In this document: positions 1 through 64,000 of the stretch, one piece after another
Layout: each line of letters opens with the position of its first letter
Position numbering within the stretch: position 1 is the stretch's first letter
Source: Micromonospora zamorensis
Lineage (GTDB): Bacteria; Actinomycetota; Actinomycetes; Mycobacteriales; Micromonosporaceae
NCBI RefSeq assembly: GCF_900090275.1
Contig: NZ_LT607755.1
Span: forward strand, 1,984,001 to 2,048,000
Length of the DNA stretch: 64,000 bases
Direction: 5' to 3'
Position numbers and translations under genes: made by a program
The notes under the pieces: model-generated
Told to the model about the DNA's origin: nothing
Seen by the model: the letters and a program-made list of their open reading frames with translations, nothing else
Databases searched by the model: none

Positions 1-162
1 GAAGATCACCTTGTGCGTCAGTAGCGCTTGCCGCAGTTCGCGGATCACATCGTCGCTGAGGTCCTCGGCGGCGTCCACGCCGAGGACCTCGGCGCCGATG
101 TTGCCCGCCACCTGCCGGATCCGGACCCGGGTGTTGACGGGGTTCTCGATGGTGTGAGTCAC
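1..162 (-). CDS. TauD/TfdA-family dioxygenase, N-terminal part (cut by window edge)
   Basis: The 54 visible codons read leftward without a stop. They give IGAEVLGVD, then LSDD, then LRQALLTHKVIF, which is the typical N-terminal strand and helix of Fe(II)/2-oxoglutarate dioxygenases of the TauD/TfdA family. The start is a GTG at 162, with GGAAGG about 10 bases upstream. The catalytic HxD...H residues lie outside the window, so activity cannot be judged. It is divergent from the PLP enzyme at 431 and has its own TTGCCA triplet upstream, which suggests a tailoring role (hydroxylation, desaturation or cyclisation) in the neighbouring NRPS-PKS pathway. The family call is good; the substrate is unknown. 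Confidence 0.75.
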   Translation of the reverse strand, partial: MTHTIENPVNTRVRIRQVAGNIGAEVLGVDAAEDLSDDVIRELRQALLTHKVIF

Positions 163-275
163 CTGGTCCTGCCCTTCCTTGTCGGAGTCGACGGCTCTGC
201 CCGCGTGGAGCCTGGGGAAGTGCACACGCTCCACGTCTGGGCGCCTGGCCAACGCCGCCGGTCTTGAGAGCCATA

Positions 276-301
276 TTGCCAAGTCTTGCCAGCCCTGGCA
301 A
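276..301. promoter_or_regulatory. Triple TTGCCA box, TauD-gene side
   Basis: TTGCCA at 276, TTGCCA at 286 and TGGCAA at 296 sit exactly 10 bp apart, so the three copies lie on one face of the helix. The outer two form an inverted repeat with 14 bp between them. It lies 114 bp before the dioxygenase start at 162. The same layout recurs at 377. That it is a regulator-binding site is inferred. Confidence 0.6.
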
Positions 302-376
302 CGCCTGAATCCGCAGTATAAGAACTACTTTTCAGTCAGCAGCAACCTCGGCTCGGCGTCCGCCGATTGCTGGCTG

Positions 377-402
377 TTGCCAAATCTGGCAGGCTTTGGC
401 AA
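377..402. promoter_or_regulatory. Triple TTGCCA/TGGCAA box, PLP-enzyme side
   Basis: TTGCCA at 377, TGGCAG at 387 and TGGCAA at 397, again in exact 10-bp steps. The box ends 29 bp before the ATG at 431. Its closeness to the start would suit a repressor site, or an activator of a promoter with a short leader; the sequence does not decide between them. Confidence 0.6.
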
Positions 403-430
403 AGCGCATCGTCTCGTGGGAGGGCTAAAC

Positions 431-1708
431 ATGATCGATACCGAGGCCGTGGAGGCGATCCGCCAGGAGCTGATCACCTGGAGGTACAAGGGGCTGCCGG
501 TGGCGCTGGACGGCTGCACCATCGCCAACGCCGCGGAACGCGGGCTCAACCTGTTCGAGGACGGATTCCTCGGGCCGATGCTCGTGCTCGACGACGACGC
601 CCTGACCCACAACCTCACCACGATGGCGAAGTGGTGCGCCGACCGGGGAATGCAGCTCGCCCCGCACGCGAAAACGACGATGGCGCCGCAGCTCTGGGCT
701 CGCCAGATCGAGGCGGGGGCGTACGGGCTGACTGCGGCCAACACCGCCCAGCTGCGGGTGTACCGCGCCTTCGGGGTGTCCCGAGTCATCTTCGCCAACG
801 AACTGGTCGACAGTGCCGGGCTGCGCTGGGTCGACGAGGAACGGTCCGCGGACCCCGGGTTCGAGTTCGTCTGCTTCGTCGACTCGGTCGAGGTGGTGGC
901 CCAGATGGAAGCCTCGCTGCGTCAGGTGGGTGCAGCGCCGGTGGATGTCCTGGTCGAGGTCGGCCGCACCGCCGGACGGGCCGGGGCGCGGTCGGTGGCC
1001 GAAGCGACGGCGGTGGCCCGCGCGGCCGCGGCCAGCCCACTCCTGCGTCTCGTCGGGGTGGGGGGCTACGAGGGTGTGCTGGTCAACGATCCGTCGCCGC
1101 ACAGCATCTCGGTGGTCAACGAATTCCTGCACCGAATGCGCGAACTGACCATCGCCCTGCATCGCGAGGGACTGTTCGAGACCGACGAGATCCTGCTCAC
1201 CGCAGGGGGCAGCTGCTTCTTCGACCAGGTCGCCGAGGTGTTCGGCGGGCCGTGGCCGGGCATGTCGGTGACCACCGTGCTGCGCAGCGGATGCTATGTC
1301 ACCCACGACGACGGTTTCTACCGGTGGATGTCCCCGTTCTCCCGGGGCGAGGCCGCCAACGGCTCGCTACGGCCGGCCCTGAAGCTGTGGGCGCGGGTCA
1401 CCTCGATGCCGGAGCCAGGGTTGGCCCTGCTGACCGCCGGCAAGCGGGACCTGTCGTTCGATGCCTGGCCGCCGGAACCGCAGCTGGTCCGCGGCGTCGA
1501 CGGCGAGATCCGTGAGCTGGCCGACTGCGCCATCCGCGCGGTCAACGACCAGCACGCCTTCCTCACACTGCCCGCCGGGCACGGGCTCGCGGTGGGGGAC
1601 TGGGTCATGCTCGGACTGTCCTACCCGTGCACGGCCTTCGACAAGTGGCAGCTGATCCCGGTCGTACGGGGCGAAACCGTTGTCGACTTCGTCCGGACCT
1701 ACTTCTGA
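431..1708 (+). CDS. D-serine deaminase-like PLP enzyme (fold III)
   Basis: This 425-residue protein has the alanine-racemase-like barrel and the C-terminal D-serine-dehydratase-like domain of the DSD / D-threonine aldolase family. The PLP lysine is K81 in HAKTTMAP. The domain TAGGSCFFD and the C-terminal block ending CTAFDKWQLIPVV are typical. In the family members I recall, the zinc site near the C-terminus reads HPC; here it reads YPC (Y398, C400), so one metal ligand appears changed. ATG 431 is chosen because GGGAGGG lies just upstream and the family N-terminus starts here. It faces the GNAT gene across a hairpin terminator. In the cluster it probably dehydrates, racemises or aldol-cleaves an amino-acid precursor; which of these is unknown. 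Confidence 0.8.
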   Translation: MIDTEAVEAIRQELITWRYKGLPVALDGCTIANAAERGLNLFEDGFLGPMLVLDDDALTHNLTTMAKWCADRGMQLAPHAKTTMAPQLWARQIEAGAYGLTAANTAQLRVYRAFGVSRVIFANELVDSAGLRWVDEERSADPGFEFVCFVDSVEVVAQMEASLRQVGAAPVDVLVEVGRTAGRAGARSVAEATAVARAAAASPLLRLVGVGGYEGVLVNDPSPHSISVVNEFLHRMRELTIALHREGLFETDEILLTAGGSCFFDQVAEVFGGPWPGMSVTTVLRSGCYVTHDDGFYRWMSPFSRGEAANGSLRPALKLWARVTSMPEPGLALLTAGKRDLSFDAWPPEPQLVRGVDGEIRELADCAIRAVNDQHAFLTLPAGHGLAVGDWVMLGLSYPCTAFDKWQLIPVVRGETVVDFVRTYF

Positions 1709-1717
1709 CGAGGCTGC

Positions 1718-1756
1718 CCGGTGTGGGCGGCGCCGCCGTGGCGACGCCCACACCGG
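1718..1756. terminator. Bidirectional hairpin terminator
   Basis: A 12-bp perfect stem (1718-1729 pairing with 1745-1756, CCGGTGTGGGCG and its complement) closes a 15-base loop. It fills the 67-bp gap between two convergent genes, as expected of an actinomycete terminator without a U-tract. Confidence 0.65.
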
Positions 1757-1775
1757 ACGGCTCGGGCCCCGCTGG

Positions 1776-2657
1776 CTAGAGGAAGTGGCCGCTGGCCAGG
1801 TACGGCGTGGGTTCCGTCATGCCCCGCAGCGCCAGGTAGCCCTCCTGGCCGATGTCCAGCCGGGCGGCGAGCCCCACGTCGATCGCCCAGTGGTTGGCGG
1901 TGGTGATGCAGTTGATCAGCGTCGGCCCGCGCGACGAGGCCAGCGCCTCCCACAGCAGCGAGGACGCCGTCTGCGGGTCCTGGGCCGCCAGCAGCTTCGC
2001 CTGCCCGAGATCCTCGTCGATGAACACGTACCCCTGCCGACCCGACTGCCGGGACACCACCAGACGCATCCGGCGAATCATGTATTCGTGGTCAGGGCCG
2101 TGCCCGGCGCCGCGCCGGCTCACGTCCAGCCGATCCATCCACTCGATGTCGTTCTCGTCGCCCTCGCTCAGGCCGGAGACCGTCGGCAGCGTGGACCGGT
2201 CCACGCTGCCCACCATGCGCATCTGCGGATAGAGCAGGAAACCCGCCAACCGGTAGCGGCGGGTGGCCCCGGGGTGCACTGTCGACGAGAACAGCCCCGG
2301 ACGCCCATCGGCATGGGCCAGGACGGCGTCCATCAGCTGTCGGCCCAGCCCGCGCCCCTGGTGCTGGGGCAGCACGCCGTACGTGGCCAGATACCAGACC
2401 TGTTCCCGATTCTGCGAGATGGCGAAGCCGACCATGTCGTCACCGTCCATGGCCGCCCAACAGCCGCCCGGATCGGTCTCCACGAGGTACGACATCCGGT
2501 CGATCCACTGCTTGCCCACCGCGGCGGACCGGGGCTGAACCTCCGGCTCGCTCACCCGGCGGCTGAGCCGGTCGCCTTCGAAGAAGGTCACCGCCGAGGC
2601 TCGCTCGGCGGCTGGCACGTCCTCGACCCGCATCGGCCTGATCTGCGTCTCTCCCAC
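1776..2657 (-). CDS. GNAT-family N-acetyltransferase
   Basis: This 293-residue protein carries an N-terminal GNAT fold. The acetyl-CoA loop reads QHQGRGLGRQL (about residues 98-108) and follows the strand WYLATYGVLP. The second half (residues 150-290) is about the size of a second, degenerate GNAT repeat, with no clear CoA loop. It starts with GTG at 2657, only 4 bases after the stop of the HTH-TPR regulator, so the two are co-transcribed. It might acylate an amine in the pathway product for self-protection, or tailor it; its pairing with a regulator gene leaves both open. Confidence 0.75.
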   Translation of the reverse strand: MGETQIRPMRVEDVPAAERASAVTFFEGDRLSRRVSEPEVQPRSAAVGKQWIDRMSYLVETDPGGCWAAMDGDDMVGFAISQNREQVWYLATYGVLPQHQGRGLGRQLMDAVLAHADGRPGLFSSTVHPGATRRYRLAGFLLYPQMRMVGSVDRSTLPTVSGLSEGDENDIEWMDRLDVSRRGAGHGPDHEYMIRRMRLVVSRQSGRQGYVFIDEDLGQAKLLAAQDPQTASSLLWEALASSRGPTLINCITTANHWAIDVGLAARLDIGQEGYLALRGMTEPTPYLASGHFL

Positions 2658-2661
2658 GATC

Positions 2662-3915
2662 TCAACCGTCCTTTCCGCTGCTCGCCGGTGGTCGCGCGCT
2701 CATTCCCCGTAGCCTGGCCGACGCCGACAGTGTCTCGGCCAGACTGCGCCAGGCCTCCGCCGCCAACTCCAGGTTGTGCGCCGCAGTGGCGTTGTGCGCC
2801 AGCCGCTGCAGGTGCGCGATGCCGGCCTCGGTGTCGCCTCCGACGATGGAGAGGCGGCCGCGCAGCACCTCGATCCGCAGCCGATCCCGGAACGACAGGC
2901 GCCCGTCCGAGTCGTCGATCCTGCCGGCCAGATCCTGGGCCTCGGCGAACCGCCCCTCCTCGAACGCCAGGTGTGCCTGCAGGGAGAGCATCTCCTGCTG
3001 GTGCAGCTCGGACCCGATCATCCGCAGCACGGGGGCGACCTCCTCCAGGCGGGCACGTGCCTCCGCAACCTGTGCCGGGGTGCTCTGCAGGTACAGCGAA
3101 GCAGCGGCGAGCCTCAGTCGCACCCACAGCTTGAGATCTTCGTGGCTGTCCAGCAGTCGCAGTGCCTGTTCCAGCATCTCCTGCGAGGCACGGTAGTCAC
3201 CCTGGCGCATGCTGACCGTCGCCGATGCCCACAGCGCCTCCACGTACGCGGTGCCCGGAGTGCCTTCGGTGAGGGCGCACAGCAGGTCGGCGTGCCGGCG
3301 TGCCTCGCTCAGCCGGCCCGCCTCGGCCTCGGTGGGGATCAGCACGTGCAGGGCGGCCGTCCGGTCCGGCAGAGCGAGCGCGGTGGACAGTTTGACGGCC
3401 CGCTCGGCGTACTCGCGGGCCTTCACGATGTCGCCGAGGACCCGCAGGCAGCGCGACATCCGGGTACATGTGCGCACCAGCAGTTCGGGCACGTCAAGTT
3501 CCTCGGCCAGCGCGAGCAGTTCGGTAAGCAACGCGTACGCCGCCTCGTGCGCGCCCTCGTCACTGCGCAGCCCGGCCAGCAGCCACAGGGCCTGCCAGCG
3601 CAGCTCCGGCGCGCGTCCGTCGTCGAGGCGGAGCGCCTCGGCCACGCGTTCGGCGCTGTCGGTCTGCACACCCGACGTGACCGAGGCGAGCACGATTGCC
3701 AGTGTTGCCGACATCGGCTGGGAGAGGAACGCGGCCTCCTCGACCCCGAGCCGCTCTGCCAGGTACGCCACCACACGTGGCGTGGGTTGCCGGGCGCCCG
3801 ACTCCAGCCGCGACAGATAGCCGGTGGAGATGTAATCCCCCGCGAGTGCAGCCTGCGACAGTCCGCGTCCCAATCGGAGGGCCCTCAAGCGTCGACCGAA
3901 CTGCGGCTGATCCAA
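2662..3915 (-). CDS. HTH-TPR transcriptional regulator, copy 1
   Basis: The 417-residue protein has an XRE-type HTH at residues 7-60, with recognition region ISTGYLSRLESGAR, followed by about 300 residues of helical TPR-type repeats with periodic A/L and R. This layout matches RRNPP peptide-receptor regulators and other HTH-TPR proteins. A TTG start at 3915 is chosen because it aligns with the N-terminus of copy 2 at 6664-7932. The two HTHs are almost the same, including the run PTPRVVAYLA, so they should recognise the same DNA. The gene is divergent from the desaturase across a gap holding TTGTCA/TTGCCG boxes. It likely controls this cluster; the ligand is unknown. Confidence 0.8.
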   Translation of the reverse strand: MDQPQFGRRLRALRLGRGLSQAALAGDYISTGYLSRLESGARQPTPRVVAYLAERLGVEEAAFLSQPMSATLAIVLASVTSGVQTDSAERVAEALRLDDGRAPELRWQALWLLAGLRSDEGAHEAAYALLTELLALAEELDVPELLVRTCTRMSRCLRVLGDIVKAREYAERAVKLSTALALPDRTAALHVLIPTEAEAGRLSEARRHADLLCALTEGTPGTAYVEALWASATVSMRQGDYRASQEMLEQALRLLDSHEDLKLWVRLRLAAASLYLQSTPAQVAEARARLEEVAPVLRMIGSELHQQEMLSLQAHLAFEEGRFAEAQDLAGRIDDSDGRLSFRDRLRIEVLRGRLSIVGGDTEAGIAHLQRLAHNATAAHNLELAAEAWRSLAETLSASARLRGMSARPPASSGKDG

Positions 3916-4072
3916 TGTCTCATCCCTGAGGTGTGGGAGGCGGTGCCACTCGGCATCGACTCACATCTGCCGAGACACGCAATCACGGCAGAATGCAGAC
4001 GGGTTGCGGCATCACGAATGTGATCCCCCCAGCGCCTCTTGGTGGCTTGACCGTAGTCGTGGAATAGCGGCC

Positions 4073-4112
4073 TTGTCAACGTCAGGCAACAGCATTGTCA
4101 AAGACGTTGCCG
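4073..4112. promoter_or_regulatory. TTGTCA/GGCAA box array before the desaturase operon
   Basis: TTGTCA at 4073, AGGCAA at 4084, TTGTCA at 4095 and TTGCCG at 4107 are spaced 11, 11 and 12 bp. They lie in the 362-bp divergent gap (3916-4277) between regulator copy 1 and the desaturase, with another TTGCCA at 4232. This is a looser version of the boxes at 276 and 377. Nothing else is seen in this gap. Confidence 0.45.
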
Positions 4113-4277
4113 TCCTCTACCGTCGTCGCTGAGCGCCACCCTGTCCCAGCTCGCCATCCATTCCGCCAGCCGCCGGCTGGTCCCGCGGCCGGTCGCCAGC
4201 GGGCGCTGGGTTCGCCACTGCTGGCGGCCTTTTGCCACGTGCACATTCCGGCGCGTGCCCTCTGCGAGGAGTCTCGA

Positions 4278-5480
4278 ATGGCCTCGGTGAACACCCTCAG
4301 CCCGCCCACCGACCTCGACTTCAGCAAGCTGTCTCCCGAGATCCGGCGCGAGCTGCGCAAGCTGTGCCGGTTGGACAACCACCACGGAATACTCGGCGTC
4401 CTCTTCGACTACGCGGTCGTGGCATTCGCCGTGTATCTCAGCGTGGGCGTGTCGTACTGGTTCTACCCGGTGTCCCTGGTGCTCATCGGGTCCACCCAGC
4501 GTGCCCTGGTCAACCTCCTGCACGAAGCGTCGCACAAGGTGCTGGCACGCAATCAGACCTTGAACCTGGTGCTCAGCACGGTCTTCACCGGGCACCTGGT
4601 GTTCCACATGCACAACCCCTACCGCAGCTCACACATCGGCCTCCATCACCGCTACCTCGGGGACCGGGAGAAGGACCCCGACTACAGCTTCCACGTGGAG
4701 TGCGGCATCTACGATCCGGGCGGCTCCAACCGGGCCTTCTTCCTGCGCAACATTCTCCTTGCGGCTCTGGGTCTGCGAACCCTCGAGTATGTCCGCTACG
4801 TGGTGGAGGACCGGCTGCTGTTCCGCGAGGACCAGATTGCCGTCTCGATGCCGATCAGCCTGCGGGCCGAGCGCTGGCTGCTGCTCGGAGTATGGACGGT
4901 GCTGCTGACCCCGATCGTGTCCGGCGGCTACCTGCTCGAATTCGTCCTGTTCTGGATTGTGCCGCTGTTCACCACCGCGGTCGCCATCGGCTGGCTGTCC
5001 GAACTGGCCGAACACTTCCCGTTGCCGGAGAGCGAGAACAGGCAGATCCTGATGACCCGCAACCGCCACGGCTGGGCCATCGAACGGTTCCTGCTTGGGC
5101 GCCACAACGACAACTACCACCTGGTTCACCACCTCAACACCGGCGTGCCCTTCTGGAACATGAAGAAGGCCCACCGGATCCTGCTCGGCGATCCGGCTTA
5201 CGCGTTGTGGGACGGGATGTGGGCCGGCATCATGACCCGCTCGCCGGGCCGCAGGGACAAGGAAACGCTGATCAGTTACGCCGGGAAATACCGCGAGTGG
5301 CGTCGCACCGGCGGCGATCCCGGCGACCCGGGGCAGCGCAGTTTCGCCGAGATCGCCGCGCTGGCCAGGCACTCGTGGACGCCGCCACCGCAACCACAGC
5401 CGGCACCGCTGCCCGCGCCGGCACGACCAGTGGCGGCGGCGCCTGCGGAGTCGCCGGTACCGGCCAGGGCCCGACGATGA
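4278..5480 (+). CDS. Membrane diiron fatty-acid-desaturase-like enzyme
   Basis: This 400-residue integral membrane protein has the three histidine boxes of the membrane desaturase superfamily: HEASH (residues 82-86), HIGLHH (119-124) and HLVHH (281-285, preceded by HNDNY). Hydrophobic segments lie at about residues 45-75 and 200-245. The last 40 residues are a Pro/Ala-rich tail. ATG 4278 has GAGGAG 6 bases upstream. It overlaps the next gene by ATGA. Members of this superfamily desaturate, hydroxylate or make alkynes on lipid or carrier-bound chains. In this cluster it may modify an amino-acid or acyl precursor; that is inference. Confidence 0.85.
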   Translation: MASVNTLSPPTDLDFSKLSPEIRRELRKLCRLDNHHGILGVLFDYAVVAFAVYLSVGVSYWFYPVSLVLIGSTQRALVNLLHEASHKVLARNQTLNLVLSTVFTGHLVFHMHNPYRSSHIGLHHRYLGDREKDPDYSFHVECGIYDPGGSNRAFFLRNILLAALGLRTLEYVRYVVEDRLLFREDQIAVSMPISLRAERWLLLGVWTVLLTPIVSGGYLLEFVLFWIVPLFTTAVAIGWLSELAEHFPLPESENRQILMTRNRHGWAIERFLLGRHNDNYHLVHHLNTGVPFWNMKKAHRILLGDPAYALWDGMWAGIMTRSPGRRDKETLISYAGKYREWRRTGGDPGDPGQRSFAEIAALARHSWTPPPQPQPAPLPAPARPVAAAPAESPVPARARR

Positions 5481-6613
5481 CGGCTGGCATGATCCACCTC
5501 AACACCGCCGGCGCGGGCCTGCCGGCCCCCGGCGTCACGGCCGCGATGACCGGCTACCTCGAGGCGGAGGCCACGGCCGGGCCGTACGAAGCCGAACAGG
5601 CCCGCGCCGACGATCTCACCCACCGGGTGTACGCCGTGCTCGCGGACCTTGTCGGTGCGCAAGCGGAGCACATCGCCCTGTTCGCCAGTGCCACCGACGC
5701 GTGGTGCCGGATCGCGTGCCATCTCACCCTGCCCCAGGGAAGTCGAATCTGGACGACCCCCTACGAGTACGCGGGCAACCTCATCGCCCTGCAGCGGCTT
5801 GCCGCCCGCCGCAAGTGTTCCCTCGAGGTGATCCCGGTGGGCGGCACCGGCGACCTGGACCTGGAGTGGATGCGCGCCCACCTCGACGATCGGGTGGCGC
5901 TGGTGTCCGTGGTCCATATGCCGTCGGCGGTCGGGCTGATCCAGCCGGTCGAGCAGATCGGCGCGCTGCTGGCCGGCTCCGCGGCGGTGTACGTGGTGGA
6001 CGCGTGCCAGACGGTGGGCCAGATCCGCGTCGACGTCGATGCGATCGGCTGCCACGCGCTCACCGCGGCGGGCCGCAAGTTCCTGCGCGGCCCGCGCGGC
6101 ACCGGCTTCGCCTACCTGCGCCCCGACCTGTGGGACCGGATCGACCCCGTGTTCTACGACCTGCACGTCGCGCAGGCGCTTTCGCTGCACGAGCACCGGT
6201 GCGACGTGGACACGGCGGCCCGGTTCGAGACCGCCGAACGTGGCAACGCCGCGGTACTCGGCCTGCTCGCCGCCGCCGAGTACGCCCGCGCCGCATCGCT
6301 GGCGCCGACGGCCGAGGTGTACGCGGCACTGACCGCCACCATTCGGCAGACACCCGGTGCCCGGCCACTGATGCCCGGTAGCCGACACAGCGGCATCGCG
6401 TCCTTCACGCACGACCGGCTGCCGCCGGAACGGATCCGTGACGCCCTCGCCGACGACGGGCTCAACACCTGGGTCGGCGTGGGCGCGCACACTCCGCTGT
6501 ACCTGGCCGCGGCCGGGATCGAACGGTTCGTGCGCACGTCGGTGCACCACTACAACAGCCTTGCCGACATCGAGGCGTTCGGCCGGTCGCTGCGCCGGAT
6601 CTGCGCCGCCTGA
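5477..6613 (+). CDS. Class V PLP-dependent enzyme (EgtE / epimerase-like)
   Basis: The 378-residue protein opens with HLNTAGAGL, has the strand VVDACQTVGQ with the PLP-ring aspartate, and carries the Schiff-base lysine K201 in AAGRKFLRGPRGTG. This places it in aminotransferase class V, near cysteine-desulfurase-like, isopenicillin-N-epimerase-like and EgtE-type C-S lyases. The start overlaps the desaturase stop (ATGA), so the two are translationally coupled. No loop cysteine typical of cysteine desulfurases was seen, so epimerisation, beta-elimination or transamination is more likely than sulfur transfer. It acts in the cytoplasm, presumably on an amino-acid precursor of the cluster product. 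Confidence 0.8.
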   Translation: MTAGMIHLNTAGAGLPAPGVTAAMTGYLEAEATAGPYEAEQARADDLTHRVYAVLADLVGAQAEHIALFASATDAWCRIACHLTLPQGSRIWTTPYEYAGNLIALQRLAARRKCSLEVIPVGGTGDLDLEWMRAHLDDRVALVSVVHMPSAVGLIQPVEQIGALLAGSAAVYVVDACQTVGQIRVDVDAIGCHALTAAGRKFLRGPRGTGFAYLRPDLWDRIDPVFYDLHVAQALSLHEHRCDVDTAARFETAERGNAAVLGLLAAAEYARAASLAPTAEVYAALTATIRQTPGARPLMPGSRHSGIASFTHDRLPPERIRDALADDGLNTWVGVGAHTPLYLAAAGIERFVRTSVHHYNSLADIEAFGRSLRRICAA

Positions 6614-6663
6614 CCGATGTTGAAATGGCCTGCCGTCGAGGGGCGAACGGGCACCGGACCGGT

Positions 6664-7932
6664 TCAGCCGGTGGCGGCTCGGCCGGCGAGGGCAGGGCCG
6701 TCACCGTACGGCTTGGCCAGGGTCTCCGCGAGGTTGCGCCACAGCTCGGCGGCGAGCTCGACGTTGTGGGCCTCGTCGGCCTGGCGGGCGAGGTCCTGCA
6801 GCGCCCGGATGCCGCCCTCGGCCTCACCGCCCAGAATGGACAGACGCGCGTGTAGGGCGGCGAGCTTGAGCCGATCGCGGAACGACAGCAGCGAACGCTG
6901 GGAGGCGGCCGCCTCGCACAGCACGCGCGCGTCGTCGAGCCGCCCCTCGGCGAACGCCAGGTGAGCCTGGAGGCTCTGCAACTCCTGGTGCTGACGCTCG
7001 GTGCCGATCAGGTTCAGGACCGGGCCGACAGCATCGAGTGCGGTGCGGGCCTGCGACGGCTGCGCCGGAGTGATCTGCAGATACAGCGAGGCGGCGGCCA
7101 GGTGCAGCCGGATCCACAGCTGCAGGTCGTTGCGGCTGTTCGCGCCGGACAACGCCTCCTCCAGATAGGCGATGGCGCCGGCGTGGTCACCCTGGCGGGT
7201 GCGGACCGTCGCGGCCGACCAGAGTGCCTCGACGTGCAGCGTCCCGCCGGCAGGCTTGGTGAGGTGGCACAACTCGTCGGCGTGGGTGCGGGCCTCATCG
7301 AGCTGGCCCGCCTCGGCCAGCGCGGAGACGAGGGCCTGCAGGGTCGCCGCGCGGTCGGTGAGCGACAGCTCGTCGGCGATGCTGTGCGCCTGCTGCGCGT
7401 ACTCCCGGGCGCCGGTGGTGTCGCCGAGGGTGCGCAGGCAACGCGACAGCTGGGTCTGCGCGCGGGCCAGCAGCGGCGCGACGCCGAGTTGCGTGCTCAG
7501 CTTGACCAGCTCCTCCAACAGGTGGCGCTGCTCGTCGCGCTCGCCGGCGTCACCGCGGATCTCCGCGAGCAGCCAGAGCGCCTGCCAACGCTCGGCCGGG
7601 TCTCGCTGGCCGTCGGTACGCAGCGCCTCGGCCAGTGGTTCGGCGACGCGGTCGTCACCGCTGGCGGAGATCATCGCGGCCAGGATCTGGGTGAACGGGG
7701 AAGCTTGCACGACGTTCACCGGGTCGGCGTTCGGGTCTTCCAGGACCGAGGCCGGCACGCCGAGGCGCTGCGCGAGGTACGCCACCACACGGGGGGTCGG
7801 ACGCCGGGCCCCGGACTCGAGGCGGGAGAGGTAGCCGGTGGAGATTCCACCCTTTGCCAGCGCCGCCTGGGAAAGGCCGCGCTTTTCGCGCAGTGCGCGA
7901 AGCCGGGGCCCGAACTCGGACTGCTGCAGCAT
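6664..7932 (-). CDS. HTH-TPR transcriptional regulator, copy 2
   Basis: This 422-residue paralogue of the regulator at 2662-3915 has an HTH at residues 9-61 (LSQAALAKGGISTGYLSR) and then TPR-type helices to the C-terminus. ATG 7932 is preceded by GGGGG at 6 bases; frame-open sequence further upstream is not protein-like and was excluded. Copy 2 faces the class V enzyme tail to tail. Its upstream gap holds TTGCC boxes at 8009 and 8085-8123, so it may regulate itself. Two receptor-type regulators in one cluster suggest either two ligands or an activator/antagonist pair. Confidence 0.8.
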   Translation of the reverse strand: MLQQSEFGPRLRALREKRGLSQAALAKGGISTGYLSRLESGARRPTPRVVAYLAQRLGVPASVLEDPNADPVNVVQASPFTQILAAMISASGDDRVAEPLAEALRTDGQRDPAERWQALWLLAEIRGDAGERDEQRHLLEELVKLSTQLGVAPLLARAQTQLSRCLRTLGDTTGAREYAQQAHSIADELSLTDRAATLQALVSALAEAGQLDEARTHADELCHLTKPAGGTLHVEALWSAATVRTRQGDHAGAIAYLEEALSGANSRNDLQLWIRLHLAAASLYLQITPAQPSQARTALDAVGPVLNLIGTERQHQELQSLQAHLAFAEGRLDDARVLCEAAASQRSLLSFRDRLKLAALHARLSILGGEAEGGIRALQDLARQADEAHNVELAAELWRNLAETLAKPYGDGPALAGRAATG

Positions 7933-8084
7933 CTCCAACCCCCAAGGCCAAGGTCTCCGACAACCGACATCAAGCGCCGCAGGTATGACCGCCGGTAATG
8001 ACTCGGCATTGCCACCGACGGTATGTGGTTGAAAAGGAGTATAGCCACGCCGACGGGCCGCGTGACAGCGTGCCGGCACAGGGG

Positions 8085-8123
8085 TTGCCTCCACGGGTTG
8101 CCGGCGCGTTGCCGCGTCGGCAA
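8085..8123. promoter_or_regulatory. TTGCC box array before regulator copy 2
   Basis: TTGCCT at 8085, TTGCCG at 8098, TTGCCG at 8109 and CGGCAA at 8118 lie between the end of the glutamine-synthetase-like gene (8139) and regulator copy 2 (7932). A single TTGCCA is at 8009. Spacing is 13, 11 and 9 bp, less regular than at 276 or 377. The minus strand also holds a TATACT at about 8040 that could be a -10 element. Confidence 0.4.
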
Positions 8124-8138
8124 CCCTGCGTATCCGGG

Positions 8139-9554
8139 TCAGAACCGGGTGTTGTGCAGGGCGTACACCTCCGACTCGGGCATCGCCGCCAGGTCGCGAA
8201 CGTCTGCGCGCTTGATCGCGGTGTAGAGGTCCCGGCGGGGCGAACCCAGCACCGACATCAACAGCTCGTCGCGCTCCAACGCGGCAACCGCCTCAGCCAG
8301 GCTGGCGGGCAGGACGGTGACCCCGCGGCGCCGCAGTTCCGCGTCGGACAGGGTGTTCGGGTCGACGGTCAGTGGCGGGCCTGGATCGAGCCGCCGCCGT
8401 ACCCCGTCCAACCCGGCATGGATGACGGCGCCCAGCGCCAGGTACGGGTTGGCGGTGCCGTCGCATGGCTTGATCTCGACGTTGGTGGTGCCGGACTCGT
8501 CGCCGCCCAGCACCGACGGGACCCGGACCGCGGCCTCGCGGTTGTCGAAGCCGTAACACCCGTAGGCACCGGCCCACCTGCCCCGCACCAGCCGCGCGTA
8601 ACTGTTGACACTGGGGCACAGCAGGGCGGTGAGCGCTGGCAGGTGCGTCAGCACCCCGGCGATGAAGTGGTGCGCGACGTCCGACAGCCCCGCTCCGGGC
8701 GCGGCGAACGCGTTGCCGTCGCGCCAGAGGGACACGTGCAGGTGGTTGCCATTGCCGCGCAGCCCCGACAGCGGCACCGGGGCGAACGTGGCGCGCAGCC
8801 CGTGCTGCCGGGCCAGACCACGGGTGAGTATCCGCTGCCACACGTGGTTGTCGGCGGCACGCAGTGCCGGGGCGGGCCGGACCGTGACCTCGTGCTGGCC
8901 CGGAGAGGTCTCCGGGTGGTACTGCTCCACCGCCACACCGACCGAGCGCAAGGCGCGGATCAGCGCGATCACGTAGCCGTTGGTGACGTCGAACGCCTCG
9001 TTGTCGAGCGTGAGCCCGTCGTCGAACGGCACCCCGTCGCGCAGCAGCGTGAACTCCGGTTCGAACGCGGCCACGACGGCGTACCCCTCCTGGTGGGCCT
9101 CGGCCACGGCGTCGCGGAGGAACGCCCGCGGACACGCACCCCACGGGGCGCCGTCCCTGGTGAGCAGGTCACCGAGCATCGCCGCGGAGCCCGGCGCGTG
9201 CGGCAGCAGCGCCAGGGTGTCCGGGTCGGCGGAGATGCGCACCTCGTCCATCACCGCGAACCCCGGCACCGGCTGGGCCTGGTCCAGCAGGCTCGCCGCC
9301 TGGCGACCCACCGACAGCGGCACCCCCGACCGTAGCCGGCCGGGGAGCACCTCCCGGCCCACGCCCTTGCCCCGGAGGATCCCGTTGTGGTCCACCCACA
9401 GGAAGCGGACGATCTCCAGGTCGTGCCGCTCGACCAGTGCCAGGACGTCCGCCGCGGTCCGGCGCGGCGACCCGTCCACGGGACCGACGTCGTCGGCGGG
9501 TGAACGGGGCAGGCCGGTGGTCACAGATCCCAGCGCGGCGGAGGTGATCGTCAC
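8139..9554 (-). CDS. Glutamine-synthetase-like amide ligase
   Basis: The 471-residue protein has the glutamine synthetase fold: VDHNGILRGK in the N-terminal beta-grasp domain, FEPEFTLL (metal ligands), GNGNHLHVSLW (ATP/metal site), NSYARLVRG, NREAAVRVPS, and EIKPCDGTANPYLALG near the C-terminus. The last block resembles FluG/PuuA-type relatives rather than housekeeping GlnA. It starts with GTG 9554, overlapping the thioesterase stop as GTGA, and ends the leftward biosynthetic operon. Relatives in secondary metabolism form gamma-glutamyl amides or other amides with ATP. It probably glutamylates or amidates an amine intermediate or product; the substrate is unknown. Confidence 0.85.
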   Translation of the reverse strand: MTITSAALGSVTTGLPRSPADDVGPVDGSPRRTAADVLALVERHDLEIVRFLWVDHNGILRGKGVGREVLPGRLRSGVPLSVGRQAASLLDQAQPVPGFAVMDEVRISADPDTLALLPHAPGSAAMLGDLLTRDGAPWGACPRAFLRDAVAEAHQEGYAVVAAFEPEFTLLRDGVPFDDGLTLDNEAFDVTNGYVIALIRALRSVGVAVEQYHPETSPGQHEVTVRPAPALRAADNHVWQRILTRGLARQHGLRATFAPVPLSGLRGNGNHLHVSLWRDGNAFAAPGAGLSDVAHHFIAGVLTHLPALTALLCPSVNSYARLVRGRWAGAYGCYGFDNREAAVRVPSVLGGDESGTTNVEIKPCDGTANPYLALGAVIHAGLDGVRRRLDPGPPLTVDPNTLSDAELRRRGVTVLPASLAEAVAALERDELLMSVLGSPRRDLYTAIKRADVRDLAAMPESEVYALHNTRF

Positions 9555-10303
9555 GGCCCACTCCTCACCGGCGCGGGCAGGCAGTCGCCCAGCAGCGCCA
9601 GCGGTGGCTCGGCCACCAGGTAGAAGTGGTCGCCACGGACACCGTACGCGCGGACCGTCCCGGTGGTCAGCGTCGACCACGGGCGGCAGTCGGCGTCGTC
9701 GTCGGCGTCGCCCACGATCGTCGTCACCGGGCACCGCAGCATCGGCCCCGTTCCCGGTTCGTACGCGTGGAACATCCGGCCGTCGGCACGCACGTACGGC
9801 AGGACCAACTCCTGGAACTCGGGGTCGGCGGCCAACTCCGGGTCCGTGCCGCCGAGCGTCAGCAGGCGCTGCACGACCGCCGCGTCGTTCAGGTCGTCCG
9901 GGTCCGACAACTGCTCCGGCCCTGGGTACGGCGCGTCGCGCGATCCCGACGCGAACAGGTGGAACGGCTCGATCCCACGCTCCTGCAGCGCGACAGCGGT
10001 CTCCAGGGCGATGGCCGCGCCCATGCTGTGACCGAACAGGATCAGCGGCCGGTCCGCCAACGGCACCAGCGCCTCGGTGATCTGCACGGCGAGCTGGCGA
10101 AGGTCGGTGGGCGGCGGTTCGGCGATCCGGTGCGCGCGACCGGGATAGCAGACAGCGTGCACCTCGACGCCGGGCAGACGCCCGCCCCACGAATGGAACA
10201 TGGCGGCGGAGCCGCCCGCGTGGGGGAAGCACACCAGACGCACGTCCGGGTCGGTGAGCGGCGCTGGGCACCGCAGCCAGGTGGTGGATTCGCGCATCGT
10301 CAT
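9551..10303 (-). CDS. Type II thioesterase
   Basis: This 250-residue alpha/beta hydrolase shows FPHAGGSAAMFHSW near the N-terminus, the nucleophile elbow FGHSMGAAIA, and a late GDHFYL with the catalytic histidine. This is the usual pattern and length of stand-alone editing thioesterases that free misloaded carrier proteins. ATG 10303 overlaps the stop of the A-T gene (TGATG), with AGGAGG 7 bases upstream. No integrated thioesterase domain was found in the assembly-line proteins, so it might also serve in product release. Confidence 0.9.
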   Translation of the reverse strand: MTMRESTTWLRCPAPLTDPDVRLVCFPHAGGSAAMFHSWGGRLPGVEVHAVCYPGRAHRIAEPPPTDLRQLAVQITEALVPLADRPLILFGHSMGAAIALETAVALQERGIEPFHLFASGSRDAPYPGPEQLSDPDDLNDAAVVQRLLTLGGTDPELAADPEFQELVLPYVRADGRMFHAYEPGTGPMLRCPVTTIVGDADDDADCRPWSTLTTGTVRAYGVRGDHFYLVAEPPLALLGDCLPAPVRSGP

Positions 10304-12270
10304 CACTCTGCCTCCTGCATCAGGCCGGTACGCCGGGCGCGCAGCGCGCGGGCCCGCTGGGCACGGGCGGAGCGTGCCTCGCCGGTGGCCGTGTCGGCGT
10401 CAGCCGCGTCGCCGCCGTCGCGCAGCAGCGCCACCTGCGACGCCACAGTGGTGTGCTGGAACAGGGCGACCACCGACAGCCGGCACCCGGTACGCCGCTC
10501 CAGCGTGTCTCGTAGCCGGAACATCGCCAGCGAGTGACCGCCCAGGTCGAAGAAGTTGACGTTGGCGGGGACGTCGTCGCGCTGCAGCACATCGGTCCAC
10601 GCCGCACTGACCTGCACGGCCAGCTCGGCCGGGTCCGCTGTGGGCGGTCGGGCCGGTCCGGCCGGCGTCGCCGCCTCGGCGGTCACTGGGCCGGCGTCGG
10701 CCAGGCCGCGCAGTGCGGCCCGATCGGTCTTGCCGTTGGCCGTGCGCGGGAAGTGGTCCAGGACCACGATCCGGCTCGGCACCATGACCGCCGGAACCCG
10801 GTCGGCCATCTGCCGTCGCAGGGACTCCGGAGCAGCTCCGGCGGGGGAGAGGACGAAGCCGACCAGCTCGGTGTCACCGGCGGCGGGGACGACCACGGCC
10901 TCGCGGACGCCGGGCAGCGCGCACAGCTGTGCCTCGACGGCCGAAAGCTCGATCCGATGACCGCGGACCTTGACCTGATGGTCCCGGCGACCGAGGAACT
11001 CCAGGGTGCCGTCGTTGGTCCACCGGCACAGGTCACCGGTGCGGTACATCCGCTCGCCTGGGATGGCCGCGAACGGATCGTCGCGGAACGCCCGGGCCGT
11101 GGCCTCGGGCCGCCCGTGGTAGCCGCGGGCCACACCGGCGCCGGCCACGTACAGCTCGCCCGACTCGCCGACGGGGACCGGGCACAGCTGCTCGTCCAGG
11201 AGGTACACCCGGGCGCCTGGGATGGGGCGGCCGATGGTCACCGGGGCTGGTGCGGTGAAACGCTGGTAGGTCGCCCACACGGTCGCCTCCGTCGGGCCGT
11301 ACTCGTTCACCAGCTCGCAGCGACCGGAGGTCTCGACGAAGTGCCGCTCCACCAGCTCCTGCGGCAGGGCCTCACCGGCCACGATCGCGGTCCGCAGCGA
11401 CTCCAGGCGGCCCCCTCCCATGCGCGCGGCGGCATCGAGCAGGTAGCTGTACAGCGAGGGGATGCACAGCAGATGGGTGGCCCTGTGGTCGTCGACCAGT
11501 CTGACCAACTGCTCCGGGTCGCGTACCTGCGCGCCGGTTGCCACGATCAGGCAGCCGCCTGCGGTCAGCGTGCCCCACAGGCCGGCCACCGAGGAATCGA
11601 AGCTGAGCGGGGACACCAGCAGGAACGTGGGTTCGCCCGGGTAGACCAGGCGCCGGGCCAGGGTCGAGGCGGCCAACTGCCCGTGCTCGACCACCACGCC
11701 CTTGGGCTCCCCGGTGCTGCCGGAGGTGTAGATGAGGTACGCCGAGTCGGCGAGCAGCACGGGGACGTCGACCGGTGCCCCGTCGGTGCCGGCGGCGGTG
11801 TCGCCTGCCGTGACCGGCACCAGGGGCAGGCCCGTGCCCGCCAGGCGGTCGGCGGTGCCGTCACTGACCAGGGCCGCGCTGACCTGGGCATCGGCGAGGA
11901 TCTCGGCCAACCGCTGGTCGGGCTGGCCGGGGTCCAGGGGTACGTACGCCGCGCCGCAGCGCAGCACGGCGAGGATGGCGGCGACGGTGGCCGTGCTGGC
12001 TTCGGCGAGGACCGCCACCCGGTCGCCGCGGCCCACACCGGCGTTCGTGAGCGCGGCGGCGATTCGGGAGCTGCGTGTGCCGAGTTCGGCGTAGCTCATC
12101 TCGTCGGTGCCGCAGCGCACCGCCGGCCGGGACGGCGTGCGCGCGGCCACCGCGGTCACCAGGTCCGGCACCGGCGGCAGCGGACCGTCCGGCAGGGGAC
12201 CGCCGAGGTACGCCGGGCACGGCAGGTCGGCCGGTGTGCCCAGCGGCGGGGTTATCGACAGCGTGGTCAT
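10303..12270 (-). CDS. NRPS adenylation-thiolation (A-T) protein
   Basis: The 655-residue protein is an adenylation domain (about 20-530) plus a carrier domain, with phosphopantetheine serine S580 in FFDLGGHSL. A3 reads YTSGSTGEPKG, A5 NEYGPTE, A7 YRTGD and A10 NGKTDRAAL. The ten specificity positions, aligned by eye to GrsA, read D-S-A-C-I-A-E-V-W-K, which I cannot assign to a residue. There is no condensation domain, so it loads an amino acid for the KS of the neighbouring PKS or the C domain at 15533-18781. The start has AAGGAG 7 bases upstream. The tail is Arg/Ala-rich and may dock. Confidence 0.92.
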   Translation of the reverse strand: MTTLSITPPLGTPADLPCPAYLGGPLPDGPLPPVPDLVTAVAARTPSRPAVRCGTDEMSYAELGTRSSRIAAALTNAGVGRGDRVAVLAEASTATVAAILAVLRCGAAYVPLDPGQPDQRLAEILADAQVSAALVSDGTADRLAGTGLPLVPVTAGDTAAGTDGAPVDVPVLLADSAYLIYTSGSTGEPKGVVVEHGQLAASTLARRLVYPGEPTFLLVSPLSFDSSVAGLWGTLTAGGCLIVATGAQVRDPEQLVRLVDDHRATHLLCIPSLYSYLLDAAARMGGGRLESLRTAIVAGEALPQELVERHFVETSGRCELVNEYGPTEATVWATYQRFTAPAPVTIGRPIPGARVYLLDEQLCPVPVGESGELYVAGAGVARGYHGRPEATARAFRDDPFAAIPGERMYRTGDLCRWTNDGTLEFLGRRDHQVKVRGHRIELSAVEAQLCALPGVREAVVVPAAGDTELVGFVLSPAGAAPESLRRQMADRVPAVMVPSRIVVLDHFPRTANGKTDRAALRGLADAGPVTAEAATPAGPARPPTADPAELAVQVSAAWTDVLQRDDVPANVNFFDLGGHSLAMFRLRDTLERRTGCRLSVVALFQHTTVASQVALLRDGGDAADADTATGEARSARAQRARALRARRTGLMQEAE

Positions 12271-12349
12271 GGACGAGCTCCTTCTTCCCTGGTGACAAGG
12301 GTGCGGACGGAGGTGCGGTAGCGGCGGACGGTGGCCGCCCCGGCGTCGA

Positions 12350-15300
12350 TCAGCCAACCGCGACAGGTGCGCGGTCGCTGTCGACCAGGGCTCGGCACAT
12401 CGACGTGTGATCGCCGAGCGTCGGGCGGGTCATGAGGTCGCGGATCGGCACCCGGATGCCGAGTTCGGTGCGTAGCCGGCGAGCCAGGTGGGTGATGCTC
12501 AGCGAGTCGCCGCCCAGCGCGAAGAAGTCGGCGTCATCGGACAACTGGTCCCGACCGAGCAGATCGGTCCACAGCCGGCCGAGCAGCGACGGCACGTCCT
12601 GCTCGAAGGCCCCGGCCGGGCGATCGGTGCCAGGCGCCGCGCCGATGCCATCGTCGCGCCCGGTCGCAAACACGGTCGCAGCCGAAGCCGCGGCGGTGAC
12701 GGGCAGCGGGACGACAGCCGACGGGTTGTGCCCGGCGGGCGCCGGTCTGGCCTCGACGGCCAGGTGGCGTGGCCCGTGGAAGGCGTAGCCGGGAAGGTGG
12801 ACGCGGCGCCCGGTGGGCCACGTCGCGTCGATGTCCACCGGCTGACCGACGGTCCACAGTCGTCCCAGGGCGTCGGGCACCGCCTCGTCGTCGGCGCCGG
12901 GCCGACCGCCGCACAGCGGCACGGCGGTGAGGCCGCCGCTCTCCGCCAGAATGGACAGTGCGTGGCCTGGCCCGACCTCGACCACGACCGCATCGGTGAA
13001 CCGCTCGCCCAGCCGTTGCAGTGATGGTCCGAACCGCACCGTGTGGCGCGCCTGTGCGGTGAACAGGGTCGCGCCAACAGGGGCTCCCGGGAGGAGCAGT
13101 TCACCGCTGTTGGTTGCCCACGGCAGCGTGGGCGGTCCGAGTCGCATCCCGGCCAGTGCCTCCCGCAGTGGCGCAACCGCGGCGTCGACGAGCGCGGTGT
13201 GGAACGCGCGCCGGCTGCGCAGCCGCCGCGCACGCACCCGGCCGCTCAGCCAGGCCTCAAAAGCGTCGACGACGTCCGGCGGGCCGGCCACCACGGTGTG
13301 GTCGGGAGAGTTAACGGCGGCGGTCTCCAGCGCCAGGCCGGATGCGTGTACCAGGTCAGCGGTGTCCTGTTCGCCGCAGGTCAAGGCGAGCATGGCACCG
13401 GGTGGGCACTGCTGCATGGCCGCCCCGCGCACGGTCACCAGCCGGGCGGCGTCGGCCAGGTCGAGCACACCGGCCACGCACGCAGCGGTGATCTCGCCGA
13501 GACTGTGCCCGGTGACGGCCGCCGGGTGCAGGCCGAGCCCGCGCAGCGCCATCGCGGCGGCGTACTCCACAGCGAACAGGGCGGGCTGGGCCAGGGCGGT
13601 CTCGGCCAGGTCGTCGGCGGGGAAACCCGGGTCGAGCAGCGCGCGGCCGACCAGTTCAGCGGTGGTGGGGTCGTACTCGTCGAGCACTGTCGCCAGCGCG
13701 GCGCTGAAGCCGGGCAGGTCGGCGGCCAGCGGCCGGGCCATGCCGGGGTACTGGGCGCCCTGCCCGGGAAAGGCGAACACCAGCGGTGCCGGGCCGGTCG
13801 CGGGTACGCGGCCGCGCGCAGTGGTGCCACGGGAGGCCAGCCGCTCGGCGAGTTCGTCGGTGTCGGTTCCGATGACGGCGAGTCGCTCGGCCAGGTGTGC
13901 TCGGCCGGTAGCCAGGGTTCGCACCACGTCCTGCGGCAGGACGTCGTGGGTGCGGAGGTGCGCGGCGAGCCGGGTGGCGGCGCGGTCCAGCGCGGCACCA
14001 TCGGCTGCGGACAGCACGACCAGGTGGCGGCCGGTGCTGGCGCCGCGGCGGGCGGTGCTGTCGACCGGGGGCTGCTCCACGACCACGTGGGCGTTGGTGC
14101 CGCCGACGCCGAACGCGCTGACCCCGGCGCGCCGAGGTTCCGTGCCGGGCCATGACCGAGCCTGCCCGGGCACGTACAGCGGCGACCCGTCGTGTTCGAG
14201 GAGCGGGTTGAGCGTGCTGTGCCCGGCGACCGGAGGGATCACCCCTTCCCGGACCACCATGATCGCCTTGATCAGGCCGGCCACACCCGCGGCGTTGTCG
14301 AGGTGGCCGGTGTTCGCCTTCAGCGCGCCGACAGCGACCTGGCCGGGGCGGGCACCACTCGCGCGCAGGGCCGCGGATGCGGCCGCCCACTCGATGGGGT
14401 CGCCGATGCGGGTGCCGGTGCCGTGGCTCTCCAGGTATCCGATGGAGTCGCCGTCGACGTCGGCGGCCCGCAGGGCAGCGCGGATGACGGCCTGTTGGCC
14501 TTCGACGGACGGCGCGTAGTAGCCGGCCTTCGCCGAGCCGTCGTTGTTGATGGCGGTACCCAGGATGACCCCGTGCGGAGCGGGACCGTCGTCGAGGGCG
14601 TCGGCGAGGCGCCGCAGCACCACGCAGGCGACACCGGATCCGGCGACGATGCCGTCGGCGCTCGCGTCGAACGGGCGGCAGTGGCCGGTGGGGGAGTGGA
14701 TGCCGCCCGGCACGTGCAGGTGCCCCGCCTGTGGGAAGGCCATCCCGGCGGCGACCACGAGCGCCTGGTCGCAGTCGCCGTTGAGCAGTGCCTGCGCGGC
14801 GAGGTGTACCGCCACCAGCGACGACGAGCAGGCGGTCTGCACCGCCAGTGCGGGGCCGTTCAGGTTCAGCCGGTAGGACAGGAGGCTGGCCAGGAAGTCG
14901 GGCTCGGTGCCGTGCAGCGCGTCCTCCAGTGTCAGCGGCGTGAGCTGGCCGCCGGCCACCATCCGCCGCAGGTAGTCGCTGCTGCTGGCGCTGGCGAACA
15001 CACCGGTGGTGAGGCCGGTGTCGAGCGGGTTGGCGCCGGCGTCCTCAAGGGCCGACCAGGCGCACTCCAGCATCAGCCGGTGCTGCGGGTCGAGCATCTC
15101 GGCCTCGCGCGGGCTCATCCGGAACAGCACGTGGTCGAACCGGTCGGCGTCGGCGAGGTGGCCGTGCACCGCCACGTAGTCCGGGTCGTCGAGCAGGTCC
15201 GGGGGCACCCCTTCGGATGCGAGTTCCTGTCGCTGGTAACGACGGGTGAGCACCTGGCCGGCAGTGAGAGCGTCCCACCACTGGGTCAGCTCCGATGAGC

Positions 15301-15358
15301 CGGGAAACCTGCCGGCCATGCCGGATACGGCGATGTCGAGGGAACGGTCGCGTGCCAT
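12350..15358 (-). CDS. Type I PKS module KS-AT-ACP
   Basis: This 1002-residue protein has a ketosynthase with C177 (TACSSS), H312 (HGTGT) and H352 (NTGHLDNA). The acyltransferase has GQGAQ, S619 in GHSLG, and RAFH at 717-720, which resembles the HAFH of malonyl-specific domains. The carrier serine is S952 (GGDSLS). The stretch between AT and ACP is too short for KR, DH or ER domains, so a beta-ketone should be left. It is first in the leftward operon with the A-T, thioesterase and GS-like genes. It probably extends an aminoacyl unit by one C2 unit. The start ATG follows AAAGGTGG. Confidence 0.93.
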   Translation of the reverse strand: MARDRSLDIAVSGMAGRFPGSSELTQWWDALTAGQVLTRRYQRQELASEGVPPDLLDDPDYVAVHGHLADADRFDHVLFRMSPREAEMLDPQHRLMLECAWSALEDAGANPLDTGLTTGVFASASSSDYLRRMVAGGQLTPLTLEDALHGTEPDFLASLLSYRLNLNGPALAVQTACSSSLVAVHLAAQALLNGDCDQALVVAAGMAFPQAGHLHVPGGIHSPTGHCRPFDASADGIVAGSGVACVVLRRLADALDDGPAPHGVILGTAINNDGSAKAGYYAPSVEGQQAVIRAALRAADVDGDSIGYLESHGTGTRIGDPIEWAAASAALRASGARPGQVAVGALKANTGHLDNAAGVAGLIKAIMVVREGVIPPVAGHSTLNPLLEHDGSPLYVPGQARSWPGTEPRRAGVSAFGVGGTNAHVVVEQPPVDSTARRGASTGRHLVVLSAADGAALDRAATRLAAHLRTHDVLPQDVVRTLATGRAHLAERLAVIGTDTDELAERLASRGTTARGRVPATGPAPLVFAFPGQGAQYPGMARPLAADLPGFSAALATVLDEYDPTTAELVGRALLDPGFPADDLAETALAQPALFAVEYAAAMALRGLGLHPAAVTGHSLGEITAACVAGVLDLADAARLVTVRGAAMQQCPPGAMLALTCGEQDTADLVHASGLALETAAVNSPDHTVVAGPPDVVDAFEAWLSGRVRARRLRSRRAFHTALVDAAVAPLREALAGMRLGPPTLPWATNSGELLLPGAPVGATLFTAQARHTVRFGPSLQRLGERFTDAVVVEVGPGHALSILAESGGLTAVPLCGGRPGADDEAVPDALGRLWTVGQPVDIDATWPTGRRVHLPGYAFHGPRHLAVEARPAPAGHNPSAVVPLPVTAAASAATVFATGRDDGIGAAPGTDRPAGAFEQDVPSLLGRLWTDLLGRDQLSDDADFFALGGDSLSITHLARRLRTELGIRVPIRDLMTRPTLGDHTSMCRALVDSDRAPVAVG

Positions 15359-15426
15359 GCACCCACCTTTGATCGGTCACCAGGAGCACCGTCCGGCGTG
15401 GATCGATGCGGTCTACATGCCCGGGC

Positions 15427-15464
15427 TTGCCAGTAGGTTGCCAGACTAGGCAATGTCATGGCAA
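15427..15464. promoter_or_regulatory. Four-copy TTGCCA/GGCAA array in the PKS/NRPS divergent promoter
   Basis: TTGCCA at 15427, TTGCCA at 15438, AGGCAA at 15448 and TGGCAA at 15459 are spaced 11, 10 and 11 bp. They sit in the 174-bp gap that separates both biosynthetic operons (starts at 15358 and 15533). A single array could therefore control both directions. It is the best multi-copy match to the boxes near position 300. Confidence 0.6.
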
Positions 15465-15532
15465 CGTTCGTGTTGAACATGGCGACGCACGTCGCCTGAT
15501 CACCCCGAGAGGTACCGACGAGGGGAAACAGC

Positions 15533-18500
15533 GTGCACGCAGACCCGCGATGGTCGGTCGGCTCGCCCAACACCGCTCCGGCGGAAGGGCTGCACCAGAC
15601 CGTGGCCCGGCAGGCGCGGTGCCGACCCGGCGCCGCCGCCGTCGTGGAGGGCCCTCGCACGATCACGTACGCGCAGCTCGACGCCGCCGCGGATGCCTGG
15701 GCGGCGGGCCTGGTCGCCGCCGGGGTGCGACCCGGCGACCGGGTGCCGATCCTGCTGCCACGCAGCGCCGACCTGGTCGTCGCGCTGCTGGCAGTGCTCA
15801 AGACCGGAGCCGCCTACTGCCTGCTGCCGCCGGACTGGCCCGCGCCGCGCCTCGACGCCGTGCTCACGGACCTGCGGCCCCCACTGGTGGTCACCGGCAC
15901 CGAACCAGCCGGAGACCTTGCGGCGCCGGCATGGCCGATCTCGGCCGCACCGGTCAGCGCGGGCCCCGGTTTCCGGTCTGTGGCCGTCGCCGCTGCCGAC
16001 CCGTGTTGCGTCTTCTTCACCTCCGGCACGACTGGTCGGCCGAAGGGGGTGGTCAGCCCGCACGGGGCCACGGCCCGCCTGTTGCAGCCCGGCGGCTTCG
16101 CCCGCTTCGACCACCGGACGGTGATCCCGCTCGCGGCCGCCACCCCCTGGGACGCGTTCTCCCTCGAACTGTGGTCCGCCCTGCTCAACGGCGGCACCTC
16201 GGTGATCGTGGCCGATCCCTACCTGTCGGCGTCGGCCCTGCGCCACGGGGTGGCCCGGCACGGTGCGAACACCGCGTGGTGCACCGCAAGCCTGTTCAAT
16301 CTGATCATGGACGAGGCGCCCGACGCGTTCGAGGGCCTGGACCAGGTGATGATCGGCGGGGAGCGGTTGTCCGTGCCGCACGTACGCCGGTTCCTGGCGC
16401 TGTATCCCGACACCGTCCTGCTCAACGGTTACGGCCCGGTCGAGTGCACGGTCTTCGCGACCACCCACCGCATCGGCGCCGACGACTGCGAGCGGCCCGG
16501 CGGCATTCCGCTCGGGCGACCCGTGCCCGGCACCGAGGTGTACGTGTTGGACGGACAGCGCCCCTGCGCTGTCGGCGAAACCGGCGAGATCTGCCTGGCC
16601 GGCGACGGCCTGGCGATCGAGTACCTCGGTGACCCCGCCCTCACCGCCGTCAAGTTCACCCGGATCCGCGTCGGCGATCGTGACGTCCGCGTCTACCGCA
16701 CCGGCGACCTCGGCACCTGGGACGAGGACGGACTGCTGCACCTGAGCGGCCGCGCCGACCGTCAGCTCAAGATCCGTGGCAACCGGGTGGAGCCGGCCGA
16801 GGTCGAACGCCAGATCGAGGAACTGCTCTCCGACGTACGGCACTGCCGGGTGGTGGCCCGCGCCACCGGGCGCGGCGACCGGGAGCTGGTGGCGTTCTGC
16901 GTGCCCGTCCGCGACGGTGACCCGCTGCCCGATGCGACGTCCCGGATCCGCGACGCGCTCGTCGCCTACCACCGTCCGGCCGCAGTGGTCAGCGTCGGCG
17001 CGTTTCCGCTCACGGCCCAGGGCAAGCTGGACGAGCGGGCGCTGCTGGCGCTGCTGACACCCCCCGCCGTCAACTCCGACCCGGTCGCGGGCTGCGACCC
17101 GGCCACCCTCGGCGACCCGGTGCTGCGTGACGTCGCCGAGTGCTCCGCCGCCGTCCTCGGTGTCGGCACGATCCCGCTGGACACGCCGTTCCCCGAGATG
17201 GGCCTGACCTCGCTCGACGCCGGCCGGGTGTGTGCCCGTCTCTCGGCGCGCACCGGCATTCCGGTGCCGGTGTCCTGGCTGTACGAGTACCCGACAGTCA
17301 CCGGCCTTGCTCGCCGGCTGTCCGACGCGACCGCCGTCCCGGGGGCAGGGCGGGAGGCGGCCCTGTCAGTACCCGACGACGACGCGGCCCCGCTGACCGC
17401 CGTCCAGGTCATGCAACTGACCCGGGAACTGCTGAACCCGGCCGACCGTACCGGGCACTGCCTGCTCAGCTGGGTCGTCGAGGGCGAACTCGACAGGTCG
17501 GCCCTGTCCGTCGCGATCGCTGCCGTACACCTGCGCCACGAGTCACTGCGCGCGGCATACCTGCTCGACCCGGAGCCGGCGGCGTATCCCGACGACGTGC
17601 CGGCGCCCGCGCTGACTGTGCTGCCGCCGCAGGCCGGCGTCGACGCGGCCCTCGCCGCCGCCCGCGAGGTGCTCGCCGCGCCGCTGGCACCGCAGGACGC
17701 CCAGGTGTGGCACACCGTCCTCGTGCCTGTCGACGTGCCGGAGCCGGCAGCGCCCACGGCCGTGTTCGGATGCGCGGTGCACCACGTCGCCTTCGACGGC
17801 TGGTCCGAGGCCGTCCTCGCCAACGATCTCAGCACCGCGTACCGGATCGCCCTGGGCGGCGCCAACCCCGACCGGGTCGCGGTCGCGCTCGGGCCCGGCC
17901 CGGCCCTGGCCGACCTGGTCCGCGCCGAACTGGCCCGCTGCCGGCTGGCCGAGCCCGAACGCCGCCTCGCCGAGGTGCGCGCCGCCCTGGCGGGTGTGCC
18001 GCCGTTGCGGTGGTCGTCCGATCCGTCAACCCTCGACGGCGACGGCACGGGTTCCGACGGCCGCGTCGCATTCGCCGAGTTCGCCGCAGCCGACGGTGCG
18101 ACCGCGTTCGACCCCTCCACCGGCACGACGGCACCAGCTGCGATCGTGCCGATCAGGTCGCGTCGGCAACCCGAGCGGGTCGAGGTCAGGCTGGCCGCGG
18201 ACGCCCTCGCGGCCGTTGACGCCGCCGCCGCAGCAGCCAACGTCACCCGCTTCGTCGTCCTCCTCGCCCTCTGGGCGGCCAGCGTCGCCGACGTCACCGG
18301 CCAGCGGGACGTCGCCTTCGGGGTGCCGGTGGCCCGCCGCGACGACCCCGCCCTGGAAGGCGCGATCGGCTGCCACATCACCATGGTCTGCCTGCGGCTG
18401 CGCGATGCCGCGTGCGCCGGCGACACCGGTGCCGTCCGGATCGTGGGCCGCAACGTCCAACAGATGCTCGCGGCCCAGAGTCTGGCCGGATTCCACCTGC

Positions 18501-18781
18501 TCGGCGAGGCTGGGCGGCCACCGGCGTACCAGACGCTGTTCGCCTACCAGAACAATGCCTTACCCGAGCTGGAGCTTCCGGACGCCCGCGTCACCTTCGT
18601 CCGGCAGCCGTATCTCGACCTGCCCTTGGACTTGCACGCCGAGCTGTGGCCCGACGGCGAGGGCCTGCGGCTGGAGGTCACGTACAACCCCGCGGTGGTC
18701 ACCGAGAAAACCGCGGCCGACCTCGCCAAGCACTTTTCCGAGTACGTGTACAGCCAGGCGACGGGAGCAGTCCGGCCATGA
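15533..18781 (+). CDS. NRPS A-T-C protein
   Basis: The 1082-residue protein has an adenylation domain (about 20-510: FFTSGTTGRPKG, NGYGPVE, YRTGD, QGKLDERALL), a carrier domain with S560 (GLTSLDA), and then a C-terminal condensation domain (about 620-1075) with the active-site motif HHVAFDG near residue 750. The order A-T-C is reversed from the usual C-A-T. The specificity positions read D-A-L-C-M-G-G-V-F-K by eye, close to some codes for small hydrophobic residues such as valine. GTG 15533 follows GAGGGG. Its stop overlaps the P450 start (ATGA). The C domain probably joins this residue to the ketide-aminoacyl partner. Confidence 0.9.
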   Translation: MHADPRWSVGSPNTAPAEGLHQTVARQARCRPGAAAVVEGPRTITYAQLDAAADAWAAGLVAAGVRPGDRVPILLPRSADLVVALLAVLKTGAAYCLLPPDWPAPRLDAVLTDLRPPLVVTGTEPAGDLAAPAWPISAAPVSAGPGFRSVAVAAADPCCVFFTSGTTGRPKGVVSPHGATARLLQPGGFARFDHRTVIPLAAATPWDAFSLELWSALLNGGTSVIVADPYLSASALRHGVARHGANTAWCTASLFNLIMDEAPDAFEGLDQVMIGGERLSVPHVRRFLALYPDTVLLNGYGPVECTVFATTHRIGADDCERPGGIPLGRPVPGTEVYVLDGQRPCAVGETGEICLAGDGLAIEYLGDPALTAVKFTRIRVGDRDVRVYRTGDLGTWDEDGLLHLSGRADRQLKIRGNRVEPAEVERQIEELLSDVRHCRVVARATGRGDRELVAFCVPVRDGDPLPDATSRIRDALVAYHRPAAVVSVGAFPLTAQGKLDERALLALLTPPAVNSDPVAGCDPATLGDPVLRDVAECSAAVLGVGTIPLDTPFPEMGLTSLDAGRVCARLSARTGIPVPVSWLYEYPTVTGLARRLSDATAVPGAGREAALSVPDDDAAPLTAVQVMQLTRELLNPADRTGHCLLSWVVEGELDRSALSVAIAAVHLRHESLRAAYLLDPEPAAYPDDVPAPALTVLPPQAGVDAALAAAREVLAAPLAPQDAQVWHTVLVPVDVPEPAAPTAVFGCAVHHVAFDGWSEAVLANDLSTAYRIALGGANPDRVAVALGPGPALADLVRAELARCRLAEPERRLAEVRAALAGVPPLRWSSDPSTLDGDGTGSDGRVAFAEFAAADGATAFDPSTGTTAPAAIVPIRSRRQPERVEVRLAADALAAVDAAAAAANVTRFVVLLALWAASVADVTGQRDVAFGVPVARRDDPALEGAIGCHITMVCLRLRDAACAGDTGAVRIVGRNVQQMLAAQSLAGFHLLGEAGRPPAYQTLFAYQNNALPELELPDARVTFVRQPYLDLPLDLHAELWPDGEGLRLEVTYNPAVVTEKTAADLAKHFSEYVYSQATGAVRP

Positions 18782-20022
18782 CCATCAGCACCATTCCGGC
18801 CACCACCACCGAGCCAGCGGAGACCGACGCGTCCGGCCGGGCCATTGCCGGCACGCCGCCGCTGTCCCAGCTCACCGACTCGGACCTGTACGCCACCGGC
18901 GATCCGCACCCACTGTGGGCGTGGATGCGCGCCGAAGCCCCGGTGCACTGGCAGCCCGCGACCGAGCTGCCCGGATTCTGGTCACTGACCAGGCATGCGG
19001 ACATCCGCGCGGTCTACCAGGACAGCGCCACGTTCAGCTCGGCGCAGGGCGTGCTGCTGCGGCCAGCCGCAGCCGGCCCCGATCCGGGCGGCAACCTCAC
19101 GCTCGCGCTCACCGACGCCCCCCGCCACAAGCAGTTGCGGACGCTGATGGCCGGTTGGTTCAACACCCGCGCGGTGCGGGCGTTGGAGGGCTACGTGCGC
19201 GCCAGTGTCCGAGGCGTCCTGGACCGCGCGGCAGAGCAGGACACCTGCGACTTCGCCACCGACGTGGCGGGACGGCTGTCCCTGATGACGATCGCGCACA
19301 TCCTCGGGGTGCCCGAAGACGACCACGACAAGCTGTACCGATGGACCGACGAGGCTTTCGCGGCCCACAGCTCGCTCGTCTCCCACCCCGACATCGTCGA
19401 CTACTTCATGGACCTGCTGTACCGCCGGATGGAGGAACCGACCGACGACCTGGTGAGCGCGCTGCTGCACGGCACCGTGGGCGGTGACCTGCTCACCGAG
19501 ATCGAGGTCGTGCTCAACTGCGAGAACCTCATCGGTGCCACCGAGAACGGCCGGCTGGCCCTCATTGGCGGGGCACAGGCGTTACTCGAACACCCGCAGC
19601 AGTGGAAACGCCTCGCTCAGGACCGTGCGCTGTTGCCCAGCGCGATCGAGGAGATCATGCGGTGGACATCGAGCGCCACCCACAGCGTGCGGACCGCCAC
19701 GCGCCCGTACGAACTGCGCGGGCAGCGCATCGCCCCCGGCGACAAGGTCGTGCTCTGGCTTCCCTCCGCCAACCGTGACGAGGACGTGTTCACCGACCCG
19801 TACGAGTTCGACATCACGCGTACGCCGAATCGGCACATCGCCCTCGCCGTCGGTGAGCACTTCTGCATCGGTGCCACGCTGGCCCGGGCACAGATGCGGG
19901 TGCTCTTCTCCGAACTGCTCGACGGGGCGTACGCGATCGAGTTGGACGGCCCGGTCCGCCGGGTCAGCTCGATCGCTGTCAACGGCACGGAGAGCCTGCC
20001 GGTCCGGCTGCGGGCACGGTAA
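18778..20022 (+). CDS. Cytochrome P450
   Basis: This 414-residue soluble bacterial P450 has the ExxR pair (EEIMRW), and the haem ligand C363 in VGEHFCIGATLAR. The usual FGxG before the cysteine is relaxed to LAVG. In the I helix the sequence is IGATENGR, where most P450s have (A/G)GxxTT: the conserved threonine is replaced by N257 while the acid is kept. It is translationally coupled to the A-T-C gene, which suggests it may work on carrier-bound intermediates. Hydroxylation, desaturation or a less usual oxidation are all possible. Confidence 0.92.
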   Translation: MTISTIPATTTEPAETDASGRAIAGTPPLSQLTDSDLYATGDPHPLWAWMRAEAPVHWQPATELPGFWSLTRHADIRAVYQDSATFSSAQGVLLRPAAAGPDPGGNLTLALTDAPRHKQLRTLMAGWFNTRAVRALEGYVRASVRGVLDRAAEQDTCDFATDVAGRLSLMTIAHILGVPEDDHDKLYRWTDEAFAAHSSLVSHPDIVDYFMDLLYRRMEEPTDDLVSALLHGTVGGDLLTEIEVVLNCENLIGATENGRLALIGGAQALLEHPQQWKRLAQDRALLPSAIEEIMRWTSSATHSVRTATRPYELRGQRIAPGDKVVLWLPSANRDEDVFTDPYEFDITRTPNRHIALAVGEHFCIGATLARAQMRVLFSELLDGAYAIELDGPVRRVSSIAVNGTESLPVRLRAR

Positions 20023-20135
20023 CCGGCGACCACCGCCGCGCCCGCCCGGCAATCAGGCCCTGATCGCTCGGCGTCCTGGAGCCGCGGTGGTCGTCGCGTA
20101 CGCCCGCACCATCACCGAATCCTCGGGAGGACACT

Positions 20136-20543
20136 GTGCCAACACCCCGCATCACCCACCTGGCCGAGCCCGCCGGTGTGCAGCCAAGCTCCGGCTACAC
20201 CCACGTCGTCGTCGCGCGGGGCCGGCTCGCCGCCATCGCCGGGCAGATGGCGTTCGACGCCGATGGGGAGCTGGTCGGCCCCGGCGATCCCGAGGCGCAG
20301 GCGCGGCAGGTCTTCACCAACATGGGCCGCTGTCTCGCCGCAGCCGGCGGCAGCTTCGACGACGTCGTCAAGCTCACCTGGTTCGTCACCGACGTCGCGT
20401 TCGTACCGACGGTGCTGGCGGTGCGCGACGAGTTCATCGACACCTCCCGGCCACCGGCCAGCACCGTCGTGCAGGTGGTCGCGCTCTACCGCCCGGACCT
20501 GCTGCTCGAAGTGGACGCTCTGGCACTGCTGGAGGAGGCGTGA
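20136..20543 (+). CDS. RidA/YjgF-family protein
   Basis: The 135-residue protein matches the RidA family in length and in blocks such as IAGQMAFDADGELVG, the region FDDVVKLTWFVTD, and RPPASTVVQV. The usual C-terminal IEVDALA block reads LEVDALA. RidA enzymes hydrolyse enamine/imine products of PLP enzymes. The start is GTG 20136 after GGGAGG. The 113-bp gap after the P450 gene holds a weak 9-bp stem (20028-20036 with 20084-20092). Its stop overlaps the next start (TGATG). With two PLP enzymes in the cluster it may process a reactive imine or guard against one. Confidence 0.85.
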   Translation: MPTPRITHLAEPAGVQPSSGYTHVVVARGRLAAIAGQMAFDADGELVGPGDPEAQARQVFTNMGRCLAAAGGSFDDVVKLTWFVTDVAFVPTVLAVRDEFIDTSRPPASTVVQVVALYRPDLLLEVDALALLEEA

Positions 20544-21526
20544 TGACCGGGACCGCGGCCGCCGCAGCCCCACCACCGTTCGACCCCGAGTTGGCCGGTC
20601 CGCTGTCGGAGATCCTGTCCGAGCTGCCGATGCCACTCACCGCCGACCTGATCGCCGACCGACGGCAACGCTCCCGGACCGGCCGTCTGACCGACGCGCA
20701 GATCCGCCGCGATGGGGCGTTCGAGATCGAGGAACGGAAGGTCCCCGGCCCGGCCGGTGCCCCTGACATCACTCTGCTGATCTGCCGACCGGTGGGCGTC
20801 ACCACGCCGGTTCCGGTGGTCTACCACACCCACGGCGGCGGCATGGTGGCCGGCAGCCACCGCAGCACCGAGCTGATCGGCGAGCTCGACCGAGCTCAGG
20901 CGCTCTCCCTCGCCGTGGTGTCGGTCGAATACCGGCTCGCGCCCGAGCACCCGGATCCGGCCCCGGTGGAGGACTGCTATGCCGGGCTGCTGTGGCTCGC
21001 CAGTCACGCCACCTCCCTCGGCCTTGATCCCGAGCGGATCGTCTTGAGCGGTAACAGTGCCGGTGGCGCCCTGGCTGCCGGCCTGGCCCTGCTCGCGCGG
21101 GACCGCGGTGGTCTCAGGCCCAAGGGGCAGCTGCTGCAGTTCCCGATGCTGGACGACCGGTGCGCCTCGGACTCCTGCCGTCAGCTCGGCCGGGTCGGCC
21201 TGTGGGACGGGCTGTCCAATGAAGCGGGCTGGACCGCGCTGCTCGGCGAGCGCCGAGGCCTGCCGGCAGTGTCCTGTTACGCCGCTCCGGCGCGGGCGAC
21301 GGACCTGTCCGGTCTGCCGCCAGCCTTCATTGAAGTGGGCTCGGTTGAGGCGCTGCGCGACGAGGGCATCGAGTACGCGAGCCGGATCTGGCGTGCCGGC
21401 GGGCAGGCCGAACTGCACGTCTGGTCGGGCGCGTTCCACAGTTTCGACGAGTGGGTACCTACCGCCACGGTGTCTCGAACCGCCCACCAGGCCCGCGTTG
21501 GCTGGCTGAAGCGGGTGCTCGGCTGA
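20543..21526 (+). CDS. HSL-type alpha/beta hydrolase (esterase)
   Basis: This 327-residue enzyme has the oxyanion motif HTHGGGMVAG and the nucleophile elbow LSGNSAGGALA of the hormone-sensitive-lipase/acetyl-esterase family. A late AFHSFDEW carries the catalytic histidine. The start overlaps the RidA stop, so it closes the rightward operon A-T-C, P450, RidA, esterase. A hairpin follows at 21553. It may hydrolyse an ester or amide protecting group, or help release the product, since the assembly line lacks a terminal thioesterase domain. Confidence 0.88.
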   Translation: MTGTAAAAAPPPFDPELAGPLSEILSELPMPLTADLIADRRQRSRTGRLTDAQIRRDGAFEIEERKVPGPAGAPDITLLICRPVGVTTPVPVVYHTHGGGMVAGSHRSTELIGELDRAQALSLAVVSVEYRLAPEHPDPAPVEDCYAGLLWLASHATSLGLDPERIVLSGNSAGGALAAGLALLARDRGGLRPKGQLLQFPMLDDRCASDSCRQLGRVGLWDGLSNEAGWTALLGERRGLPAVSCYAAPARATDLSGLPPAFIEVGSVEALRDEGIEYASRIWRAGGQAELHVWSGAFHSFDEWVPTATVSRTAHQARVGWLKRVLG

Positions 21527-21552
21527 CCGAGGCCGGCCAGCAGCCGCGGGGG

Positions 21553-21585
21553 AGCCGGGTCACCGCCGTGTGGGTGGTCCCGGCT
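21553..21585 (+). terminator. Hairpin after the rightward biosynthetic operon
   Basis: AGCCGGG (21553-21559) pairs with CCCGGCT (21579-21585), and the inner CACC can pair with GGTG. It starts 26 bases after the esterase stop and is likely a factor-independent terminator without a U-tract. Confidence 0.45.
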
Positions 21586-21753
21586 CGACGCATGGGTGGG
21601 GATCTACGCTGTCCGAGACAACGGACTTGGCATATGCGAGGCAACACGGGAGGTCTCCCGTGTCTGTGCTCTGGTCGATGAATGTGCGGCTACGTGCCGG
21701 TGGCATGGCCGTCCTGTCCCTATCTGTGCCGTATTTCCGCACCTTAACCGTAG

Positions 21754-21802
21754 TTGCCTAAACGGAGATTCACTCGTGCCAACCTCTGGCAAAACCTTGC
21801 CA
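21754..21802. promoter_or_regulatory. TTGCCA/TGGCAA array before the short signal-peptide gene
   Basis: TTGCCT at 21754, GTGCCA at 21776, TGGCAA at 21787 and TTGCCA at 21797 show steps of 22, 11 and 10 bp. The array lies in the 380-bp gap after the esterase, about 105 bp before the GTG at 21907. Its presence suggests that the downstream short gene belongs to the same regulon as the cluster. Confidence 0.5.
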
Positions 21803-21906
21803 AGCCATGGTGCTCCAGATAGGTTGGTCGTACCAGAGCGGACAACCCGACGCGGTACGACCGCCGGCTTTGCCCTCACCCGCATCCCTCAAATCTGGAG
21901 TTGACT

Positions 21907-22023
21907 GTGCGTAGGTGCGCCATGATCGCCGTTGCCGTCCTCGTCTCCGTGCTGTGCACGACCAGCCCCGCCTCGGCCTCCGACATCGACTGGCCGGTGG
22001 CCCCGACCTCCAGCGCGCGGTGA
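21907..22023 (+). CDS. Short secreted peptide precursor (possible signalling peptide)
   Basis: The 38-codon frame starts at GTG 21907 with TGGAG 6 bases upstream. It encodes a basic n-region (MRRCAM), a hydrophobic core (IAVAVLVSVL), and the cleavage site ASA before SDIDWPVAPTSSAR, a 14-residue mature peptide. Size and layout match pro-peptides of RRNPP quorum systems. The upstream TTGCCA array and two HTH-TPR regulators in the cluster support that role. The alternative is the 5' end of a decayed secreted-protein gene: other frames downstream show short protein-like stretches before the CGNR gene. No known peptide is recognised. Confidence 0.45.
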   Translation: MRRCAMIAVAVLVSVLCTTSPASASDIDWPVAPTSSAR

Positions 22024-22189
22024 CATCGCGGCTCGCCGAACCCGCGGGGAGCCAGCCGTCGCAGGCGGGTGGGTTCGGTCCGTACGGCTCCTGTCCGATC
22101 AGGCCAGCGCCATCGACCGGATCACGGCATAGGCCAGGGCTTCGCGGCCGGGTTCGCCTGCCGTCCGAGATGTCGGCGGTGACCAGCTG
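22024..22189 (+). other. Gap with possible gene remnant
   Basis: Between the peptide frame and the CGNR gene, two different plus frames give short protein-like pieces (DLQRAVTSRLA around 22000 and VRLLSDQASAIDRITA ending near 22130) with high third-position GC. This could be a decayed gene, but no intact frame or family match is visible. Confidence 0.2.
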
Positions 22190-22828
22190 ATGGCCTCCTT
22201 CGACGAACCGGACCTGGCCAACGGAGACGCGCTCCGATGGCGGACAGGATCCGACACCGGTGGGCATGAGGGGGCCAGCACGGTCCTCCCTCATGACGCG
22301 GCACGGGCACTGGTTGCCGCCGCGGCGCTGGTGAACACGACCGGAGGAGACGGCGTCCAGCCCGACGATGCCGCCCTCAGACGCATTGTCCAGATCCTGG
22401 CCTGGGATGAGGGGCCGGCCTGTGACAGGAACGATCTGCAGACGCTCCGCAGCCTCCGCCCCCGCCTCCGTGAACTCTGGCAGGCAACCGGAGACACCGC
22501 GGCGAGCGTGGTCAATCAACTGCTCCACGAGTTCAACGCGCTTCCACAGCTGGTCAAATGCGGCAAGTGGGGTTACCGCTTGGAGGTCGCGCCCGCGGAT
22601 GCGCCACTAGCGGCCCGCTTTGCCATCAGAACATCGATCGCCGTTGCCGACCTGCTTCGTCAGGGAGAGCTTCGCCGGCTACGCTCGTGCGCCCACCCCG
22701 AGTGCCACAACGTGATGGTGGACCTCTCCAAGAACAGGTCCAAGAGGTACTGCGACGGTCGTTGCGGAAATCGTGCGGCCGTCGCCGCGTACCGCGCCCG
22801 TATGTCGGCCAGCGCAACCAGCGGCTGA
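22190..22828 (+). CDS. CGNR zinc-finger protein
   Basis: The 212-residue protein ends with the signature CDGRCGNRAAVAAYRAR preceded by SCAHPECHNVMVD, which together hold the four zinc cysteines of the CGNR finger. The N-terminal part fits the helical ABATE-type ligand domain of this actinobacterial family (AARALVAAAALVNTT). ATG 22190 has a weak GGTGA upstream. The family is thought to be transcriptional regulators. Whether it serves the cluster on its left is unclear; no TTGCCA array lies directly before it. Confidence 0.85.
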   Translation: MASFDEPDLANGDALRWRTGSDTGGHEGASTVLPHDAARALVAAAALVNTTGGDGVQPDDAALRRIVQILAWDEGPACDRNDLQTLRSLRPRLRELWQATGDTAASVVNQLLHEFNALPQLVKCGKWGYRLEVAPADAPLAARFAIRTSIAVADLLRQGELRRLRSCAHPECHNVMVDLSKNRSKRYCDGRCGNRAAVAAYRARMSASATSG

Positions 22829-23133
22829 CAGCGCCGGGATGGTCGGCCCCCGGCGATCCGGGCCGGCGGGGGTGCCCTTGAGCGGGTCGCCGCTGGTCCT
22901 CGCGCTCAGCGCGTGCGGATGTACCCGTCGGTGTCGGACGTGGTGTGCACGGCACTGTCCGCTCTGGCAGCGACCGCCCGGACGTGATGTCGTGCAACTT
23001 CCCTAGCGGTGTCGGCGAGGGTAGCCGAGCGGCCCTGCCGGAGATCTATGGCCGCTGCGGCAGGTGGGGATCCGACGATCGTCAGCCCCCACCTTCATCG
23101 CCGCATTTGGACATTTGAGCGATGCTGCCGGCG
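22829..23133. other. Intergenic region, nothing recognised
   Basis: This 305-bp stretch lies between the CGNR gene and a convergent small gene. No frame with plausible codon use, no clear hairpin terminator and no repeat were seen. Confidence 0.4.
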
Positions 23134-23268
23134 TCAGCGCCCGGTGGACACGATGTTTGAAGAATTCCCGTTCTGCTCGTCGCGCTTCAGGCGCTTCGCA
23201 GTCTGCTTCTCCTTGATCGTCTTACCCTTCTTCTTGACGTTCGCCTTGCTCGTCGAGTCCTTGGACAT
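23134..23268 (-). CDS. Small basic lysine-rich protein
   Basis: The 44-residue product begins MSKDSTSK, continues VKKKGKTIKEKQTAKRLKRD, and is extremely rich in lysine. A strong AGGAGG lies 7 bases before the ATG at 23268. Similar short KEKxxAKRxKR proteins occur in actinomycetes without known function. Binding to nucleic acid or the ribosome would suit the charge; this is inference. A hairpin lies about 72 bases upstream of the start. Confidence 0.7.
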   Translation of the reverse strand: MSKDSTSKANVKKKGKTIKEKQTAKRLKRDEQNGNSSNIVSTGR

Positions 23269-23339
23269 GATCGAACCTCCTGGAGCAGGTCGGTGAACGT
23301 GCAGCGTGGTACTCGCCTGATCGCGGCGTGCAGGTGACG

Positions 23340-23368
23340 GAAGACTCGCGCGGCGGCGCGAAGTCTTC
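23340..23368 (-). promoter_or_regulatory. Inverted repeat upstream of the small basic protein
   Basis: GAAGACTCGCGC (23340-23351) pairs with GCGCGAAGTCTTC (23356-23368) with one extra A and a 4-base loop. It is 72 bases before the start codon at 23268, so it could be an operator or a leader hairpin. The rest of the 333-bp gap (23269-23601) shows nothing clear. Confidence 0.4.
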
Positions 23369-23601
23369 ACTGCACACTGACCCTACGCTGTTCCAGCTCT
23401 TACCAACGTTGGCATGCATCGCCGGTGACGGGCGATGGTTCGTGTCGCCTAACCGACACGAACCCCATCCCTACGGTAAGCGGGTCATGACGGGCATGCC
23501 GAAGTTCGGTTGTGCCGCGAACGCCGTGCTGGGCTGACGTTGCCGTTCTGCCGCGAGCGAATCCGCTTGTCTTGTTGCGGGGCGCTGTAGAGGATCGCTG
23601 G

Positions 23602-23958
23602 ATGGATCTCCATACTGCGGAACGGCAGCTTCAAGCCGCTCAGCGCGCCGCCGATGTCGAGTCCCTCGACGCGCTTCTGCACCCCCAGGTCGTGGGTGCT
23701 GGACCGGATGGCACGGTTTTTACCAAGGAAGATGACCTGGAGAGCTACCGCTCGGGGGCCCTGCGAATCACCAACCTGGTGGAGGAGTCGCTCGACGTCC
23801 AGGAAGACGGTGAGACCGGGGTGACCCGCACGGTCGCTGCGGTGGACGCCGTTCAGGGCGGTGCCGTTGTGTCCGCGCGGTTGCGCTACACCCGGCTGTG
23901 GGTGCGTGAGGACGGCAACTGGCGGGTGTTGGCCGCCACCTTCGTCCCAGTCCAGTGA
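23602..23958 (+). CDS. NTF2-like (DUF4440/SnoaL-type) protein
   Basis: This 118-residue protein has the layout of small NTF2-like domains: an N-terminal helix pair (AERQLQAAQRAADVESLDALL), HPQVVGAGPDG, then strands ending RLRYTRLWVREDGNWRVLAATFVPV. The closing block is typical of DUF4440 proteins. ATG 23602 has AGAGGA upstream. These domains are enzymes or ligand-binding proteins of many sorts; no substrate is suggested. It is followed by a shared terminator with the cold-shock gene. Confidence 0.75.
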   Translation: MDLHTAERQLQAAQRAADVESLDALLHPQVVGAGPDGTVFTKEDDLESYRSGALRITNLVEESLDVQEDGETGVTRTVAAVDAVQGGAVVSARLRYTRLWVREDGNWRVLAATFVPVQ

Positions 23959-23993
23959 GCGTTGAGATGCCGTGGTGAGCGCATGAAACGCCG

Positions 23994-24027
23994 AACGGCG
24001 GCCCGCTGAATCAGTCGGGCCGCCGTT
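23994..24027. terminator. Bidirectional hairpin terminator
   Basis: AACGGCGGCCCG (23994-24005) pairs perfectly with CGGGCCGCCGTT (24016-24027), and CTGA/TCAG inside can extend the stem. It sits between the convergent NTF2-like and cold-shock genes and can end both transcripts. Confidence 0.75.
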
Positions 24028-24040
24028 AGCAGAGTGTGGA

Positions 24041-24244
24041 TCAGAGCGGGCGGATGTTCTCCGCCTGCGGGCCCTTCTGGCCCTGGGTGATGTCGAACTC
24101 CACCTTCTGGTTCTCGTCGAGGCTACGGAAGCCGCTCGCCGAGATCGCGGAGAAGTGGGCGAAAACGTCGGCGCCGCCGTCGTCCGGGCTGATGAAGCCG
24201 AAGCCCTTGTCGGCGTTGAACCACTTCACGGTACCTGTAGTCAT
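24041..24244 (-). CDS. cspA: Cold-shock protein (CspA family)
   Basis: The 67-residue protein is a single cold-shock domain with both RNA-binding motifs, KGFGFI (RNP1) and VFAHF (RNP2), and the start [15 protein letters not shown]. It binds single-stranded RNA and DNA and acts as an RNA chaperone. GAGGAG lies 6 bases before the ATG at 24244. The upstream leader is long and holds a stable hairpin followed by a U-rich run on the same strand, suggesting control at the RNA level. Confidence 0.95.
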
Positions 24245-24337
24245 GTCTGCTCCTCGCAGGCTGTTAGAGACCGCACTGTGCGGACCCTTACGCCGCTGCG
24301 TTGATCACCCGCGTCGAAACGACACGAAAACGAAAAA

Positions 24338-24370
24338 GCGCCTGGATGGGTTTGATACCCCATCAGGCGC
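24338..24370 (-). promoter_or_regulatory. Hairpin with U-rich tail in the cold-shock leader
   Basis: Read on the minus strand, GCGCCT pairs with AGGCGC and GATGGG pairs with CCCATC with a single bulged base, and TTTTTCGTTTTCG follows directly. The element lies 94 to 126 bases before the cold-shock start. It has the form of an intrinsic terminator inside a leader, so attenuation or a thermosensitive leader is possible. It could instead end a transcript arriving from further right. Confidence 0.5.
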
Positions 24371-24587
24371 TGAAAAACGTCTACGGAAATCAAAACTGCA
24401 ACTCGGTTACCGTAGCACATGATCAGCCGCCGCTCCGATGGAGGTGAGTGGACCTGGTCACCTGGCTGCTTCATCGATGCCGCCGGGGGCCACAACCGTG
24501 AAGCGAACGTCGACCAGGCCGTCGCCGTCGCGATCACCCCGGCGGCCGGCTCGCGCTCGCCTTGGCCGCCCCACAGGGGACTCGTCG

Positions 24588-25841
24588 TCATGTGGAAGGC
24601 CGGTCACTGTCTCCGCTCGAAGTCAGGACGTGTCGGGTCCGATCCCCGGTCCAGGCCGCTTCGAGGATCGCGGTCAGGCTGGCGGTGTCGGTCGGGCCTG
24701 GATGGTTCTGGATCAAGCGGGTGACCCCACTGGCCATTTCCGCGAAGCGCGGGAGGTCGGCGCGTGCCACGCCGATGTCCGCCAAGGTGGGAGGGATGCC
24801 GATGTCGGCAAGGAGCCCGTCGAGCCAGGTGAGGAACGTGTCTGCGGCCTCGGCATCCGAGGCGCCGTTCACGTCGAGCCCGCACACCGCGGCGAGGATG
24901 GCCAACCGGTCGCTGATGGCATCCCCGGCCGCGTCCAGCGCGTAGGGCAGTAGCAGCCCGACGCCCAGGCCGTGCGGGGTGTGCGTGGCTGCGCCGATGG
25001 GGTACTGGAGGGCGTGCGGGGCCGCGTTGCCCGCGTGGGAAAATGCGAGCCCGGCGAGCATGGAGCCGTAGGACATGTCCGCGCGCGCGTCCGTGTCGCC
25101 TCCATCCCGGACAGCACGCCGCAAGCTACGGGCGATCCGCTCCGCAGCCAGGAGGGCGTAGTGGTCGGTGATCGGGTTGCGGCCGAGGAACACCTGCTCC
25201 ACCGGGTCGCGCGGTCCGTGGGCCCGGGGTCGCGCGGTGTAGCTCTCCACCGCGTGACAGAACGCGTCGATGCCGGAGTGGGCGGTGACGTTCGCAGGGC
25301 AGGTGTAGGTGAGTTCGGGGTCGACGATGGCGAAGTCGGGCACGATGTGGACGCTGGAAACCCCCACCTTCTGCTCGCGGTCCGGGTCGGTCAACACCGA
25401 GACGGGTGTGAGCTCGGAGCCGGTGCCTGACGTCGTCGGGACCGCGACGAGAGGAAGCGTCGGCCCCGGCACCTTCGACTCGCCGTAGAAGTCGCGCGGC
25501 GTCCCACCGTGGCGTCGGATGACGCCGACGATTTTGGCGAGGTCAATCACCGTGCCACCCCCGATGGCGAGGATCACGTCGGCGTCCACCTCGGCGGCGA
25601 CCGAGACGGCCAGGGCCACATCGGAGAGTGGCACGTCTGGAGTCGCGTCGGAAAATACCCCGACGACCTTGACCTTCTCCCGCACGGCGGCCACGATCTC
25701 GGCCACGCCCGGCTGCCCCAGAAGAACCTGGTCGGTCACGATGAGGACTCGCGAGCCACTCTCGGCCACCACTCGTGGGATGTTCTGCGCGACCCCTTCG
25801 CCCACTATCAGCTGGCGTGGTCCGCGGAAGGTCTCAAGCAT
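24588..25841 (-). CDS. Iron-containing alcohol dehydrogenase
   Basis: This 417-residue group III alcohol dehydrogenase has the NAD(P) motif IGGGTVIDLAK, PTTSGTGSE, and the metal-site stretches AHSGIDAFCHAVESY and HALQYPIGAATHTPHG. An insert RNPITDHYALLA recalls hydroxyacid-oxoacid transhydrogenases. It is the last gene of a leftward operon with an aldehyde dehydrogenase and an ABC importer. It would oxidise an imported alcohol or hydroxy acid, with the aldehyde product passed to the next enzyme; the substrate is unknown. Confidence 0.9.
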   Translation of the reverse strand: MLETFRGPRQLIVGEGVAQNIPRVVAESGSRVLIVTDQVLLGQPGVAEIVAAVREKVKVVGVFSDATPDVPLSDVALAVSVAAEVDADVILAIGGGTVIDLAKIVGVIRRHGGTPRDFYGESKVPGPTLPLVAVPTTSGTGSELTPVSVLTDPDREQKVGVSSVHIVPDFAIVDPELTYTCPANVTAHSGIDAFCHAVESYTARPRAHGPRDPVEQVFLGRNPITDHYALLAAERIARSLRRAVRDGGDTDARADMSYGSMLAGLAFSHAGNAAPHALQYPIGAATHTPHGLGVGLLLPYALDAAGDAISDRLAILAAVCGLDVNGASDAEAADTFLTWLDGLLADIGIPPTLADIGVARADLPRFAEMASGVTRLIQNHPGPTDTASLTAILEAAWTGDRTRHVLTSSGDSDRPST

Positions 25842-25949
25842 GTCAGTGCCTCTCCGGAACGTCGGCGGCGATGTGCTGGGCGGACGTCCAGGTCACCTGC
25901 GAGACCGGGACGGCGGCGGCAAGGTTGGCCGCCCGGATGGCGCAGGCCG

Positions 25950-27410
25950 TCACGGTAGGTCGATCGCCACGTAGGTGAGATCGAGGTATTCAAGGACGCC
26001 CTCGTGCGACCCCTCCTTGCCGATCCCGGACTGCTTCACGCCTCCGAACGGAGCTGACGGGTCCGATATCAGGCCACGGTTGATGCCGAGCATCCCCGTC
26101 TCCAGCCCCTCGGCGAACCGGAGCGCCCGCTGGAGGTCACGGGTGAAGATGTATCCGGCCAGGCCGTGTTCGGTGTCGTTGGCCTTCGCCATCACCTCGT
26201 CGTCGGACGTGAACGAGATGATCGGCGCCACCGGCCCGAAGATCTCCGCCTTCAGCATCCGCGCATCTTCGGGCACGTCGACGAGGACGGTAGGCGGGTA
26301 GAAGTGGCCCGGCCCATCCGGGCGCTCGCCGCCCACCAGGAGCCGGGCGCCGCGATCGACCGCGTCGGCGACGAGCTCGTCGATCTTGGTGACCGAGGCC
26401 TCGTCGATCAACGCCCCGACGTCCACACCCTCGTCGAGACCATGGCCCACCGAAAGCGCGCCCATCCGCTCGGCGAAGCGCGCCGTGAACTCCTCGCGCA
26501 CCGGCTCCTCGACGTAGATCCGGTTGGCCGCGATGCAGGACTCCCCGATGTTGCGCATCTTGGCCACCATGGCACCGTCGAGCGCGACGTCCAGGTCAGC
26601 GTCGGCACACACGATCAAGGCCGCGTTGCCGCCCAGTTCCATTGAGGTACGCAGCACGTTGTCCGCAGCCTGTCGTAGCAGCACGCGCCCGACCTCGGTC
26701 GACCCGGTGAACGAGAGCTTGCGGGTCCGACTGTCGGCCAGCAGTGCTGAGACCACCGCGCCGGCGCGCTTGGTGGTCACCACGTTGACGACGCCCGGGG
26801 GAACGCCGACCTCCTCCATGATGCGGGCCAGGAACAGCATGGTGAGTGGCGTCTGGGCTGCTGGCTTGGTGATCGTCGTGCAGCCCGCGGCCAGCGCAGG
26901 AGCGATCTTGCGGGCACCCATGGCCAACGGAAAGTTCCAGGGCGTCACGAAGACGCACGGTCCGACCGGCTTCGGCACGGTGAGGATGCGATATCCACCC
27001 GCCGGAGCGGTGCTGTAGCGCCCCTCGACGCGTACCGCCTCCTCGGCGAACCATCGGAAGAACTCGGCGCCGTAGGCCACCTCTCCCCGAGCCTCGGCGA
27101 GCGGCTTGCCCATCTCGAGCGTTATCAGCCGGGCGACCTCCTCGGATCGCTCGGTCAGTGCCCGGTACGTCGCGGTCAACAACTCCGACCGTTTCCGCGG
27201 CGCGGTGGCCGCCCACTCCGCCATTGCCTTGCTCGCCGCGTCCAGAGCGGCGAGCCCGTCGACGACGTCGGCGTCCGCAACCTCGGCGATGGTCTTGCCG
27301 GTGGCCGGGTCCTCGACGGCAAAGGTGGCTCCGCTTGCGGCGTCGCGCCAGGCGTCGCCGATCCGGAGCCGCCGGTGCTCGGGGGCCAGGACGTTCATCG
27401 GGTCACTCAT
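25950..27410 (-). CDS. NAD(P)-dependent aldehyde dehydrogenase (succinate-semialdehyde type)
   Basis: The 486-residue enzyme carries VTPWNFPLAMGARKIAPALA, the cofactor-loop FTGSTEVGR, the catalytic glutamate in MELGGNA, and the catalytic cysteine in NIGESCIAANR. The tail GGVKQSGIGKEGSHEG is typical of GabD-like enzymes. ATG 27410 is used. It lies 108 bp before the iron alcohol dehydrogenase and 150 bp after the ATPase genes on the same strand. It probably oxidises the aldehyde made by the alcohol dehydrogenase to an acid. Confidence 0.92.
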   Translation of the reverse strand: MSDPMNVLAPEHRRLRIGDAWRDAASGATFAVEDPATGKTIAEVADADVVDGLAALDAASKAMAEWAATAPRKRSELLTATYRALTERSEEVARLITLEMGKPLAEARGEVAYGAEFFRWFAEEAVRVEGRYSTAPAGGYRILTVPKPVGPCVFVTPWNFPLAMGARKIAPALAAGCTTITKPAAQTPLTMLFLARIMEEVGVPPGVVNVVTTKRAGAVVSALLADSRTRKLSFTGSTEVGRVLLRQAADNVLRTSMELGGNAALIVCADADLDVALDGAMVAKMRNIGESCIAANRIYVEEPVREEFTARFAERMGALSVGHGLDEGVDVGALIDEASVTKIDELVADAVDRGARLLVGGERPDGPGHFYPPTVLVDVPEDARMLKAEIFGPVAPIISFTSDDEVMAKANDTEHGLAGYIFTRDLQRALRFAEGLETGMLGINRGLISDPSAPFGGVKQSGIGKEGSHEGVLEYLDLTYVAIDLP

Positions 27411-27560
27411 CGCGTCGCCTCCTGTGATCTTCCTGGTGATGTCCGGCGTGCCTCAGCGATCGCCACGGCCGTCCCACCGTCGTCAGGCCGTGCGCACTGG
27501 TGACGGTCCGACGCTCGATTGCCCCGTACGGGCGCATGTTGCCGTCGCCGCCTGGCGCGG

Positions 27561-28637
27561 TTACCGCCCCGCCTCGGACAGCGATAGCCCGGTGCCCGCA
27601 TCGAACAGGTGCGCACGATCCAGGTCGACAGTGACAAGCAGCCGCTCGCCCGGCGTACCGGTGACGGTGGGTCGTGCCTTGACCTTGAGGATCTCCGCCC
27701 CCACTCGGACGTCGACCACTGTCCGGTCACCGAGCGGCTCAAGCCCGTAGAGCTCACCCGACAACGACGCGTTCCCATGCTGCTCGACGGACAGGTCCTC
27801 CGCGCGCAGGCCCAGAAGCAGCGCACGACCGTCCTCGGCCGTGGTCCAGCGGGGCCGCGGCAGCGTCCACCCTTCAGCGCCGACCAGACGATCACCCTCG
27901 GCGTGGCAGGCGAGCAGGCTGATCGGCGGGCTCCCGACGAATCCTGCGACCCACTGGTTGGCTGGACGCTCGTACACCTCGGTCGGCGTTCCGACCTGTT
28001 GCACCTTCCCCTCCTTGAGGACCGCGACCTGGTCGGCCATGGACAGGGCCTCGACCTGGTCGTTGGTCACGTAGACGAAGGTCGCTCCGAGGCTCCGGTG
28101 GATGCGGGTGAGCTCGGTGCGCATCTCGACGCGGAGCTTGAGGTCGAGGTTCGTCAGCGGCTCGTCCATGAGAAACGCGCGCGGGCGACGGACCAGCGCC
28201 CGGGCCAGGGCAACACGCTGCATCTCACCGCCCGACAACTGCGCGGGACGACGCTGCAGCAGACGTTCGATGTGCAGCAGGCTCGACATCTGCTCGACGG
28301 CAGCGGCGATCTCGCTTGGAGAACAGCGGCGTGCCCGCAGCGGCGAGGCGATGTTCTCGTACACCGTGTGCCGCGGGTAGAGGGCGTAGCTCTGGAAGAC
28401 CATGGCCAGGTCGCGTGCGGCCGGGGCGTCACCGGTCGCGTCCCTGCCGTCCAGATGCACCGACCCGGCGTCAGGCTTGTCCAGGCCGGCTATCGCTCGC
28501 AGGGTAGTCGTCTTGCCTGCCCCGGAGGGCCCGAGCACGACGAAGAACGAGCCGTCCGGCACGTCCAGCGTCACCCCGTCCAGGGCTTGGACTTTTCCGA
28601 AGGACTTGCGCAGCCCGTGCACTGCCACGGTTCCCAT
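27561..28637 (-). CDS. ABC importer ATPase, MalK/UgpC type, altered H-loop
   Basis: This 358-residue ATPase has Walker A GPSGAGKTT, Q-loop FQSYALYP, signature LSGGEMQRVALARAL, Walker B FLMDEP, and a C-terminal TOBE domain. The switch region reads VTNDQ where nearly all relatives have VTHDQ, so the H-loop histidine is N192. The start overlaps the partner ATPase stop (TGATG). As the partner has an intact H-loop, the transporter may be a heterodimer with one weakened ATP site. Confidence 0.92.
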   Translation of the reverse strand: MGTVAVHGLRKSFGKVQALDGVTLDVPDGSFFVVLGPSGAGKTTTLRAIAGLDKPDAGSVHLDGRDATGDAPAARDLAMVFQSYALYPRHTVYENIASPLRARRCSPSEIAAAVEQMSSLLHIERLLQRRPAQLSGGEMQRVALARALVRRPRAFLMDEPLTNLDLKLRVEMRTELTRIHRSLGATFVYVTNDQVEALSMADQVAVLKEGKVQQVGTPTEVYERPANQWVAGFVGSPPISLLACHAEGDRLVGAEGWTLPRPRWTTAEDGRALLLGLRAEDLSVEQHGNASLSGELYGLEPLGDRTVVDVRVGAEILKVKARPTVTGTPGERLLVTVDLDRAHLFDAGTGLSLSEAGR

Positions 28638-29704
28638 CAGGCCACCAGCTCTTCCGTGCTCACGTCGTAGACCGCCGGGGTCCCGCCGGTGTGCCGCAAC
28701 CCGACAGTTGCGTCAGCGGCGAAACGGACAGTCGGTGGCATCCGAACCCGGACGTCGCGCTGGCCGCTGTGGTCGACCACGTAGATGATTTCGTCGCCCA
28801 GCCACTCCGCCGAGACCACGCGGGCCGGGACCGAACGTTCCGCCCCTGGTGCGGTGACTTCCAGCGCCTCCGGCCGGACGCCTGCGACCAGGCGACGGTC
28901 GCGCGGCAGGCCTGACGGTGGCGTGAGGACCAGTCCGCCCTGACCGCGCAGCTTCCCGTCGGCAACCTCCACGTCGATGAGGTTCATCGGCGGGGAGCCG
29001 ATGAACGCGGCGCAGAAAAGACTCGCCGGACGGTCGTAGACCTCCAACGGTGTGCCGATCTGCTCGACGCGGCCCTTGTTGAGGATGGCGATTCGGTGAC
29101 CGAGCGACATCGCCTCGACCTGGTCGTGGGTGACGTAGACCATCGTCGCCCCCAGTTCCCCCTGCAGGTGCTTGATCTCCGTGCGCATGTCCGCCCTCAA
29201 CTCGGCGTCCAGATTGGTGAGAGGTTCGTCCATCAGGAAAGCGCGCGGTCGTCGCACCAGGGCGCGAGCAAGCGCGACGCGCTGCTGCTCCCCGCCGGAC
29301 AGTTGGCGCGGTCGCCGGTCCAGGAGCGGACCAAGCCGCATCAGCCGGGCGGCCTCTTCAACCCGTTTGTGCACCTCGGGCTTGGGCAGTCCCTCGGCCC
29401 GCAGTGGGAACGCCAGGTTGTCGCGGGTTTTCAGATGCGGGTAGAGAGCGTAGAACTGGAACACCATGGCGATGTCGCGCTCGGCGGGCGGAAGGTCGTT
29501 GACGAGCGTGTCGCCGATGCGGATGTCGCCCGTCGTCTGCCTCTCCAGGCCGGCTATGGCCCGCAGCGTGGTCGTCTTGCCGCAGCCCGAGGGGCCGAGC
29601 ATCACGAACAGCTCGCCGTCGTCGATGGACAGGTCCACGTGGTCGACCGCGACCGTCCCGTCCGGGTAGCGCTTGTGCAGGGCGGTCACCTCGATGCCCG
29701 CCAT
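28637..29704 (-). CDS. ABC importer ATPase, MalK/UgpC type
   Basis: This 355-residue ATPase has Walker A GPSGCGKTT, signature LSGGEQQRVALARAL, FLMDEPLTNLD, and a normal H-loop VTHDQ (H193), followed by a TOBE/OB-type regulatory domain. It starts at ATG 29704 overlapping the permease stop. The long open frame upstream is not coding. Together with the next ATPase it would drive the MalFG-type permease pair. Confidence 0.93.
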   Translation of the reverse strand: MAGIEVTALHKRYPDGTVAVDHVDLSIDDGELFVMLGPSGCGKTTTLRAIAGLERQTTGDIRIGDTLVNDLPPAERDIAMVFQFYALYPHLKTRDNLAFPLRAEGLPKPEVHKRVEEAARLMRLGPLLDRRPRQLSGGEQQRVALARALVRRPRAFLMDEPLTNLDAELRADMRTEIKHLQGELGATMVYVTHDQVEAMSLGHRIAILNKGRVEQIGTPLEVYDRPASLFCAAFIGSPPMNLIDVEVADGKLRGQGGLVLTPPSGLPRDRRLVAGVRPEALEVTAPGAERSVPARVVSAEWLGDEIIYVVDHSGQRDVRVRMPPTVRFAADATVGLRHTGGTPAVYDVSTEELVA

Positions 29705-30615
29705 CAGCGTCGCACCGCCCCGAGCGTCACACCGGCGATGAGGTGCCTGCGCACCAGGTACGCGAAGACGAGCACCGGTAGGGCGAACACCACGGAGGCG
29801 GCGGCCACGAGACCCCAGTCCGTGGTGGTGCCGCCGATGAGGCCGGCGATGGCGGGTGGGGCCGTCCGGACGCTGTCGCTGGAGGTGAGGAAGGTGGCGA
29901 ACACGAACTCGTTCCACGAGAAGATGAGTGCGAAGACCGCCGTCGCGGCGATGCCGGGCACGAGCAGGGGGAGGGTGAATCGCCGGAACGCCTGCAAACG
30001 GGTGTAGCCGTCGAGCATGGCGGCATCCTCGTACTCAGCGGGCACCTCGTCGACGAACCCCTTCATCATCCAGATCGTGAACGGGACGTTGAAAGCGCTG
30101 TAGATGAGGATCAGGCCGAGCTTGTTGTCGATGAGTCCGACTTGGCGGTACATGAGGAAGATCGGAATCACGACCACCACGGGCGGCATGAAGCGCGTGG
30201 ACAGGATGAAGAACAGTTGGTCCTTCTTGGCCTTGACGGCGAAGCGTGAGTAGGCCCAGGCCGCCGGAACCCCCAGCACGGTGGCCAGCACCGTGGAAGC
30301 TCCGGCGACCACGACGGAGTTGAGGAACGAGACGGACAAGGCCGAGCGACCGCCGTCGGGGGCGAAGAACACGTCCTTGTAATGGGCCAGAGTGACAGTG
30401 AAGTCGAAGAACTTGGCCGGGATGGCGTAGACGTCCCGGTTCTCCTTGATGGACGTCTCGATCATCCACAGCACCGGAAAGAGCATCACGACGGCCAGCA
30501 CGGTCAGCAGCGTGACCTCCAGCGCGGAGCGGCCCCGTCCGCCCAGGCGGCGCGCGGGGGGAGTGTGATCCCGGGCAGGACCTGTGGACACGGCCTCGTC
30601 GACGGAGACGGCCAT
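29704..30615 (-). CDS. ABC importer permease, MalG type
   Basis: This 303-residue protein has six hydrophobic segments and the ATPase-contact loop EDAAMLDGYTRLQAFRRFTL, the EAA motif of carbohydrate-type permeases. It begins at ATG 30615, overlapping the MalF-type stop (TGATG). It forms the channel with the upstream permease. The importer class usually handles sugars, polyols or glycerol derivatives. Confidence 0.92.
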   Translation of the reverse strand: MAVSVDEAVSTGPARDHTPPARRLGGRGRSALEVTLLTVLAVVMLFPVLWMIETSIKENRDVYAIPAKFFDFTVTLAHYKDVFFAPDGGRSALSVSFLNSVVVAGASTVLATVLGVPAAWAYSRFAVKAKKDQLFFILSTRFMPPVVVVIPIFLMYRQVGLIDNKLGLILIYSAFNVPFTIWMMKGFVDEVPAEYEDAAMLDGYTRLQAFRRFTLPLLVPGIAATAVFALIFSWNEFVFATFLTSSDSVRTAPPAIAGLIGGTTTDWGLVAAASVVFALPVLVFAYLVRRHLIAGVTLGAVRR

Positions 30616-31565
30616 CAGCCCTCCTTGAGCTTGTTCAGGTAGCGCAGGTAGAACTGCGTGAGGACGATGACGACGAGGACCATGAGGATCCCGTACGCCG
30701 AAGCGGTTCCGGTGTTGAAGCCCAGGAACGCGACCTTGTAGATGTGGAACGACAACGTCTCGGTGGAGACACCCGGGCCTCCGTTGGTGAGGATGTAGAC
30801 GAGGTCGAACAGCCGGAATGCCTCGATGGCCCTGAACATCACGGCAATGAGAAGCAGTGGCCATACCAGCGGAAGAGTGATGGTGCGGAACCGGAACCAC
30901 TCCGACGCCCGGTCGATCGAGGCGGCCTCGTAGAGGTACTTGGGAACCGCGGTGAGGCCCGCAAGCGCGATGAGCATGATGAACGGCGTCCATTGCCAGG
31001 TGTCGACCACGATCAGGGAGAGCAGCGCTGTTCGCTGCCGGGTGAGCCACTCCACCTGCCCCAGGCCGAGCGAGCCGAGCATGCTGTTGACCACACCGAA
31101 TTGCGCGTCGAGCATGAATCGCCAGAACAGCCCGACCACGACCGGCGACAGCATCATCGGAACCAGAAACAGAGTGGTCAGCACTCCTCGCCCATGCGTG
31201 CGCCGTGAGATCAGGTAGGCGATGCCGAATCCGAGCACGGTCTGCAGGCCGACCGCGCCGACCACGTAGATCAACGTCGTCAAGGCACGCGTGTGGACCT
31301 GCGCCGACGTCAGGATGGCGGTGTAGTTCCCGAACCCGATGAATTTGGCGGGCCCTCCGCGGGTGGCCGAGTAGTCGGTGAAGGACAGGTACAACGCCCA
31401 CAGCAACGGGAACACCGACATGGCGAGCAACAGCAGCATCGCGGGGGAGATGAAGGTAACGGCGAGCCAGCGGTCGCTCAACCGGCGGGACCGACCCGGT
31501 GCAGGTGGCGTCGCGGACGCCACCTGCCCGGGGTGATCGGTCTTCAGAGGGACGGCGTCACTCAC
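30615..31565 (-). CDS. ABC importer permease, MalF type
   Basis: The 316-residue protein has a cytoplasmic N-tail, six membrane segments beginning with WLAVTFISPAMLLLLAMSVF, and the EAA-loop EAASIDRASEWFRFRTITLP. The start GTG 31565 overlaps the binding-protein stop as GTGA. It pairs with the MalG-type permease. Confidence 0.92.
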   Translation of the reverse strand: MSDAVPLKTDHPGQVASATPPAPGRSRRLSDRWLAVTFISPAMLLLLAMSVFPLLWALYLSFTDYSATRGGPAKFIGFGNYTAILTSAQVHTRALTTLIYVVGAVGLQTVLGFGIAYLISRRTHGRGVLTTLFLVPMMLSPVVVGLFWRFMLDAQFGVVNSMLGSLGLGQVEWLTRQRTALLSLIVVDTWQWTPFIMLIALAGLTAVPKYLYEAASIDRASEWFRFRTITLPLVWPLLLIAVMFRAIEAFRLFDLVYILTNGGPGVSTETLSFHIYKVAFLGFNTGTASAYGILMVLVVIVLTQFYLRYLNKLKEG

Positions 31566-32995
31566 AGTCCGCCGCCGCCCTTGCGGCTGCTCGAGTCGAG
31601 CACGCTCTGCTGCTCCTTGGCGATGTCGTCGAGCGCATCCTTCGGCTTCTTCGCGCCGTTGAGAGCCGCGTTCACGTTGGTGTTCTCAATGTCGACGAGG
31701 CGCGCGTACTCGGGCACGTTCCACATGTCCCGCATCCGCGGAACCGAGTCGGTGTACACCTGGTTGAACGGCCCGGCATTGAGGAACTCGGGCGACTCCA
31801 GGGCGTCCGTACGCGATGGCACGCCACCCGCCGCGGCCCACTTCTTCTGGATGTCAGCCCGCTCGAACCACTTCATGAAGTTCAGGGCCTCCGCCTGGTT
31901 TGCCGCGGAGGAGTAGGCCGACACGTGCATCCCCATACCGCCGAGCGGCACCAGGTTCGTCTTCTGGCTCGGCAGGGTGGCAAACCCCAGCTTGTCGAGA
32001 ATCTGCTCCCGCGTGGTGCCGAGCGTCGACTGCTTCGGATCGAGCAGGCCGCCGCTCGCGGCGATCCAGTTGAACGCGATGCAGGCCTTGCCCTGAGCGA
32101 CCGCCGCGTTCACCTCGTCGATGAACCAGTTGCCGGAGCCCTTGGCGGTCAGCGGCTTCATCTTGTTGACCAGGACGTCCATCGCCTCCTGGCCCGCAGC
32201 GTCGTTGAGGACGCCCTCGATCTTGCGGTTCTTGGGGTCCCAGAGGTTGCCTCCGTAGACGCCGTTGACCGTGTTGTAGGTGACGGCCGCGGCGTCGGAG
32301 CCGTTGGCCTGGTGGAAAGCCAGCCCGCTGACGCCAGGGTTGTCCGCCTGGCACTTCGCGGCGGCTGCGATCATCTGGTCCCAGGTCTGCGGTGGCTTGT
32401 CGCCGATCAGGTCCTTGCGGTAGATCATCGTCCAGGTGTCGCCGAGCAGCGGCAGTCCGTAGAGGCTGGCGTTCTCGTCGCGCTTGCCGGTCTCCGCCTG
32501 GGGGAACTGGCCGTACGCCGCCAGGAGGTACGGGTTGTAGGCCGTGACGTCGATGTTGTTCTTGACGAAGTCGGTGAGGTCGAGGATGTTGCCGTTCGTC
32601 ACGGCCTCGCCGATGTGTTGCGAGTCCAGGATCGCGATGTCGAAGTCGGTCTTGCGCGCGGCGAACTGGGTGAACATCGCGTCGTGCCAGTTGGCGTTCG
32701 GCACGGTGTTGACCTTGATGGTCGCGTTCGGCCGCTCTTTCTTGTACTCCGCGTTCGCGAAGGCTTCTAGTGCCTTGGCGGGCGGCCAGTCGAACCAGAT
32801 GAAGCTGAGGTTCAGCGGGTCCTTGGTGAGCTCCGGTATGGTCGCCGGCGCCTTGGGGGCGCTCGTCTTCCCGCCGTCGTCCTTGTCATCGCCGCAAGCC
32901 GTCACGGTCGTGGCCACCAGCAGCATGGCTGCCGTCGCCAGCCGTACCTTTCGACCGGGAGCGGACATTCTTCCTATTCGCTTCGGATAGCGCAT
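31562..32995 (-). CDS. Solute-binding lipoprotein of the ABC importer
   Basis: This 477-residue lipoprotein has a basic start, a hydrophobic core and the lipobox VTAC followed by GDDKDDGG. The mature part is a type 1 extracellular solute-binding protein (ANAEYKKERPNATIKV, later YGLPLLGDTWTMIYRKDL). ATG 32995 is chosen; ATG 32968, with AGGA close upstream, is an alternative that keeps the lipobox. It leads the leftward operon of importer and dehydrogenases and is divergent from the GntR gene, its probable regulator. Confidence 0.9.
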   Translation of the reverse strand: MRYPKRIGRMSAPGRKVRLATAAMLLVATTVTACGDDKDDGGKTSAPKAPATIPELTKDPLNLSFIWFDWPPAKALEAFANAEYKKERPNATIKVNTVPNANWHDAMFTQFAARKTDFDIAILDSQHIGEAVTNGNILDLTDFVKNNIDVTAYNPYLLAAYGQFPQAETGKRDENASLYGLPLLGDTWTMIYRKDLIGDKPPQTWDQMIAAAAKCQADNPGVSGLAFHQANGSDAAAVTYNTVNGVYGGNLWDPKNRKIEGVLNDAAGQEAMDVLVNKMKPLTAKGSGNWFIDEVNAAVAQGKACIAFNWIAASGGLLDPKQSTLGTTREQILDKLGFATLPSQKTNLVPLGGMGMHVSAYSSAANQAEALNFMKWFERADIQKKWAAAGGVPSRTDALESPEFLNAGPFNQVYTDSVPRMRDMWNVPEYARLVDIENTNVNAALNGAKKPKDALDDIAKEQQSVLDSSSRKGGGGL

Positions 32996-33392
32996 TTTTA
33001 TGCCTGCTTTCTGGGTGGGGACTTCTAGAACCTCGCTATGTGCTTCGCCGAGCAGTTGCTGGGTTGTGCAGGCGTGTTGCCGGGCTGCCGCGGGGGCCGA
33101 CCCGCGGACCGGCGTCACGAGTGCGCCGCGATGTACTGGGTCGTCGTCATGCTGTCGAACAGTCCTTCGGCCCATCTGCGGCCCGGTGACGAACCGAGCA
33201 GGACGTCGAACATGCCTAGGGGGAGCTTCAGGTGATCGAAGTAGAGCGATGGCTGGCGGCCCCGCCGTGGGTGCGGGATGGCGGGCATCCGACACCTTTC
33301 CTATACGATCCGAATGGGGGCGTCAGCATCCCGCAGCGCTGCGATCGATGTCAACAGCTTCCCGAAGACGCAAGGAAGGACCTAACGCCACG
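32996..33392. other. Divergent intergenic region
   Basis: This 397-bp gap separates the binding-protein gene from the GntR gene and must hold both promoters. I see no convincing palindromic operator and no plausible gene; frames present here lack ribosome sites and family features. Confidence 0.4.
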
Positions 33393-34136
33393 ATGGACGA
33401 CGAAGCGATGACCGCGCGGGGCCGTAGGGCCGTGACGGGCGGAATGCCGCCGGGAAGATCTGGTGGCCGGCTCGCCGACGAGGTGTACGACACGCTGCTC
33501 GGACAGCTGATGTCGCTACGGATCGAGCCTGGCTCCCGCGTCACGATCGACGTCCTCGCGCGAGAGCTGGGAGTCTCGCAGACGCCGATCCGAGACGCTC
33601 TGAACCGCATGGAGGCCGAGGGCCTGGTCGTACGTGTTCCTCATGCCGGCTACCGCATTCCTCCCCAGATCACCCGTCACCGATTCGAGGACATGCTCGA
33701 GGTCCGGCTGCTCCTCGAACCGGCGGCGGCGCGCAGGTCCGCGGAACGCGCGTCCTCGGAGCAGGTGGCCGGCCTGCGACGAATGCTGGAGGAGATGGCG
33801 GAGCTGGAGGGAGGCAACGAGCCGATGGCCTATGGCGCCTTCGGGCTACGCGACGCCGCTTTTCACGATCTCGTCGCCCTGAGCGCGGAGAACCAGGTCA
33901 TCCGTGAAGCGCTCGCTCGCCTGCACAGCCACGTGCACCTCTTCCGGCTTCACCACGACACTCAGGTCACTCACCTGGCCATGGCCGAGCATGAGGACAT
34001 TGTGGCCGCGATCGCCGCGCGTGACCCGGACGCCGCCGCCTACGCGATGCGTCGGCACATCCTGCGGTCCGGCGAGCGTTTCCGACGATTGTTCGACGAG
34101 GTCGAGGGCGCGGAAGGAGTGGCGGTAGAGGCTTGA
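33393..34136 (+). CDS. GntR-family regulator, FadR/FCD type
   Basis: The 247-residue protein has an N-terminal winged helix (residues 27-90: LADEVYDTLLGQLMSLRI, GVSQTPIRDALNRMEAEGLV) and an all-helical FCD domain with the metal-site histidines in FHDLV, HLFRLHHD and MAEHEDIVAAI. AAGGAAGGA lies somewhat far upstream of ATG 33393; ATG 33408 is possible. It is divergent from the importer operon and is its likely ligand-responsive repressor. FCD domains usually bind organic acids. Confidence 0.9.
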   Translation: MDDEAMTARGRRAVTGGMPPGRSGGRLADEVYDTLLGQLMSLRIEPGSRVTIDVLARELGVSQTPIRDALNRMEAEGLVVRVPHAGYRIPPQITRHRFEDMLEVRLLLEPAAARRSAERASSEQVAGLRRMLEEMAELEGGNEPMAYGAFGLRDAAFHDLVALSAENQVIREALARLHSHVHLFRLHHDTQVTHLAMAEHEDIVAAIAARDPDAAAYAMRRHILRSGERFRRLFDEVEGAEGVAVEA

Positions 34137-34225
34137 CGGGCACGCTGGGCCGAGGAATGCTAACCCAATCCTGATCGGATCGGATTGGATCCACCTCACC
34201 CGCCCCCAGATGCGAGGAGAAGCAG

Positions 34226-34795
34226 GTGCCCAGAGCGCTGCTCCTGACCGGCGACGCCGCCGAGGAGCTCGACACCATGTACCCCTACTATCGCGTGCAG
34301 GAGGGCGGCTGGGACGTTGACGTCTCGTCACGGACGATGCGTGACGTGCAACTGGTCATCCACGAGTTCGACCCCAACTCCGACGCCTACGTGGAGAAGA
34401 ACGGCCGGAAGCTGCCGGTCGACGTGCCCTGGGCCGAGGTCGACGTCGAGCGCTATGACGCCCTGATCATCCCCGGGGGACGTGCCCCCGAGTGGATCCG
34501 GGTCGACGCCGACGTCAGGCGCATCACCGAGCACTTCTTCGCGCGCAACCTCCCCATCGCGCTGGTGTGCCACGGCGCGCAGGTGCCAGCGGTGTACGGG
34601 CTGCTGAAGGGTCGAAAGACGGCGTGCTTCCCCCCGATCACCGGTGACATGGAAAACGCGGGCGCGACGGTCATCGACGCTCCCGACGTCGTGGACGGCA
34701 ACCTCGTCTCCTGCCGGGGATGGCCCGACATGCCGCAATTCGGCAGGGCGATGATGGAGGTCTTCTCGAAGTCCGTCAGCCCCGCATCGGCATGA
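34226..34795 (+). CDS. DJ-1/PfpI-family protein
   Basis: This 189-residue protein has the class I glutamine-amidotransferase-like fold with the nucleophile elbow LVCHGAQ (cysteine) and the strand YDALIIPGGRAPEW. GTG 34226 follows GAGGAG. Relatives include proteases, glyoxalases (glyoxal hydratases) and hydratases. It lies between the GntR gene and a hydrolase gene, read in one direction, so it may help detoxify reactive aldehydes from the neighbouring catabolic operon. Confidence 0.85.
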   Translation: MPRALLLTGDAAEELDTMYPYYRVQEGGWDVDVSSRTMRDVQLVIHEFDPNSDAYVEKNGRKLPVDVPWAEVDVERYDALIIPGGRAPEWIRVDADVRRITEHFFARNLPIALVCHGAQVPAVYGLLKGRKTACFPPITGDMENAGATVIDAPDVVDGNLVSCRGWPDMPQFGRAMMEVFSKSVSPASA

Positions 34796-34814
34796 GCGCA
34801 CCCGCCCTGCCCCG

Positions 34815-35636
34815 GTGACGGCACTTCGGACCGTCACAGTCGACGGCTCACCCGTCCACGTCCTGGAGAGCGGCACCGGGCCCGCGGTGCTGATGCTGCA
34901 CGGCTCCGGACCCGGCACGACCGGGTCCGGCGCCTGGGCAACGACGGCCCAGGCGCTGGGCACGTCCTGGCACCTGGTGGCTCCTGACCAGGCGGGCTTC
35001 GGCCGCACGCCTGTCCCGGCGGGCTCCAGAGGTGGGCTCCGGCTGTGGACGGAGCAGGCCGCGGGCCTGATGGATGCTCTCGGGTTCGAGCACTACTCGG
35101 TGGTGGGCCACTCCATGGGCGGCGCCGTGGCGCTGGCGTTGGCGGCCGCGCGCCCCCAGCAGGTCACCCGTGTCGTGGCGGTCTCGACGATGGGCGCCCC
35201 CGGGGCGCCGCTGTCCGCCGAGCTCGACGCGATCTGGGCCGCCCCCGCCGGCCCGCTCGGGGCACGAGACATGCTGAGTCGCCTCGTCCTCGACCAAGCA
35301 CTCGTGACCGATTCGGCCGTCGATGCCCGTGCAGCTGCGATGCGAGCGGGGGCGGCCGCATTCGCGTCGTTGTTCCCTCCACCCAGGGCACGATGGGTAG
35401 ACGAGCTCACCCTCTCGGCGCAAACGCTGGCAGCGGTGCGCGCACCCGTGCTGCTCGTACACGGCGCCGAGGACCAGGTCACCCCACTTGAGACGGCAGC
35501 CCAGCCCCTGCTCGAACACCTGGCCGATGCCCGCCTGCACGTGTTCGGCCGATGCGGGCACGTGCCGGCGATCGAGCACCCGCACGAGTTCAGGCAACTG
35601 CTGTCATGCTTCCTCGGCCGGGACCGAGATCACTAG
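34815..35636 (+). CDS. Alpha/beta hydrolase, C-C-bond-hydrolase-like
   Basis: The 273-residue enzyme has the oxyanion motif LHGSGPGTTG shared with meta-cleavage-product hydrolases (BphD/MhpC family), the elbow VVGHSMGGAVA, an acid in GAEDQVTP and a histidine in GRCGHVPAIE. The GTG start at 34815 has no good ribosome site, and the gap to the previous gene is 19 bp, so coupling is likely. Substrate unknown; esterase activity is an alternative. Confidence 0.85.
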   Translation: MTALRTVTVDGSPVHVLESGTGPAVLMLHGSGPGTTGSGAWATTAQALGTSWHLVAPDQAGFGRTPVPAGSRGGLRLWTEQAAGLMDALGFEHYSVVGHSMGGAVALALAAARPQQVTRVVAVSTMGAPGAPLSAELDAIWAAPAGPLGARDMLSRLVLDQALVTDSAVDARAAAMRAGAAAFASLFPPPRARWVDELTLSAQTLAAVRAPVLLVHGAEDQVTPLETAAQPLLEHLADARLHVFGRCGHVPAIEHPHEFRQLLSCFLGRDRDH

Positions 35637-35745
35637 TTGCTGCGGTAGGTCCGCGGCCGGGCTCAAGAGCATCAGGCGCACCGATCCGACGCCCAGGCCC
35701 GTCCCTGGCTTGCCGCCCGTCGTCGGCCCTCCGCTCAGACCACCA

Positions 35746-36501
35746 TCACTGGGGTGGCAGTGGTGCGGCTGGGCGTACCGCCGTGAAGTTGGCGTGTTCG
35801 TACCGGGTGGCGGAGAGCAGCAGCAGCCACTCGTCACAGCCCTGCCACGGGTAGAGGTCGGCGGCTCCACCGCGTACGGTCCGGGGCCCGTCACCGGTCC
35901 GTGGCAGCGCGTCTGACGGCGCGCCGTCGAACCCGGGAGCCCACACGTCGGCGCAGAGCTCGTTCGCCGAGCCCAGCGCCGCCAGCCCGAACGCGTTCTC
36001 GCCAGCGGCCGTCCGCGCTTCGTCGCCGAAGTCGTCGAGGAGTTGGTCCTCGTCGGGTTTCCCGTCACCGCGGAAGGTGAGCGTGGTGGTGCCGGCCCGC
36101 GCCGCGTATTCCCACTGCGCCTCGCTGGGCAGCTGGAAAGGCAACAGCCTGAGCAGGTCCTCCAGGTCGCCTTCGAGCCGGGCGGTGCCGGTGTCCGCCT
36201 CGGCGTAGTCGTCTTCGTACTCGGGCAGCCAGTGCTGGACCTGCGCCACGGTCAGTGGGTGCCGTGCGAGCAGGAACGGCTCGACCCGCACCTCGCGTAC
36301 CGGTTGTGCGTTCCTGGCACTGGCGAGGAACGGCTCGATCGTGTCCTCGACGCCACCGCTGCGCTCGATAGCGCGTACCGCGTCGAGCTCTGCCTCGGAC
36401 AGGCCCATCCGGAACGTGCCGCCAGGAACCTCCCGAAACACGACCCCCGACGGGATGTGCCGCCATGCCGGTCGGCCGGTCACGATCTCCTCGGTCCACA
36501 T
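35746..36501 (-). CDS. FGE/SUMF1-like protein, divergent
   Basis: This 251-residue protein resembles formylglycine-generating-enzyme/EgtB C-terminal domains: VPGGTFRMG, FLLARHPLTVAQVQHWL, FQLPSEAQWEYAARAG, and a final TVRGGAADLYPWQG. The usual GNVWEW reads SANELCADVW, and the two active-site cysteines of true FGE are not in place. It is therefore probably a non-catalytic or altered relative. ATG 36501 has no clear ribosome site; the frame is open further upstream but not protein-like. Confidence 0.75.
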   Translation of the reverse strand: MWTEEIVTGRPAWRHIPSGVVFREVPGGTFRMGLSEAELDAVRAIERSGGVEDTIEPFLASARNAQPVREVRVEPFLLARHPLTVAQVQHWLPEYEDDYAEADTGTARLEGDLEDLLRLLPFQLPSEAQWEYAARAGTTTLTFRGDGKPDEDQLLDDFGDEARTAAGENAFGLAALGSANELCADVWAPGFDGAPSDALPRTGDGPRTVRGGAADLYPWQGCDEWLLLLSATRYEHANFTAVRPAAPLPPQ

Positions 36502-37000
36502 GGCGGCGAAGGCTAGCAGGCAATCCACCCGGCGGTCTGTCCCGACGAGCCCGCCGCTCGCGCACGCACCAACCGCCTGATCATGCCTCTGACCGATGGC
36601 TACCGACATCCCGAAAAGGCATGGCAGCGCTGGCCGACGACCAACTGACTGGGCAACTTGCGTCTTCGTTAGGAGCGAGCTGTTCTTCGCCGCGCCGGCC
36701 GTGGCCTCCCGTGCGTCACGGCCCGTGGTCGAAGCCGCGCCAGATACCACATTCGGTTCTGCCGATGAGGGTGTCGGCGCGACCTTCGCTGCCGGTTCGA
36801 GTTGCGCAGTGGACTCATGCTGATGCGGTTCTGTAGGTCGAAGCCTGAGTACCGATCTTTGCCAGGATGCCGGCGCCATTGGAGGGGGGTCGTGCGGCTG
36901 CCCGGGAGACCAGGCCGTGCCGCCGCTGTGAGCAGGCTTACCGCTAGGTCCCGTCCGGGCTGTCGGCCGTTCTAGCACACGTGCGTCCTACTATCGTCGA
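36502..37000. other. Divergent intergenic region
   Basis: A 499-bp gap between the FGE-like gene and an unknown gene. A TACTAT at 36989-36994 ends 6 bases before the ATG at 37001 and looks like a -10 element for a leaderless transcript. Nothing else stands out. Confidence 0.4.
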
Positions 37001-37864
37001 ATGTCATTGCCTGCTCGTCCGCCGTTGCCGCCCGACGTCGACCCCAATTTGTGGTTCGACACCGAGCGATGCGGACGGCACTACCTCCTCGACGGCAATC
37101 CGCACACGTTCGCCGGACGCATGTTCGCCTATTGCGCAGAGCGCGGCATCCGTACCCGGGTGTCAAAGGGGGAAATTGGCGACTGCTCCGAGCAGACCCG
37201 GTACTTCGTACGGGGGTTCCTGTCCGGCAATGAGCTGCCCCCGCCGGTGTCCGGCGGCGCCACCGAACCGGCCCATCTCGCCTGGCGCGAGGCGGCCTCT
37301 CATTTCCGCAACACCGGATACTGGCTCGACGTCGACGCCGCCGGTGACATCGATACCGCCCCGCCGGAGGACACCGAAGCGAATACCGATGGCGGCGTTG
37401 TGACCGAGGCCGAGGCTGAGGAGCTCCCCACCGAACTGCAGGCATTGATACGAGAACAAGCAACGGTACGCGTGGCGCTTGTGGTCGACGTGTCCGCCAG
37501 CGATGCGGACCGTGCCGTTGAGGTGGCCACAACACTCGCCCAACGGGTCGGCAGGCGGACCTGTGACGGCCCCGGACCTGTCGAGGTCGGTCCGCCGGTG
37601 TCGTTCACCCGGGTGTATGCGCTGGTCGGCGTCACCGGACACCGCCCATGGGTGGCGATGCAGACAGCGATGACAGCGCTGGGCCGCAGCGGCTGGGCTC
37701 CCTCGACCGCGGTCGAGGGCGAGGGCGAGCAGTACGTGACGGCGGAGTTCAGGGCGTACCGCGAGCTCAACCGAGGTCTCGACGCGCTAGGAGTGAGCGC
37801 GGTGGAGATTAATGCCGGCTATGGACTGGGCCACGACCCGTCCCGTACGCCGGGCAGTCGGTAG
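37001..37864 (+). CDS. Hypothetical protein
   Basis: This 287-residue protein matches no family I recognise. It is acidic in the middle (residues 118-145), has cysteines early (C24, C45, C62), and its second half has alternating strand and helix (VRVALVVDVSASDADRAVEV, YALVGVTGHRPWVAMQTAM). No signal peptide or membrane segment is seen. Codon use is normal. The start lies 6 bases after a -10-like TACTAT, suggesting leaderless translation. It is divergent from the FGE-like gene. Confidence 0.65.
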   Translation: MSLPARPPLPPDVDPNLWFDTERCGRHYLLDGNPHTFAGRMFAYCAERGIRTRVSKGEIGDCSEQTRYFVRGFLSGNELPPPVSGGATEPAHLAWREAASHFRNTGYWLDVDAAGDIDTAPPEDTEANTDGGVVTEAEAEELPTELQALIREQATVRVALVVDVSASDADRAVEVATTLAQRVGRRTCDGPGPVEVGPPVSFTRVYALVGVTGHRPWVAMQTAMTALGRSGWAPSTAVEGEGEQYVTAEFRAYRELNRGLDALGVSAVEINAGYGLGHDPSRTPGSR

Positions 37865-38133
37865 CAGGGCGAGTGACGACGGCAGCCAGCCCGGCTACCG
37901 CCCCGCCCTCGATCGGTCAAGGTCACCGTGCTTCGGATCGGTGCTGCGCTCTCTCTTCTGCCGCCAACCGCGCGTCACCGACGGTTGCCGCCTGCCGCTG
38001 GTGCGGCCGGACGTGCCGAAGAGTGGATCCCGTGGGTCATGAAGCTGACCGCCCTGACGGCATAGTCCGTTGTTCGCCTTCAGCGTGACGAGTGGGGTGG
38101 CAGCCCGCGGGCCGAATCGTGAAGGGTGTGGTC

Positions 38134-38844
38134 ATGAACGCCGCCTACGTTCTCGTGCACAGTCCATCGGTCGGGCCCCTCACCTGGGCGTCGACAGCGC
38201 AGACACTCGAAGACTCGGGCGCGGTGGCCATCGTGCCGTCACTCCTGGGCGTCGCGGATGCGCGTCCGCCGTTCTGGCGCTCCGTCGCCGAAAAGGTCAG
38301 AGCCGCGATCGACCGGCTACCGCCGGACCAACCCGTCGTCATCGTGGCGCACAGCAACGCTGGCCTCTTCGTGCCGGTGATCGTGGAAGCAAGCTCCCGA
38401 CGGATCGTCGGCTGTTTGTTCGTCGATGCGGCGCTGCCGTCACCCGCCGGACCGACGCCTGTCGCGCCACCTGAGCTGTTGGAGTTTCTAGGCCCGAAGG
38501 TGACCGACGGTCGGCTTCCGCAATGGACGGCGTGGTGGGACGAGTCCGACGTCGCGCCGATGTTCGCGGACGCGCAGACGCGCAGAGCTGTGTCGGCCGA
38601 ACAGCCCCGGCTGCCGCTGAGCTACTACGAGGAACTCGTGCCCACCCCGGCCGGCTGGGACGACCGGCCGTGCGGCTACCTGCTGTTCGGTCCACCGTAC
38701 GAGCCGGTCGCCACCGATGCGAGGCAGCGCGGCTGGGCCGTCGACCACGTTCCAGGCAGGCATCTGCACCAGCTGGTGGACCCGCGCGCTGTAACGGACC
38801 GCATCATGGCGATGACCCTTGACTGGCGATCCTCGACGTCCTGA
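38134..38844 (+). CDS. Alpha/beta hydrolase
   Basis: The 236-residue protein has a nucleophile elbow VAHSNAG, an N-terminal strand YVLVHSPSVGPLTW, and a late HLHQLVDP likely with the catalytic histidine. ATG 38134 follows GAAGGG; 14 codons of open frame upstream were excluded. It is short for the fold and the elbow has N in place of M/L. No function can be inferred from its neighbours. The 269-bp gap before it (37865-38133) shows nothing clear. Confidence 0.75.
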   Translation: MNAAYVLVHSPSVGPLTWASTAQTLEDSGAVAIVPSLLGVADARPPFWRSVAEKVRAAIDRLPPDQPVVIVAHSNAGLFVPVIVEASSRRIVGCLFVDAALPSPAGPTPVAPPELLEFLGPKVTDGRLPQWTAWWDESDVAPMFADAQTRRAVSAEQPRLPLSYYEELVPTPAGWDDRPCGYLLFGPPYEPVATDARQRGWAVDHVPGRHLHQLVDPRAVTDRIMAMTLDWRSSTS

Positions 38845-38911
38845 GTCCCGACCTGATCCGACGCACTGATCTGCCGCTGACAGCGGGCCTCGACTGACGA
38901 CACCGCCGGGC

Positions 38912-39835
38912 CTACCCGAGCAGCGTGGCCGCTGCGGCCAGGGTGGCCAGCGACAGCGTCGTGGTCACCACCACCGCCCGGTTGGTCACCGTCTCGCCGA
39001 CGCCGTACTCCTGGCTGTAGATGAACGTGTTCTGCGCTGTCGGCAGGCCCGCGCACACCACCACGGCGAGCAACTGCGGCGCGGACAGGTGCAAGGCCAG
39101 CCCGGCCGCGTACGCGATGACCGGCTGTGCGACGAGCTTCAGCGCGGTGATCATGGCCAGCTCGCCCGGCTTGGCCGGCTCGGCCCGCGACGGCGCCGTG
39201 CGGTGCAGCGACGCGCCGAGCGCGACCAGGGCGGTCGGCACCGCGGCGCCCGACAGCAGGGTGAGCGACGCGCTGGCCGTCGACGGCAGATGCAGGCCGG
39301 TAGCCGAGCACGCGACACCGAGCAGCGACGCCAGGATCACGGGGTTGCGTACCGGCAGGGAGGCGATACGGCGGACCCGTACCCGCCCGGCCGGGTCGCT
39401 GTGCCGGTCCAAGGCGATCAGGATCACGGGCGTCACCACCAGAAGTTGCAGCAGCACCACCTCCGCCAGGAACGACACACTGCCGAGAACCTGCGTTGCG
39501 ATCGGGATGCCGAGGTTCGCCGAGTTTACGTACCCGGCGGCCATGCCCCAGATCGGCCGTTCGCCGGGCTTGCGACCGAACAGCCAGCTCGCGCCGACCC
39601 AGCCGAACCCGACGACCGCGGCCGTGCTCACCCCAAAGGCGAGCAGGGGGCGGCCGGCGAACCCGGAGAGCGGCATCTGGGACAGGGCCAGGAACAGGGC
39701 GGACGGCATCGCGAGTTGGAACACGAATCGGCCGAGCACCGCCGCCGCCGCCTCGCCCAGCAGGCCCCAACGACAGGCCGCGTAGCCGACCGCGGTAAGG
39801 ATCCAGATCGGTACGAACGCCGACACCAAGCTCAT
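38912..39835 (-). CDS. AEC-family (auxin efflux carrier type) transporter
   Basis: This 307-residue membrane protein has about ten hydrophobic segments in two halves, starting FVPIWILTAVGYAACRWGLL, with NSANLGIPIA and the late CAGLPTAQNTFIYSQEYG that mark the membrane-transport (PF03547-type) family. Members export small organic acids or amino acids. It stands alone and ends facing the hydrolase gene. Confidence 0.88.
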   Translation of the reverse strand: MSLVSAFVPIWILTAVGYAACRWGLLGEAAAAVLGRFVFQLAMPSALFLALSQMPLSGFAGRPLLAFGVSTAAVVGFGWVGASWLFGRKPGERPIWGMAAGYVNSANLGIPIATQVLGSVSFLAEVVLLQLLVVTPVILIALDRHSDPAGRVRVRRIASLPVRNPVILASLLGVACSATGLHLPSTASASLTLLSGAAVPTALVALGASLHRTAPSRAEPAKPGELAMITALKLVAQPVIAYAAGLALHLSAPQLLAVVVCAGLPTAQNTFIYSQEYGVGETVTNRAVVVTTTLSLATLAAAATLLG

Positions 39836-40036
39836 CCGGGCGTCACCGGCGGCGGGCGTCGCGCCGGCTCAGGGACTGGCGCCGCCGGGGTTGTCTCCCT
39901 GTACGTCGATCGGGAAGCCACGTGTTCAGCCTCGCATCCCGCCCGGATCGAGCAAACATCCCGCTCATCCCCAACTTCACGGGATCATTCCAGGAGATGG
40001 TCGGACGGCTTGCGGCCGCCCGACCTCGTCCTGCGG

Positions 40037-40438
40037 TCAGGCAGTCAACTGCCGGCTCACATCGGCTGAGTCGTGCAGGTTGGTCATCTGCACGAATCGG
40101 CCGTCGTCGACCTTGTAGATCGCGTACTCGACGATCTCGAACGACTTTCCGGTCGGAGCGACGCCGAGCCACTCCTTCACCGAGGTGCCGGTGTTGACCA
40201 CACGCGCGGCGATGCGGTCGCGGTCGAACAGCAGTTCCTGAACCTCCCAGTGCATGTCCGGAACGGCGTTGACGATGGACCGCATGTCGGCGAGGACATC
40301 GTCCCTCGTCCCCGGCTCGCCGTTCAGCATGACCTCGTCGGCGATGAACTCGTCCATCCGGTCGAGCTCATGGGCGTTGAGTGCCGCGATGTACCGCAGG
40401 TACCAGTCACGACTATCGCTGTCGGTCACTGCATTCAT
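40037..40438 (-). CDS. SnoaL-like/ester-cyclase-type NTF2 protein
   Basis: The 133-residue protein has the SnoaL-like layout: [44 protein letters not shown], a central [20 protein letters not shown], and a closing strand [11 protein letters not shown]. It lies 9 bases downstream of the SDR gene and is likely co-transcribed with it. Such pairs are common in actinomycetes; no polyketide genes are near, so a cyclase role is not implied. Confidence 0.8.
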
Positions 40439-40447
40439 TCCTTTCGT

Positions 40448-41128
40448 TCAGTAGGTGATCCGGCCCTGGCGGTTGTGGTATTCACCGGTGGGACCGTCGG
40501 TGCCGATCAGGGCCAGGGCGACCGTGGCGTCGGTGCCTTCGGTGACGGTCTGGTGCCCCTTATGACTGTTGAGGTCGGTGGCGGTGTAGCCGGGGTCGGA
40601 GGCGTTGATCCGCATTCCGGGCAGGTTCTTGGCGTACTGAATGGTGAGCGCGAGCACCGCGGCCTTCGAGCTGGCGTACGGAATCATGTATCCGTTGAAG
40701 GAGTCGTCCTCCGGGTCCAGCAGGGCGCGGGGGAAGCCGAGTCCGGAGGCGACGTTGACGATCACCGGCGCGGACGACTGCCGCAACAGGGGCAGGGCGG
40801 CCTGTGTGACCCGTACGACGCCGTAGACGTTGGTCTCAAAGGCCACGCGCATCGCGTCGACGTCCAGGTCGTCGAGGCCCCACGACGGTCCCACGACGGC
40901 CGCGTTGTTGATCAATACGTCGAGGGTTCGCAGCGACCCGATCGCCTTGTCGACGCTGTCCTGGTCGGTGACGTCGAGCTGAACCGCGATGGCTCCGAGG
41001 TCGCGGGCGGCATCGCCGGAGGCCAGGTCACGCATGCCGGCGTAGACGGTGTGGCCGGCGGCGACCAGGCGGCGGGTGGTCTCCAGACCGAGGCCCTTGT
41101 TGGCTCCGGTCACCAAAGTTGTGGTCAT
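40448..41128 (-). CDS. Short-chain dehydrogenase/reductase
   Basis: This 226-residue SDR has the cofactor motif VTGANKGLGLETTRRL, LDVTDQDSV, INNAAV, NVASG, and the catalytic YASSK. The sequence around TDLNSHKGHQTVTEG is typical of carbonyl-reductase-like SDRs. ATG 41128 follows GGGTGG. It is divergent from an MmyB-type regulator, a frequent pairing in actinomycetes, where the regulator controls the SDR. Confidence 0.9.
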   Translation of the reverse strand: MTTTLVTGANKGLGLETTRRLVAAGHTVYAGMRDLASGDAARDLGAIAVQLDVTDQDSVDKAIGSLRTLDVLINNAAVVGPSWGLDDLDVDAMRVAFETNVYGVVRVTQAALPLLRQSSAPVIVNVASGLGFPRALLDPEDDSFNGYMIPYASSKAAVLALTIQYAKNLPGMRINASDPGYTATDLNSHKGHQTVTEGTDATVALALIGTDGPTGEYHNRQGRITY

Positions 41129-41221
41129 GCCACCCAATGTGCGCCGCCGCCGGACCGACCGGCAGGCCCTGTTCGACGGTGGGACCAGCAGTACCACCCA
41201 CTGCGCCGAATGCCGGGCATC

Positions 41222-42076
41222 ATGGATGACGTGGATGAGTTCGCGCAGGTCCTCCGAGCATGGCGGGACCGGGTACGCCCGGCGGATGTGGGCCTGCCCC
41301 CGGGCATGGGCCGTCGCGCTCCCGGGCTGCGTCGTGAGGAGTTGGCTCTGCTCGCCGGGGTGAGCGTGGACTACATCGTCCGCCTTGAGCAGGGCCGGGC
41401 CCGTCACCCCTCGCCGCAGCTGCTGGCCTCGCTGGCCCGGGCGCTGCGCTTGAACGACCTGGAACGCGACCACCTGTTCCGGGTCGCGGGCGCGGCCGTA
41501 CCACCGGCCGGATTCGTGCCCAGACAAGTGACTCCGAGCGCGCAGCGGATGGTGGACCGGTTCCGCAACGCCCCGGTGGCTGTGGCGGTGCATACCGCGA
41601 TCGGTGAACTGGTGCTGTGGAATCCACTCTGGGCGGCCCTGTTCGGTGACCCGTCCAGCCTGACCCGGCTGGAGCGCAATGTCACCTGGATGTACTTCGC
41701 GGGTTCCATCCCGGTGACGCACACCCCCGAGGACGACGAGGCGTACGCGCGAGACCTCGTCGGTCACCTGCGTACCGCGGCCGGCCGCTACCCCGACGAT
41801 CCGGACATCCCCCAGCTGATCGATCGTCTGCTCAAGGCTTCCCCTGATTTCGCCCGACGCTGGAAGGCCGGGACGGTCGGGGAACTACGCACCAGCCGCA
41901 AAACCCTGCACACGGAGCTGGTGGGGGACATCATCGTGGACTGCGACACGTTCACCGGCGGCCCCGGCGACCAGACGATAGTGATGATGACGGCGGTGCC
42001 GGACTCCGAGGACGAGCAGAAGCTCGACCTGCTTCGCGTCATCGGGCTCCAACAGCTTCAGCGGCGGCCGGGTTAG
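41222..42076 (+). CDS. HTH regulator with MmyB-like ligand domain
   Basis: The 284-residue protein has an N-terminal XRE HTH (PGLRREELALLAGVSVDYIVRLEQGR) and the C-terminal MmyB-like PAS-type domain (ELVLWNPLWAALFGDPSSL, later HTELVGDIIVDCDTF). This family binds lipid-like or other small ligands. ATG 41222 is chosen; ATG 41210 is equally placed and neither has a clear ribosome site. It is divergent from the SDR with a gap of about 90 bp. Confidence 0.9.
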   Translation: MDDVDEFAQVLRAWRDRVRPADVGLPPGMGRRAPGLRREELALLAGVSVDYIVRLEQGRARHPSPQLLASLARALRLNDLERDHLFRVAGAAVPPAGFVPRQVTPSAQRMVDRFRNAPVAVAVHTAIGELVLWNPLWAALFGDPSSLTRLERNVTWMYFAGSIPVTHTPEDDEAYARDLVGHLRTAAGRYPDDPDIPQLIDRLLKASPDFARRWKAGTVGELRTSRKTLHTELVGDIIVDCDTFTGGPGDQTIVMMTAVPDSEDEQKLDLLRVIGLQQLQRRPG

Positions 42077-42217
42077 GACCCACGTCGTGCCCGAGCCGAT
42101 CTCGTGCGCAGGTCGTCCCGGTGGCGCCAACGGGCGGCCCCGGGCAGGCGATCGATGTAGAGGACGGCGTTCGCGTCGCGTCGCGACCGTTGGCGGCATG
42201 CTGCTACAACGTCCTGT

Positions 42218-43558
42218 ATGGGTGCGGAGCCGGACGTCACGGGGGCCTGGGGCGGCCAGTTGACGCCCGGGCGGCGCGCCCTGGGGCAGCTCGGCGCGGT
42301 CTGGATGCTCGGGTCGGCGCTGCTGACCACTGCCATTCCCGCGCTGGCCCCGCTGCTCTTCGTCGGCTGGGGCGCGGTGCTGGTCGGGCTGCTGGTCGTG
42401 GTCGTCCTCGGCGTCGGGCTCCTGCGCCTGATCGCCCGGTCCACGGCGTCCGTCACGGTCCTCGGCACCCGTCCCGGCCTCTGGGCGTTGCTGGTGCTCG
42501 TCGGTGGGCTGGCCCTGGCCCGGCTCGCCTGGCGCTGGACCGACGAGGTGGGGCTCAGCGTCAGCTCCGACGCGACGCTCACCCTGCTTTTGGGCGGCGT
42601 GCCGTACGTCCTCGTCGCCGGGCTGCTGCTGCGCGGGTGGCGACCGCGGCTCGCCGCCGGGCTCGCGCTGGTCGGCCTTCTGGGCCTTGGCCTGGTCGCG
42701 CTCGCCCGTTCCGGCCCGGACGAGGTCACCGAGCGGCTGCGGTACGCGACCCAGGACCACCGGACCGCGTACGTGGTCGAGGTTCCCGGATACCGCCCGG
42801 TCGATCCCGCCTACGGCGGCGCACTGGGTGGTGGGGAGTTCGCGCCCGCCGATCTCGCCGCGGTGCCGCCGGCGCGCCACGTCAACGTGATCGCAGGCCC
42901 TGTCGTCGGCGACGCGCGGGGGGAGTGTGGCCAGCCGTACCTCGACTCCGCCCCGACGGTGGAGAGTTGCGCCACCGAACCGGGTGGGGCGGTCTATCTT
43001 CGCGGGGTCGTCGAGCACGGATACCAGGTGACCCGCGGCGACCGGGGCGTCGTCGTCCTCGGCTCGCTGGCCGTCGACCGCGACCTGCTGCGCCGCGCCA
43101 CCCGCACGCTACGCCCGGCGACCGCCGTCGATCTGCCCACCGAGGAACGGCCAGCCGACCTGTTCGTGGTCGACCTACCGGGTTACCGGGCCCAACCACT
43201 CGGCATCCCTCCGGGCGTGGGCTACGCACCCGCCGACCACACCGGCGGTGCCGCCAGCGTGCGGGTGGCGCTGCACGTCACCTTCGCCGGACAGGACCTG
43301 TGCTTCCAGGCCACCTGCACGTCCGAGGGCGCCGGGCTCACGTACGTTCGGCGGGAGGACAGCCACGCGTACGTGCTCCGCCGGGGTGATGTGGACGTCG
43401 GCGTCACCGGCGGCGTCTCCGTCGACCGGTCGCTGCTGCGAGACGCGGCGCTGGCGGCCCGTCCCGCGAGTGAGGACGAACTGCTCCGAGCCCTGCCCCC
43501 GCCGCCCGACCGGGACCTGCTGGACCGGCTCCGGGCCTGGCTGCAGACCCGCACCTGA
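42218..43558 (+). CDS. Membrane protein with duplicated extracytoplasmic domain
   Basis: The 446-residue protein has five hydrophobic segments at about residues 25-165, then a soluble part made of two related units. Unit 1 has VEVPGYRPVD and SLAVDRDLLRRA; unit 2 has VDLPGYRAQP and GVSVDRSLLRDA, so an internal duplication is likely. Cysteine pairs in each unit suggest disulfides outside the cell. No family is recognised. Confidence 0.75.
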   Translation: MGAEPDVTGAWGGQLTPGRRALGQLGAVWMLGSALLTTAIPALAPLLFVGWGAVLVGLLVVVVLGVGLLRLIARSTASVTVLGTRPGLWALLVLVGGLALARLAWRWTDEVGLSVSSDATLTLLLGGVPYVLVAGLLLRGWRPRLAAGLALVGLLGLGLVALARSGPDEVTERLRYATQDHRTAYVVEVPGYRPVDPAYGGALGGGEFAPADLAAVPPARHVNVIAGPVVGDARGECGQPYLDSAPTVESCATEPGGAVYLRGVVEHGYQVTRGDRGVVVLGSLAVDRDLLRRATRTLRPATAVDLPTEERPADLFVVDLPGYRAQPLGIPPGVGYAPADHTGGAASVRVALHVTFAGQDLCFQATCTSEGAGLTYVRREDSHAYVLRRGDVDVGVTGGVSVDRSLLRDAALAARPASEDELLRALPPPPDRDLLDRLRAWLQTRT

Positions 43559-43671
43559 CAACTGCGCCGACCGCCTCGCATCGGTACCTGGCCGCGTACG
43601 CCGGCCTGTGCGCCAACCGGGTCCGTCGGCGGGGCGCGCCCTCGCCGACGGACCTCAGCGGACGACGGAGC

Positions 43672-44499
43672 CTACGGTTTGCGGGCGAGGAGCCCGACAA
43701 AGGTGTGATAGGTGTCGGTCTGCACCGCCGCCGGTGCGTCCGGCTCTGGGCGCCACTCGGCCAGCGGCACCAGCCCCGGCTCCAGCACGGTCAGCCCATC
43801 GGCGAACGAGAGGATCTCCTCGTCGGTGCGCCAGCGGCCGGTGCCCAGCGACTCGTTGAAGATCCGCTCGACCTCGCGGGCCTTGCGGGAGCCCTCCGGG
43901 TCTCGCTCGCCCGGGTCGCGGAAGTGCGAGATCGCCACGTAGCTGCCGGAGGGCAGTGCGTCGATCAACGCGGCCGCCACCGCTCGCGGGTCCTCGTCGT
44001 CGCCGAGGTGGTGCAGGATCGCGAAGAGCAGCAACCCGATCGGCCGGTCGAAGTCGAGGAACCGACGTACGTCCGGGTGGTTGAGGATCGCGTCCGGCTC
44101 CCGGATGTCCGCCTGGATCACCGTCGCGGTGCCCTCCGCGGCGAGCAGGGCCCGTCCGTGTGTCAGGACGATCGGGTCATTGTCCACATACACCACCTGA
44201 GCCTTCGGGTTCTGCTCGGTGGCGACCTCGTGCACGTTGCCCTGGGTGGGCAGCCCCGATCCAATGTCGAGGAACTGGTCGATGCCCGCCTCGGTGACAA
44301 GGAAGCGGATCACCCGACGCAGAAAGGCCCGGTTCGCCTGGCCGGCTGCCGGCCCGTCCGGTGTGATCCGCAGGGCGTGCTCGGCGACCTTTCGGTCGAC
44401 CTCGAAGTTGTCCTTGCCCCCCAGGAAGAAGTCATAGACCCGCGCCACGCTGGGAATGTTGGGGTCGATGCCGGGGGGTGCCGCCTTGTCGCGGGTCAT
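43672..44499 (-). CDS. S-adenosyl methyltransferase (SAV2177/DUF574 family)
   Basis: This 275-residue protein has the family opening GIDPNIPSVARVYDFFLGGK, NRAFLRRVIRFLVTEAGI, the SAM-binding FLDIGSGLPTQGN, and VVYVDNDPIVLTHG. These actinobacterial proteins are numerous and often near regulators; their substrates are mostly unknown. ATG 44499 is chosen for its GGAG at 6 bases; ATG 44511 would add four residues but lacks a ribosome site. Confidence 0.9.
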   Translation of the reverse strand: MTRDKAAPPGIDPNIPSVARVYDFFLGGKDNFEVDRKVAEHALRITPDGPAAGQANRAFLRRVIRFLVTEAGIDQFLDIGSGLPTQGNVHEVATEQNPKAQVVYVDNDPIVLTHGRALLAAEGTATVIQADIREPDAILNHPDVRRFLDFDRPIGLLLFAILHHLGDDEDPRAVAAALIDALPSGSYVAISHFRDPGERDPEGSRKAREVERIFNESLGTGRWRTDEEILSFADGLTVLEPGLVPLAEWRPEPDAPAAVQTDTYHTFVGLLARKP

Positions 44500-44632
44500 A
44501 GGCGTCTCCATTCGATGGGGATTGCGCAGGCTGGGGTCTGCGGACGGTGCCGGCGTTGCGGCGAGTGTAGCGATCGGGAGGGTTGAATTCCGCCCCGTCT
44601 GGTATCGCTCCCAGCGATCGTCCCATCACCAG

Positions 44633-45973
44633 TCAGCGGCCCTGTAGGCGCTTCACGTTGTCGCCGAACGTCCACCCCTTCGACCCGTCCCAGTTCGCCG
44701 ACCAGGTCATCAGGCCCTTGAGGCCGGGCACGGAGTTCCAGGCCTGCGTGACCAACGACGTCGACATGTGGCCGCCGCCGGCCCCGATCTGGGCGGGCAG
44801 GCCCGGGACCTGCTTGTCGTACGGGACGCGGATGGTGGTGCCCTGGATGGTGAGGCCGTTGTTGAGGCACTGCGTCTGCACGGTGAAGCCCTGCACGGTG
44901 CCCGCCGGGTACGAGTCGCCGGCACAGCCGTACATGCTGCCGTTGTAGTACTGCATGTTCAGCCACCAGAGCCGGCTGTTGTCCACGTACTTCTTGATGA
45001 TCGGCAGGTACGAGCCCCAGATCGAGCCGTAGACCACGCTGCCGCCGGTGACGTAGGCCGTCTCCGGTGCCATGGTCAGGCCGAAGTTCGACGGCATCCG
45101 TGCCAGCACGCCGTCGATGATCCGGATCAGGTTGGCCTGCGACGTCGACAGGGTGTTGATGTTGCCGCTGCCGGTCAGGCCGGTCTCGATGTCGATGTCG
45201 ATGCCGTCGAAGTGGTAGGCGGTCAGGATCGGCACGATCGTCGCGATGAACCGGTCGGCGACCGCGCTGGAGCTCAGGTCGATGCCCGCGGCGGCACCGC
45301 CGATCGACATCAGGATGGTGGCGCCGGCCGCTTTGGCCTGGCACATCTCGGCCGGGGTGGCCACCTTCACGCCAGCGTCCATGCCGTTCTCCCAGAGGAC
45401 CGTGCCGTCTGAGCGGATCACCGGGAACGCCGCGTTGATCACGTTGTAGCCGTGCTGGTTGAGCCTGCTGTCGGTGATCGGGATCCAGCCGAGGCCGGGG
45501 TGTACGCCGTTGGAGGCGCCGTCCCAGTTCTCCCAGTAGCCCTGCAACACCTTGCCGGTGGGCCGCGACTTCACCGCACAGGTCCCCCCGGTTGGCGGCG
45601 GCGTGGTGGGGGGAGGGGTGGTCGGCGGTGGGGTGGTGGGGGGAGGGGTCGTCGGTGGTGGCGTGGTGGGCGGCGGGGTGCTTCCCGAGCACGCGCCCAG
45701 GTCACGCCACAGCGAGGGGGTCGCGGCGGGGTTCCAGCCGGCGCCGGGGTGCGCGGTGTGGGTGACCAGCGCCTGGTAGAGCCGGCCGCCGTAGGTGACC
45801 TGGGCGCCCGCCTGGTAGGTGGGGCCCTCGGCCCAGGCCGGGGCGGTGCAGCCGACCATCGGGACGGCGGTGGCCGAGGACACGGCCGCCATGCTGCTGG
45901 GTACGAAGGCGACGGCGGCCGTGAGGGTCATCGCCGCCCCGGCTGCCACTGCGAAAATCCGACGGCTTCTCAT
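44633..45973 (-). CDS. Secreted GH18 chitinase with CBM5/12-type domain
   Basis: The 446-residue protein has a signal peptide, then an N-terminal chitin-binding domain (AWAEGPTYQAGAQVTYGGRL, ending WNPAATPSLWRDLG), a Pro/Thr linker of repeated TTPPP, and a GH18 barrel with the catalytic motif DGIDIDIE (general acid E). Conserved MSIGGA, MAPETAY and the closing GLMTWSANWD are present. GGGGAG lies 6 bases before the start. It degrades chitin or its oligomers outside the cell. No direct-repeat operator of the kind seen before many chitinase genes was found. Confidence 0.93.
   Translation of the reverse strand: MRSRRIFAVAAGAAMTLTAAVAFVPSSMAAVSSATAVPMVGCTAPAWAEGPTYQAGAQVTYGGRLYQALVTHTAHPGAGWNPAATPSLWRDLGACSGSTPPPTTPPPTTPPPTTPPPTTPPPTTPPPTGGTCAVKSRPTGKVLQGYWENWDGASNGVHPGLGWIPITDSRLNQHGYNVINAAFPVIRSDGTVLWENGMDAGVKVATPAEMCQAKAAGATILMSIGGAAAGIDLSSSAVADRFIATIVPILTAYHFDGIDIDIETGLTGSGNINTLSTSQANLIRIIDGVLARMPSNFGLTMAPETAYVTGGSVVYGSIWGSYLPIIKKYVDNSRLWWLNMQYYNGSMYGCAGDSYPAGTVQGFTVQTQCLNNGLTIQGTTIRVPYDKQVPGLPAQIGAGGGHMSTSLVTQAWNSVPGLKGLMTWSANWDGSKGWTFGDNVKRLQGR
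45591..45680 (-). repeat. Tandem repeat coding the Pro/Thr linker of the chitinase
   Basis: About six imperfect copies of a 15-base unit encode TTPPP repeats. It is inside the coding frame and is a flexible linker, prone to length change between strains. Confidence 0.8.
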
Positions 45974-46072
45974 GGCTCACTCCCCAGGCTTCGGCGACCC
46001 GCGACCTCCACATATTGACGTTCGTGAAGTTTAATATCAAGGGTTGTTTACAGATCCCGGGAAGTTGGGGGA

Positions 46073-46642
46073 GTGCCGATCTGCTACGAAGAGGACGTGT
46101 CCGACCCGACGAGTTCTGCTGGTGCCACGTCCCTGGAGACTCCGCGACTGCTTCTGCGCCGCTGGCGAAGCGATGATCTGGACGCGCTCGCCGCGGTCAA
46201 CGCGCAGCCCGAGGTGATGCGTTACATCCATGATGGCCGGACGCTGGACCGTGCCACGACCGCAAAGCGTCTGGCCAACTATCAGCGGCACTGGGACGAG
46301 CACGGCTTCGGCCTGTATGCGGTGGAGATCAGGGAGACCGGCGAGCTGGCCGGTTTCACCGGACTGGCGGTGCCGACCTTCCTACCCGAGATCATGCCGG
46401 CCGTCGAGATTGGCTGGCGGCTCGGCCGCGCGTACTGGGGCCGGGGCCTGGCCACCGAGGCGGCCCAGGCCGTTGTCGCCCACACTCGGGCCGAGCTGGA
46501 CCTGCGGCGGCTGGTCAGCATCCACATCGTCGGCAACGAGTCGTCCGCCCGGGTGATGGTCAAGCTGGGCATGTCGCTGGAGCGCGAGACCGTGCAGCCG
46601 GACACCGGCCGCCAGGTCCGGGTGTACGCCATGGACCTGTAG
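46073..46642 (+). CDS. GNAT acetyltransferase, RimJ/RimL type
   Basis: This 189-residue protein has LETPRLLLRRWRSDDLDALA at the start, EIGWRLGRAYWGRGLATEAA with the acetyl-CoA loop, and NESSARVMVKLGM near the end. The start is uncertain: GTG 46073, or GTG 46097 just before SDPTSSAG. It is divergent from the chitinase with about 100 bp between. Its substrate could be a protein N-terminus or a small amine. Confidence 0.88.
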   Translation: MPICYEEDVSDPTSSAGATSLETPRLLLRRWRSDDLDALAAVNAQPEVMRYIHDGRTLDRATTAKRLANYQRHWDEHGFGLYAVEIRETGELAGFTGLAVPTFLPEIMPAVEIGWRLGRAYWGRGLATEAAQAVVAHTRAELDLRRLVSIHIVGNESSARVMVKLGMSLERETVQPDTGRQVRVYAMDL

Positions 46643-46783
46643 GACGGATCGCGTCGGTGGTGTCGGGCCTGCCGACGCGGCGCTGCACCCCGGGTCGCCG
46701 GGCGGTGGAGCCGGTCGACCGTCGCCGAACCATGCTCGTCGACGGCCGACCCGACTTCGACGCGGCTCCACCCGGAGAGGGCC

Positions 46784-47359
46784 CTAGTTTCGCCCGCGGC
46801 TGGCGACTCGACGGAGGGCCAGATAGCCGACCCCTGCGGCCAGCACCCAGGGTGCGGCGACGAGGACCGGGTCGAGCAGGTGGTGTACGCGGTCGACCCG
46901 CTTGCCGCGCAGCCGTGAAGGGAGACCGTGGTGGGTGAATTCACTCAGGACGCCGGTCTCGGTGACCGGGTTGTCGGGATGGCGGCTCAGGAACGAAGCG
47001 AAGGTGCTCTCGACCACGTCCACCCGGTCGGCGGCGAGCAGGAGCAGCCAGTGGGCGGCGCGTCCCTCGCTGTAGGTGCGGTAGGAGTATCGGCGGATCA
47101 GCCCGGAGAGCCCCTTGGGTGGGCACGAGGTGCCAAAGACCGGGGTGAGGAACCTGTGTTCGATCGACCTCTCCCTCGGCCACTTCTCAGGCTGCCGTTC
47201 GGGGAACTCCCAGTGCGCACCGTTGAGAGTCGGGTCGAACCGCTCCTTCGGCACCGAGGGCCGGTCCTTCGGGTCGAGGTCGACACCCCACCCGGGGATA
47301 CGCGCACGCAGCTCGTCGCTGGATTCGGCCAGTTTCGGCTTGTCGGCTGTGTAGGGCAT
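46784..47359 (-). CDS. Hypothetical protein with C-terminal membrane segment
   Basis: The 191-residue protein has a soluble N-terminal region rich in charged residues and Pro (PKDRPSVPKERFDP, WEFPERQPEKWPRE) and one hydrophobic segment near the C-terminus (VLVAAPWVLAAGVGYLAL), suggesting a tail anchor. ATG 47359 has GGAG 7 bases upstream. It is 19 bp behind the zinc dehydrogenase and so co-transcribed. No known family is recognised. Confidence 0.7.
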   Translation of the reverse strand: MPYTADKPKLAESSDELRARIPGWGVDLDPKDRPSVPKERFDPTLNGAHWEFPERQPEKWPRERSIEHRFLTPVFGTSCPPKGLSGLIRRYSYRTYSEGRAAHWLLLLAADRVDVVESTFASFLSRHPDNPVTETGVLSEFTHHGLPSRLRGKRVDRVHHLLDPVLVAAPWVLAAGVGYLALRRVASRGRN

Positions 47360-47378
47360 GGTCGGTCTCCAGGTCCGG

Positions 47379-48527
47379 TCAGGCGGCGTTCGGAACGATC
47401 AGCGGCTTGATGCAGCCGTCGAGCTTGGCGGAGAAGATGTGGTACGCCTCGGCGATGTGTTCCAGCGGGATCCGGTGGGTCACGATGTCGCTGGGCTTGA
47501 GGTGGCCGTTGCGGATGTGCTCGAACAGGCGCGGCCACTGACGCTTCACCGGGCACTGGTTCATCCGCAGAGTCAGACCCTTGTTCAGCGCGTCGCCGAA
47601 CTTCACGGCGCTGAACATCGGCCCGTACGCGCCCATCACCGAGATGTTGCCGCCCTTGCGGACCGAGTCGATCGCCCAGTTGAGGGCGACCGGGGAGCCA
47701 CCCTGCAGCTTCAGCGTCGCGGCAGTGACGTGCTGCAGGAGGTTGCCGTCCGCCTCGGCTCCGACGGCGTCGATGGCCACGTCGGCGCCCAGGTGGTCGG
47801 TGATCTTCTTCAGGTGTACGACGATGTCGTCGTACTCGCCGAAGTTGTAGGTCTCGGCGTGGGCGAACGACGCCGCCTTCTCCAGCCGATAGTCGAGGTG
47901 ATCGATGACGATGACCCGGCCGGCACCCATCAGCCAGGCCGACTTCGCGGCGTACAGGCCCACGGGTCCGGCACCGAAGACCATAACCACGTCACCCTCG
48001 ACGATGTCGCCGAGCTGGGCCCCGAAGTAGCCGGTGGCGAGCGCGTCGGTGAGCAGGACGGCGTCGTCGTCGTCCATCCACTCGGGGATCACACTCGGGC
48101 CGACGTCGGCGAACGGCACCCGGACGTACTCCGCCTGGCCGCCGTCGTAGCCGCCGCAGGTGTGCGAGTAACCGTAGATGCCGCCGACGGCGGTGGCGTT
48201 GGGGTTGACGTTGTGGCAGTTGCTGAACAGACCTCGGGCGCAGAAGAAGCACGACCCGCAGTAGACGTTGAAGGGAACCATGACCCGGTCACCCGGCTGG
48301 ACGTTGCGCACCGACGGACCGACCTCGTCGACCACGCCGACGAACTCGTGACCGAAGGTCATCCCGACCCGGGTGTCGGGCATCATTCCGTGGTAGAGGT
48401 GCAGGTCAGAACCGCAGATCGCCGCACGCGTCACCTTGATGATCGCGTCGTTGGGATGCTCGATGGCGGGGCGGTCCTTCTCCTGCACGCGCAGGCGGTA
48501 GGGACCGCGGTAGACCATTGCTCGCAT
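47379..48527 (-). CDS. Zinc-dependent alcohol dehydrogenase (formaldehyde-dehydrogenase-like)
   Basis: The 382-residue enzyme has catalytic-zinc residues in CGSDLHLYHG and GHEFVGVV, the structural-zinc cysteines in CGSCFFCARGLFSNC, and the cofactor motif VFGAGPVGLYAAKSAWLMGA. It resembles glutathione-independent formaldehyde dehydrogenases and related medium-chain enzymes. ATG 48527 with AGGAGG is clear. It is upstream of the tail-anchored unknown protein, which may hold it at the membrane; that is inference. Confidence 0.9.
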   Translation of the reverse strand: MRAMVYRGPYRLRVQEKDRPAIEHPNDAIIKVTRAAICGSDLHLYHGMMPDTRVGMTFGHEFVGVVDEVGPSVRNVQPGDRVMVPFNVYCGSCFFCARGLFSNCHNVNPNATAVGGIYGYSHTCGGYDGGQAEYVRVPFADVGPSVIPEWMDDDDAVLLTDALATGYFGAQLGDIVEGDVVMVFGAGPVGLYAAKSAWLMGAGRVIVIDHLDYRLEKAASFAHAETYNFGEYDDIVVHLKKITDHLGADVAIDAVGAEADGNLLQHVTAATLKLQGGSPVALNWAIDSVRKGGNISVMGAYGPMFSAVKFGDALNKGLTLRMNQCPVKRQWPRLFEHIRNGHLKPSDIVTHRIPLEHIAEAYHIFSAKLDGCIKPLIVPNAA

Positions 48528-48677
48528 TGGCTGCCTCCTGGACCGAAGGGGTAGCGGATGTGTCGGCCCGGGTTCCGTCCGAAGCACTGCGAAATCGGTA
48601 CCCCTGTCCTCCGCCCACAAACCGGGCGCCGAAATGAGCGGTGACTCAGCCGGCCGGTACCAGGGCTGTTCGCCGGG

Positions 48678-50114
48678 TCAGTCGTCCCATCCGAGGCGTC
48701 GGGCAGCCGCCCGCCACGCCGCGGTGTCGCCGCGTGGCTCGTACCGCACGATCTGTTGGGTTTCGCGCAGCACGGACCGCAGCGCCGCCAGGTCACCGCC
48801 GATCACGCCGAGGGCGCGGGCCTGCACCAGCGCGTTGCCCAGGGCGGTGGCCTCGACCGGCCCGGCGAGCACCGGCAGGCCGCAGGCGTCGGCGGTGAGC
48901 TGGCACAGCAGGTCGTTGCGGGCGCCACCGCCGACGACGTGTACGGCGTCGACGTGCCGACCCGAGAGCCGTTGCGCCTGCCAGACGGCGCGCCGGTGCG
49001 CCAGCGCGAGGCTGTCCAGGATGCATCGGACCGTGGCCGCCGGGCTGTCCGGCACGGGCTCCCCGATGCGCGAACAGGCGCGGTTGATGCGTGCGGGCAT
49101 GTCGCCGGGCGACAGGAAGGTGGGGTCGTCCGGGTCCACGACGGAGCGGAAGGCCGGCTCCTCTGCCGCCTGCCGGAGCAGGGCGGGCAGGTCCGTGGTG
49201 CCCCAGGCGCGCAGCGACTCCTGCAACAGCCAGAGGCCCATCACGTTACGCAGGTAGCGGATCGTGCCGTCGACGCCGGATTCGTTGGTGAAGTTGGCCC
49301 GCCGGCTGGGCTCGCTGAGCACCGGGGCGTCCAGCTCGACCCCGACCAGGGACCAGGTGCCGCAGGAGATGTAGGCGAAGTGCCCATCGACCGCAGGCAC
49401 ACCCACCACCGCGGAGGCCGTGTCGTGCGATCCCACCGCCATGACGTCGGGCGATCCGGGTAGGTCGAGCGCGGGCAGGACCGGGCCGATCCGGGTGCCC
49501 GGCTCGCGCAGCGGCGGGAACAGCTCGCTGCGGATCCCGGCGTCGGTCATCAGATCGGTCGCCCAGGCGCGGCGACGCAGGTCGTACAGCTGGGTGGTGG
49601 AGGCGTTGGTGACTTCGGCGCCGACCTCACCGGTGAGCCAGTACGCGACGAGGTCCGGGATCAGCAGCAGCGTGTGCGCGGCCTCCAGCTGGGGTGTGCC
49701 GGCGGCGGCGGCGAGCTGGTAGAGGGTGTTGAAGGGCAGGTGTTGCAGCCCGGTCGTGGCATAGAGCCGCTCCGGTCCGAGCTGCTGGGTCACCCGGTCG
49801 CCGACGCCCTCGGTTCGTTCGTCGCGGTAGTGCACCGGGTTGCCGAGCAGAGCGCCGGTGGCGTCGAGCAGCCCGTAGTCGACCGCCCAGGTGTCGATGC
49901 CGATGCCGGCGACGGGGCCGGCAGCCCTGATCCCTTCCAGCACACCCCGGTAGAGCGCCAGGATGTCCCAGTGCAGGGTGCCCGCGACCCGCACCGGTTC
50001 GTTGCGGAACCGGTGCGCCTCCACGAGCTCCAACCTCCCCGGCCCGACGCGCGCGAGCATGACCCGACCGCTGGACGCGCCCACGTCCACGGCGGCCAGT
50101 CGCACGGCGGTCAT
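48678..50114 (-). CDS. rhaB: Rhamnulokinase
   Basis: This 478-residue sugar kinase (FGGY family) has the ATP-site start AAVDVGASSGRVMLA, the sugar-site GIDTWAVDYGLLD, GSHDTASAVVGVP, and VVGGGARNDLLCQ. GASSGR and the context identify rhamnulokinase, which phosphorylates L-rhamnulose. It is the last gene of the rhamnose operon and its start overlaps the aldolase-dehydrogenase stop (TGATG). Confidence 0.95.
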   Translation of the reverse strand: MTAVRLAAVDVGASSGRVMLARVGPGRLELVEAHRFRNEPVRVAGTLHWDILALYRGVLEGIRAAGPVAGIGIDTWAVDYGLLDATGALLGNPVHYRDERTEGVGDRVTQQLGPERLYATTGLQHLPFNTLYQLAAAAGTPQLEAAHTLLLIPDLVAYWLTGEVGAEVTNASTTQLYDLRRRAWATDLMTDAGIRSELFPPLREPGTRIGPVLPALDLPGSPDVMAVGSHDTASAVVGVPAVDGHFAYISCGTWSLVGVELDAPVLSEPSRRANFTNESGVDGTIRYLRNVMGLWLLQESLRAWGTTDLPALLRQAAEEPAFRSVVDPDDPTFLSPGDMPARINRACSRIGEPVPDSPAATVRCILDSLALAHRRAVWQAQRLSGRHVDAVHVVGGGARNDLLCQLTADACGLPVLAGPVEATALGNALVQARALGVIGGDLAALRSVLRETQQIVRYEPRGDTAAWRAAARRLGWDD

Positions 50115-52147
50115 CAGCGGAGGAAGGCCGCTGCGACACCGGCGTCCACCGGGACGTGCATGCCCGTGGTGTGCGACAGCTCGCCGCCGGTGAGCACGAA
50201 GACCGCGTTGGCGACGTGCTCGGGCAGCACCTCGCGCTTGAGCAGGGTGCGCTGGGCGTAGAACTCGCCCAGCTTCTCCTCCGGCACGCCGTAGACGGCC
50301 GCCCGCTGCGCACCCCATCCTCCGGCGAAGATCCCGGAGCCGCGGACCACCCCGTCCGGGTTGACACCGTTGACCCGGATGCCGTGGCCGCCGAGTTCGG
50401 CGGCGAGCAGCCGGACCTGGTGGGCCTGGTCGGCCTTCGCCGCACCGTAGGCCACGTTGTTCGGGCCGGCGAAGAGGGAGTTCTTGCTGGAGATGTAGAC
50501 GATGTCGCCGCCCATCCCCTGCGCCAGCAGCACGCGTGCGGCCTCCCGGGAGACGAGGAACGAGCCCTTCGCCATCACGTCGTGCTGGATGTCCCAGTCG
50601 GCCTCGGTCGTCTCCAGCAGGGACTTGGACAGCGAGAGCCCGGCGTTGTTCACCACCAGGTCCACCCCGCCGAAGGCCAGCACCGCCTCGCGCAGGGCAG
50701 CGGCCACGGCGCCACCGTCGCTGACGTCAGCCGCGACGGCAACTGCCACGTCGGTGGTGCCGATCTCTGCGGCGACGGCGGTGGCCGCCTGTGCGTCCCG
50801 GTCGGCGACCACGACACACGCGCCCTCGGCGGCGAGTCGGTGGGCGATCGCCCGGCCGATCCCGGAGCCACCTCCGGTGACGAACGCGACCCGCGCGGCG
50901 AGGGCCTTCGGCTTCGGCATCCGCTGAAGTTTCGCCTCCTCCAGGGCCCAGTACTCGATCCGGAACTTCTCAGCCTCGTCGATGGGCGCGTAGCGCGACA
51001 GGGCTTCCGCGCCACGCATCACGTTGATCGCGTTGACGTAGAACTCGCCGGCGACGCGGGCGGTCTGCTTGTTGGCGCCGAAGCTGAACATCCCCACACC
51101 GGGCACCAGGACCACGGCCGGATCGGCGCCCCGCATCGGCGGGCTGTCCGCGTCGGCGTGTCGCTCGTAGTAGGCGCGGTAGTCGTCGCGGTAGGCGCTG
51201 TGCAGCTCCCGAAGGCGGGCGATCACCTCCTCGACCGGCGCGGTGGGCGGCAGGTCGAGCACCATCGGGCGGACCTTGGTGCGCAGGAAGTGGTCCGGGC
51301 AGGAGGTGCCGAGGGAGGCGAGGGCGGGGTGCTTCTCCCGCGCCACGAAGTCGAGCACCACGTCACTGTCGGTGAAGTGGCCGACCTGCGGCCGGTCGGT
51401 GGACGTCAGGCCCCGCAGCACCGGGAACAGCGCCGCCGCTCGACGTCGGCGTTCGTCGGTGGGCAGCGGCTCGTAGCCGGCGATGACCGACCCGAGAGGC
51501 TCGGCGTGACCCCGCTCGTCGAGGTAAGCCTGCGCGGACCGGATGATCTCCAGCGAGTTGCGCTCGCACTCGTCACTGGTCGCACCCCAGGCGGTGATGC
51601 CGTGACCGCCGAGGATCACGCCGATCGCCTGCGGGTTGGCCCGAGCCACCGCGGCGATGTCCAGGCCGAGCTGGAAGCCGGGCCGCCGCCAGGGCACCCA
51701 CAGGACCCGGTCGCCGAAGATCTCCTTGGTCAGCTCCGGCCCGTCGGCGGCGGCGGCGATCGCGATACCGGCATCGGGGTGCAGGTGGTCGACGTGCGCG
51801 GCGTCGACGAGCCCGTGCATGGCGGTGTCGATGGACGGCGCGGCTCCGCCCCGGCCGTGCAGGCAGTAGTCGAACGCGGCGACCATCTCGTCCTCCCGCT
51901 CGATGCCCGGGTAGACGTCGACGAGCGCGCGGAGCCGGTCCAACCGCAGAGCGGCCAACCCGGACGGGGTGAGGGTGCCGAGGTCACCGCCGGAGCCCTT
52001 CACCCAGAGCAGGTCGACCGGGCCACCGGTGACCGGGTCGGTGGCCGCGCCCTTGGCGGAGGTGTTGCCCCCGGCGTAGTTCGTCGTGGTCGGGTCGCCG
52101 CCGAGCCGGTTGCTGCGCGCGATCAGCGCCTGAACCTCGGATTGCAT
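50114..52147 (-). CDS. rhaD: Bifunctional rhamnulose-1-phosphate aldolase / lactaldehyde dehydrogenase
   Basis: This 677-residue fusion has a class II aldolase domain (about 1-390: NYAGGNTSAKG, HLHPDAGIAIAA, GGHGITAWG) and an SDR domain (about 415-677: VTGGGSGIGRAIAHRL, VNNAG, YGAAKADQ). The first half cleaves rhamnulose-1-phosphate to DHAP and L-lactaldehyde, and the second oxidises or reduces lactaldehyde. ATG 52147 is preferred over the TTG at 52177. It lies between the isomerase and kinase genes. Confidence 0.95.
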   Translation of the reverse strand: MQSEVQALIARSNRLGGDPTTTNYAGGNTSAKGAATDPVTGGPVDLLWVKGSGGDLGTLTPSGLAALRLDRLRALVDVYPGIEREDEMVAAFDYCLHGRGGAAPSIDTAMHGLVDAAHVDHLHPDAGIAIAAAADGPELTKEIFGDRVLWVPWRRPGFQLGLDIAAVARANPQAIGVILGGHGITAWGATSDECERNSLEIIRSAQAYLDERGHAEPLGSVIAGYEPLPTDERRRRAAALFPVLRGLTSTDRPQVGHFTDSDVVLDFVAREKHPALASLGTSCPDHFLRTKVRPMVLDLPPTAPVEEVIARLRELHSAYRDDYRAYYERHADADSPPMRGADPAVVLVPGVGMFSFGANKQTARVAGEFYVNAINVMRGAEALSRYAPIDEAEKFRIEYWALEEAKLQRMPKPKALAARVAFVTGGGSGIGRAIAHRLAAEGACVVVADRDAQAATAVAAEIGTTDVAVAVAADVSDGGAVAAALREAVLAFGGVDLVVNNAGLSLSKSLLETTEADWDIQHDVMAKGSFLVSREAARVLLAQGMGGDIVYISSKNSLFAGPNNVAYGAAKADQAHQVRLLAAELGGHGIRVNGVNPDGVVRGSGIFAGGWGAQRAAVYGVPEEKLGEFYAQRTLLKREVLPEHVANAVFVLTGGELSHTTGMHVPVDAGVAAAFLR

Positions 52148-52183
52148 GTCCTCACGTCCCCAGTCTGCGTTTCTCAAGCGTGG

Positions 52184-53365
52184 TCAGGCGCCCCAGCCGG
52201 CCTGCTGGCCGCCGGCGCGTTCGGCGCGGATCCTGTCGAAGTAGCCGGAGCGGGCGTACGCGGCCATCGGGTCCGGATCGAGCCCCAGGTCTGTACGGAG
52301 TTCGGCGAGCAGCGGTCGGACGTCGGTGTTGTACGCGTCCATCAGCACGGCGTTGGCGGCGAGCACGTCACCGCTGCGCTGCGCGGCGGCCAGCGCGTCC
52401 GCGTCGACGAGCAACGCCTTCGCCGTCGCCTCCTGCACGTTGAGCACCGAGCGGATGATGGCCGGGATCTTCGCCTCGATGTTGTGGCACTGGTCGAGCA
52501 TGAACGCGATGCCGGCCTCCGGCGCCAACGCGTCGCCCCGGACGATCTCGTACATGATCCGGAACAGCTGGAACGGGTCCGCGGACCCGACCATCAGGTC
52601 GTCGTCGGCGTAGAAGCGCGAGTTGAAGTCGAACGCGCCGAGCTTCCCGGCGCGCAGCAGGAACGCCACGATGAACTCGATGTTCGTGCCCGGCGCATGG
52701 TGCCCGGTGTCGATGACCACCTGGGCCTTTGGGCCGAGCTCCAGGCAGTGCGCGTACGCGGTGCCCCAGTCCGGCACGTCGGTGGCGTAGAAGGCCGGCT
52801 CGAACAGCTTGTATTCCAGCAGCAGCCGTTGGTCGTCGCCGAGCCGGTCGTAGGTTTCGCGTAGCGCCGTCGCGAGCCGGTCCTGCCGGGCGCGGATGTC
52901 GTCCTGCCCGGGGTAGTTGGTGCCGTCGGAGAACCAGAGCTTCAGGTCGCGGGAACCGGTGCGGTCCATGATGTCGACACACTCGAGCAGGTGGTCGATG
53001 GCCTTGCGGCGCACCCCCGGATCCGGGTTGGTGACGCTGCCCAGCTTGTAGTCGTTGTCCTGGAAGACGTTGGCGTTGATCGCGCCCAGACCGACGCCGT
53101 GATCCCCGGCGAACGCGGCCAGATCGGTGTAGTCGTCGACACGGTCCCACGGGATGTGCAACGCCACAGTGGGTGCGACCCCCGTGAGCTGGTGGACGAC
53201 CCCCGCGTCGGCGACCTTCTCGTACGGGTTGCGCGGCACCCCCTCCTGCGGAAAGACCTTGAAGCGGGTCCCGGAGTTGGCGTACGCCCAGGATGGCGTC
53301 TCGATGCGCTGCGAGCGCAGAGCCAGCTTGACCCGTTCGAGGGTCCGCGCGTCGGGCTGCGTCAT
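52184..53365 (-). CDS. rhaI: L-rhamnose isomerase
   Basis: The 393-residue protein is a TIM-barrel isomerase of the RhaI type found in Pseudomonas and actinobacteria: WAYANSGTRFKVFPQEG, the metal-site stretches KLWFSDGTNYPGQDD, LLEYKLFEP, VVIDTGHHAPGTN and FDFNSRFYADDDL. It converts L-rhamnose to L-rhamnulose with divalent metal. ATG 53365 follows GGGAGAG. It is separated from the binding-protein gene by a 12-bp-stem hairpin. Confidence 0.95.
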   Translation of the reverse strand: MTQPDARTLERVKLALRSQRIETPSWAYANSGTRFKVFPQEGVPRNPYEKVADAGVVHQLTGVAPTVALHIPWDRVDDYTDLAAFAGDHGVGLGAINANVFQDNDYKLGSVTNPDPGVRRKAIDHLLECVDIMDRTGSRDLKLWFSDGTNYPGQDDIRARQDRLATALRETYDRLGDDQRLLLEYKLFEPAFYATDVPDWGTAYAHCLELGPKAQVVIDTGHHAPGTNIEFIVAFLLRAGKLGAFDFNSRFYADDDLMVGSADPFQLFRIMYEIVRGDALAPEAGIAFMLDQCHNIEAKIPAIIRSVLNVQEATAKALLVDADALAAAQRSGDVLAANAVLMDAYNTDVRPLLAELRTDLGLDPDPMAAYARSGYFDRIRAERAGGQQAGWGA

Positions 53366-53386
53366 GATGTCTCTCCCGTCGGCTCC

Positions 53387-53423
53387 CCCGGTCGGTGCAC
53401 GACGTGTGCCGGCACCGACCGGG
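53387..53423 (-). terminator. Intercistronic hairpin after the rhamnose-binding protein gene
   Basis: CCCGGTCGGTGC (53387-53398) pairs perfectly with GCACCGACCGGG (53412-53423) around 13 bases. It begins 8 bases after the binding-protein stop and before the isomerase start on the same strand. It may partly end transcription or shield the transporter mRNA, so that the binding protein is made in excess of the enzymes. Confidence 0.6.
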
Positions 53424-53430
53424 AGGGCGA

Positions 53431-54513
53431 TCAGAACTGGAACTGGTCGATGTTGTTCTTGTCGAAGACCGTGGGCGGGCCGAGGATGACCACACCCTCC
53501 TTGCCGACGGTGAACTCGCCGAGCTTGCCGGCCTTGAACTTGTCGCCCTCGGCGCCGGTGATCTGACCGGAGGCCAGTGCCGCGCCGGCGTACGCGGCGA
53601 GGTAGCCGAGGTCGGCCGGGCTCCACAGGGCGAACGCGTCGACGGTGCCGTCCTTGACGTACTGGCGCATCTGGTTCGGGGTGCCCAGACCGGTCAGCTT
53701 GACCTTGCCCTTGTACTGCGAACCGCTGAGGTAACGGCCGGCCGCCGCGACACCGACAGTGGTCGGCGAGATGATGCCCTTGAGGTTGGGGTACGACTGG
53801 AGCAGACCCTGGGTCTCCTGGAAGGACTTCTGGTCGTCGTCGTTGCCGTACGCCACGGTGACCAGCTTGATCTTGCTGTACTCGGGCTTCGCCAGCTCGG
53901 TCTTCATCAGCGCGATCCAGGCGTTCTGGTTGGTCGCGTTGGCGGTGGCGGAGAGGATGGCGATCTCACCCTCGCCGCCGATCTGCTGCGAGATGAGCTT
54001 GACCTGGTTCTCGGCGATGCCCTCGGCGGTCACCTGGTTGACGAAGATCTGGCGGCACTCCGGCTTGGTGTCGGAGTCGAAGGTGACGATCTTCGCGCCG
54101 GCCGCCTTCGCCTGGTTGAGCGCCCCGCAGATCGCGTTCGGGTCGTTGGCGGAGGTGACGATCACGTCCATGCCCTGCTGGGACAGGGTGTTGATGTAGC
54201 TGACCTGGGAGGAGGCGCTGGCCTCGGAGGGGCCGACCTCCTTGAACTCGCCCTTGAACTCGGTGACGGCGTCCTTGCCACCGTTGTCCGAGACGGTGAA
54301 GTAGGGGTTGTTCAGGGCCTTCGGCAGGAAGGCGATCTTCAGCCCTGCCTTGATGGCGGCGTCCGGGTTGGCGGCGCCGCTCGCCTGGTTGCCGGCGCCG
54401 GCGTCGTCGTTGGAGTTGTCCCGGGTGGTGCCGCCACAGGCGGCGCTGAGCAGCAGTGCGGCGAGGGCGAGGCTGGTGGCCCCGACCCGGAGGCCTCTGC
54501 GGTATGCGGACAT
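53431..54513 (-). CDS. rhaS: Rhamnose ABC importer, substrate-binding lipoprotein
   Basis: This 360-residue lipoprotein has a signal with lipobox LSAAC, then a periplasmic-binding-protein fold of the ribose/rhamnose type (KIAFLPKALNNPYFTVSDNG, VIVTSANDPNAICGAL, SPTTVGVAAAGRYL). GGAAAGG lies 6 bases before ATG 54513. It captures L-rhamnose outside the membrane and delivers it to the two permeases encoded just upstream. Confidence 0.93.
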   Translation of the reverse strand: MSAYRRGLRVGATSLALAALLLSAACGGTTRDNSNDDAGAGNQASGAANPDAAIKAGLKIAFLPKALNNPYFTVSDNGGKDAVTEFKGEFKEVGPSEASASSQVSYINTLSQQGMDVIVTSANDPNAICGALNQAKAAGAKIVTFDSDTKPECRQIFVNQVTAEGIAENQVKLISQQIGGEGEIAILSATANATNQNAWIALMKTELAKPEYSKIKLVTVAYGNDDDQKSFQETQGLLQSYPNLKGIISPTTVGVAAAGRYLSGSQYKGKVKLTGLGTPNQMRQYVKDGTVDAFALWSPADLGYLAAYAGAALASGQITGAEGDKFKAGKLGEFTVGKEGVVILGPPTVFDKNNIDQFQF

Positions 54514-54557
54514 CGTCGACCTTTCCGGGGGGTGGGTGGTGGGTGTACGGGGGAGCG

Positions 54558-55613
54558 TCACGAAGCGACGGGGTGCCGCTGTCGTCGGCGGTGCAACCGG
54601 GCGCGGATGTCCGCGACGGCGTTGGGCAGCACGACGGATGCGATGAGCAGGCTGCCGGTGACGATCGTCAGCGCGTTGGCGTCGACGTCGGCGAGTTGCA
54701 GCGCGTTGCGCAGGACGCCGAGGAGCAGCACACCGGCCACCACACCGAGCAGAGCACCCCGGCCGCCGAAGATCGAGACACCGCCGAGCAGCACGGCGGT
54801 CACCACGGTCAGCTCCAGGCCGGTGGCGTTGTCACCGCGGGCGCTGGCGTACCGCAGCGTCCAGAAGATGCCGACCAGCCCGCACACCGCACCGGAGACC
54901 ACGAAGAGCCAGAACTTCGTCCGGGCCACCGAGACGCCGGTGAACGTGGCGGCCTGGTCGTTGTTCCCCATGGCGTAGAGCGCGCGACCGGCGGCGGTGG
55001 CGTGCAGCACGACGCCGAAGACCACGGCGAGCAGCAGCAGCGGGACCACCACGACCGGGATCGACGTGCCGGGGATGGCGCGCACCGCGGCAGCGGTCCA
55101 GTCGGCCGGGAAGTCCGCGACCGCCTGGTCGCCGAGCACCACGAAGGACAACCCGCGGTAGAGGGCGAGCGTGCCGATGGTCACCGCCAGCGACGGCAGA
55201 CCGAAGCCGGTGACGAAGAGACCGTTCACCGCGCCGAGCACGGCGCCCAGCAGCACCACGAGGACACAGATCAACTCCAGGGACAGCCCACTGGAGAGCC
55301 AGAGCTGCCCCATCAACGTGCTGCACAGCCCGACCATGCTGGCCACCGAGAGGTCGATCTCACCGGTGATCACGATCAGGGTCATCGGCAGCGCGATGAG
55401 CGCCAGCGGCATCAGGTCCAGCAGCAGGAACTGGGCGTTGCGGCCGGTGGCGAAGTTCTCCACGGTCAGGCTGGCGACCAGCACGGCCGCCACGAGGGCA
55501 GCGACGATCACCGCGTCCCAGGAGCCGAACAGCCCGCGCAGGCCGGCGAGGCGGTCCGCTCCGGCCTCGGCCTCGGCGGTGGTCGGTGCGGCGTACAGGC
55601 TGTCATGCGCCAT
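54558..55613 (-). CDS. rhaQ: Rhamnose ABC importer permease 2
   Basis: This 351-residue permease of the RbsC/AraH family has about nine membrane segments and the family blocks ITGEIDLSVASMVGL and LGGVSIFGGRGALLG. It overlaps the first permease by 11 bases. It forms the channel together with that permease. Confidence 0.9.
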   Translation of the reverse strand: MAHDSLYAAPTTAEAEAGADRLAGLRGLFGSWDAVIVAALVAAVLVASLTVENFATGRNAQFLLLDLMPLALIALPMTLIVITGEIDLSVASMVGLCSTLMGQLWLSSGLSLELICVLVVLLGAVLGAVNGLFVTGFGLPSLAVTIGTLALYRGLSFVVLGDQAVADFPADWTAAAVRAIPGTSIPVVVVPLLLLAVVFGVVLHATAAGRALYAMGNNDQAATFTGVSVARTKFWLFVVSGAVCGLVGIFWTLRYASARGDNATGLELTVVTAVLLGGVSIFGGRGALLGVVAGVLLLGVLRNALQLADVDANALTIVTGSLLIASVVLPNAVADIRARLHRRRQRHPVAS

Positions 55614-56664
55614 GCGCGCTTCTCCCTCGGAGCCGGGCCGCCACCCGCAGGGCCAGGAGCCGGTCCAGCCCGATGGCGGCGAGGATGAGTGCGCCGACCA
55701 CGGCCTGCTGCCAGAACGGGTCGATGCGCAGGACGGCGAGCGAGCTGCCGATCGTGGTCAGCAGCACGGCACCGAGTGCCGCGCCGTAGGCGCTGCCGCT
55801 GCCTCCGAAGATCGCCACCCCGCCGACCACGGCGGCGGCGACGACCTGGAGTTCCAGGCCACTGCCGGCGGCCGCGTCGAGGGTGCCGAACCGGGCCGCG
55901 TACAGCACGCCGGCGAGCCCGGCGAGGGCTCCGCTGGCCACGAAGACGGTGAACACCCGTCGCCCCACCGGGATGCCGGAGAGCCGGGCGGCGGCCGGTT
56001 CGGAGCCGATCGCGTACAGCTCCCGGCCGCTGCGGTAGGAGCGCAGGTAGAAGCCGACGGCGGCGACGACGACCAGCGCGACGAGGAACAGCACGGGTAC
56101 GCCGAGCACCGTCTGGTTGCCCAGCCGCAGGAACGACTGGGGCATGTCGGCGGCGTTGATCTGGCGGCCGGACGCCCAGTAGTAGTCGACGCCGCGGAAG
56201 GCGTAGAGGGTGCCGAGCGTGATGACCAGGGCGGGCACCCGGGCCACCGCGATCAGGCCGCCGTTGACCGCGCCGCACAGCGCGCCCAGTGCGACGCCCA
56301 CGACGAGCGCCACGGGCCACGGCGTAGCGGGTGCGGAGAGGAACAGCGAGCCGGTGGCGAAGGCGACCAGACCCAGGATCGAGCCGACGGAGAGGTCGAC
56401 GTTGCGGGTGACGATGACCAGGGTCTGGCCGACCGCCAGGATCACCAGGATCGCGCAGCCCAGCAGCAGGTCCTTGATGCTCTGGCCGCTCAGGAACCTG
56501 TCGTTGCGAAGTGTGGTCACCAGGACCAGCAGGCCGAGCGCGATCAACAGGCTCAGCTCGCGTACGGCGAACAGCCGTTCGGTGAGGCTGCGGCGCTGCC
56601 GACCGGGGTGGGTCGGGGCGTTCCCGGCGGCCCGTTCGGGCGCACCGGCGTCGGTGAGGCTCAT
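55603..56664 (-). CDS. rhaP: Rhamnose ABC importer permease 1
   Basis: This 353-residue permease has about nine membrane segments and RbsC-type blocks [18 protein letters not shown] and [22 protein letters not shown] 56664 overlaps the ATPase stop as ATGA. It pairs with the second permease. Confidence 0.9.
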
Positions 56665-58181
56665 GCGGTCGCTCCTTGCCCGGTGGCGGCGAACATGATG
56701 GAGGCCTCGTCCGCCTCGGCCCGGGGCAGCTCGCGGACCAGTCGTCCCTCGTGCATGACGAGAACCCGGTCGGCCATGCCGAGCACCTCGGGCAGCTCGC
56801 TGCTGATCATGAGGATGGCCAGGCCGTCGCCGGCCAGCTCGGAGAGCAGCCGGTGCACCTCGGACTTGGTGCCGACGTCGATGCCGCGGGTCGGCTCGTC
56901 GATGATCAGGACACGTGGTTCGGTGGCCAGCCACTTGGCGAGCACGACCTTCTGCTGGTTGCCCCCGGAGAGGGTCGCCACGGGCGCGCCGAGCCGGGAG
57001 GCCTTCACCTGTAACCGCCGCGTCCAGCGGCGGGCCTCGGCGCGTTCCGCGCCGCCGAGCAGGAGGCCCAGCCGGCTCAGCGCCCGGCGGCGGGCAAGCG
57101 TGGCGTTGCGCTCCACCGACAGTTCCATGACCAGGCCCTGCTGCCGTCGGTCCTCGGGGACCAACGCCATGCCGGCCGCGATCGCCCGGCCCGGGTTCCC
57201 CGCCGGGACGGCGCGACCGGCCACCAGCACCTCGCCCGTGTCGTAGCGGTCGACACCGAAGACGGCGCGGGCGACCTCGCTGCGCCCGGCGCCGACCAGC
57301 CCGGCGAGCGCGACGATCTCCCCACCCCGGACGGAGAACGACACATCGGTGAAGACGCCGGCCCGGGTCAACCCACGGACCTCGAGCAGGGTGTCGCGCA
57401 GCTCGGCGGCCTGCTTCGGGTAGAGCGCGGAGACGTCCCGGCCGACCATGCGCCGCACCACCTCGTCGACGGTCAGGTCGGCGGCGTCGTCGCTGGAGAC
57501 CCAGGCGCCGTCGCGCAGCACTGTGACGCGGTGGCACAGGTCGAACACCTCGTTGAAACGGTGCGAGATGAACAGCACTGCCGCCCCACCCTCGCAGAGC
57601 GACCGGGCGACCGCGAAGAGCCGTTCGACCTCCACACCGGAGAGCGCGGCGGTTGGCTCGTCCATGACCAGGACGCGGGCGTCGAACGAGATCGCCTTGG
57701 CGATCTCGACGAGCTGCTGGTCGGCGATGGAGAGGCCACGCGCGGGCCGGGTCGGGTCGATGCGCACACCCAGCCGCTGGAACAGCCGCTCGGCGTCGCG
57801 GTTCATCGCGGCGGTGTCGATGCGACGCAGACCGCGCAGCGGTTGCCGACCCATGAAGATGTTCTCCGCCACGGAGAGGTCCGGGAAGAGCGTCGGTTCC
57901 TGGTAGATGACCGCGATGCCGGCGGCCCGGGCGTCGGCGGGACCGCGCAGCCGCAGCGGCTGCCCGTCCAGAGTCATCGAGCCGGAGTCCGGCGCGTGTG
58001 CGCCGGCCAGCACCTTCACCAGAGTGGACTTGCCCGCCCCGTTCTCGCCGACCAGGGCGTGTGCCTCACCGGGGTGCAGCGCCAGGTGCACCCCGCGCAG
58101 CGCGGCGACGGCCCCGAAGGACTTCGTCACGCCGTCGAGGACCAGCAGCGGAGCCGGGGTGGCCGGTGCGTCGGCGGTCAT
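56661..58181 (-). CDS. rhaT: Rhamnose ABC importer ATPase (double cassette)
   Basis: This 506-residue protein has two fused nucleotide-binding domains. The first has Walker [10 protein letters not shown], signature LSIADQQ and Walker B VLVMDEP. The second lacks a normal Walker A (GLVGAGRSE) but has signature LSGGNQQK and LIIDEP, as usual for RbsA/AraG-type importers. ATG 58181 follows AGGAGGGG. It is the first gene of the operon, with promoter and operator directly upstream. Confidence 0.93.
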
Positions 58182-58193
58182 CCGAACCCCTCC

Positions 58194-58205
58194 TGAATCG
58201 TTTCA
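58194..58205. promoter_or_regulatory. LacI-type operator before the rhamnose transporter operon
   Basis: TGAATCGTTTCA is a near-palindrome with central CG, typical of LacI-family sites. It lies 13 bases before the ATPase start and downstream of the likely promoter, so a bound repressor would block elongation or initiation. The identical 12 bases occur at 63258. Confidence 0.7.
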
Positions 58206-58221
58206 TGCGTCGTTTGCATGG

Positions 58222-58251
58222 ACGGTAGGGGTAGGTCTCCGAGAGCGTCAA
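58222..58251 (-). promoter_or_regulatory. Candidate promoter of the rhamnose operon
   Basis: On the minus strand TTGACG (58251-58246) and TACCGT (58227-58222) are 18 bp apart, a fair match to vegetative -35 and -10 elements, and lie just before the operator. Confidence 0.45.
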
Positions 58252-58325
58252 GACTTTCGATGCTATTTCTTCGCCGTTGCTGACGCGGGCTCCGGGCCAG
58301 CTCGCAGCGCTGCTGGTGCGCTCGA

Positions 58326-58337
58326 TGAAACGTTTTA
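58326..58337. promoter_or_regulatory. Operator variant before the LacI-type repressor gene
   Basis: TGAAACGTTTTA matches the operator at 58194 at most positions and lies next to a -10-like TATACA at 58343. It is 69 bases before the repressor start and suggests autoregulation. Confidence 0.6.
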
Positions 58338-58406
58338 GGCGCTATACACTGCCGAGCGACCCGGTCGGCACGGGCCGCGACCACCGTAGGGAGCATCTGG
58401 GGAGTC

Positions 58407-59438
58407 ATGGCAACGGCGAACATCAAGGAGGTCGCCCGGCATGCCGGGGTTTCCCTCGGCACCGTGAGCAACGTGCTCAACCGACCCGACACGGTCGCCC
58501 CCGCCACCCGTCAGCGGGTGCTGGACGCCATTTCCACGCTCGGCTACGTCCGCAACGACTCCGCTCGTCAACTGCGCGCCGGGCGCAGTCGCACCGTCGC
58601 GATCGTCGTCCTGGACGTGGCCAACCCGTTCTTCACCGACGTGGTCCGGGGTGCCGAACAGGCGATCGAGGGGGCTGGCGCCATGCTCGTCGTCTGCAAC
58701 AGCGGCGAGGACAGCGCCCGGGAGCGCCGCCACCTGGAGCTGCTGGAGGAGCAGCGGGTCCGTGGTGTGCTCATCACCCCGGTCGGCCATGGCCCGCAGC
58801 CCATCCTGGACAGGCTCATCGAGCGAGGCATCCCGGTGGTGCTGGTGGACCGGGGAACGGGCCGGGCGAACCTGTGCTCGGTGGCGGTCGACGACGTGCT
58901 CGGCGGCCGACTCGCCATGGACCACCTGCTGGACCAGGGCCACCAACGCATCGCCTACCTCGGTGGCCCGCTCACCATCGCCCAGGTTGCCGACCGGCAC
59001 GCCGGGGCCGCCGCAGCTCTGCGGGACCGCGGCAGCACCGCTGACCTCCGGGTGGCGATGACCACCAGCCTGACCGTCGCCGCTGGTCGGCGCGCCGCCG
59101 AGGAGCTGCTCGCGTTGCCGGTCCGCAAGCGCCCGACCGCCGTGTTCTGCGCCAACGACCTGATCGCGCTCGGTGTGCTTCAGGAGCTGACCGCGCGCGG
59201 CGTGCGGGTGCCGATCGACGTGGCCATCGTCGGCTACGACGACATCGAGTTCGCTGGCGCCGCGGCGGTGCCACTGTCGTCGGTGCGCCAGCCCCGCGAC
59301 CAGCTCGGCCGCGCCGCAGCCGAGTTGTTGCTCGAAGAGGCGGAGTCCGGCGACACCCACCGGCACCGACACGTGGTGTTCCAGCCCGAGCTGGTCGTAC
59401 GCCGATCCAGCGACCAACCCCGACGCACCCGGCGCTGA
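58407..59438 (+). CDS. LacI-family transcriptional repressor of rhamnose genes
   Basis: This 343-residue protein has the LacI HTH (NIKEVARHAGVSLGTVSNVL, with hinge NDSARQLRAGRS) and a periplasmic-binding-type effector domain (VANPFFTDVVRGAEQAIE, PTAVFCANDLIALGVLQEL, VGYDDIEFA). It is divergent from the rhamnose transporter operon and next to the rhamnosidase gene. The shared near-palindrome before all three transcripts is its probable operator; L-rhamnose or rhamnulose would be the inducer. Confidence 0.93.
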   Translation: MATANIKEVARHAGVSLGTVSNVLNRPDTVAPATRQRVLDAISTLGYVRNDSARQLRAGRSRTVAIVVLDVANPFFTDVVRGAEQAIEGAGAMLVVCNSGEDSARERRHLELLEEQRVRGVLITPVGHGPQPILDRLIERGIPVVLVDRGTGRANLCSVAVDDVLGGRLAMDHLLDQGHQRIAYLGGPLTIAQVADRHAGAAAALRDRGSTADLRVAMTTSLTVAAGRRAAEELLALPVRKRPTAVFCANDLIALGVLQELTARGVRVPIDVAIVGYDDIEFAGAAAVPLSSVRQPRDQLGRAAAELLLEEAESGDTHRHRHVVFQPELVVRRSSDQPRRTRR

Positions 59439-59455
59439 CCGGCCACACCGACGAC

Positions 59456-59489
59456 AGAGGAGCCGGGCGGATGCCCGCCCGGCTCCTCT
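59456..59489. terminator. Strong bidirectional hairpin terminator
   Basis: A 15-bp perfect stem (59456-59470 with 59475-59489, AGAGGAGCCGGGCGG and complement) with a 4-base loop lies between the convergent repressor and rhamnosidase genes. It is among the most stable hairpins in the window. Confidence 0.85.
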
Positions 59490-59507
59490 CCGCAACACCC
59501 AGCCCGG

Positions 59508-62500
59508 TCAGGCCGCGGGCATCGCCCAGACGTCGGCGATCGACGGGTCGTACCCGGTGCCGGTGTCCTGATACCGCACCCGCACCACGCCGTCGCGGGT
59601 CGCATCCGGCAGGTTCACGACGAACTGGTAGCTGACCGTGCCCGGCCCGCCCGCGGTGCGCTGCCACGAGCGGGTGTGGGCCACCACCCCGTCCACGATC
59701 ACCTGGTAGTCCTTGAGCTGCGGCCCGTCGTACGTCTCCACCGAGCGCAGCGCGAACGGCTCACCCGGTTTGACCGCGAGGTCGAACTCGAACCAACCGC
59801 CGGGGCGGGTCACGTCGGTGTACCGGCGGGTCAACCCGGCCTCGGTGCTGGTGGCCGAGTAGGCGGAGGCGGCGAGTCGGTGCGCCTGCTCGGACGCCGT
59901 GACGCCGAGGTCGACGTGGTCGTACGCGCCCGTCGGTGGGACGACAGCGAAGGAGTAGGAACCGGACCCGATCTCGTACACGGCGACCGCGCCGTCCATC
60001 CGGACGAACCGCACCCCGGCAGCCTGCTCCGCCGGCCGGCCGCCCTCGGTGACCGCCTCACGCCCGGGCGTCGGGAAACGCACTGTGGCCGTGGTGTTGG
60101 GCGGCACTGTGAGACGCAGCCGCATGTCGCCGCGTGCGTCGAGGTCCCAGTCACTGCCGATCGTTCCGTACGCCGAGCGGTACGACGCCTTGGCCGAGGT
60201 GAGCCCACCTCCCGGCTGAGGGGCGAACGTGACGTGCTCGTACCCGGGGTTGGCGGCGTCGGGCTGGATGCCCGCGACCGTCCGGTACATCCAGTCGCCC
60301 ACCGCGCCGTACGCGTAGTGGTTGAAGGAGTTCATCCCCACGTCACCGAAGCTGCCGTCGGGTTTGATCGAGTCCCAGCGCTCCCAGATCGTGGTCGCGC
60401 CCTTGCCGATCTCGTAGCCCCACGACGGGTAGGTGTCGTTGAGCAACAGCCGGTAGGCGACATCCAGGTGCCCGGTGGCGGTCAGCGCCGGCAGCAGATC
60501 CGGGGTGCCGAGGAAGCCGGTGGAGAGGTGCCAGTCGTGCCGTTGCACGTTGGCGACCAGCCGGTCGGCGGCCCTGGCCCGCAGCGGATCGGTCAGCAGG
60601 CCCATGCCGATGGCCAGCACGTACCCGGTCTGGCTGTCGCCCTGCACCGTGCCGTCGGCCGCGACGTAGGCGTTGACGAACGCCTGGGTGATGGTCTTGG
60701 ACAGCGCCGCGTAGCGGGTCGCGTCGGCGTCGCGCCCGATGGCGGCGGCCAACTCTCCCAGCAGCCGGATGCTGTACGCGTAGTAGGCGGTGCCGACCAC
60801 GCCGGCCGGCGTCGGGTCTTCGAGGTTGAGCCAGTCGAGGTACGGGCCGGCGTTGGTCCGCAGGTTGCCGGAGCTGGTGCTCTCCAACCAGGACGCGTAC
60901 CGCACCATCGACGCGTAGTGCTCCTCGACGACCCGGGTGTCGCCGTAGCGCTGCCACAGCGCGTACGGAACGGTGATCCCGGCGTCGGCCCAGCCGGTCG
61001 CGCCGTCCCCGCAGCAGGCGCGCGGCGCGACGTCGGGGTACGCGCCGTTGGCCGACTGCGCGTCGCGCAGGTCCTGCAACCACTTGCTGAGGAACGTCAG
61101 GCTGTCCATGTTGAACGTCGCGGTGTTGGCGAAGACGTTGATGTCACCGGTCCAGCCGAGCCGCTCGTCGCGCGCCGGCGTGTCGGTCGGGATGGAGAGG
61201 AAGTTGCCGCGCTGCCCCCAGGTGATGTTGCTCTGCAGTTGGTTCACCATGGCGTTGGAGGTCTGGAACTCGCTGGTGAGGTCCCCGTCGGTGTGCATCA
61301 CCAGCCCGGTGACCGAGGACAGGTCGGGGGTGCCCGGATAGCCGGTCAGCTCGACGTAACGGAAGCCGTGGAAGGTGAACGTCGGCTGGTAGACCTCGGC
61401 CCCGCCGCCCCGCAGCGTGTACTGGTCGGTGGCGCGTGCCGAGCGCAGGTTGGCGGTGTAGGCGGTGCCGTTCGGGTTGAGCACCTCGGCGTGCCGGATG
61501 CGCACCGTCGTGCCGGCCGGGCCGTTGAGCTTCAGCCGCACCTTGCCCACCATGTTCTGGCCGAGGTCGAAGATCCAGGTGCCGGGGGTGGGCTGGGTCA
61601 GCGTCCGGGCTGGCAGCTCCTGCGTGACCCGCACCGGTGGGTCGACCTGGGCGACGATCTTGTCGGTGGCGTCGACGTCGTCGACGGTGGCGGGCTTCCA
61701 GCCGGCGTCGTTGAACCCGGGCCGGTCCCAGCCGGCCGGCAACCGCCGCGCGTCGTAGGTCTCGCCGTGAATGAGGTCGCTCTGCAGGAACGGCCCGCCC
61801 GTGACGCGCCACGAGCCGTCGGTGCCGACCGTCGCGCTGCGTCCGTCGGTGTAGTCGATGACCAGCTGGGCGCTCAGGTGCGGCCGGGAGCCGTAGTTGT
61901 CGGTGCCGAACCAGGCGATGCTGCCGGCGTACCACCCGTCGCCGAGCAGGGCGCCGAGGGCGTTGTCGCCCGGTTGGAGCTGACGGGTCACGTCGTACGT
62001 CTGGTACTGCACCCGCTTGTGGTAGTCGGTCCAGCCGGGCGCCAACTCGTGGTCGCCGACCCGCTGGCCGTTGAGGGAGAGCTGGTAGACCCCGAGCGCG
62101 GTGGCGTAGATCCGGGCCCGCGCGACAGTGCCGTCGACGCGGAAGCCCCGGCGCAGCAGCGGGTTCGCGTCCAGCGCGGTGAGCATGGCCTCGGTGTCTC
62201 CGCCGACCCGCAGGCCGGCCGCGGTGGGAGTGCCCGCCCCGAACGGGTTCACCCCGTCGGTGAGCGGGGCCGTGAAGAGCGTCTGGCCGCCGCTGGTCAC
62301 CGAGAAGTTGGAGAACACGCCGGACTCCAGCCCGTTGGTACGCAGGCCGACCGAGCCGGCCTGGTGCGCGGTGCTGGTGGTGACGTCGACCTGTGTGCCG
62401 TCGACCCAGGTGGTGATGGTGTTCCCGGCCGCGGTGATGCGAAGGGTGTGCGGCGTGGTCAGCCTGTCGGCCGGGACGACTCCACCGAGCGGCACCTCCT

Positions 62501-63167
62501 TGAGCACGGTCCAGGCGCCGTTGACCCGGGCGTGCGGGCGCAGTTTGGCACTGCCGTTGGTGATGGAGAACTGCCACATGTACGCGTTCGCCGCGCCCCG
62601 GGCACGGAGGTAGATCCCGGCCGCGTCGCGTTCCAGCCGTACCGTCGTCTGCACCGTGTAGTCGGTCCAGGACTCGGTCACCGACGGCATGCCGATCCAG
62701 TCGGCCTGCCAGCCCGCGCCACCGCGTACGCCGGTCTCCCAGGACGCGGGCGTGCTCCAGCCGGAGGCGTTGCCGGCGGTGTCCCAGACCTGGACCTGCC
62801 AGGCGTACCGGGTGCGGGGTCGCAGTTGCGGGCCGGCGTACGGGACGAGGACGCTCTGCCGCGACCGGACCCGGCCGCTGTCCCAGACATCGGGGGCGTT
62901 GAGGCGCTCCGCGCTGGTGGCGACGCGCACCTGGTACGACTCCTGGAGCACGCCCCGGGCGGTGGCGTCGATCCGCCAGCCGAGTCGGGGCTGCGCCACG
63001 TCCAGGCCGATCGGTTCGGTGGCGCGTTCGGTGGTCAGGTCGGTCGCGGTCAGCGTCGCGGCTGCCGGCGCTGCGGTGGCCGGGCCGGGAGCCACCATCG
63101 GCGTCAGGCCGAGCAGCAGCACGAGAAGCGCGGAGGTTGCGGCGCGACGGCGCGTTCTGCGCATCAT
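59508..63167 (-). CDS. Secreted GH78 alpha-L-rhamnosidase
   Basis: This 1219-residue enzyme has a Tat/Sec-type signal (MMRRTRRR then a hydrophobic core to ATAA), an N-terminal Ig-like domain, a jelly-roll insert at about residues 165-300 (VRLERDAAGIYLRARG), then the rhamnosidase N domain (DGWYAGSIAWFG) and the six-hairpin catalytic domain with DERLGWTGDINVF and a late EIGKGATTIWERWD. It ends with extra beta domains. GAGG lies before the ATG pair at 63167/63164. It frees L-rhamnose from glycosides or polysaccharides outside the cell. Confidence 0.95.
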   Translation of the reverse strand: MMRRTRRRAATSALLVLLLGLTPMVAPGPATAAPAAATLTATDLTTERATEPIGLDVAQPRLGWRIDATARGVLQESYQVRVATSAERLNAPDVWDSGRVRSRQSVLVPYAGPQLRPRTRYAWQVQVWDTAGNASGWSTPASWETGVRGGAGWQADWIGMPSVTESWTDYTVQTTVRLERDAAGIYLRARGAANAYMWQFSITNGSAKLRPHARVNGAWTVLKEVPLGGVVPADRLTTPHTLRITAAGNTITTWVDGTQVDVTTSTAHQAGSVGLRTNGLESGVFSNFSVTSGGQTLFTAPLTDGVNPFGAGTPTAAGLRVGGDTEAMLTALDANPLLRRGFRVDGTVARARIYATALGVYQLSLNGQRVGDHELAPGWTDYHKRVQYQTYDVTRQLQPGDNALGALLGDGWYAGSIAWFGTDNYGSRPHLSAQLVIDYTDGRSATVGTDGSWRVTGGPFLQSDLIHGETYDARRLPAGWDRPGFNDAGWKPATVDDVDATDKIVAQVDPPVRVTQELPARTLTQPTPGTWIFDLGQNMVGKVRLKLNGPAGTTVRIRHAEVLNPNGTAYTANLRSARATDQYTLRGGGAEVYQPTFTFHGFRYVELTGYPGTPDLSSVTGLVMHTDGDLTSEFQTSNAMVNQLQSNITWGQRGNFLSIPTDTPARDERLGWTGDINVFANTATFNMDSLTFLSKWLQDLRDAQSANGAYPDVAPRACCGDGATGWADAGITVPYALWQRYGDTRVVEEHYASMVRYASWLESTSSGNLRTNAGPYLDWLNLEDPTPAGVVGTAYYAYSIRLLGELAAAIGRDADATRYAALSKTITQAFVNAYVAADGTVQGDSQTGYVLAIGMGLLTDPLRARAADRLVANVQRHDWHLSTGFLGTPDLLPALTATGHLDVAYRLLLNDTYPSWGYEIGKGATTIWERWDSIKPDGSFGDVGMNSFNHYAYGAVGDWMYRTVAGIQPDAANPGYEHVTFAPQPGGGLTSAKASYRSAYGTIGSDWDLDARGDMRLRLTVPPNTTATVRFPTPGREAVTEGGRPAEQAAGVRFVRMDGAVAVYEIGSGSYSFAVVPPTGAYDHVDLGVTASEQAHRLAASAYSATSTEAGLTRRYTDVTRPGGWFEFDLAVKPGEPFALRSVETYDGPQLKDYQVIVDGVVAHTRSWQRTAGGPGTVSYQFVVNLPDATRDGVVRVRYQDTGTGYDPSIADVWAMPAA

Positions 63168-63257
63168 TCCAGGGCCTCATCCTTCTGGGCGGCGGTCTCC
63201 CGGCACGGGCGCAGGCGGGTGGTTGGCCCGGAACGGGGGAGGGGCGGTGGGCTGGGA

Positions 63258-63269
63258 TGAATCGTTTCA
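63258..63269. promoter_or_regulatory. LacI-type operator before the rhamnosidase gene
   Basis: TGAATCGTTTCA is identical to the site at 58194 and lies 91 bases before the rhamnosidase start. This links extracellular release and uptake of rhamnose to one repressor. The rest of the 385-bp gap to the acylase gene shows no gene. Confidence 0.7.
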
Positions 63270-63552
63270 GTATGTGTTTCACGAAGATTACGCGCTCCCG
63301 TTGGTCAAGTGAAGACGTTCACAGTAATCAATATGAGCTGGCTCGAACCGACGTCGGCGGACGGCGAAACGTCGGCATTGGCAGCTGGTGCACGAGAACT
63401 ATCCCGAAGGGTCGTCCTGTGCCGATCATTGTCGAGATCGACGTGAGTCTTTCTCGCCTCCGGGTAGGACGCCCGGGCACGGATGGCGACAGGTCGGCAC
63501 CGGCAGCCGGGCGTACCCGAACGACCCGACTCCGCGTCCCCGGAGGACCGTC

Positions 63553-64000
63553 ATGCCCAGACCCGCCCTGCGCGCCCGGCTCGCGGCGCTCACCACCGCC
63601 GTCCTGACTGCGAGCGTCCTGACGGTCATCCCGCCGTCACCGGCGCTCGCCGCCACCTTCACCCCCGACGACTACTGCCTCGGGCAGTGCGCCGACATCC
63701 TGCCCCCCGGGCAGAACGGCAACGCCACGCTGGTCGACATCCTGGCCCACCAGGCGCTCGGCACCCGCCCGGCACACTCCAGCGACCAACTCGACGAGTA
63801 CGCCAACCTGGTCTACAACTACGCCGGGCTGACCGACGAGCAGATCGCCCACTTCTACAACGACGCCTCGTTCGGCGTCCCCGCCGGGCAGGTCGAGAGC
63901 ACCGTGTCGCCGCGCTCGGACGTCACCATCGTGCGGGACAAGGCCACCGGCGTCCCGCACGTCACCGGCACCACCCGCGGCGGCACCATGTTCGGCGCCG
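63553..64000 (+). CDS. Secreted penicillin-acylase-family protein, N-terminal part (cut by window edge)
   Basis: The visible 149 residues begin with a signal peptide (basic start, hydrophobic core, cleavage near PALAA), followed by YCLGQCADILPPGQNG and the pro-region, then VTIVRDKATGVPHVTGTT, which matches the penicillin acylase opening (RDxxGVPHI). GGAGG lies before ATG 63553. Family members are Ntn hydrolases cleaving acyl amides such as acyl-homoserine lactones or beta-lactam side chains. The catalytic serine is outside the window. Confidence 0.8.
   Translation, partial: MPRPALRARLAALTTAVLTASVLTVIPPSPALAATFTPDDYCLGQCADILPPGQNGNATLVDILAHQALGTRPAHSSDQLDEYANLVYNYAGLTDEQIAHFYNDASFGVPAGQVESTVSPRSDVTIVRDKATGVPHVTGTTRGGTMFGA

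Follow-up and report, generated by a model that had tools for sequence, protein, structure and literature searches.

Phased TTGCCA/TGGCAA arrays in a Micromonospora natural-product cluster are probable operators of a WP-peptide/XRE-TPR quorum-sensing system of Actinomycetota

What reads the short, regularly spaced repeats in the promoters of a natural-product cluster of Micromonospora zamorensis, and to which signal do they answer? The window, by which we mean the whole stretch of 64,000 nucleotides analyzed here, was the subject of a preliminary description that placed arrays of TTGCCA/TGGCAA half-sites at six sites in the cluster, saw none elsewhere in the window and took them for a cluster-specific regulon motif. 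The enzymes encoded in the cluster are as follows.

431..1708, plus strand: D-serine dehydratase/alanine racemase-like PLP enzyme, a likely target gene (domain search)
4278..5480, plus strand: fatty-acid-desaturase fold (domain search)
5477..6613, plus strand: class-V aminotransferase-fold enzyme (Pfam)
8139..9473, minus strand: glutamine-synthetase-like ligase (domain search)
9551..10303, minus strand: thioesterase (Pfam, scanned as 9551-10306)
10303..12270, minus strand: NRPS module, A-PCP (Pfam)
12350..15358, minus strand: PKS module, KS-AT-ACP (Pfam)
15533..18781, plus strand: NRPS, A-PCP-condensation (Pfam, scanned from 15602)
18778..20022, plus strand: cytochrome P450 (Pfam)
20136..20543, plus strand: RidA-like protein, Ribonuc_L-PSP (Pfam)
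20543..21526, plus strand: alpha/beta hydrolase (Pfam)

For the product of 4278..5480, the nearest NCBIfam model is GntB, the arginine gamma-hydroxylase of guanitoxin biosynthesis, at 323.6 bits (below the cutoff of 380). The arrays, which carry no strand, lie as follows.

276..301: three exact half-sites, TTGCCA/TTGCCA/TGGCAA, in 10-bp steps, in the divergent promoter of a TauD dioxygenase and the D-serine-dehydratase-like gene (scan, sister species, genome pattern match)
377..402: three half-sites, with the start codon at 431 about 29 bp downstream (scan, sister species, genome pattern match)
4073..4112: mismatched half-sites TTGTCA/AGGCAA/TTGTCA, then TTGCC, in the divergent promoter of regulator A and the desaturase-like gene (relaxed scan, sister species)
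8085..8123: irregularly phased TTGCC/GGCAA group about 150 bp upstream of regulator B (sequence reading, sister species)
15427..15464: four half-sites in the divergent promoter of the PKS operon (minus) and the NRPS operon (plus) (scan, sister species, genome pattern match)
21754..21802: array with the inward palindrome GGCAA-N4-TTGCC (21788-21801), upstream of a peptide gene (scan, sister species)

To locate arrays, we scanned 83.7 kb (the window and 19.7 kb on its left) for at least three copies of TTGCCA/TGGCAA, each with at most one mismatch, in steps of 10 or 11 bp. When every array had to include an exact copy, the scan recovered 276-301, 377-402, 15427-15464 and 21776-21802, and 30 Markov-1 resamplings under the same requirement gave no array. 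Two helical turns to the left of the last of these is a TTGCCT, at 21754. The array at 4073-4100, with its 11-bp steps, was recovered solely without the exact-copy requirement, at a background of 0.07 arrays per resampling (maximum 1). Thus five of the six places were found by scanning. The sixth, 8085-8123, was missed by both the strict and the relaxed scan and is irregular, with TTGCC at 8085, 8098 and 8109 and GGCAA at 8119, in steps of 13, 11 and about 9-10. One additional array lies outside the window at position -4265 (G000:C1:1979735-1979761), 4.3 kb to its left. The rest of the window holds no further array, in agreement with the preliminary description, and there was none outside the cluster in the 83.7 kb scanned.

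A search of all 7,095,932 bp of the genome with the originally proposed pattern, in 10-11 bp steps, returned four matches, all inside the cluster, one of them 4.3 kb left of the window; the equal array density in random intergenic DNA that would have counted against the preliminary description is thus not seen. The reversed pattern gave none on the forward and one on the reverse strand. The strict pattern misses the arrays at 4073, 8085 and 21754. A sister species keeps the window's arrays: 38 of 40 bases of 4073..4112 are the same, as are the cores of 8085..8123, although about 30 extra bases separate the first two cores there. Beside the window's own biosynthetic arrays, this comparison revealed no conserved -10 element; a TATAAG next to 276-301 was rejected as a -10, being absent from the sister at that place.

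Two regulators are encoded within the cluster.

2662..3915, minus strand: regulator A, XRE helix-turn-helix and TPR repeats, 417 aa (Pfam)
6664..7932, minus strand: regulator B, XRE helix-turn-helix and TPR repeats, 422 aa (Pfam, structure model)

They are 54-56% identical, and Pfam finds only HTH and TPR families in them (HTH_31/HTH_3 and TPR), with BTAD absent. The regulator B model is all-helical with a mean pLDDT of 91.9. A Foldseek search with this model placed Rap and PlcR among the matches, and a second look added Rap, NprR and AimR, but TPR folds are generic, and LGN, MalT and APPBP2 equal the RRNPP receptors in score. The HTH matches include ComR (E 2e-10), PlcR (positions 4-109, E 8e-6) and 5w4m (positions 6-101, E 1e-4), labelled just Transcriptional regulator, which we take to be Rgg; ordinary XRE repressors and C-proteins match too, several of them ahead of PlcR, and these, like consensus TPR proteins, reach equal or better scores. 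By their domain families and the regulator B model, A and B share the domain architecture of RRNPP receptors, an XRE HTH joined to a TPR superhelix.

Similar arrays accompany relatives of these regulators, taken as the best 80 of 115 candidates (L101 being a partial homolog). TTGCC/GGCAA arrays phased at 10.5 bp occur in 56 of 63 public loci with such relatives, counted, like the discovery figures 42/72 and 22/72, without de-duplication (L046 and L163, for example, are one place). No array was found in 16 control loci or in three shuffles, and only 3 of the 86 arrays fall within a predicted gene. Helical phasing, proposed at the outset, is borne out: with nine near-copies left out, 353 of 640 intergenic half-site pairs have a spacing that differs by at most 1 bp from a multiple of 10.5 bp, versus 24 of 80 in genes and 22% expected. 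In the same set, the palindrome GGCAA-N4-TTGCC occurs 73 times in 193 kb of intergenic DNA, and 39 of 146 readings place it on a -35 box; examples stand upstream of many regulators and of the window's peptide gene. Judged by sequence, then, the motif is part of a family-wide system found across genera with HTH-TPR regulators. It is a cluster-specific mark within this genome but is not peculiar to this cluster.

The correspondence has exceptions. G007 carries the regulator and a GEIDWP ORF with no array, and three-copy sites in L127 (G064) and L146 (G114) have no XRE-TPR relative within the 3 kb read. The pattern TKGCMA matched in 43 of 160 genomes of the genus, most listed matches arising because it admits TGGCCA and TTGCAA. 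A TGGCAATTAATGGCAA-type site (G004, G083, G101, G162, G164) probably represents unrelated operators; in each of the three loci inspected (L118, L133, L141) it adjoins a gene that by eye is LacI-like, as does a related site in L135, and no XRE-TPR relative lies within 3 kb there. We also considered a recognition-helix residue (SAAY versus STGY) as the determinant of array presence, since three Micromonospora homologs with SAAY (L164-166) had no arrays by scan. This claim was dropped because inspection found degenerate phased half-sites in L164-166 and because arrays are present at other SAAY homologs (L239 and L242, from the same genomes as L256 and L255).

Behind the array at 21754-21802, which proved real but had no evident target, lies a gene that the preliminary description had overlooked, beginning 104 bp downstream of the array's end.

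21907..22023, plus strand: unannotated peptide gene, GTG start, GGAG upstream, 38 aa (ORF reading)

Its product has a signal-peptide-like N-terminus followed by DIDWPVAPTSSAR, contains DIDWP and is a candidate pheromone precursor by its sequence. Substitution rates are not decisive (pN 0.12, pS 0.17), and DIDWPVAP is without change. In the window, a single such peptide gene stands beside two regulator genes, at a distance of 14-18 kb from them.

To assay the generality of this pairing, we used 40 held-out stretches covering 41 of 76 listed matches, all from one genus and chosen by rank and contig convenience before arrays or peptides were inspected. L214 and L216, identical to earlier loci, were left out, giving 38, in 8 of which the regulator shares 75-92% identity with one examined before. 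Arrays occur in 19 of the 38. Short ORFs with [IVL][DE]WP as their exact C-terminus were present in 22 of 38 held-out loci, none of 16 controls and no shuffle, and 20 of the 22 begin no more than 500 bp from the regulator. Among the precursors, 15 of 22 in the held-out set and 16 of 23 in the discovery set contain a hydrophobic 13-mer (mean at least 1.9), compared with 61 of 2159 and 112 of 5230 among other ORFs; 7 of the 22 held-out precursors lack one. We relied on the exact terminus because a looser motif, present in 25 of 38 held-out loci, admits chance ORFs (L251, the second in L222). The 42/72 discovery figure likewise includes chance ORFs (L085, L168, L169), and for 8 of the 72 discovery loci (G116, L163-L169) the gene filter was absent. 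A variant terminus, [IVLK][RSA]WP, occurs in 17 of 72 discovery loci. A bare C-terminal WP is unspecific (6 of 16 controls), and 34 of 101 regulator rows have no recognizable peptide. With twelve rows left out, peptide class clusters on the receptor tree, in part owing to near relatives.

Genome-wide, IDWP followed by TGA gave 21 matches in 20 of 392 genomes, ten with the regulator and ten without. By eye, seven matches are ORFs with a signal-peptide-like start, a spacer and a terminal IDWP; all seven come from regulator genomes: six adjoin the regulator, and in G656 the two lie 29 kb apart on a single contig. In the regulator-free genome G733, the match at L269 is also a hydrophobic ORF, with no spacer ahead of IDWP, and matches in the regulator genomes G740, G866 and G844 are unlike precursors. 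Because the seven overlap discovery and held-out loci, this result is no second independent test.

Could the arrays and the peptide have separate roles? The regulators might bind the arrays while sensing a small molecule or cluster intermediate, with the WP ORF a separate small secreted protein. We regard this as unlikely, given the linkage of WP ORF to regulator and the clustering of peptide class on the receptor tree. It is quite unlikely, too, that the arrays are XRE-TPR operators while the WP peptide is the precursor or scaffold of a ribosomal natural product instead of a signal. The regulators do reside in natural-product clusters, in several of which genes for ATP-grasp L-amino-acid ligases, NRPS and PKS are present, and multi-copy cores resemble some RiPP precursors. 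However, the peptide family is constant while the enzymes vary, from NRPS/PKS in the window to an aminotransferase and KAS III in L164 and malic enzyme, adenylosuccinate synthetase and formyl transferase in L234. The constant partner of the peptide family is the TPR regulator, and a Pfam search of 48 proteins, a minority of the neighbors, gave no conspicuous family dedicated to RiPP modification. Least credible is binding of the phased 10-11 bp repeats by another, SARP-like regulator: a BTAD protein family (family 6) accompanies a subset of 17 loci, but A and B are HTH_31-TPR proteins, and family 6 is missing both from the window region and from the mapped array-bearing loci of other genera (L039-L047, L049, L055).

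We therefore consider it probable that a WP-peptide/XRE-TPR quorum-sensing system of Actinomycetota has the arrays as its operators, a reading based on the arrays, their conservation, regulator co-occurrence, the peptide family and its linkage, and the predicted fold. How the peptide is secreted, processed, imported and bound, how the regulators bind DNA and whether they activate or repress is inferred as follows. The gene at 21907-22023 would encode a secreted precursor with DIDWP, from which a short WP-containing peptide would be set free, build up outside and re-enter the cell. There it may bind the TPR domain of the cytoplasmic regulators A and B, which as dimers or short multimers would bind the helically phased half-sites and control how strongly the pheromone gene, the regulator genes and the divergent biosynthetic operons are transcribed. 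At many promoters linked to regulators in relatives, GGCAA-N4-TTGCC overlaps the -35 box, which is compatible with class-II activation (autoinduction) or peptide-relieved repression; activation is slightly favored.

More broadly, Actinomycetota likely possess a widespread RRNPP-like language in which XRE-TPR receptors would read peptides from secreted precursors with a terminal (I/V)(D/E)WP and act, via phased TTGCCA arrays, on cluster-situated natural-product genes. Antibiotic-making actinobacteria may thus have a peptide-pheromone system for switching natural-product genes. In its accessible part, PMC10075063 describes actinobacterial signals as typically small molecules, and the RRNPP survey there covers Firmicutes and viruses only. 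Our literature search, which excluded subscription papers and preprints and in which sources were accessible in part, found no report of a WP-peptide/XRE-TPR system. If the reading is true, a gene-encoded peptide would be a cheap, sequence-predictable inducer of silent clusters, and responsive clusters could be predicted from arrays, receptor and WP peptide together. Since the receptor gene is present in 65 of 392 genomes of the sampled genus, Streptomyces judging by identity with named records (about one in six), synthetic WP peptides might then wake many silent clusters.

Three known systems invite comparison. SARPs of the AfsR and ActII-ORF4 type also use regularly phased repeats near the -35 in antibiotic clusters, binding heptamer repeats at 11-bp spacing. 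Their DNA-binding domain is unrelated, the OmpR-type domain with BTAD that defines SARPs being absent from A and B, whereas here inverted and direct half-sites are mixed and a peptide is the partner. Gamma-butyrolactone receptors are of the TetR type, unlike the receptor here. As far as the accessible text of PMC4748050 goes, gamma-butyrolactone is an actinobacterial cell-cell signal governing antibiotic production; such control is common to both systems, but the signal here would be a gene-encoded peptide and not an enzymatically made lactone (PMC4748050). With RRNPP/RRNPPA systems (ComRS, PlcR-PapR, Rgg-SHP, NprR-NprX, Rap-Phr, AimR-AimP), the proposed system has in common an XRE HTH and TPR receptor, a small secreted-looking propeptide gene near the receptor and inverted-repeat operators. 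Peptide-pheromone signaling of that kind is known to date mainly from Firmicutes, whereas the present system belongs to Actinomycetota, has a WP-terminal peptide family, sometimes with several copies per precursor, uses extended 10.5-bp-phased arrays as operators and is linked to natural-product clusters. The ComR-box core, given as GACA-N4-TGTC in the accessible part of PMC5131891, has a gap equal to that of GGCAA-N4-TTGCC here.

The NRPS/PKS cluster studied here is small and also includes L-amino-acid ligases, TauD oxygenases and an exporter on its left. The preliminary description had placed phased TTGCCA/TGGCAA arrays at six sites in it and none in the rest of the window. Our scan covered the window together with the 19.7 kb left of it and sought at least three half-sites in 10- or 11-bp steps, each with at most one mismatch and at least one exact. 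Four of the six sites were recovered with an exact copy required (276-301, 377-402, 15427-15464 and 21776-21802), while the array at 4073-4112 contains one-mismatch half-sites only and appeared solely in a relaxed scan. The group at 8085-8123 is irregular, with uneven steps of 13, 11 and about 9-10 bp, and was missed by both scans. The same scan returned a seventh array at window position -4265 (G000:C1:1979735-1979761), which lies outside the window in the gap separating an MFS exporter/L-amino-acid ligase operon from a TauD gene; the cluster reaches further left than the window does. Beyond these, the scanned DNA held no array, as had been described, and 30 resampled sequences yielded none at the same settings. 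Additionally, the originally proposed pattern, run with 10-11 bp steps over the genome (a single contig of 7.10 Mb, with the window at its bases 1984001-2048000), matched 4 places in 7.1 Mb, all within the cluster. A control pattern gave 0 forward matches and 1 reverse match.

The cluster encodes two regulators and a short peptide:

Regulator A, 2662-3915: XRE helix-turn-helix and TPR repeats
Regulator B, 6664-7932: XRE helix-turn-helix and TPR repeats
Peptide ORF, 21907-22023: encodes VRRCAMIAVAVLVSVLCTTSPASASDIDWPVAPTSSAR, with a GGAG box upstream

The cluster is also present in a sister species of the same genus (G116), where 28.6 kb align at 85.9% DNA identity. Across six aligned intergenic regions the arrays are kept at 26/27, 45/52 (two arrays), 38/40, 36/39, 36/38 and 40/49 bases, and in all six the remainder of the aligned stretch, gene ends included, is less similar than the array. 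In the 8085 group, about 30 additional bases separate the first two cores in G116. Among 160 genomes of the genus, only G116 and the window's own genome (G000) have at least three pattern matches, and only they carry two regulator homologs at E ≤ 1e-30; at least one such homolog is found in 11.

We then scanned one genome per species from 84,980 species and retained the best 80 of 115 candidates. These gave 63 loci whose regulator homologs are 43-57% identical; 62 of the homologs are nearly full-length and that of L101 is partial. The loci come from Streptomyces, Micromonospora, Amycolatopsis, Nonomuraea, Actinoplanes, Actinomadura, Lentzea, Actinokineospora and others. As controls we used 16 Rhodococcus/Prescottella loci from the same 80, in which similarity is confined to the HTH. 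With 6-21 kb read per locus, at least one phased array occurred in 56 of the 63 homolog loci (93 arrays, overlapping registers counted), and none occurred in any of three shuffles per locus or in the 16 controls. After merging, and with the window included, only 3 of 86 arrays lie within predicted genes, though genes make up 83% of the sequence; divergent gene pairs flank 46 of the 86. In several genera an array occupies a divergent NRPS/PKS gap (families 1 and 4), for example in the window, L040, L041, L053 and L078.

Array-like sites were also seen elsewhere. A recurring TGGCAATTAATGGCAA...TTGCCA site at three loci (L118, L133 and L141, in G004, G083 and G101) adjoins a gene that is LacI-like by eye, and is apparently unrelated. 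At two further loci, L127 (G064) and L146 (G114), TTGCCA/TGGCAA sites have three copies, and the 3 kb read contains no XRE-TPR relative.

Intergenic TTGCC/GGCAA core pairs no more than 60 bp apart (n=640) show spacing peaks at 10, 21, 31 and 43 bp. In 353 of these pairs the spacing is a multiple of 10.5 to within 1 bp (expectation, 22%), compared with 24 of 80 pairs in genes. The most frequent arrangement is the inward palindrome GGCAA-N4-TTGCC. Reading 73 palindromes in both directions, a TANNNT -10-like box stands exactly 17 or 18 bp past the right half-site in 39 of 146 readings, and none of the other spacings between 8 and 27 bp has it more than 3 times. This spacing suggests that the right half-site is the -35 box, which would place the palindrome centre near -38. 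A protein bound there could act by class II activation or by blocking. No conserved -10 at 17-18 bp was found at the window's own biosynthetic arrays. Half-site orientation varies freely, perhaps because TTGCCAA and its complement TTGGCAA differ only at the middle base.

The 21754-21802 array had no evident target gene at first; the peptide ORF begins 104 bp downstream. In G116, 7 of its codons have a changed amino acid (start codon included), with DIDWPVAP and the frame kept, and the DNA to its right has diverged. In three further genomes of the genus, ORFs that end in DIDWP lie upstream of regulators, and many more emerged when every locus was scanned. Short non-genic ORFs with [IVLK][DEG]WP occur in 42 of 72 regulator loci, a few of them chance ORFs, and in 28 of 63 the ORF is no further than 1.5 kb from where the regulator starts; the 16 controls have none. 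Order-permuted motifs were found in 1-5 of the 72 loci and the look-alike [IVLK][RSA]WP in 17. The motif is repeated within the precursor in L053 (three times), L072 (four) and the second ORF of L082 (four). Three- or four-copy precursors (L053, L072, L075, L082 16948-17295, L249) recall multi-copy pheromone precursors. DDDIGWP precursors at five loci (L058, L065, L089, L093, L098) are without an evident signal peptide.

A held-out set was drawn from 392 genomes belonging to a single genus (Streptomyces, judging by identity to named records), 65 of which have a regulator at E ≤ 1e-60. Forty regulator stretches were chosen by rank and contig convenience before inspection, and dropping two already seen left 38. 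Of these, 22 carry an ORF of 20-160 codons with [IVL][DE]WP as its exact C-terminus, including 19 of the 30 whose regulator has its best match in the earlier set at 51% identity or less; five shuffles, order-permuted motifs and the 16 controls gave 0. Of the 22 precursors, 15 contain a hydrophobic segment (other ORFs: 61 of 2159) and 20 begin no more than 500 bp from the regulator. Arrays occurred in 19 of the 38 loci, below the share of the first set; the held-out regulators are mostly more distant. Across all 392 genomes, IDWP followed by TGA gave 21 matches spread over 20 genomes; a regulator had been found in 10 of these and not in the other 10. Seven look by eye like secreted precursors, all in regulator genomes and 6 adjoining the regulator. 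A hydrophobic IDWP ORF in a genome without a regulator (L269) lacks the precursor layout.

Window 4278-6613 encodes two paired enzymes: one of desaturase fold, closest among NCBIfam models to GntB (arginine gamma-hydroxylase), and one of class-V aminotransferase fold. These families recur in 7 and 19 regulator loci, respectively (window included). At L234 7754-13154, a regulator and SIDWP peptide adjoin genes for malic-enzyme-like, adenylosuccinate-synthetase and formyl-transferase proteins; this may be a cluster that makes an inhibitor of nucleotide metabolism and carries a self-resistance copy.

The excerpted text of PMC10075063 describes actinobacteria as signalling typically through small molecules, and its analysis covers only Firmicutes and viruses; the excerpts from PMC4748050, a review of actinobacterial quorum sensing, name no TPR receptor. 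Titles and opening abstract lines in the open-licence literature returned no report of such a system for DIDWP, or for IDWP or RRNPP with Streptomyces. A WP peptide that looks secreted and a TPR receptor occur together with phased operators, which lie at the pheromone, receptor and biosynthetic promoters; this combination points to quorum sensing. Anatomy, conservation and linkage are what we observed, whereas secretion, processing, binding and the direction of control are inferred. We read these loci as an actinobacterial quorum-sensing system that governs natural-product clusters and resembles RRNPP, the peptide signaling of Firmicutes through XRE-TPR receptors.
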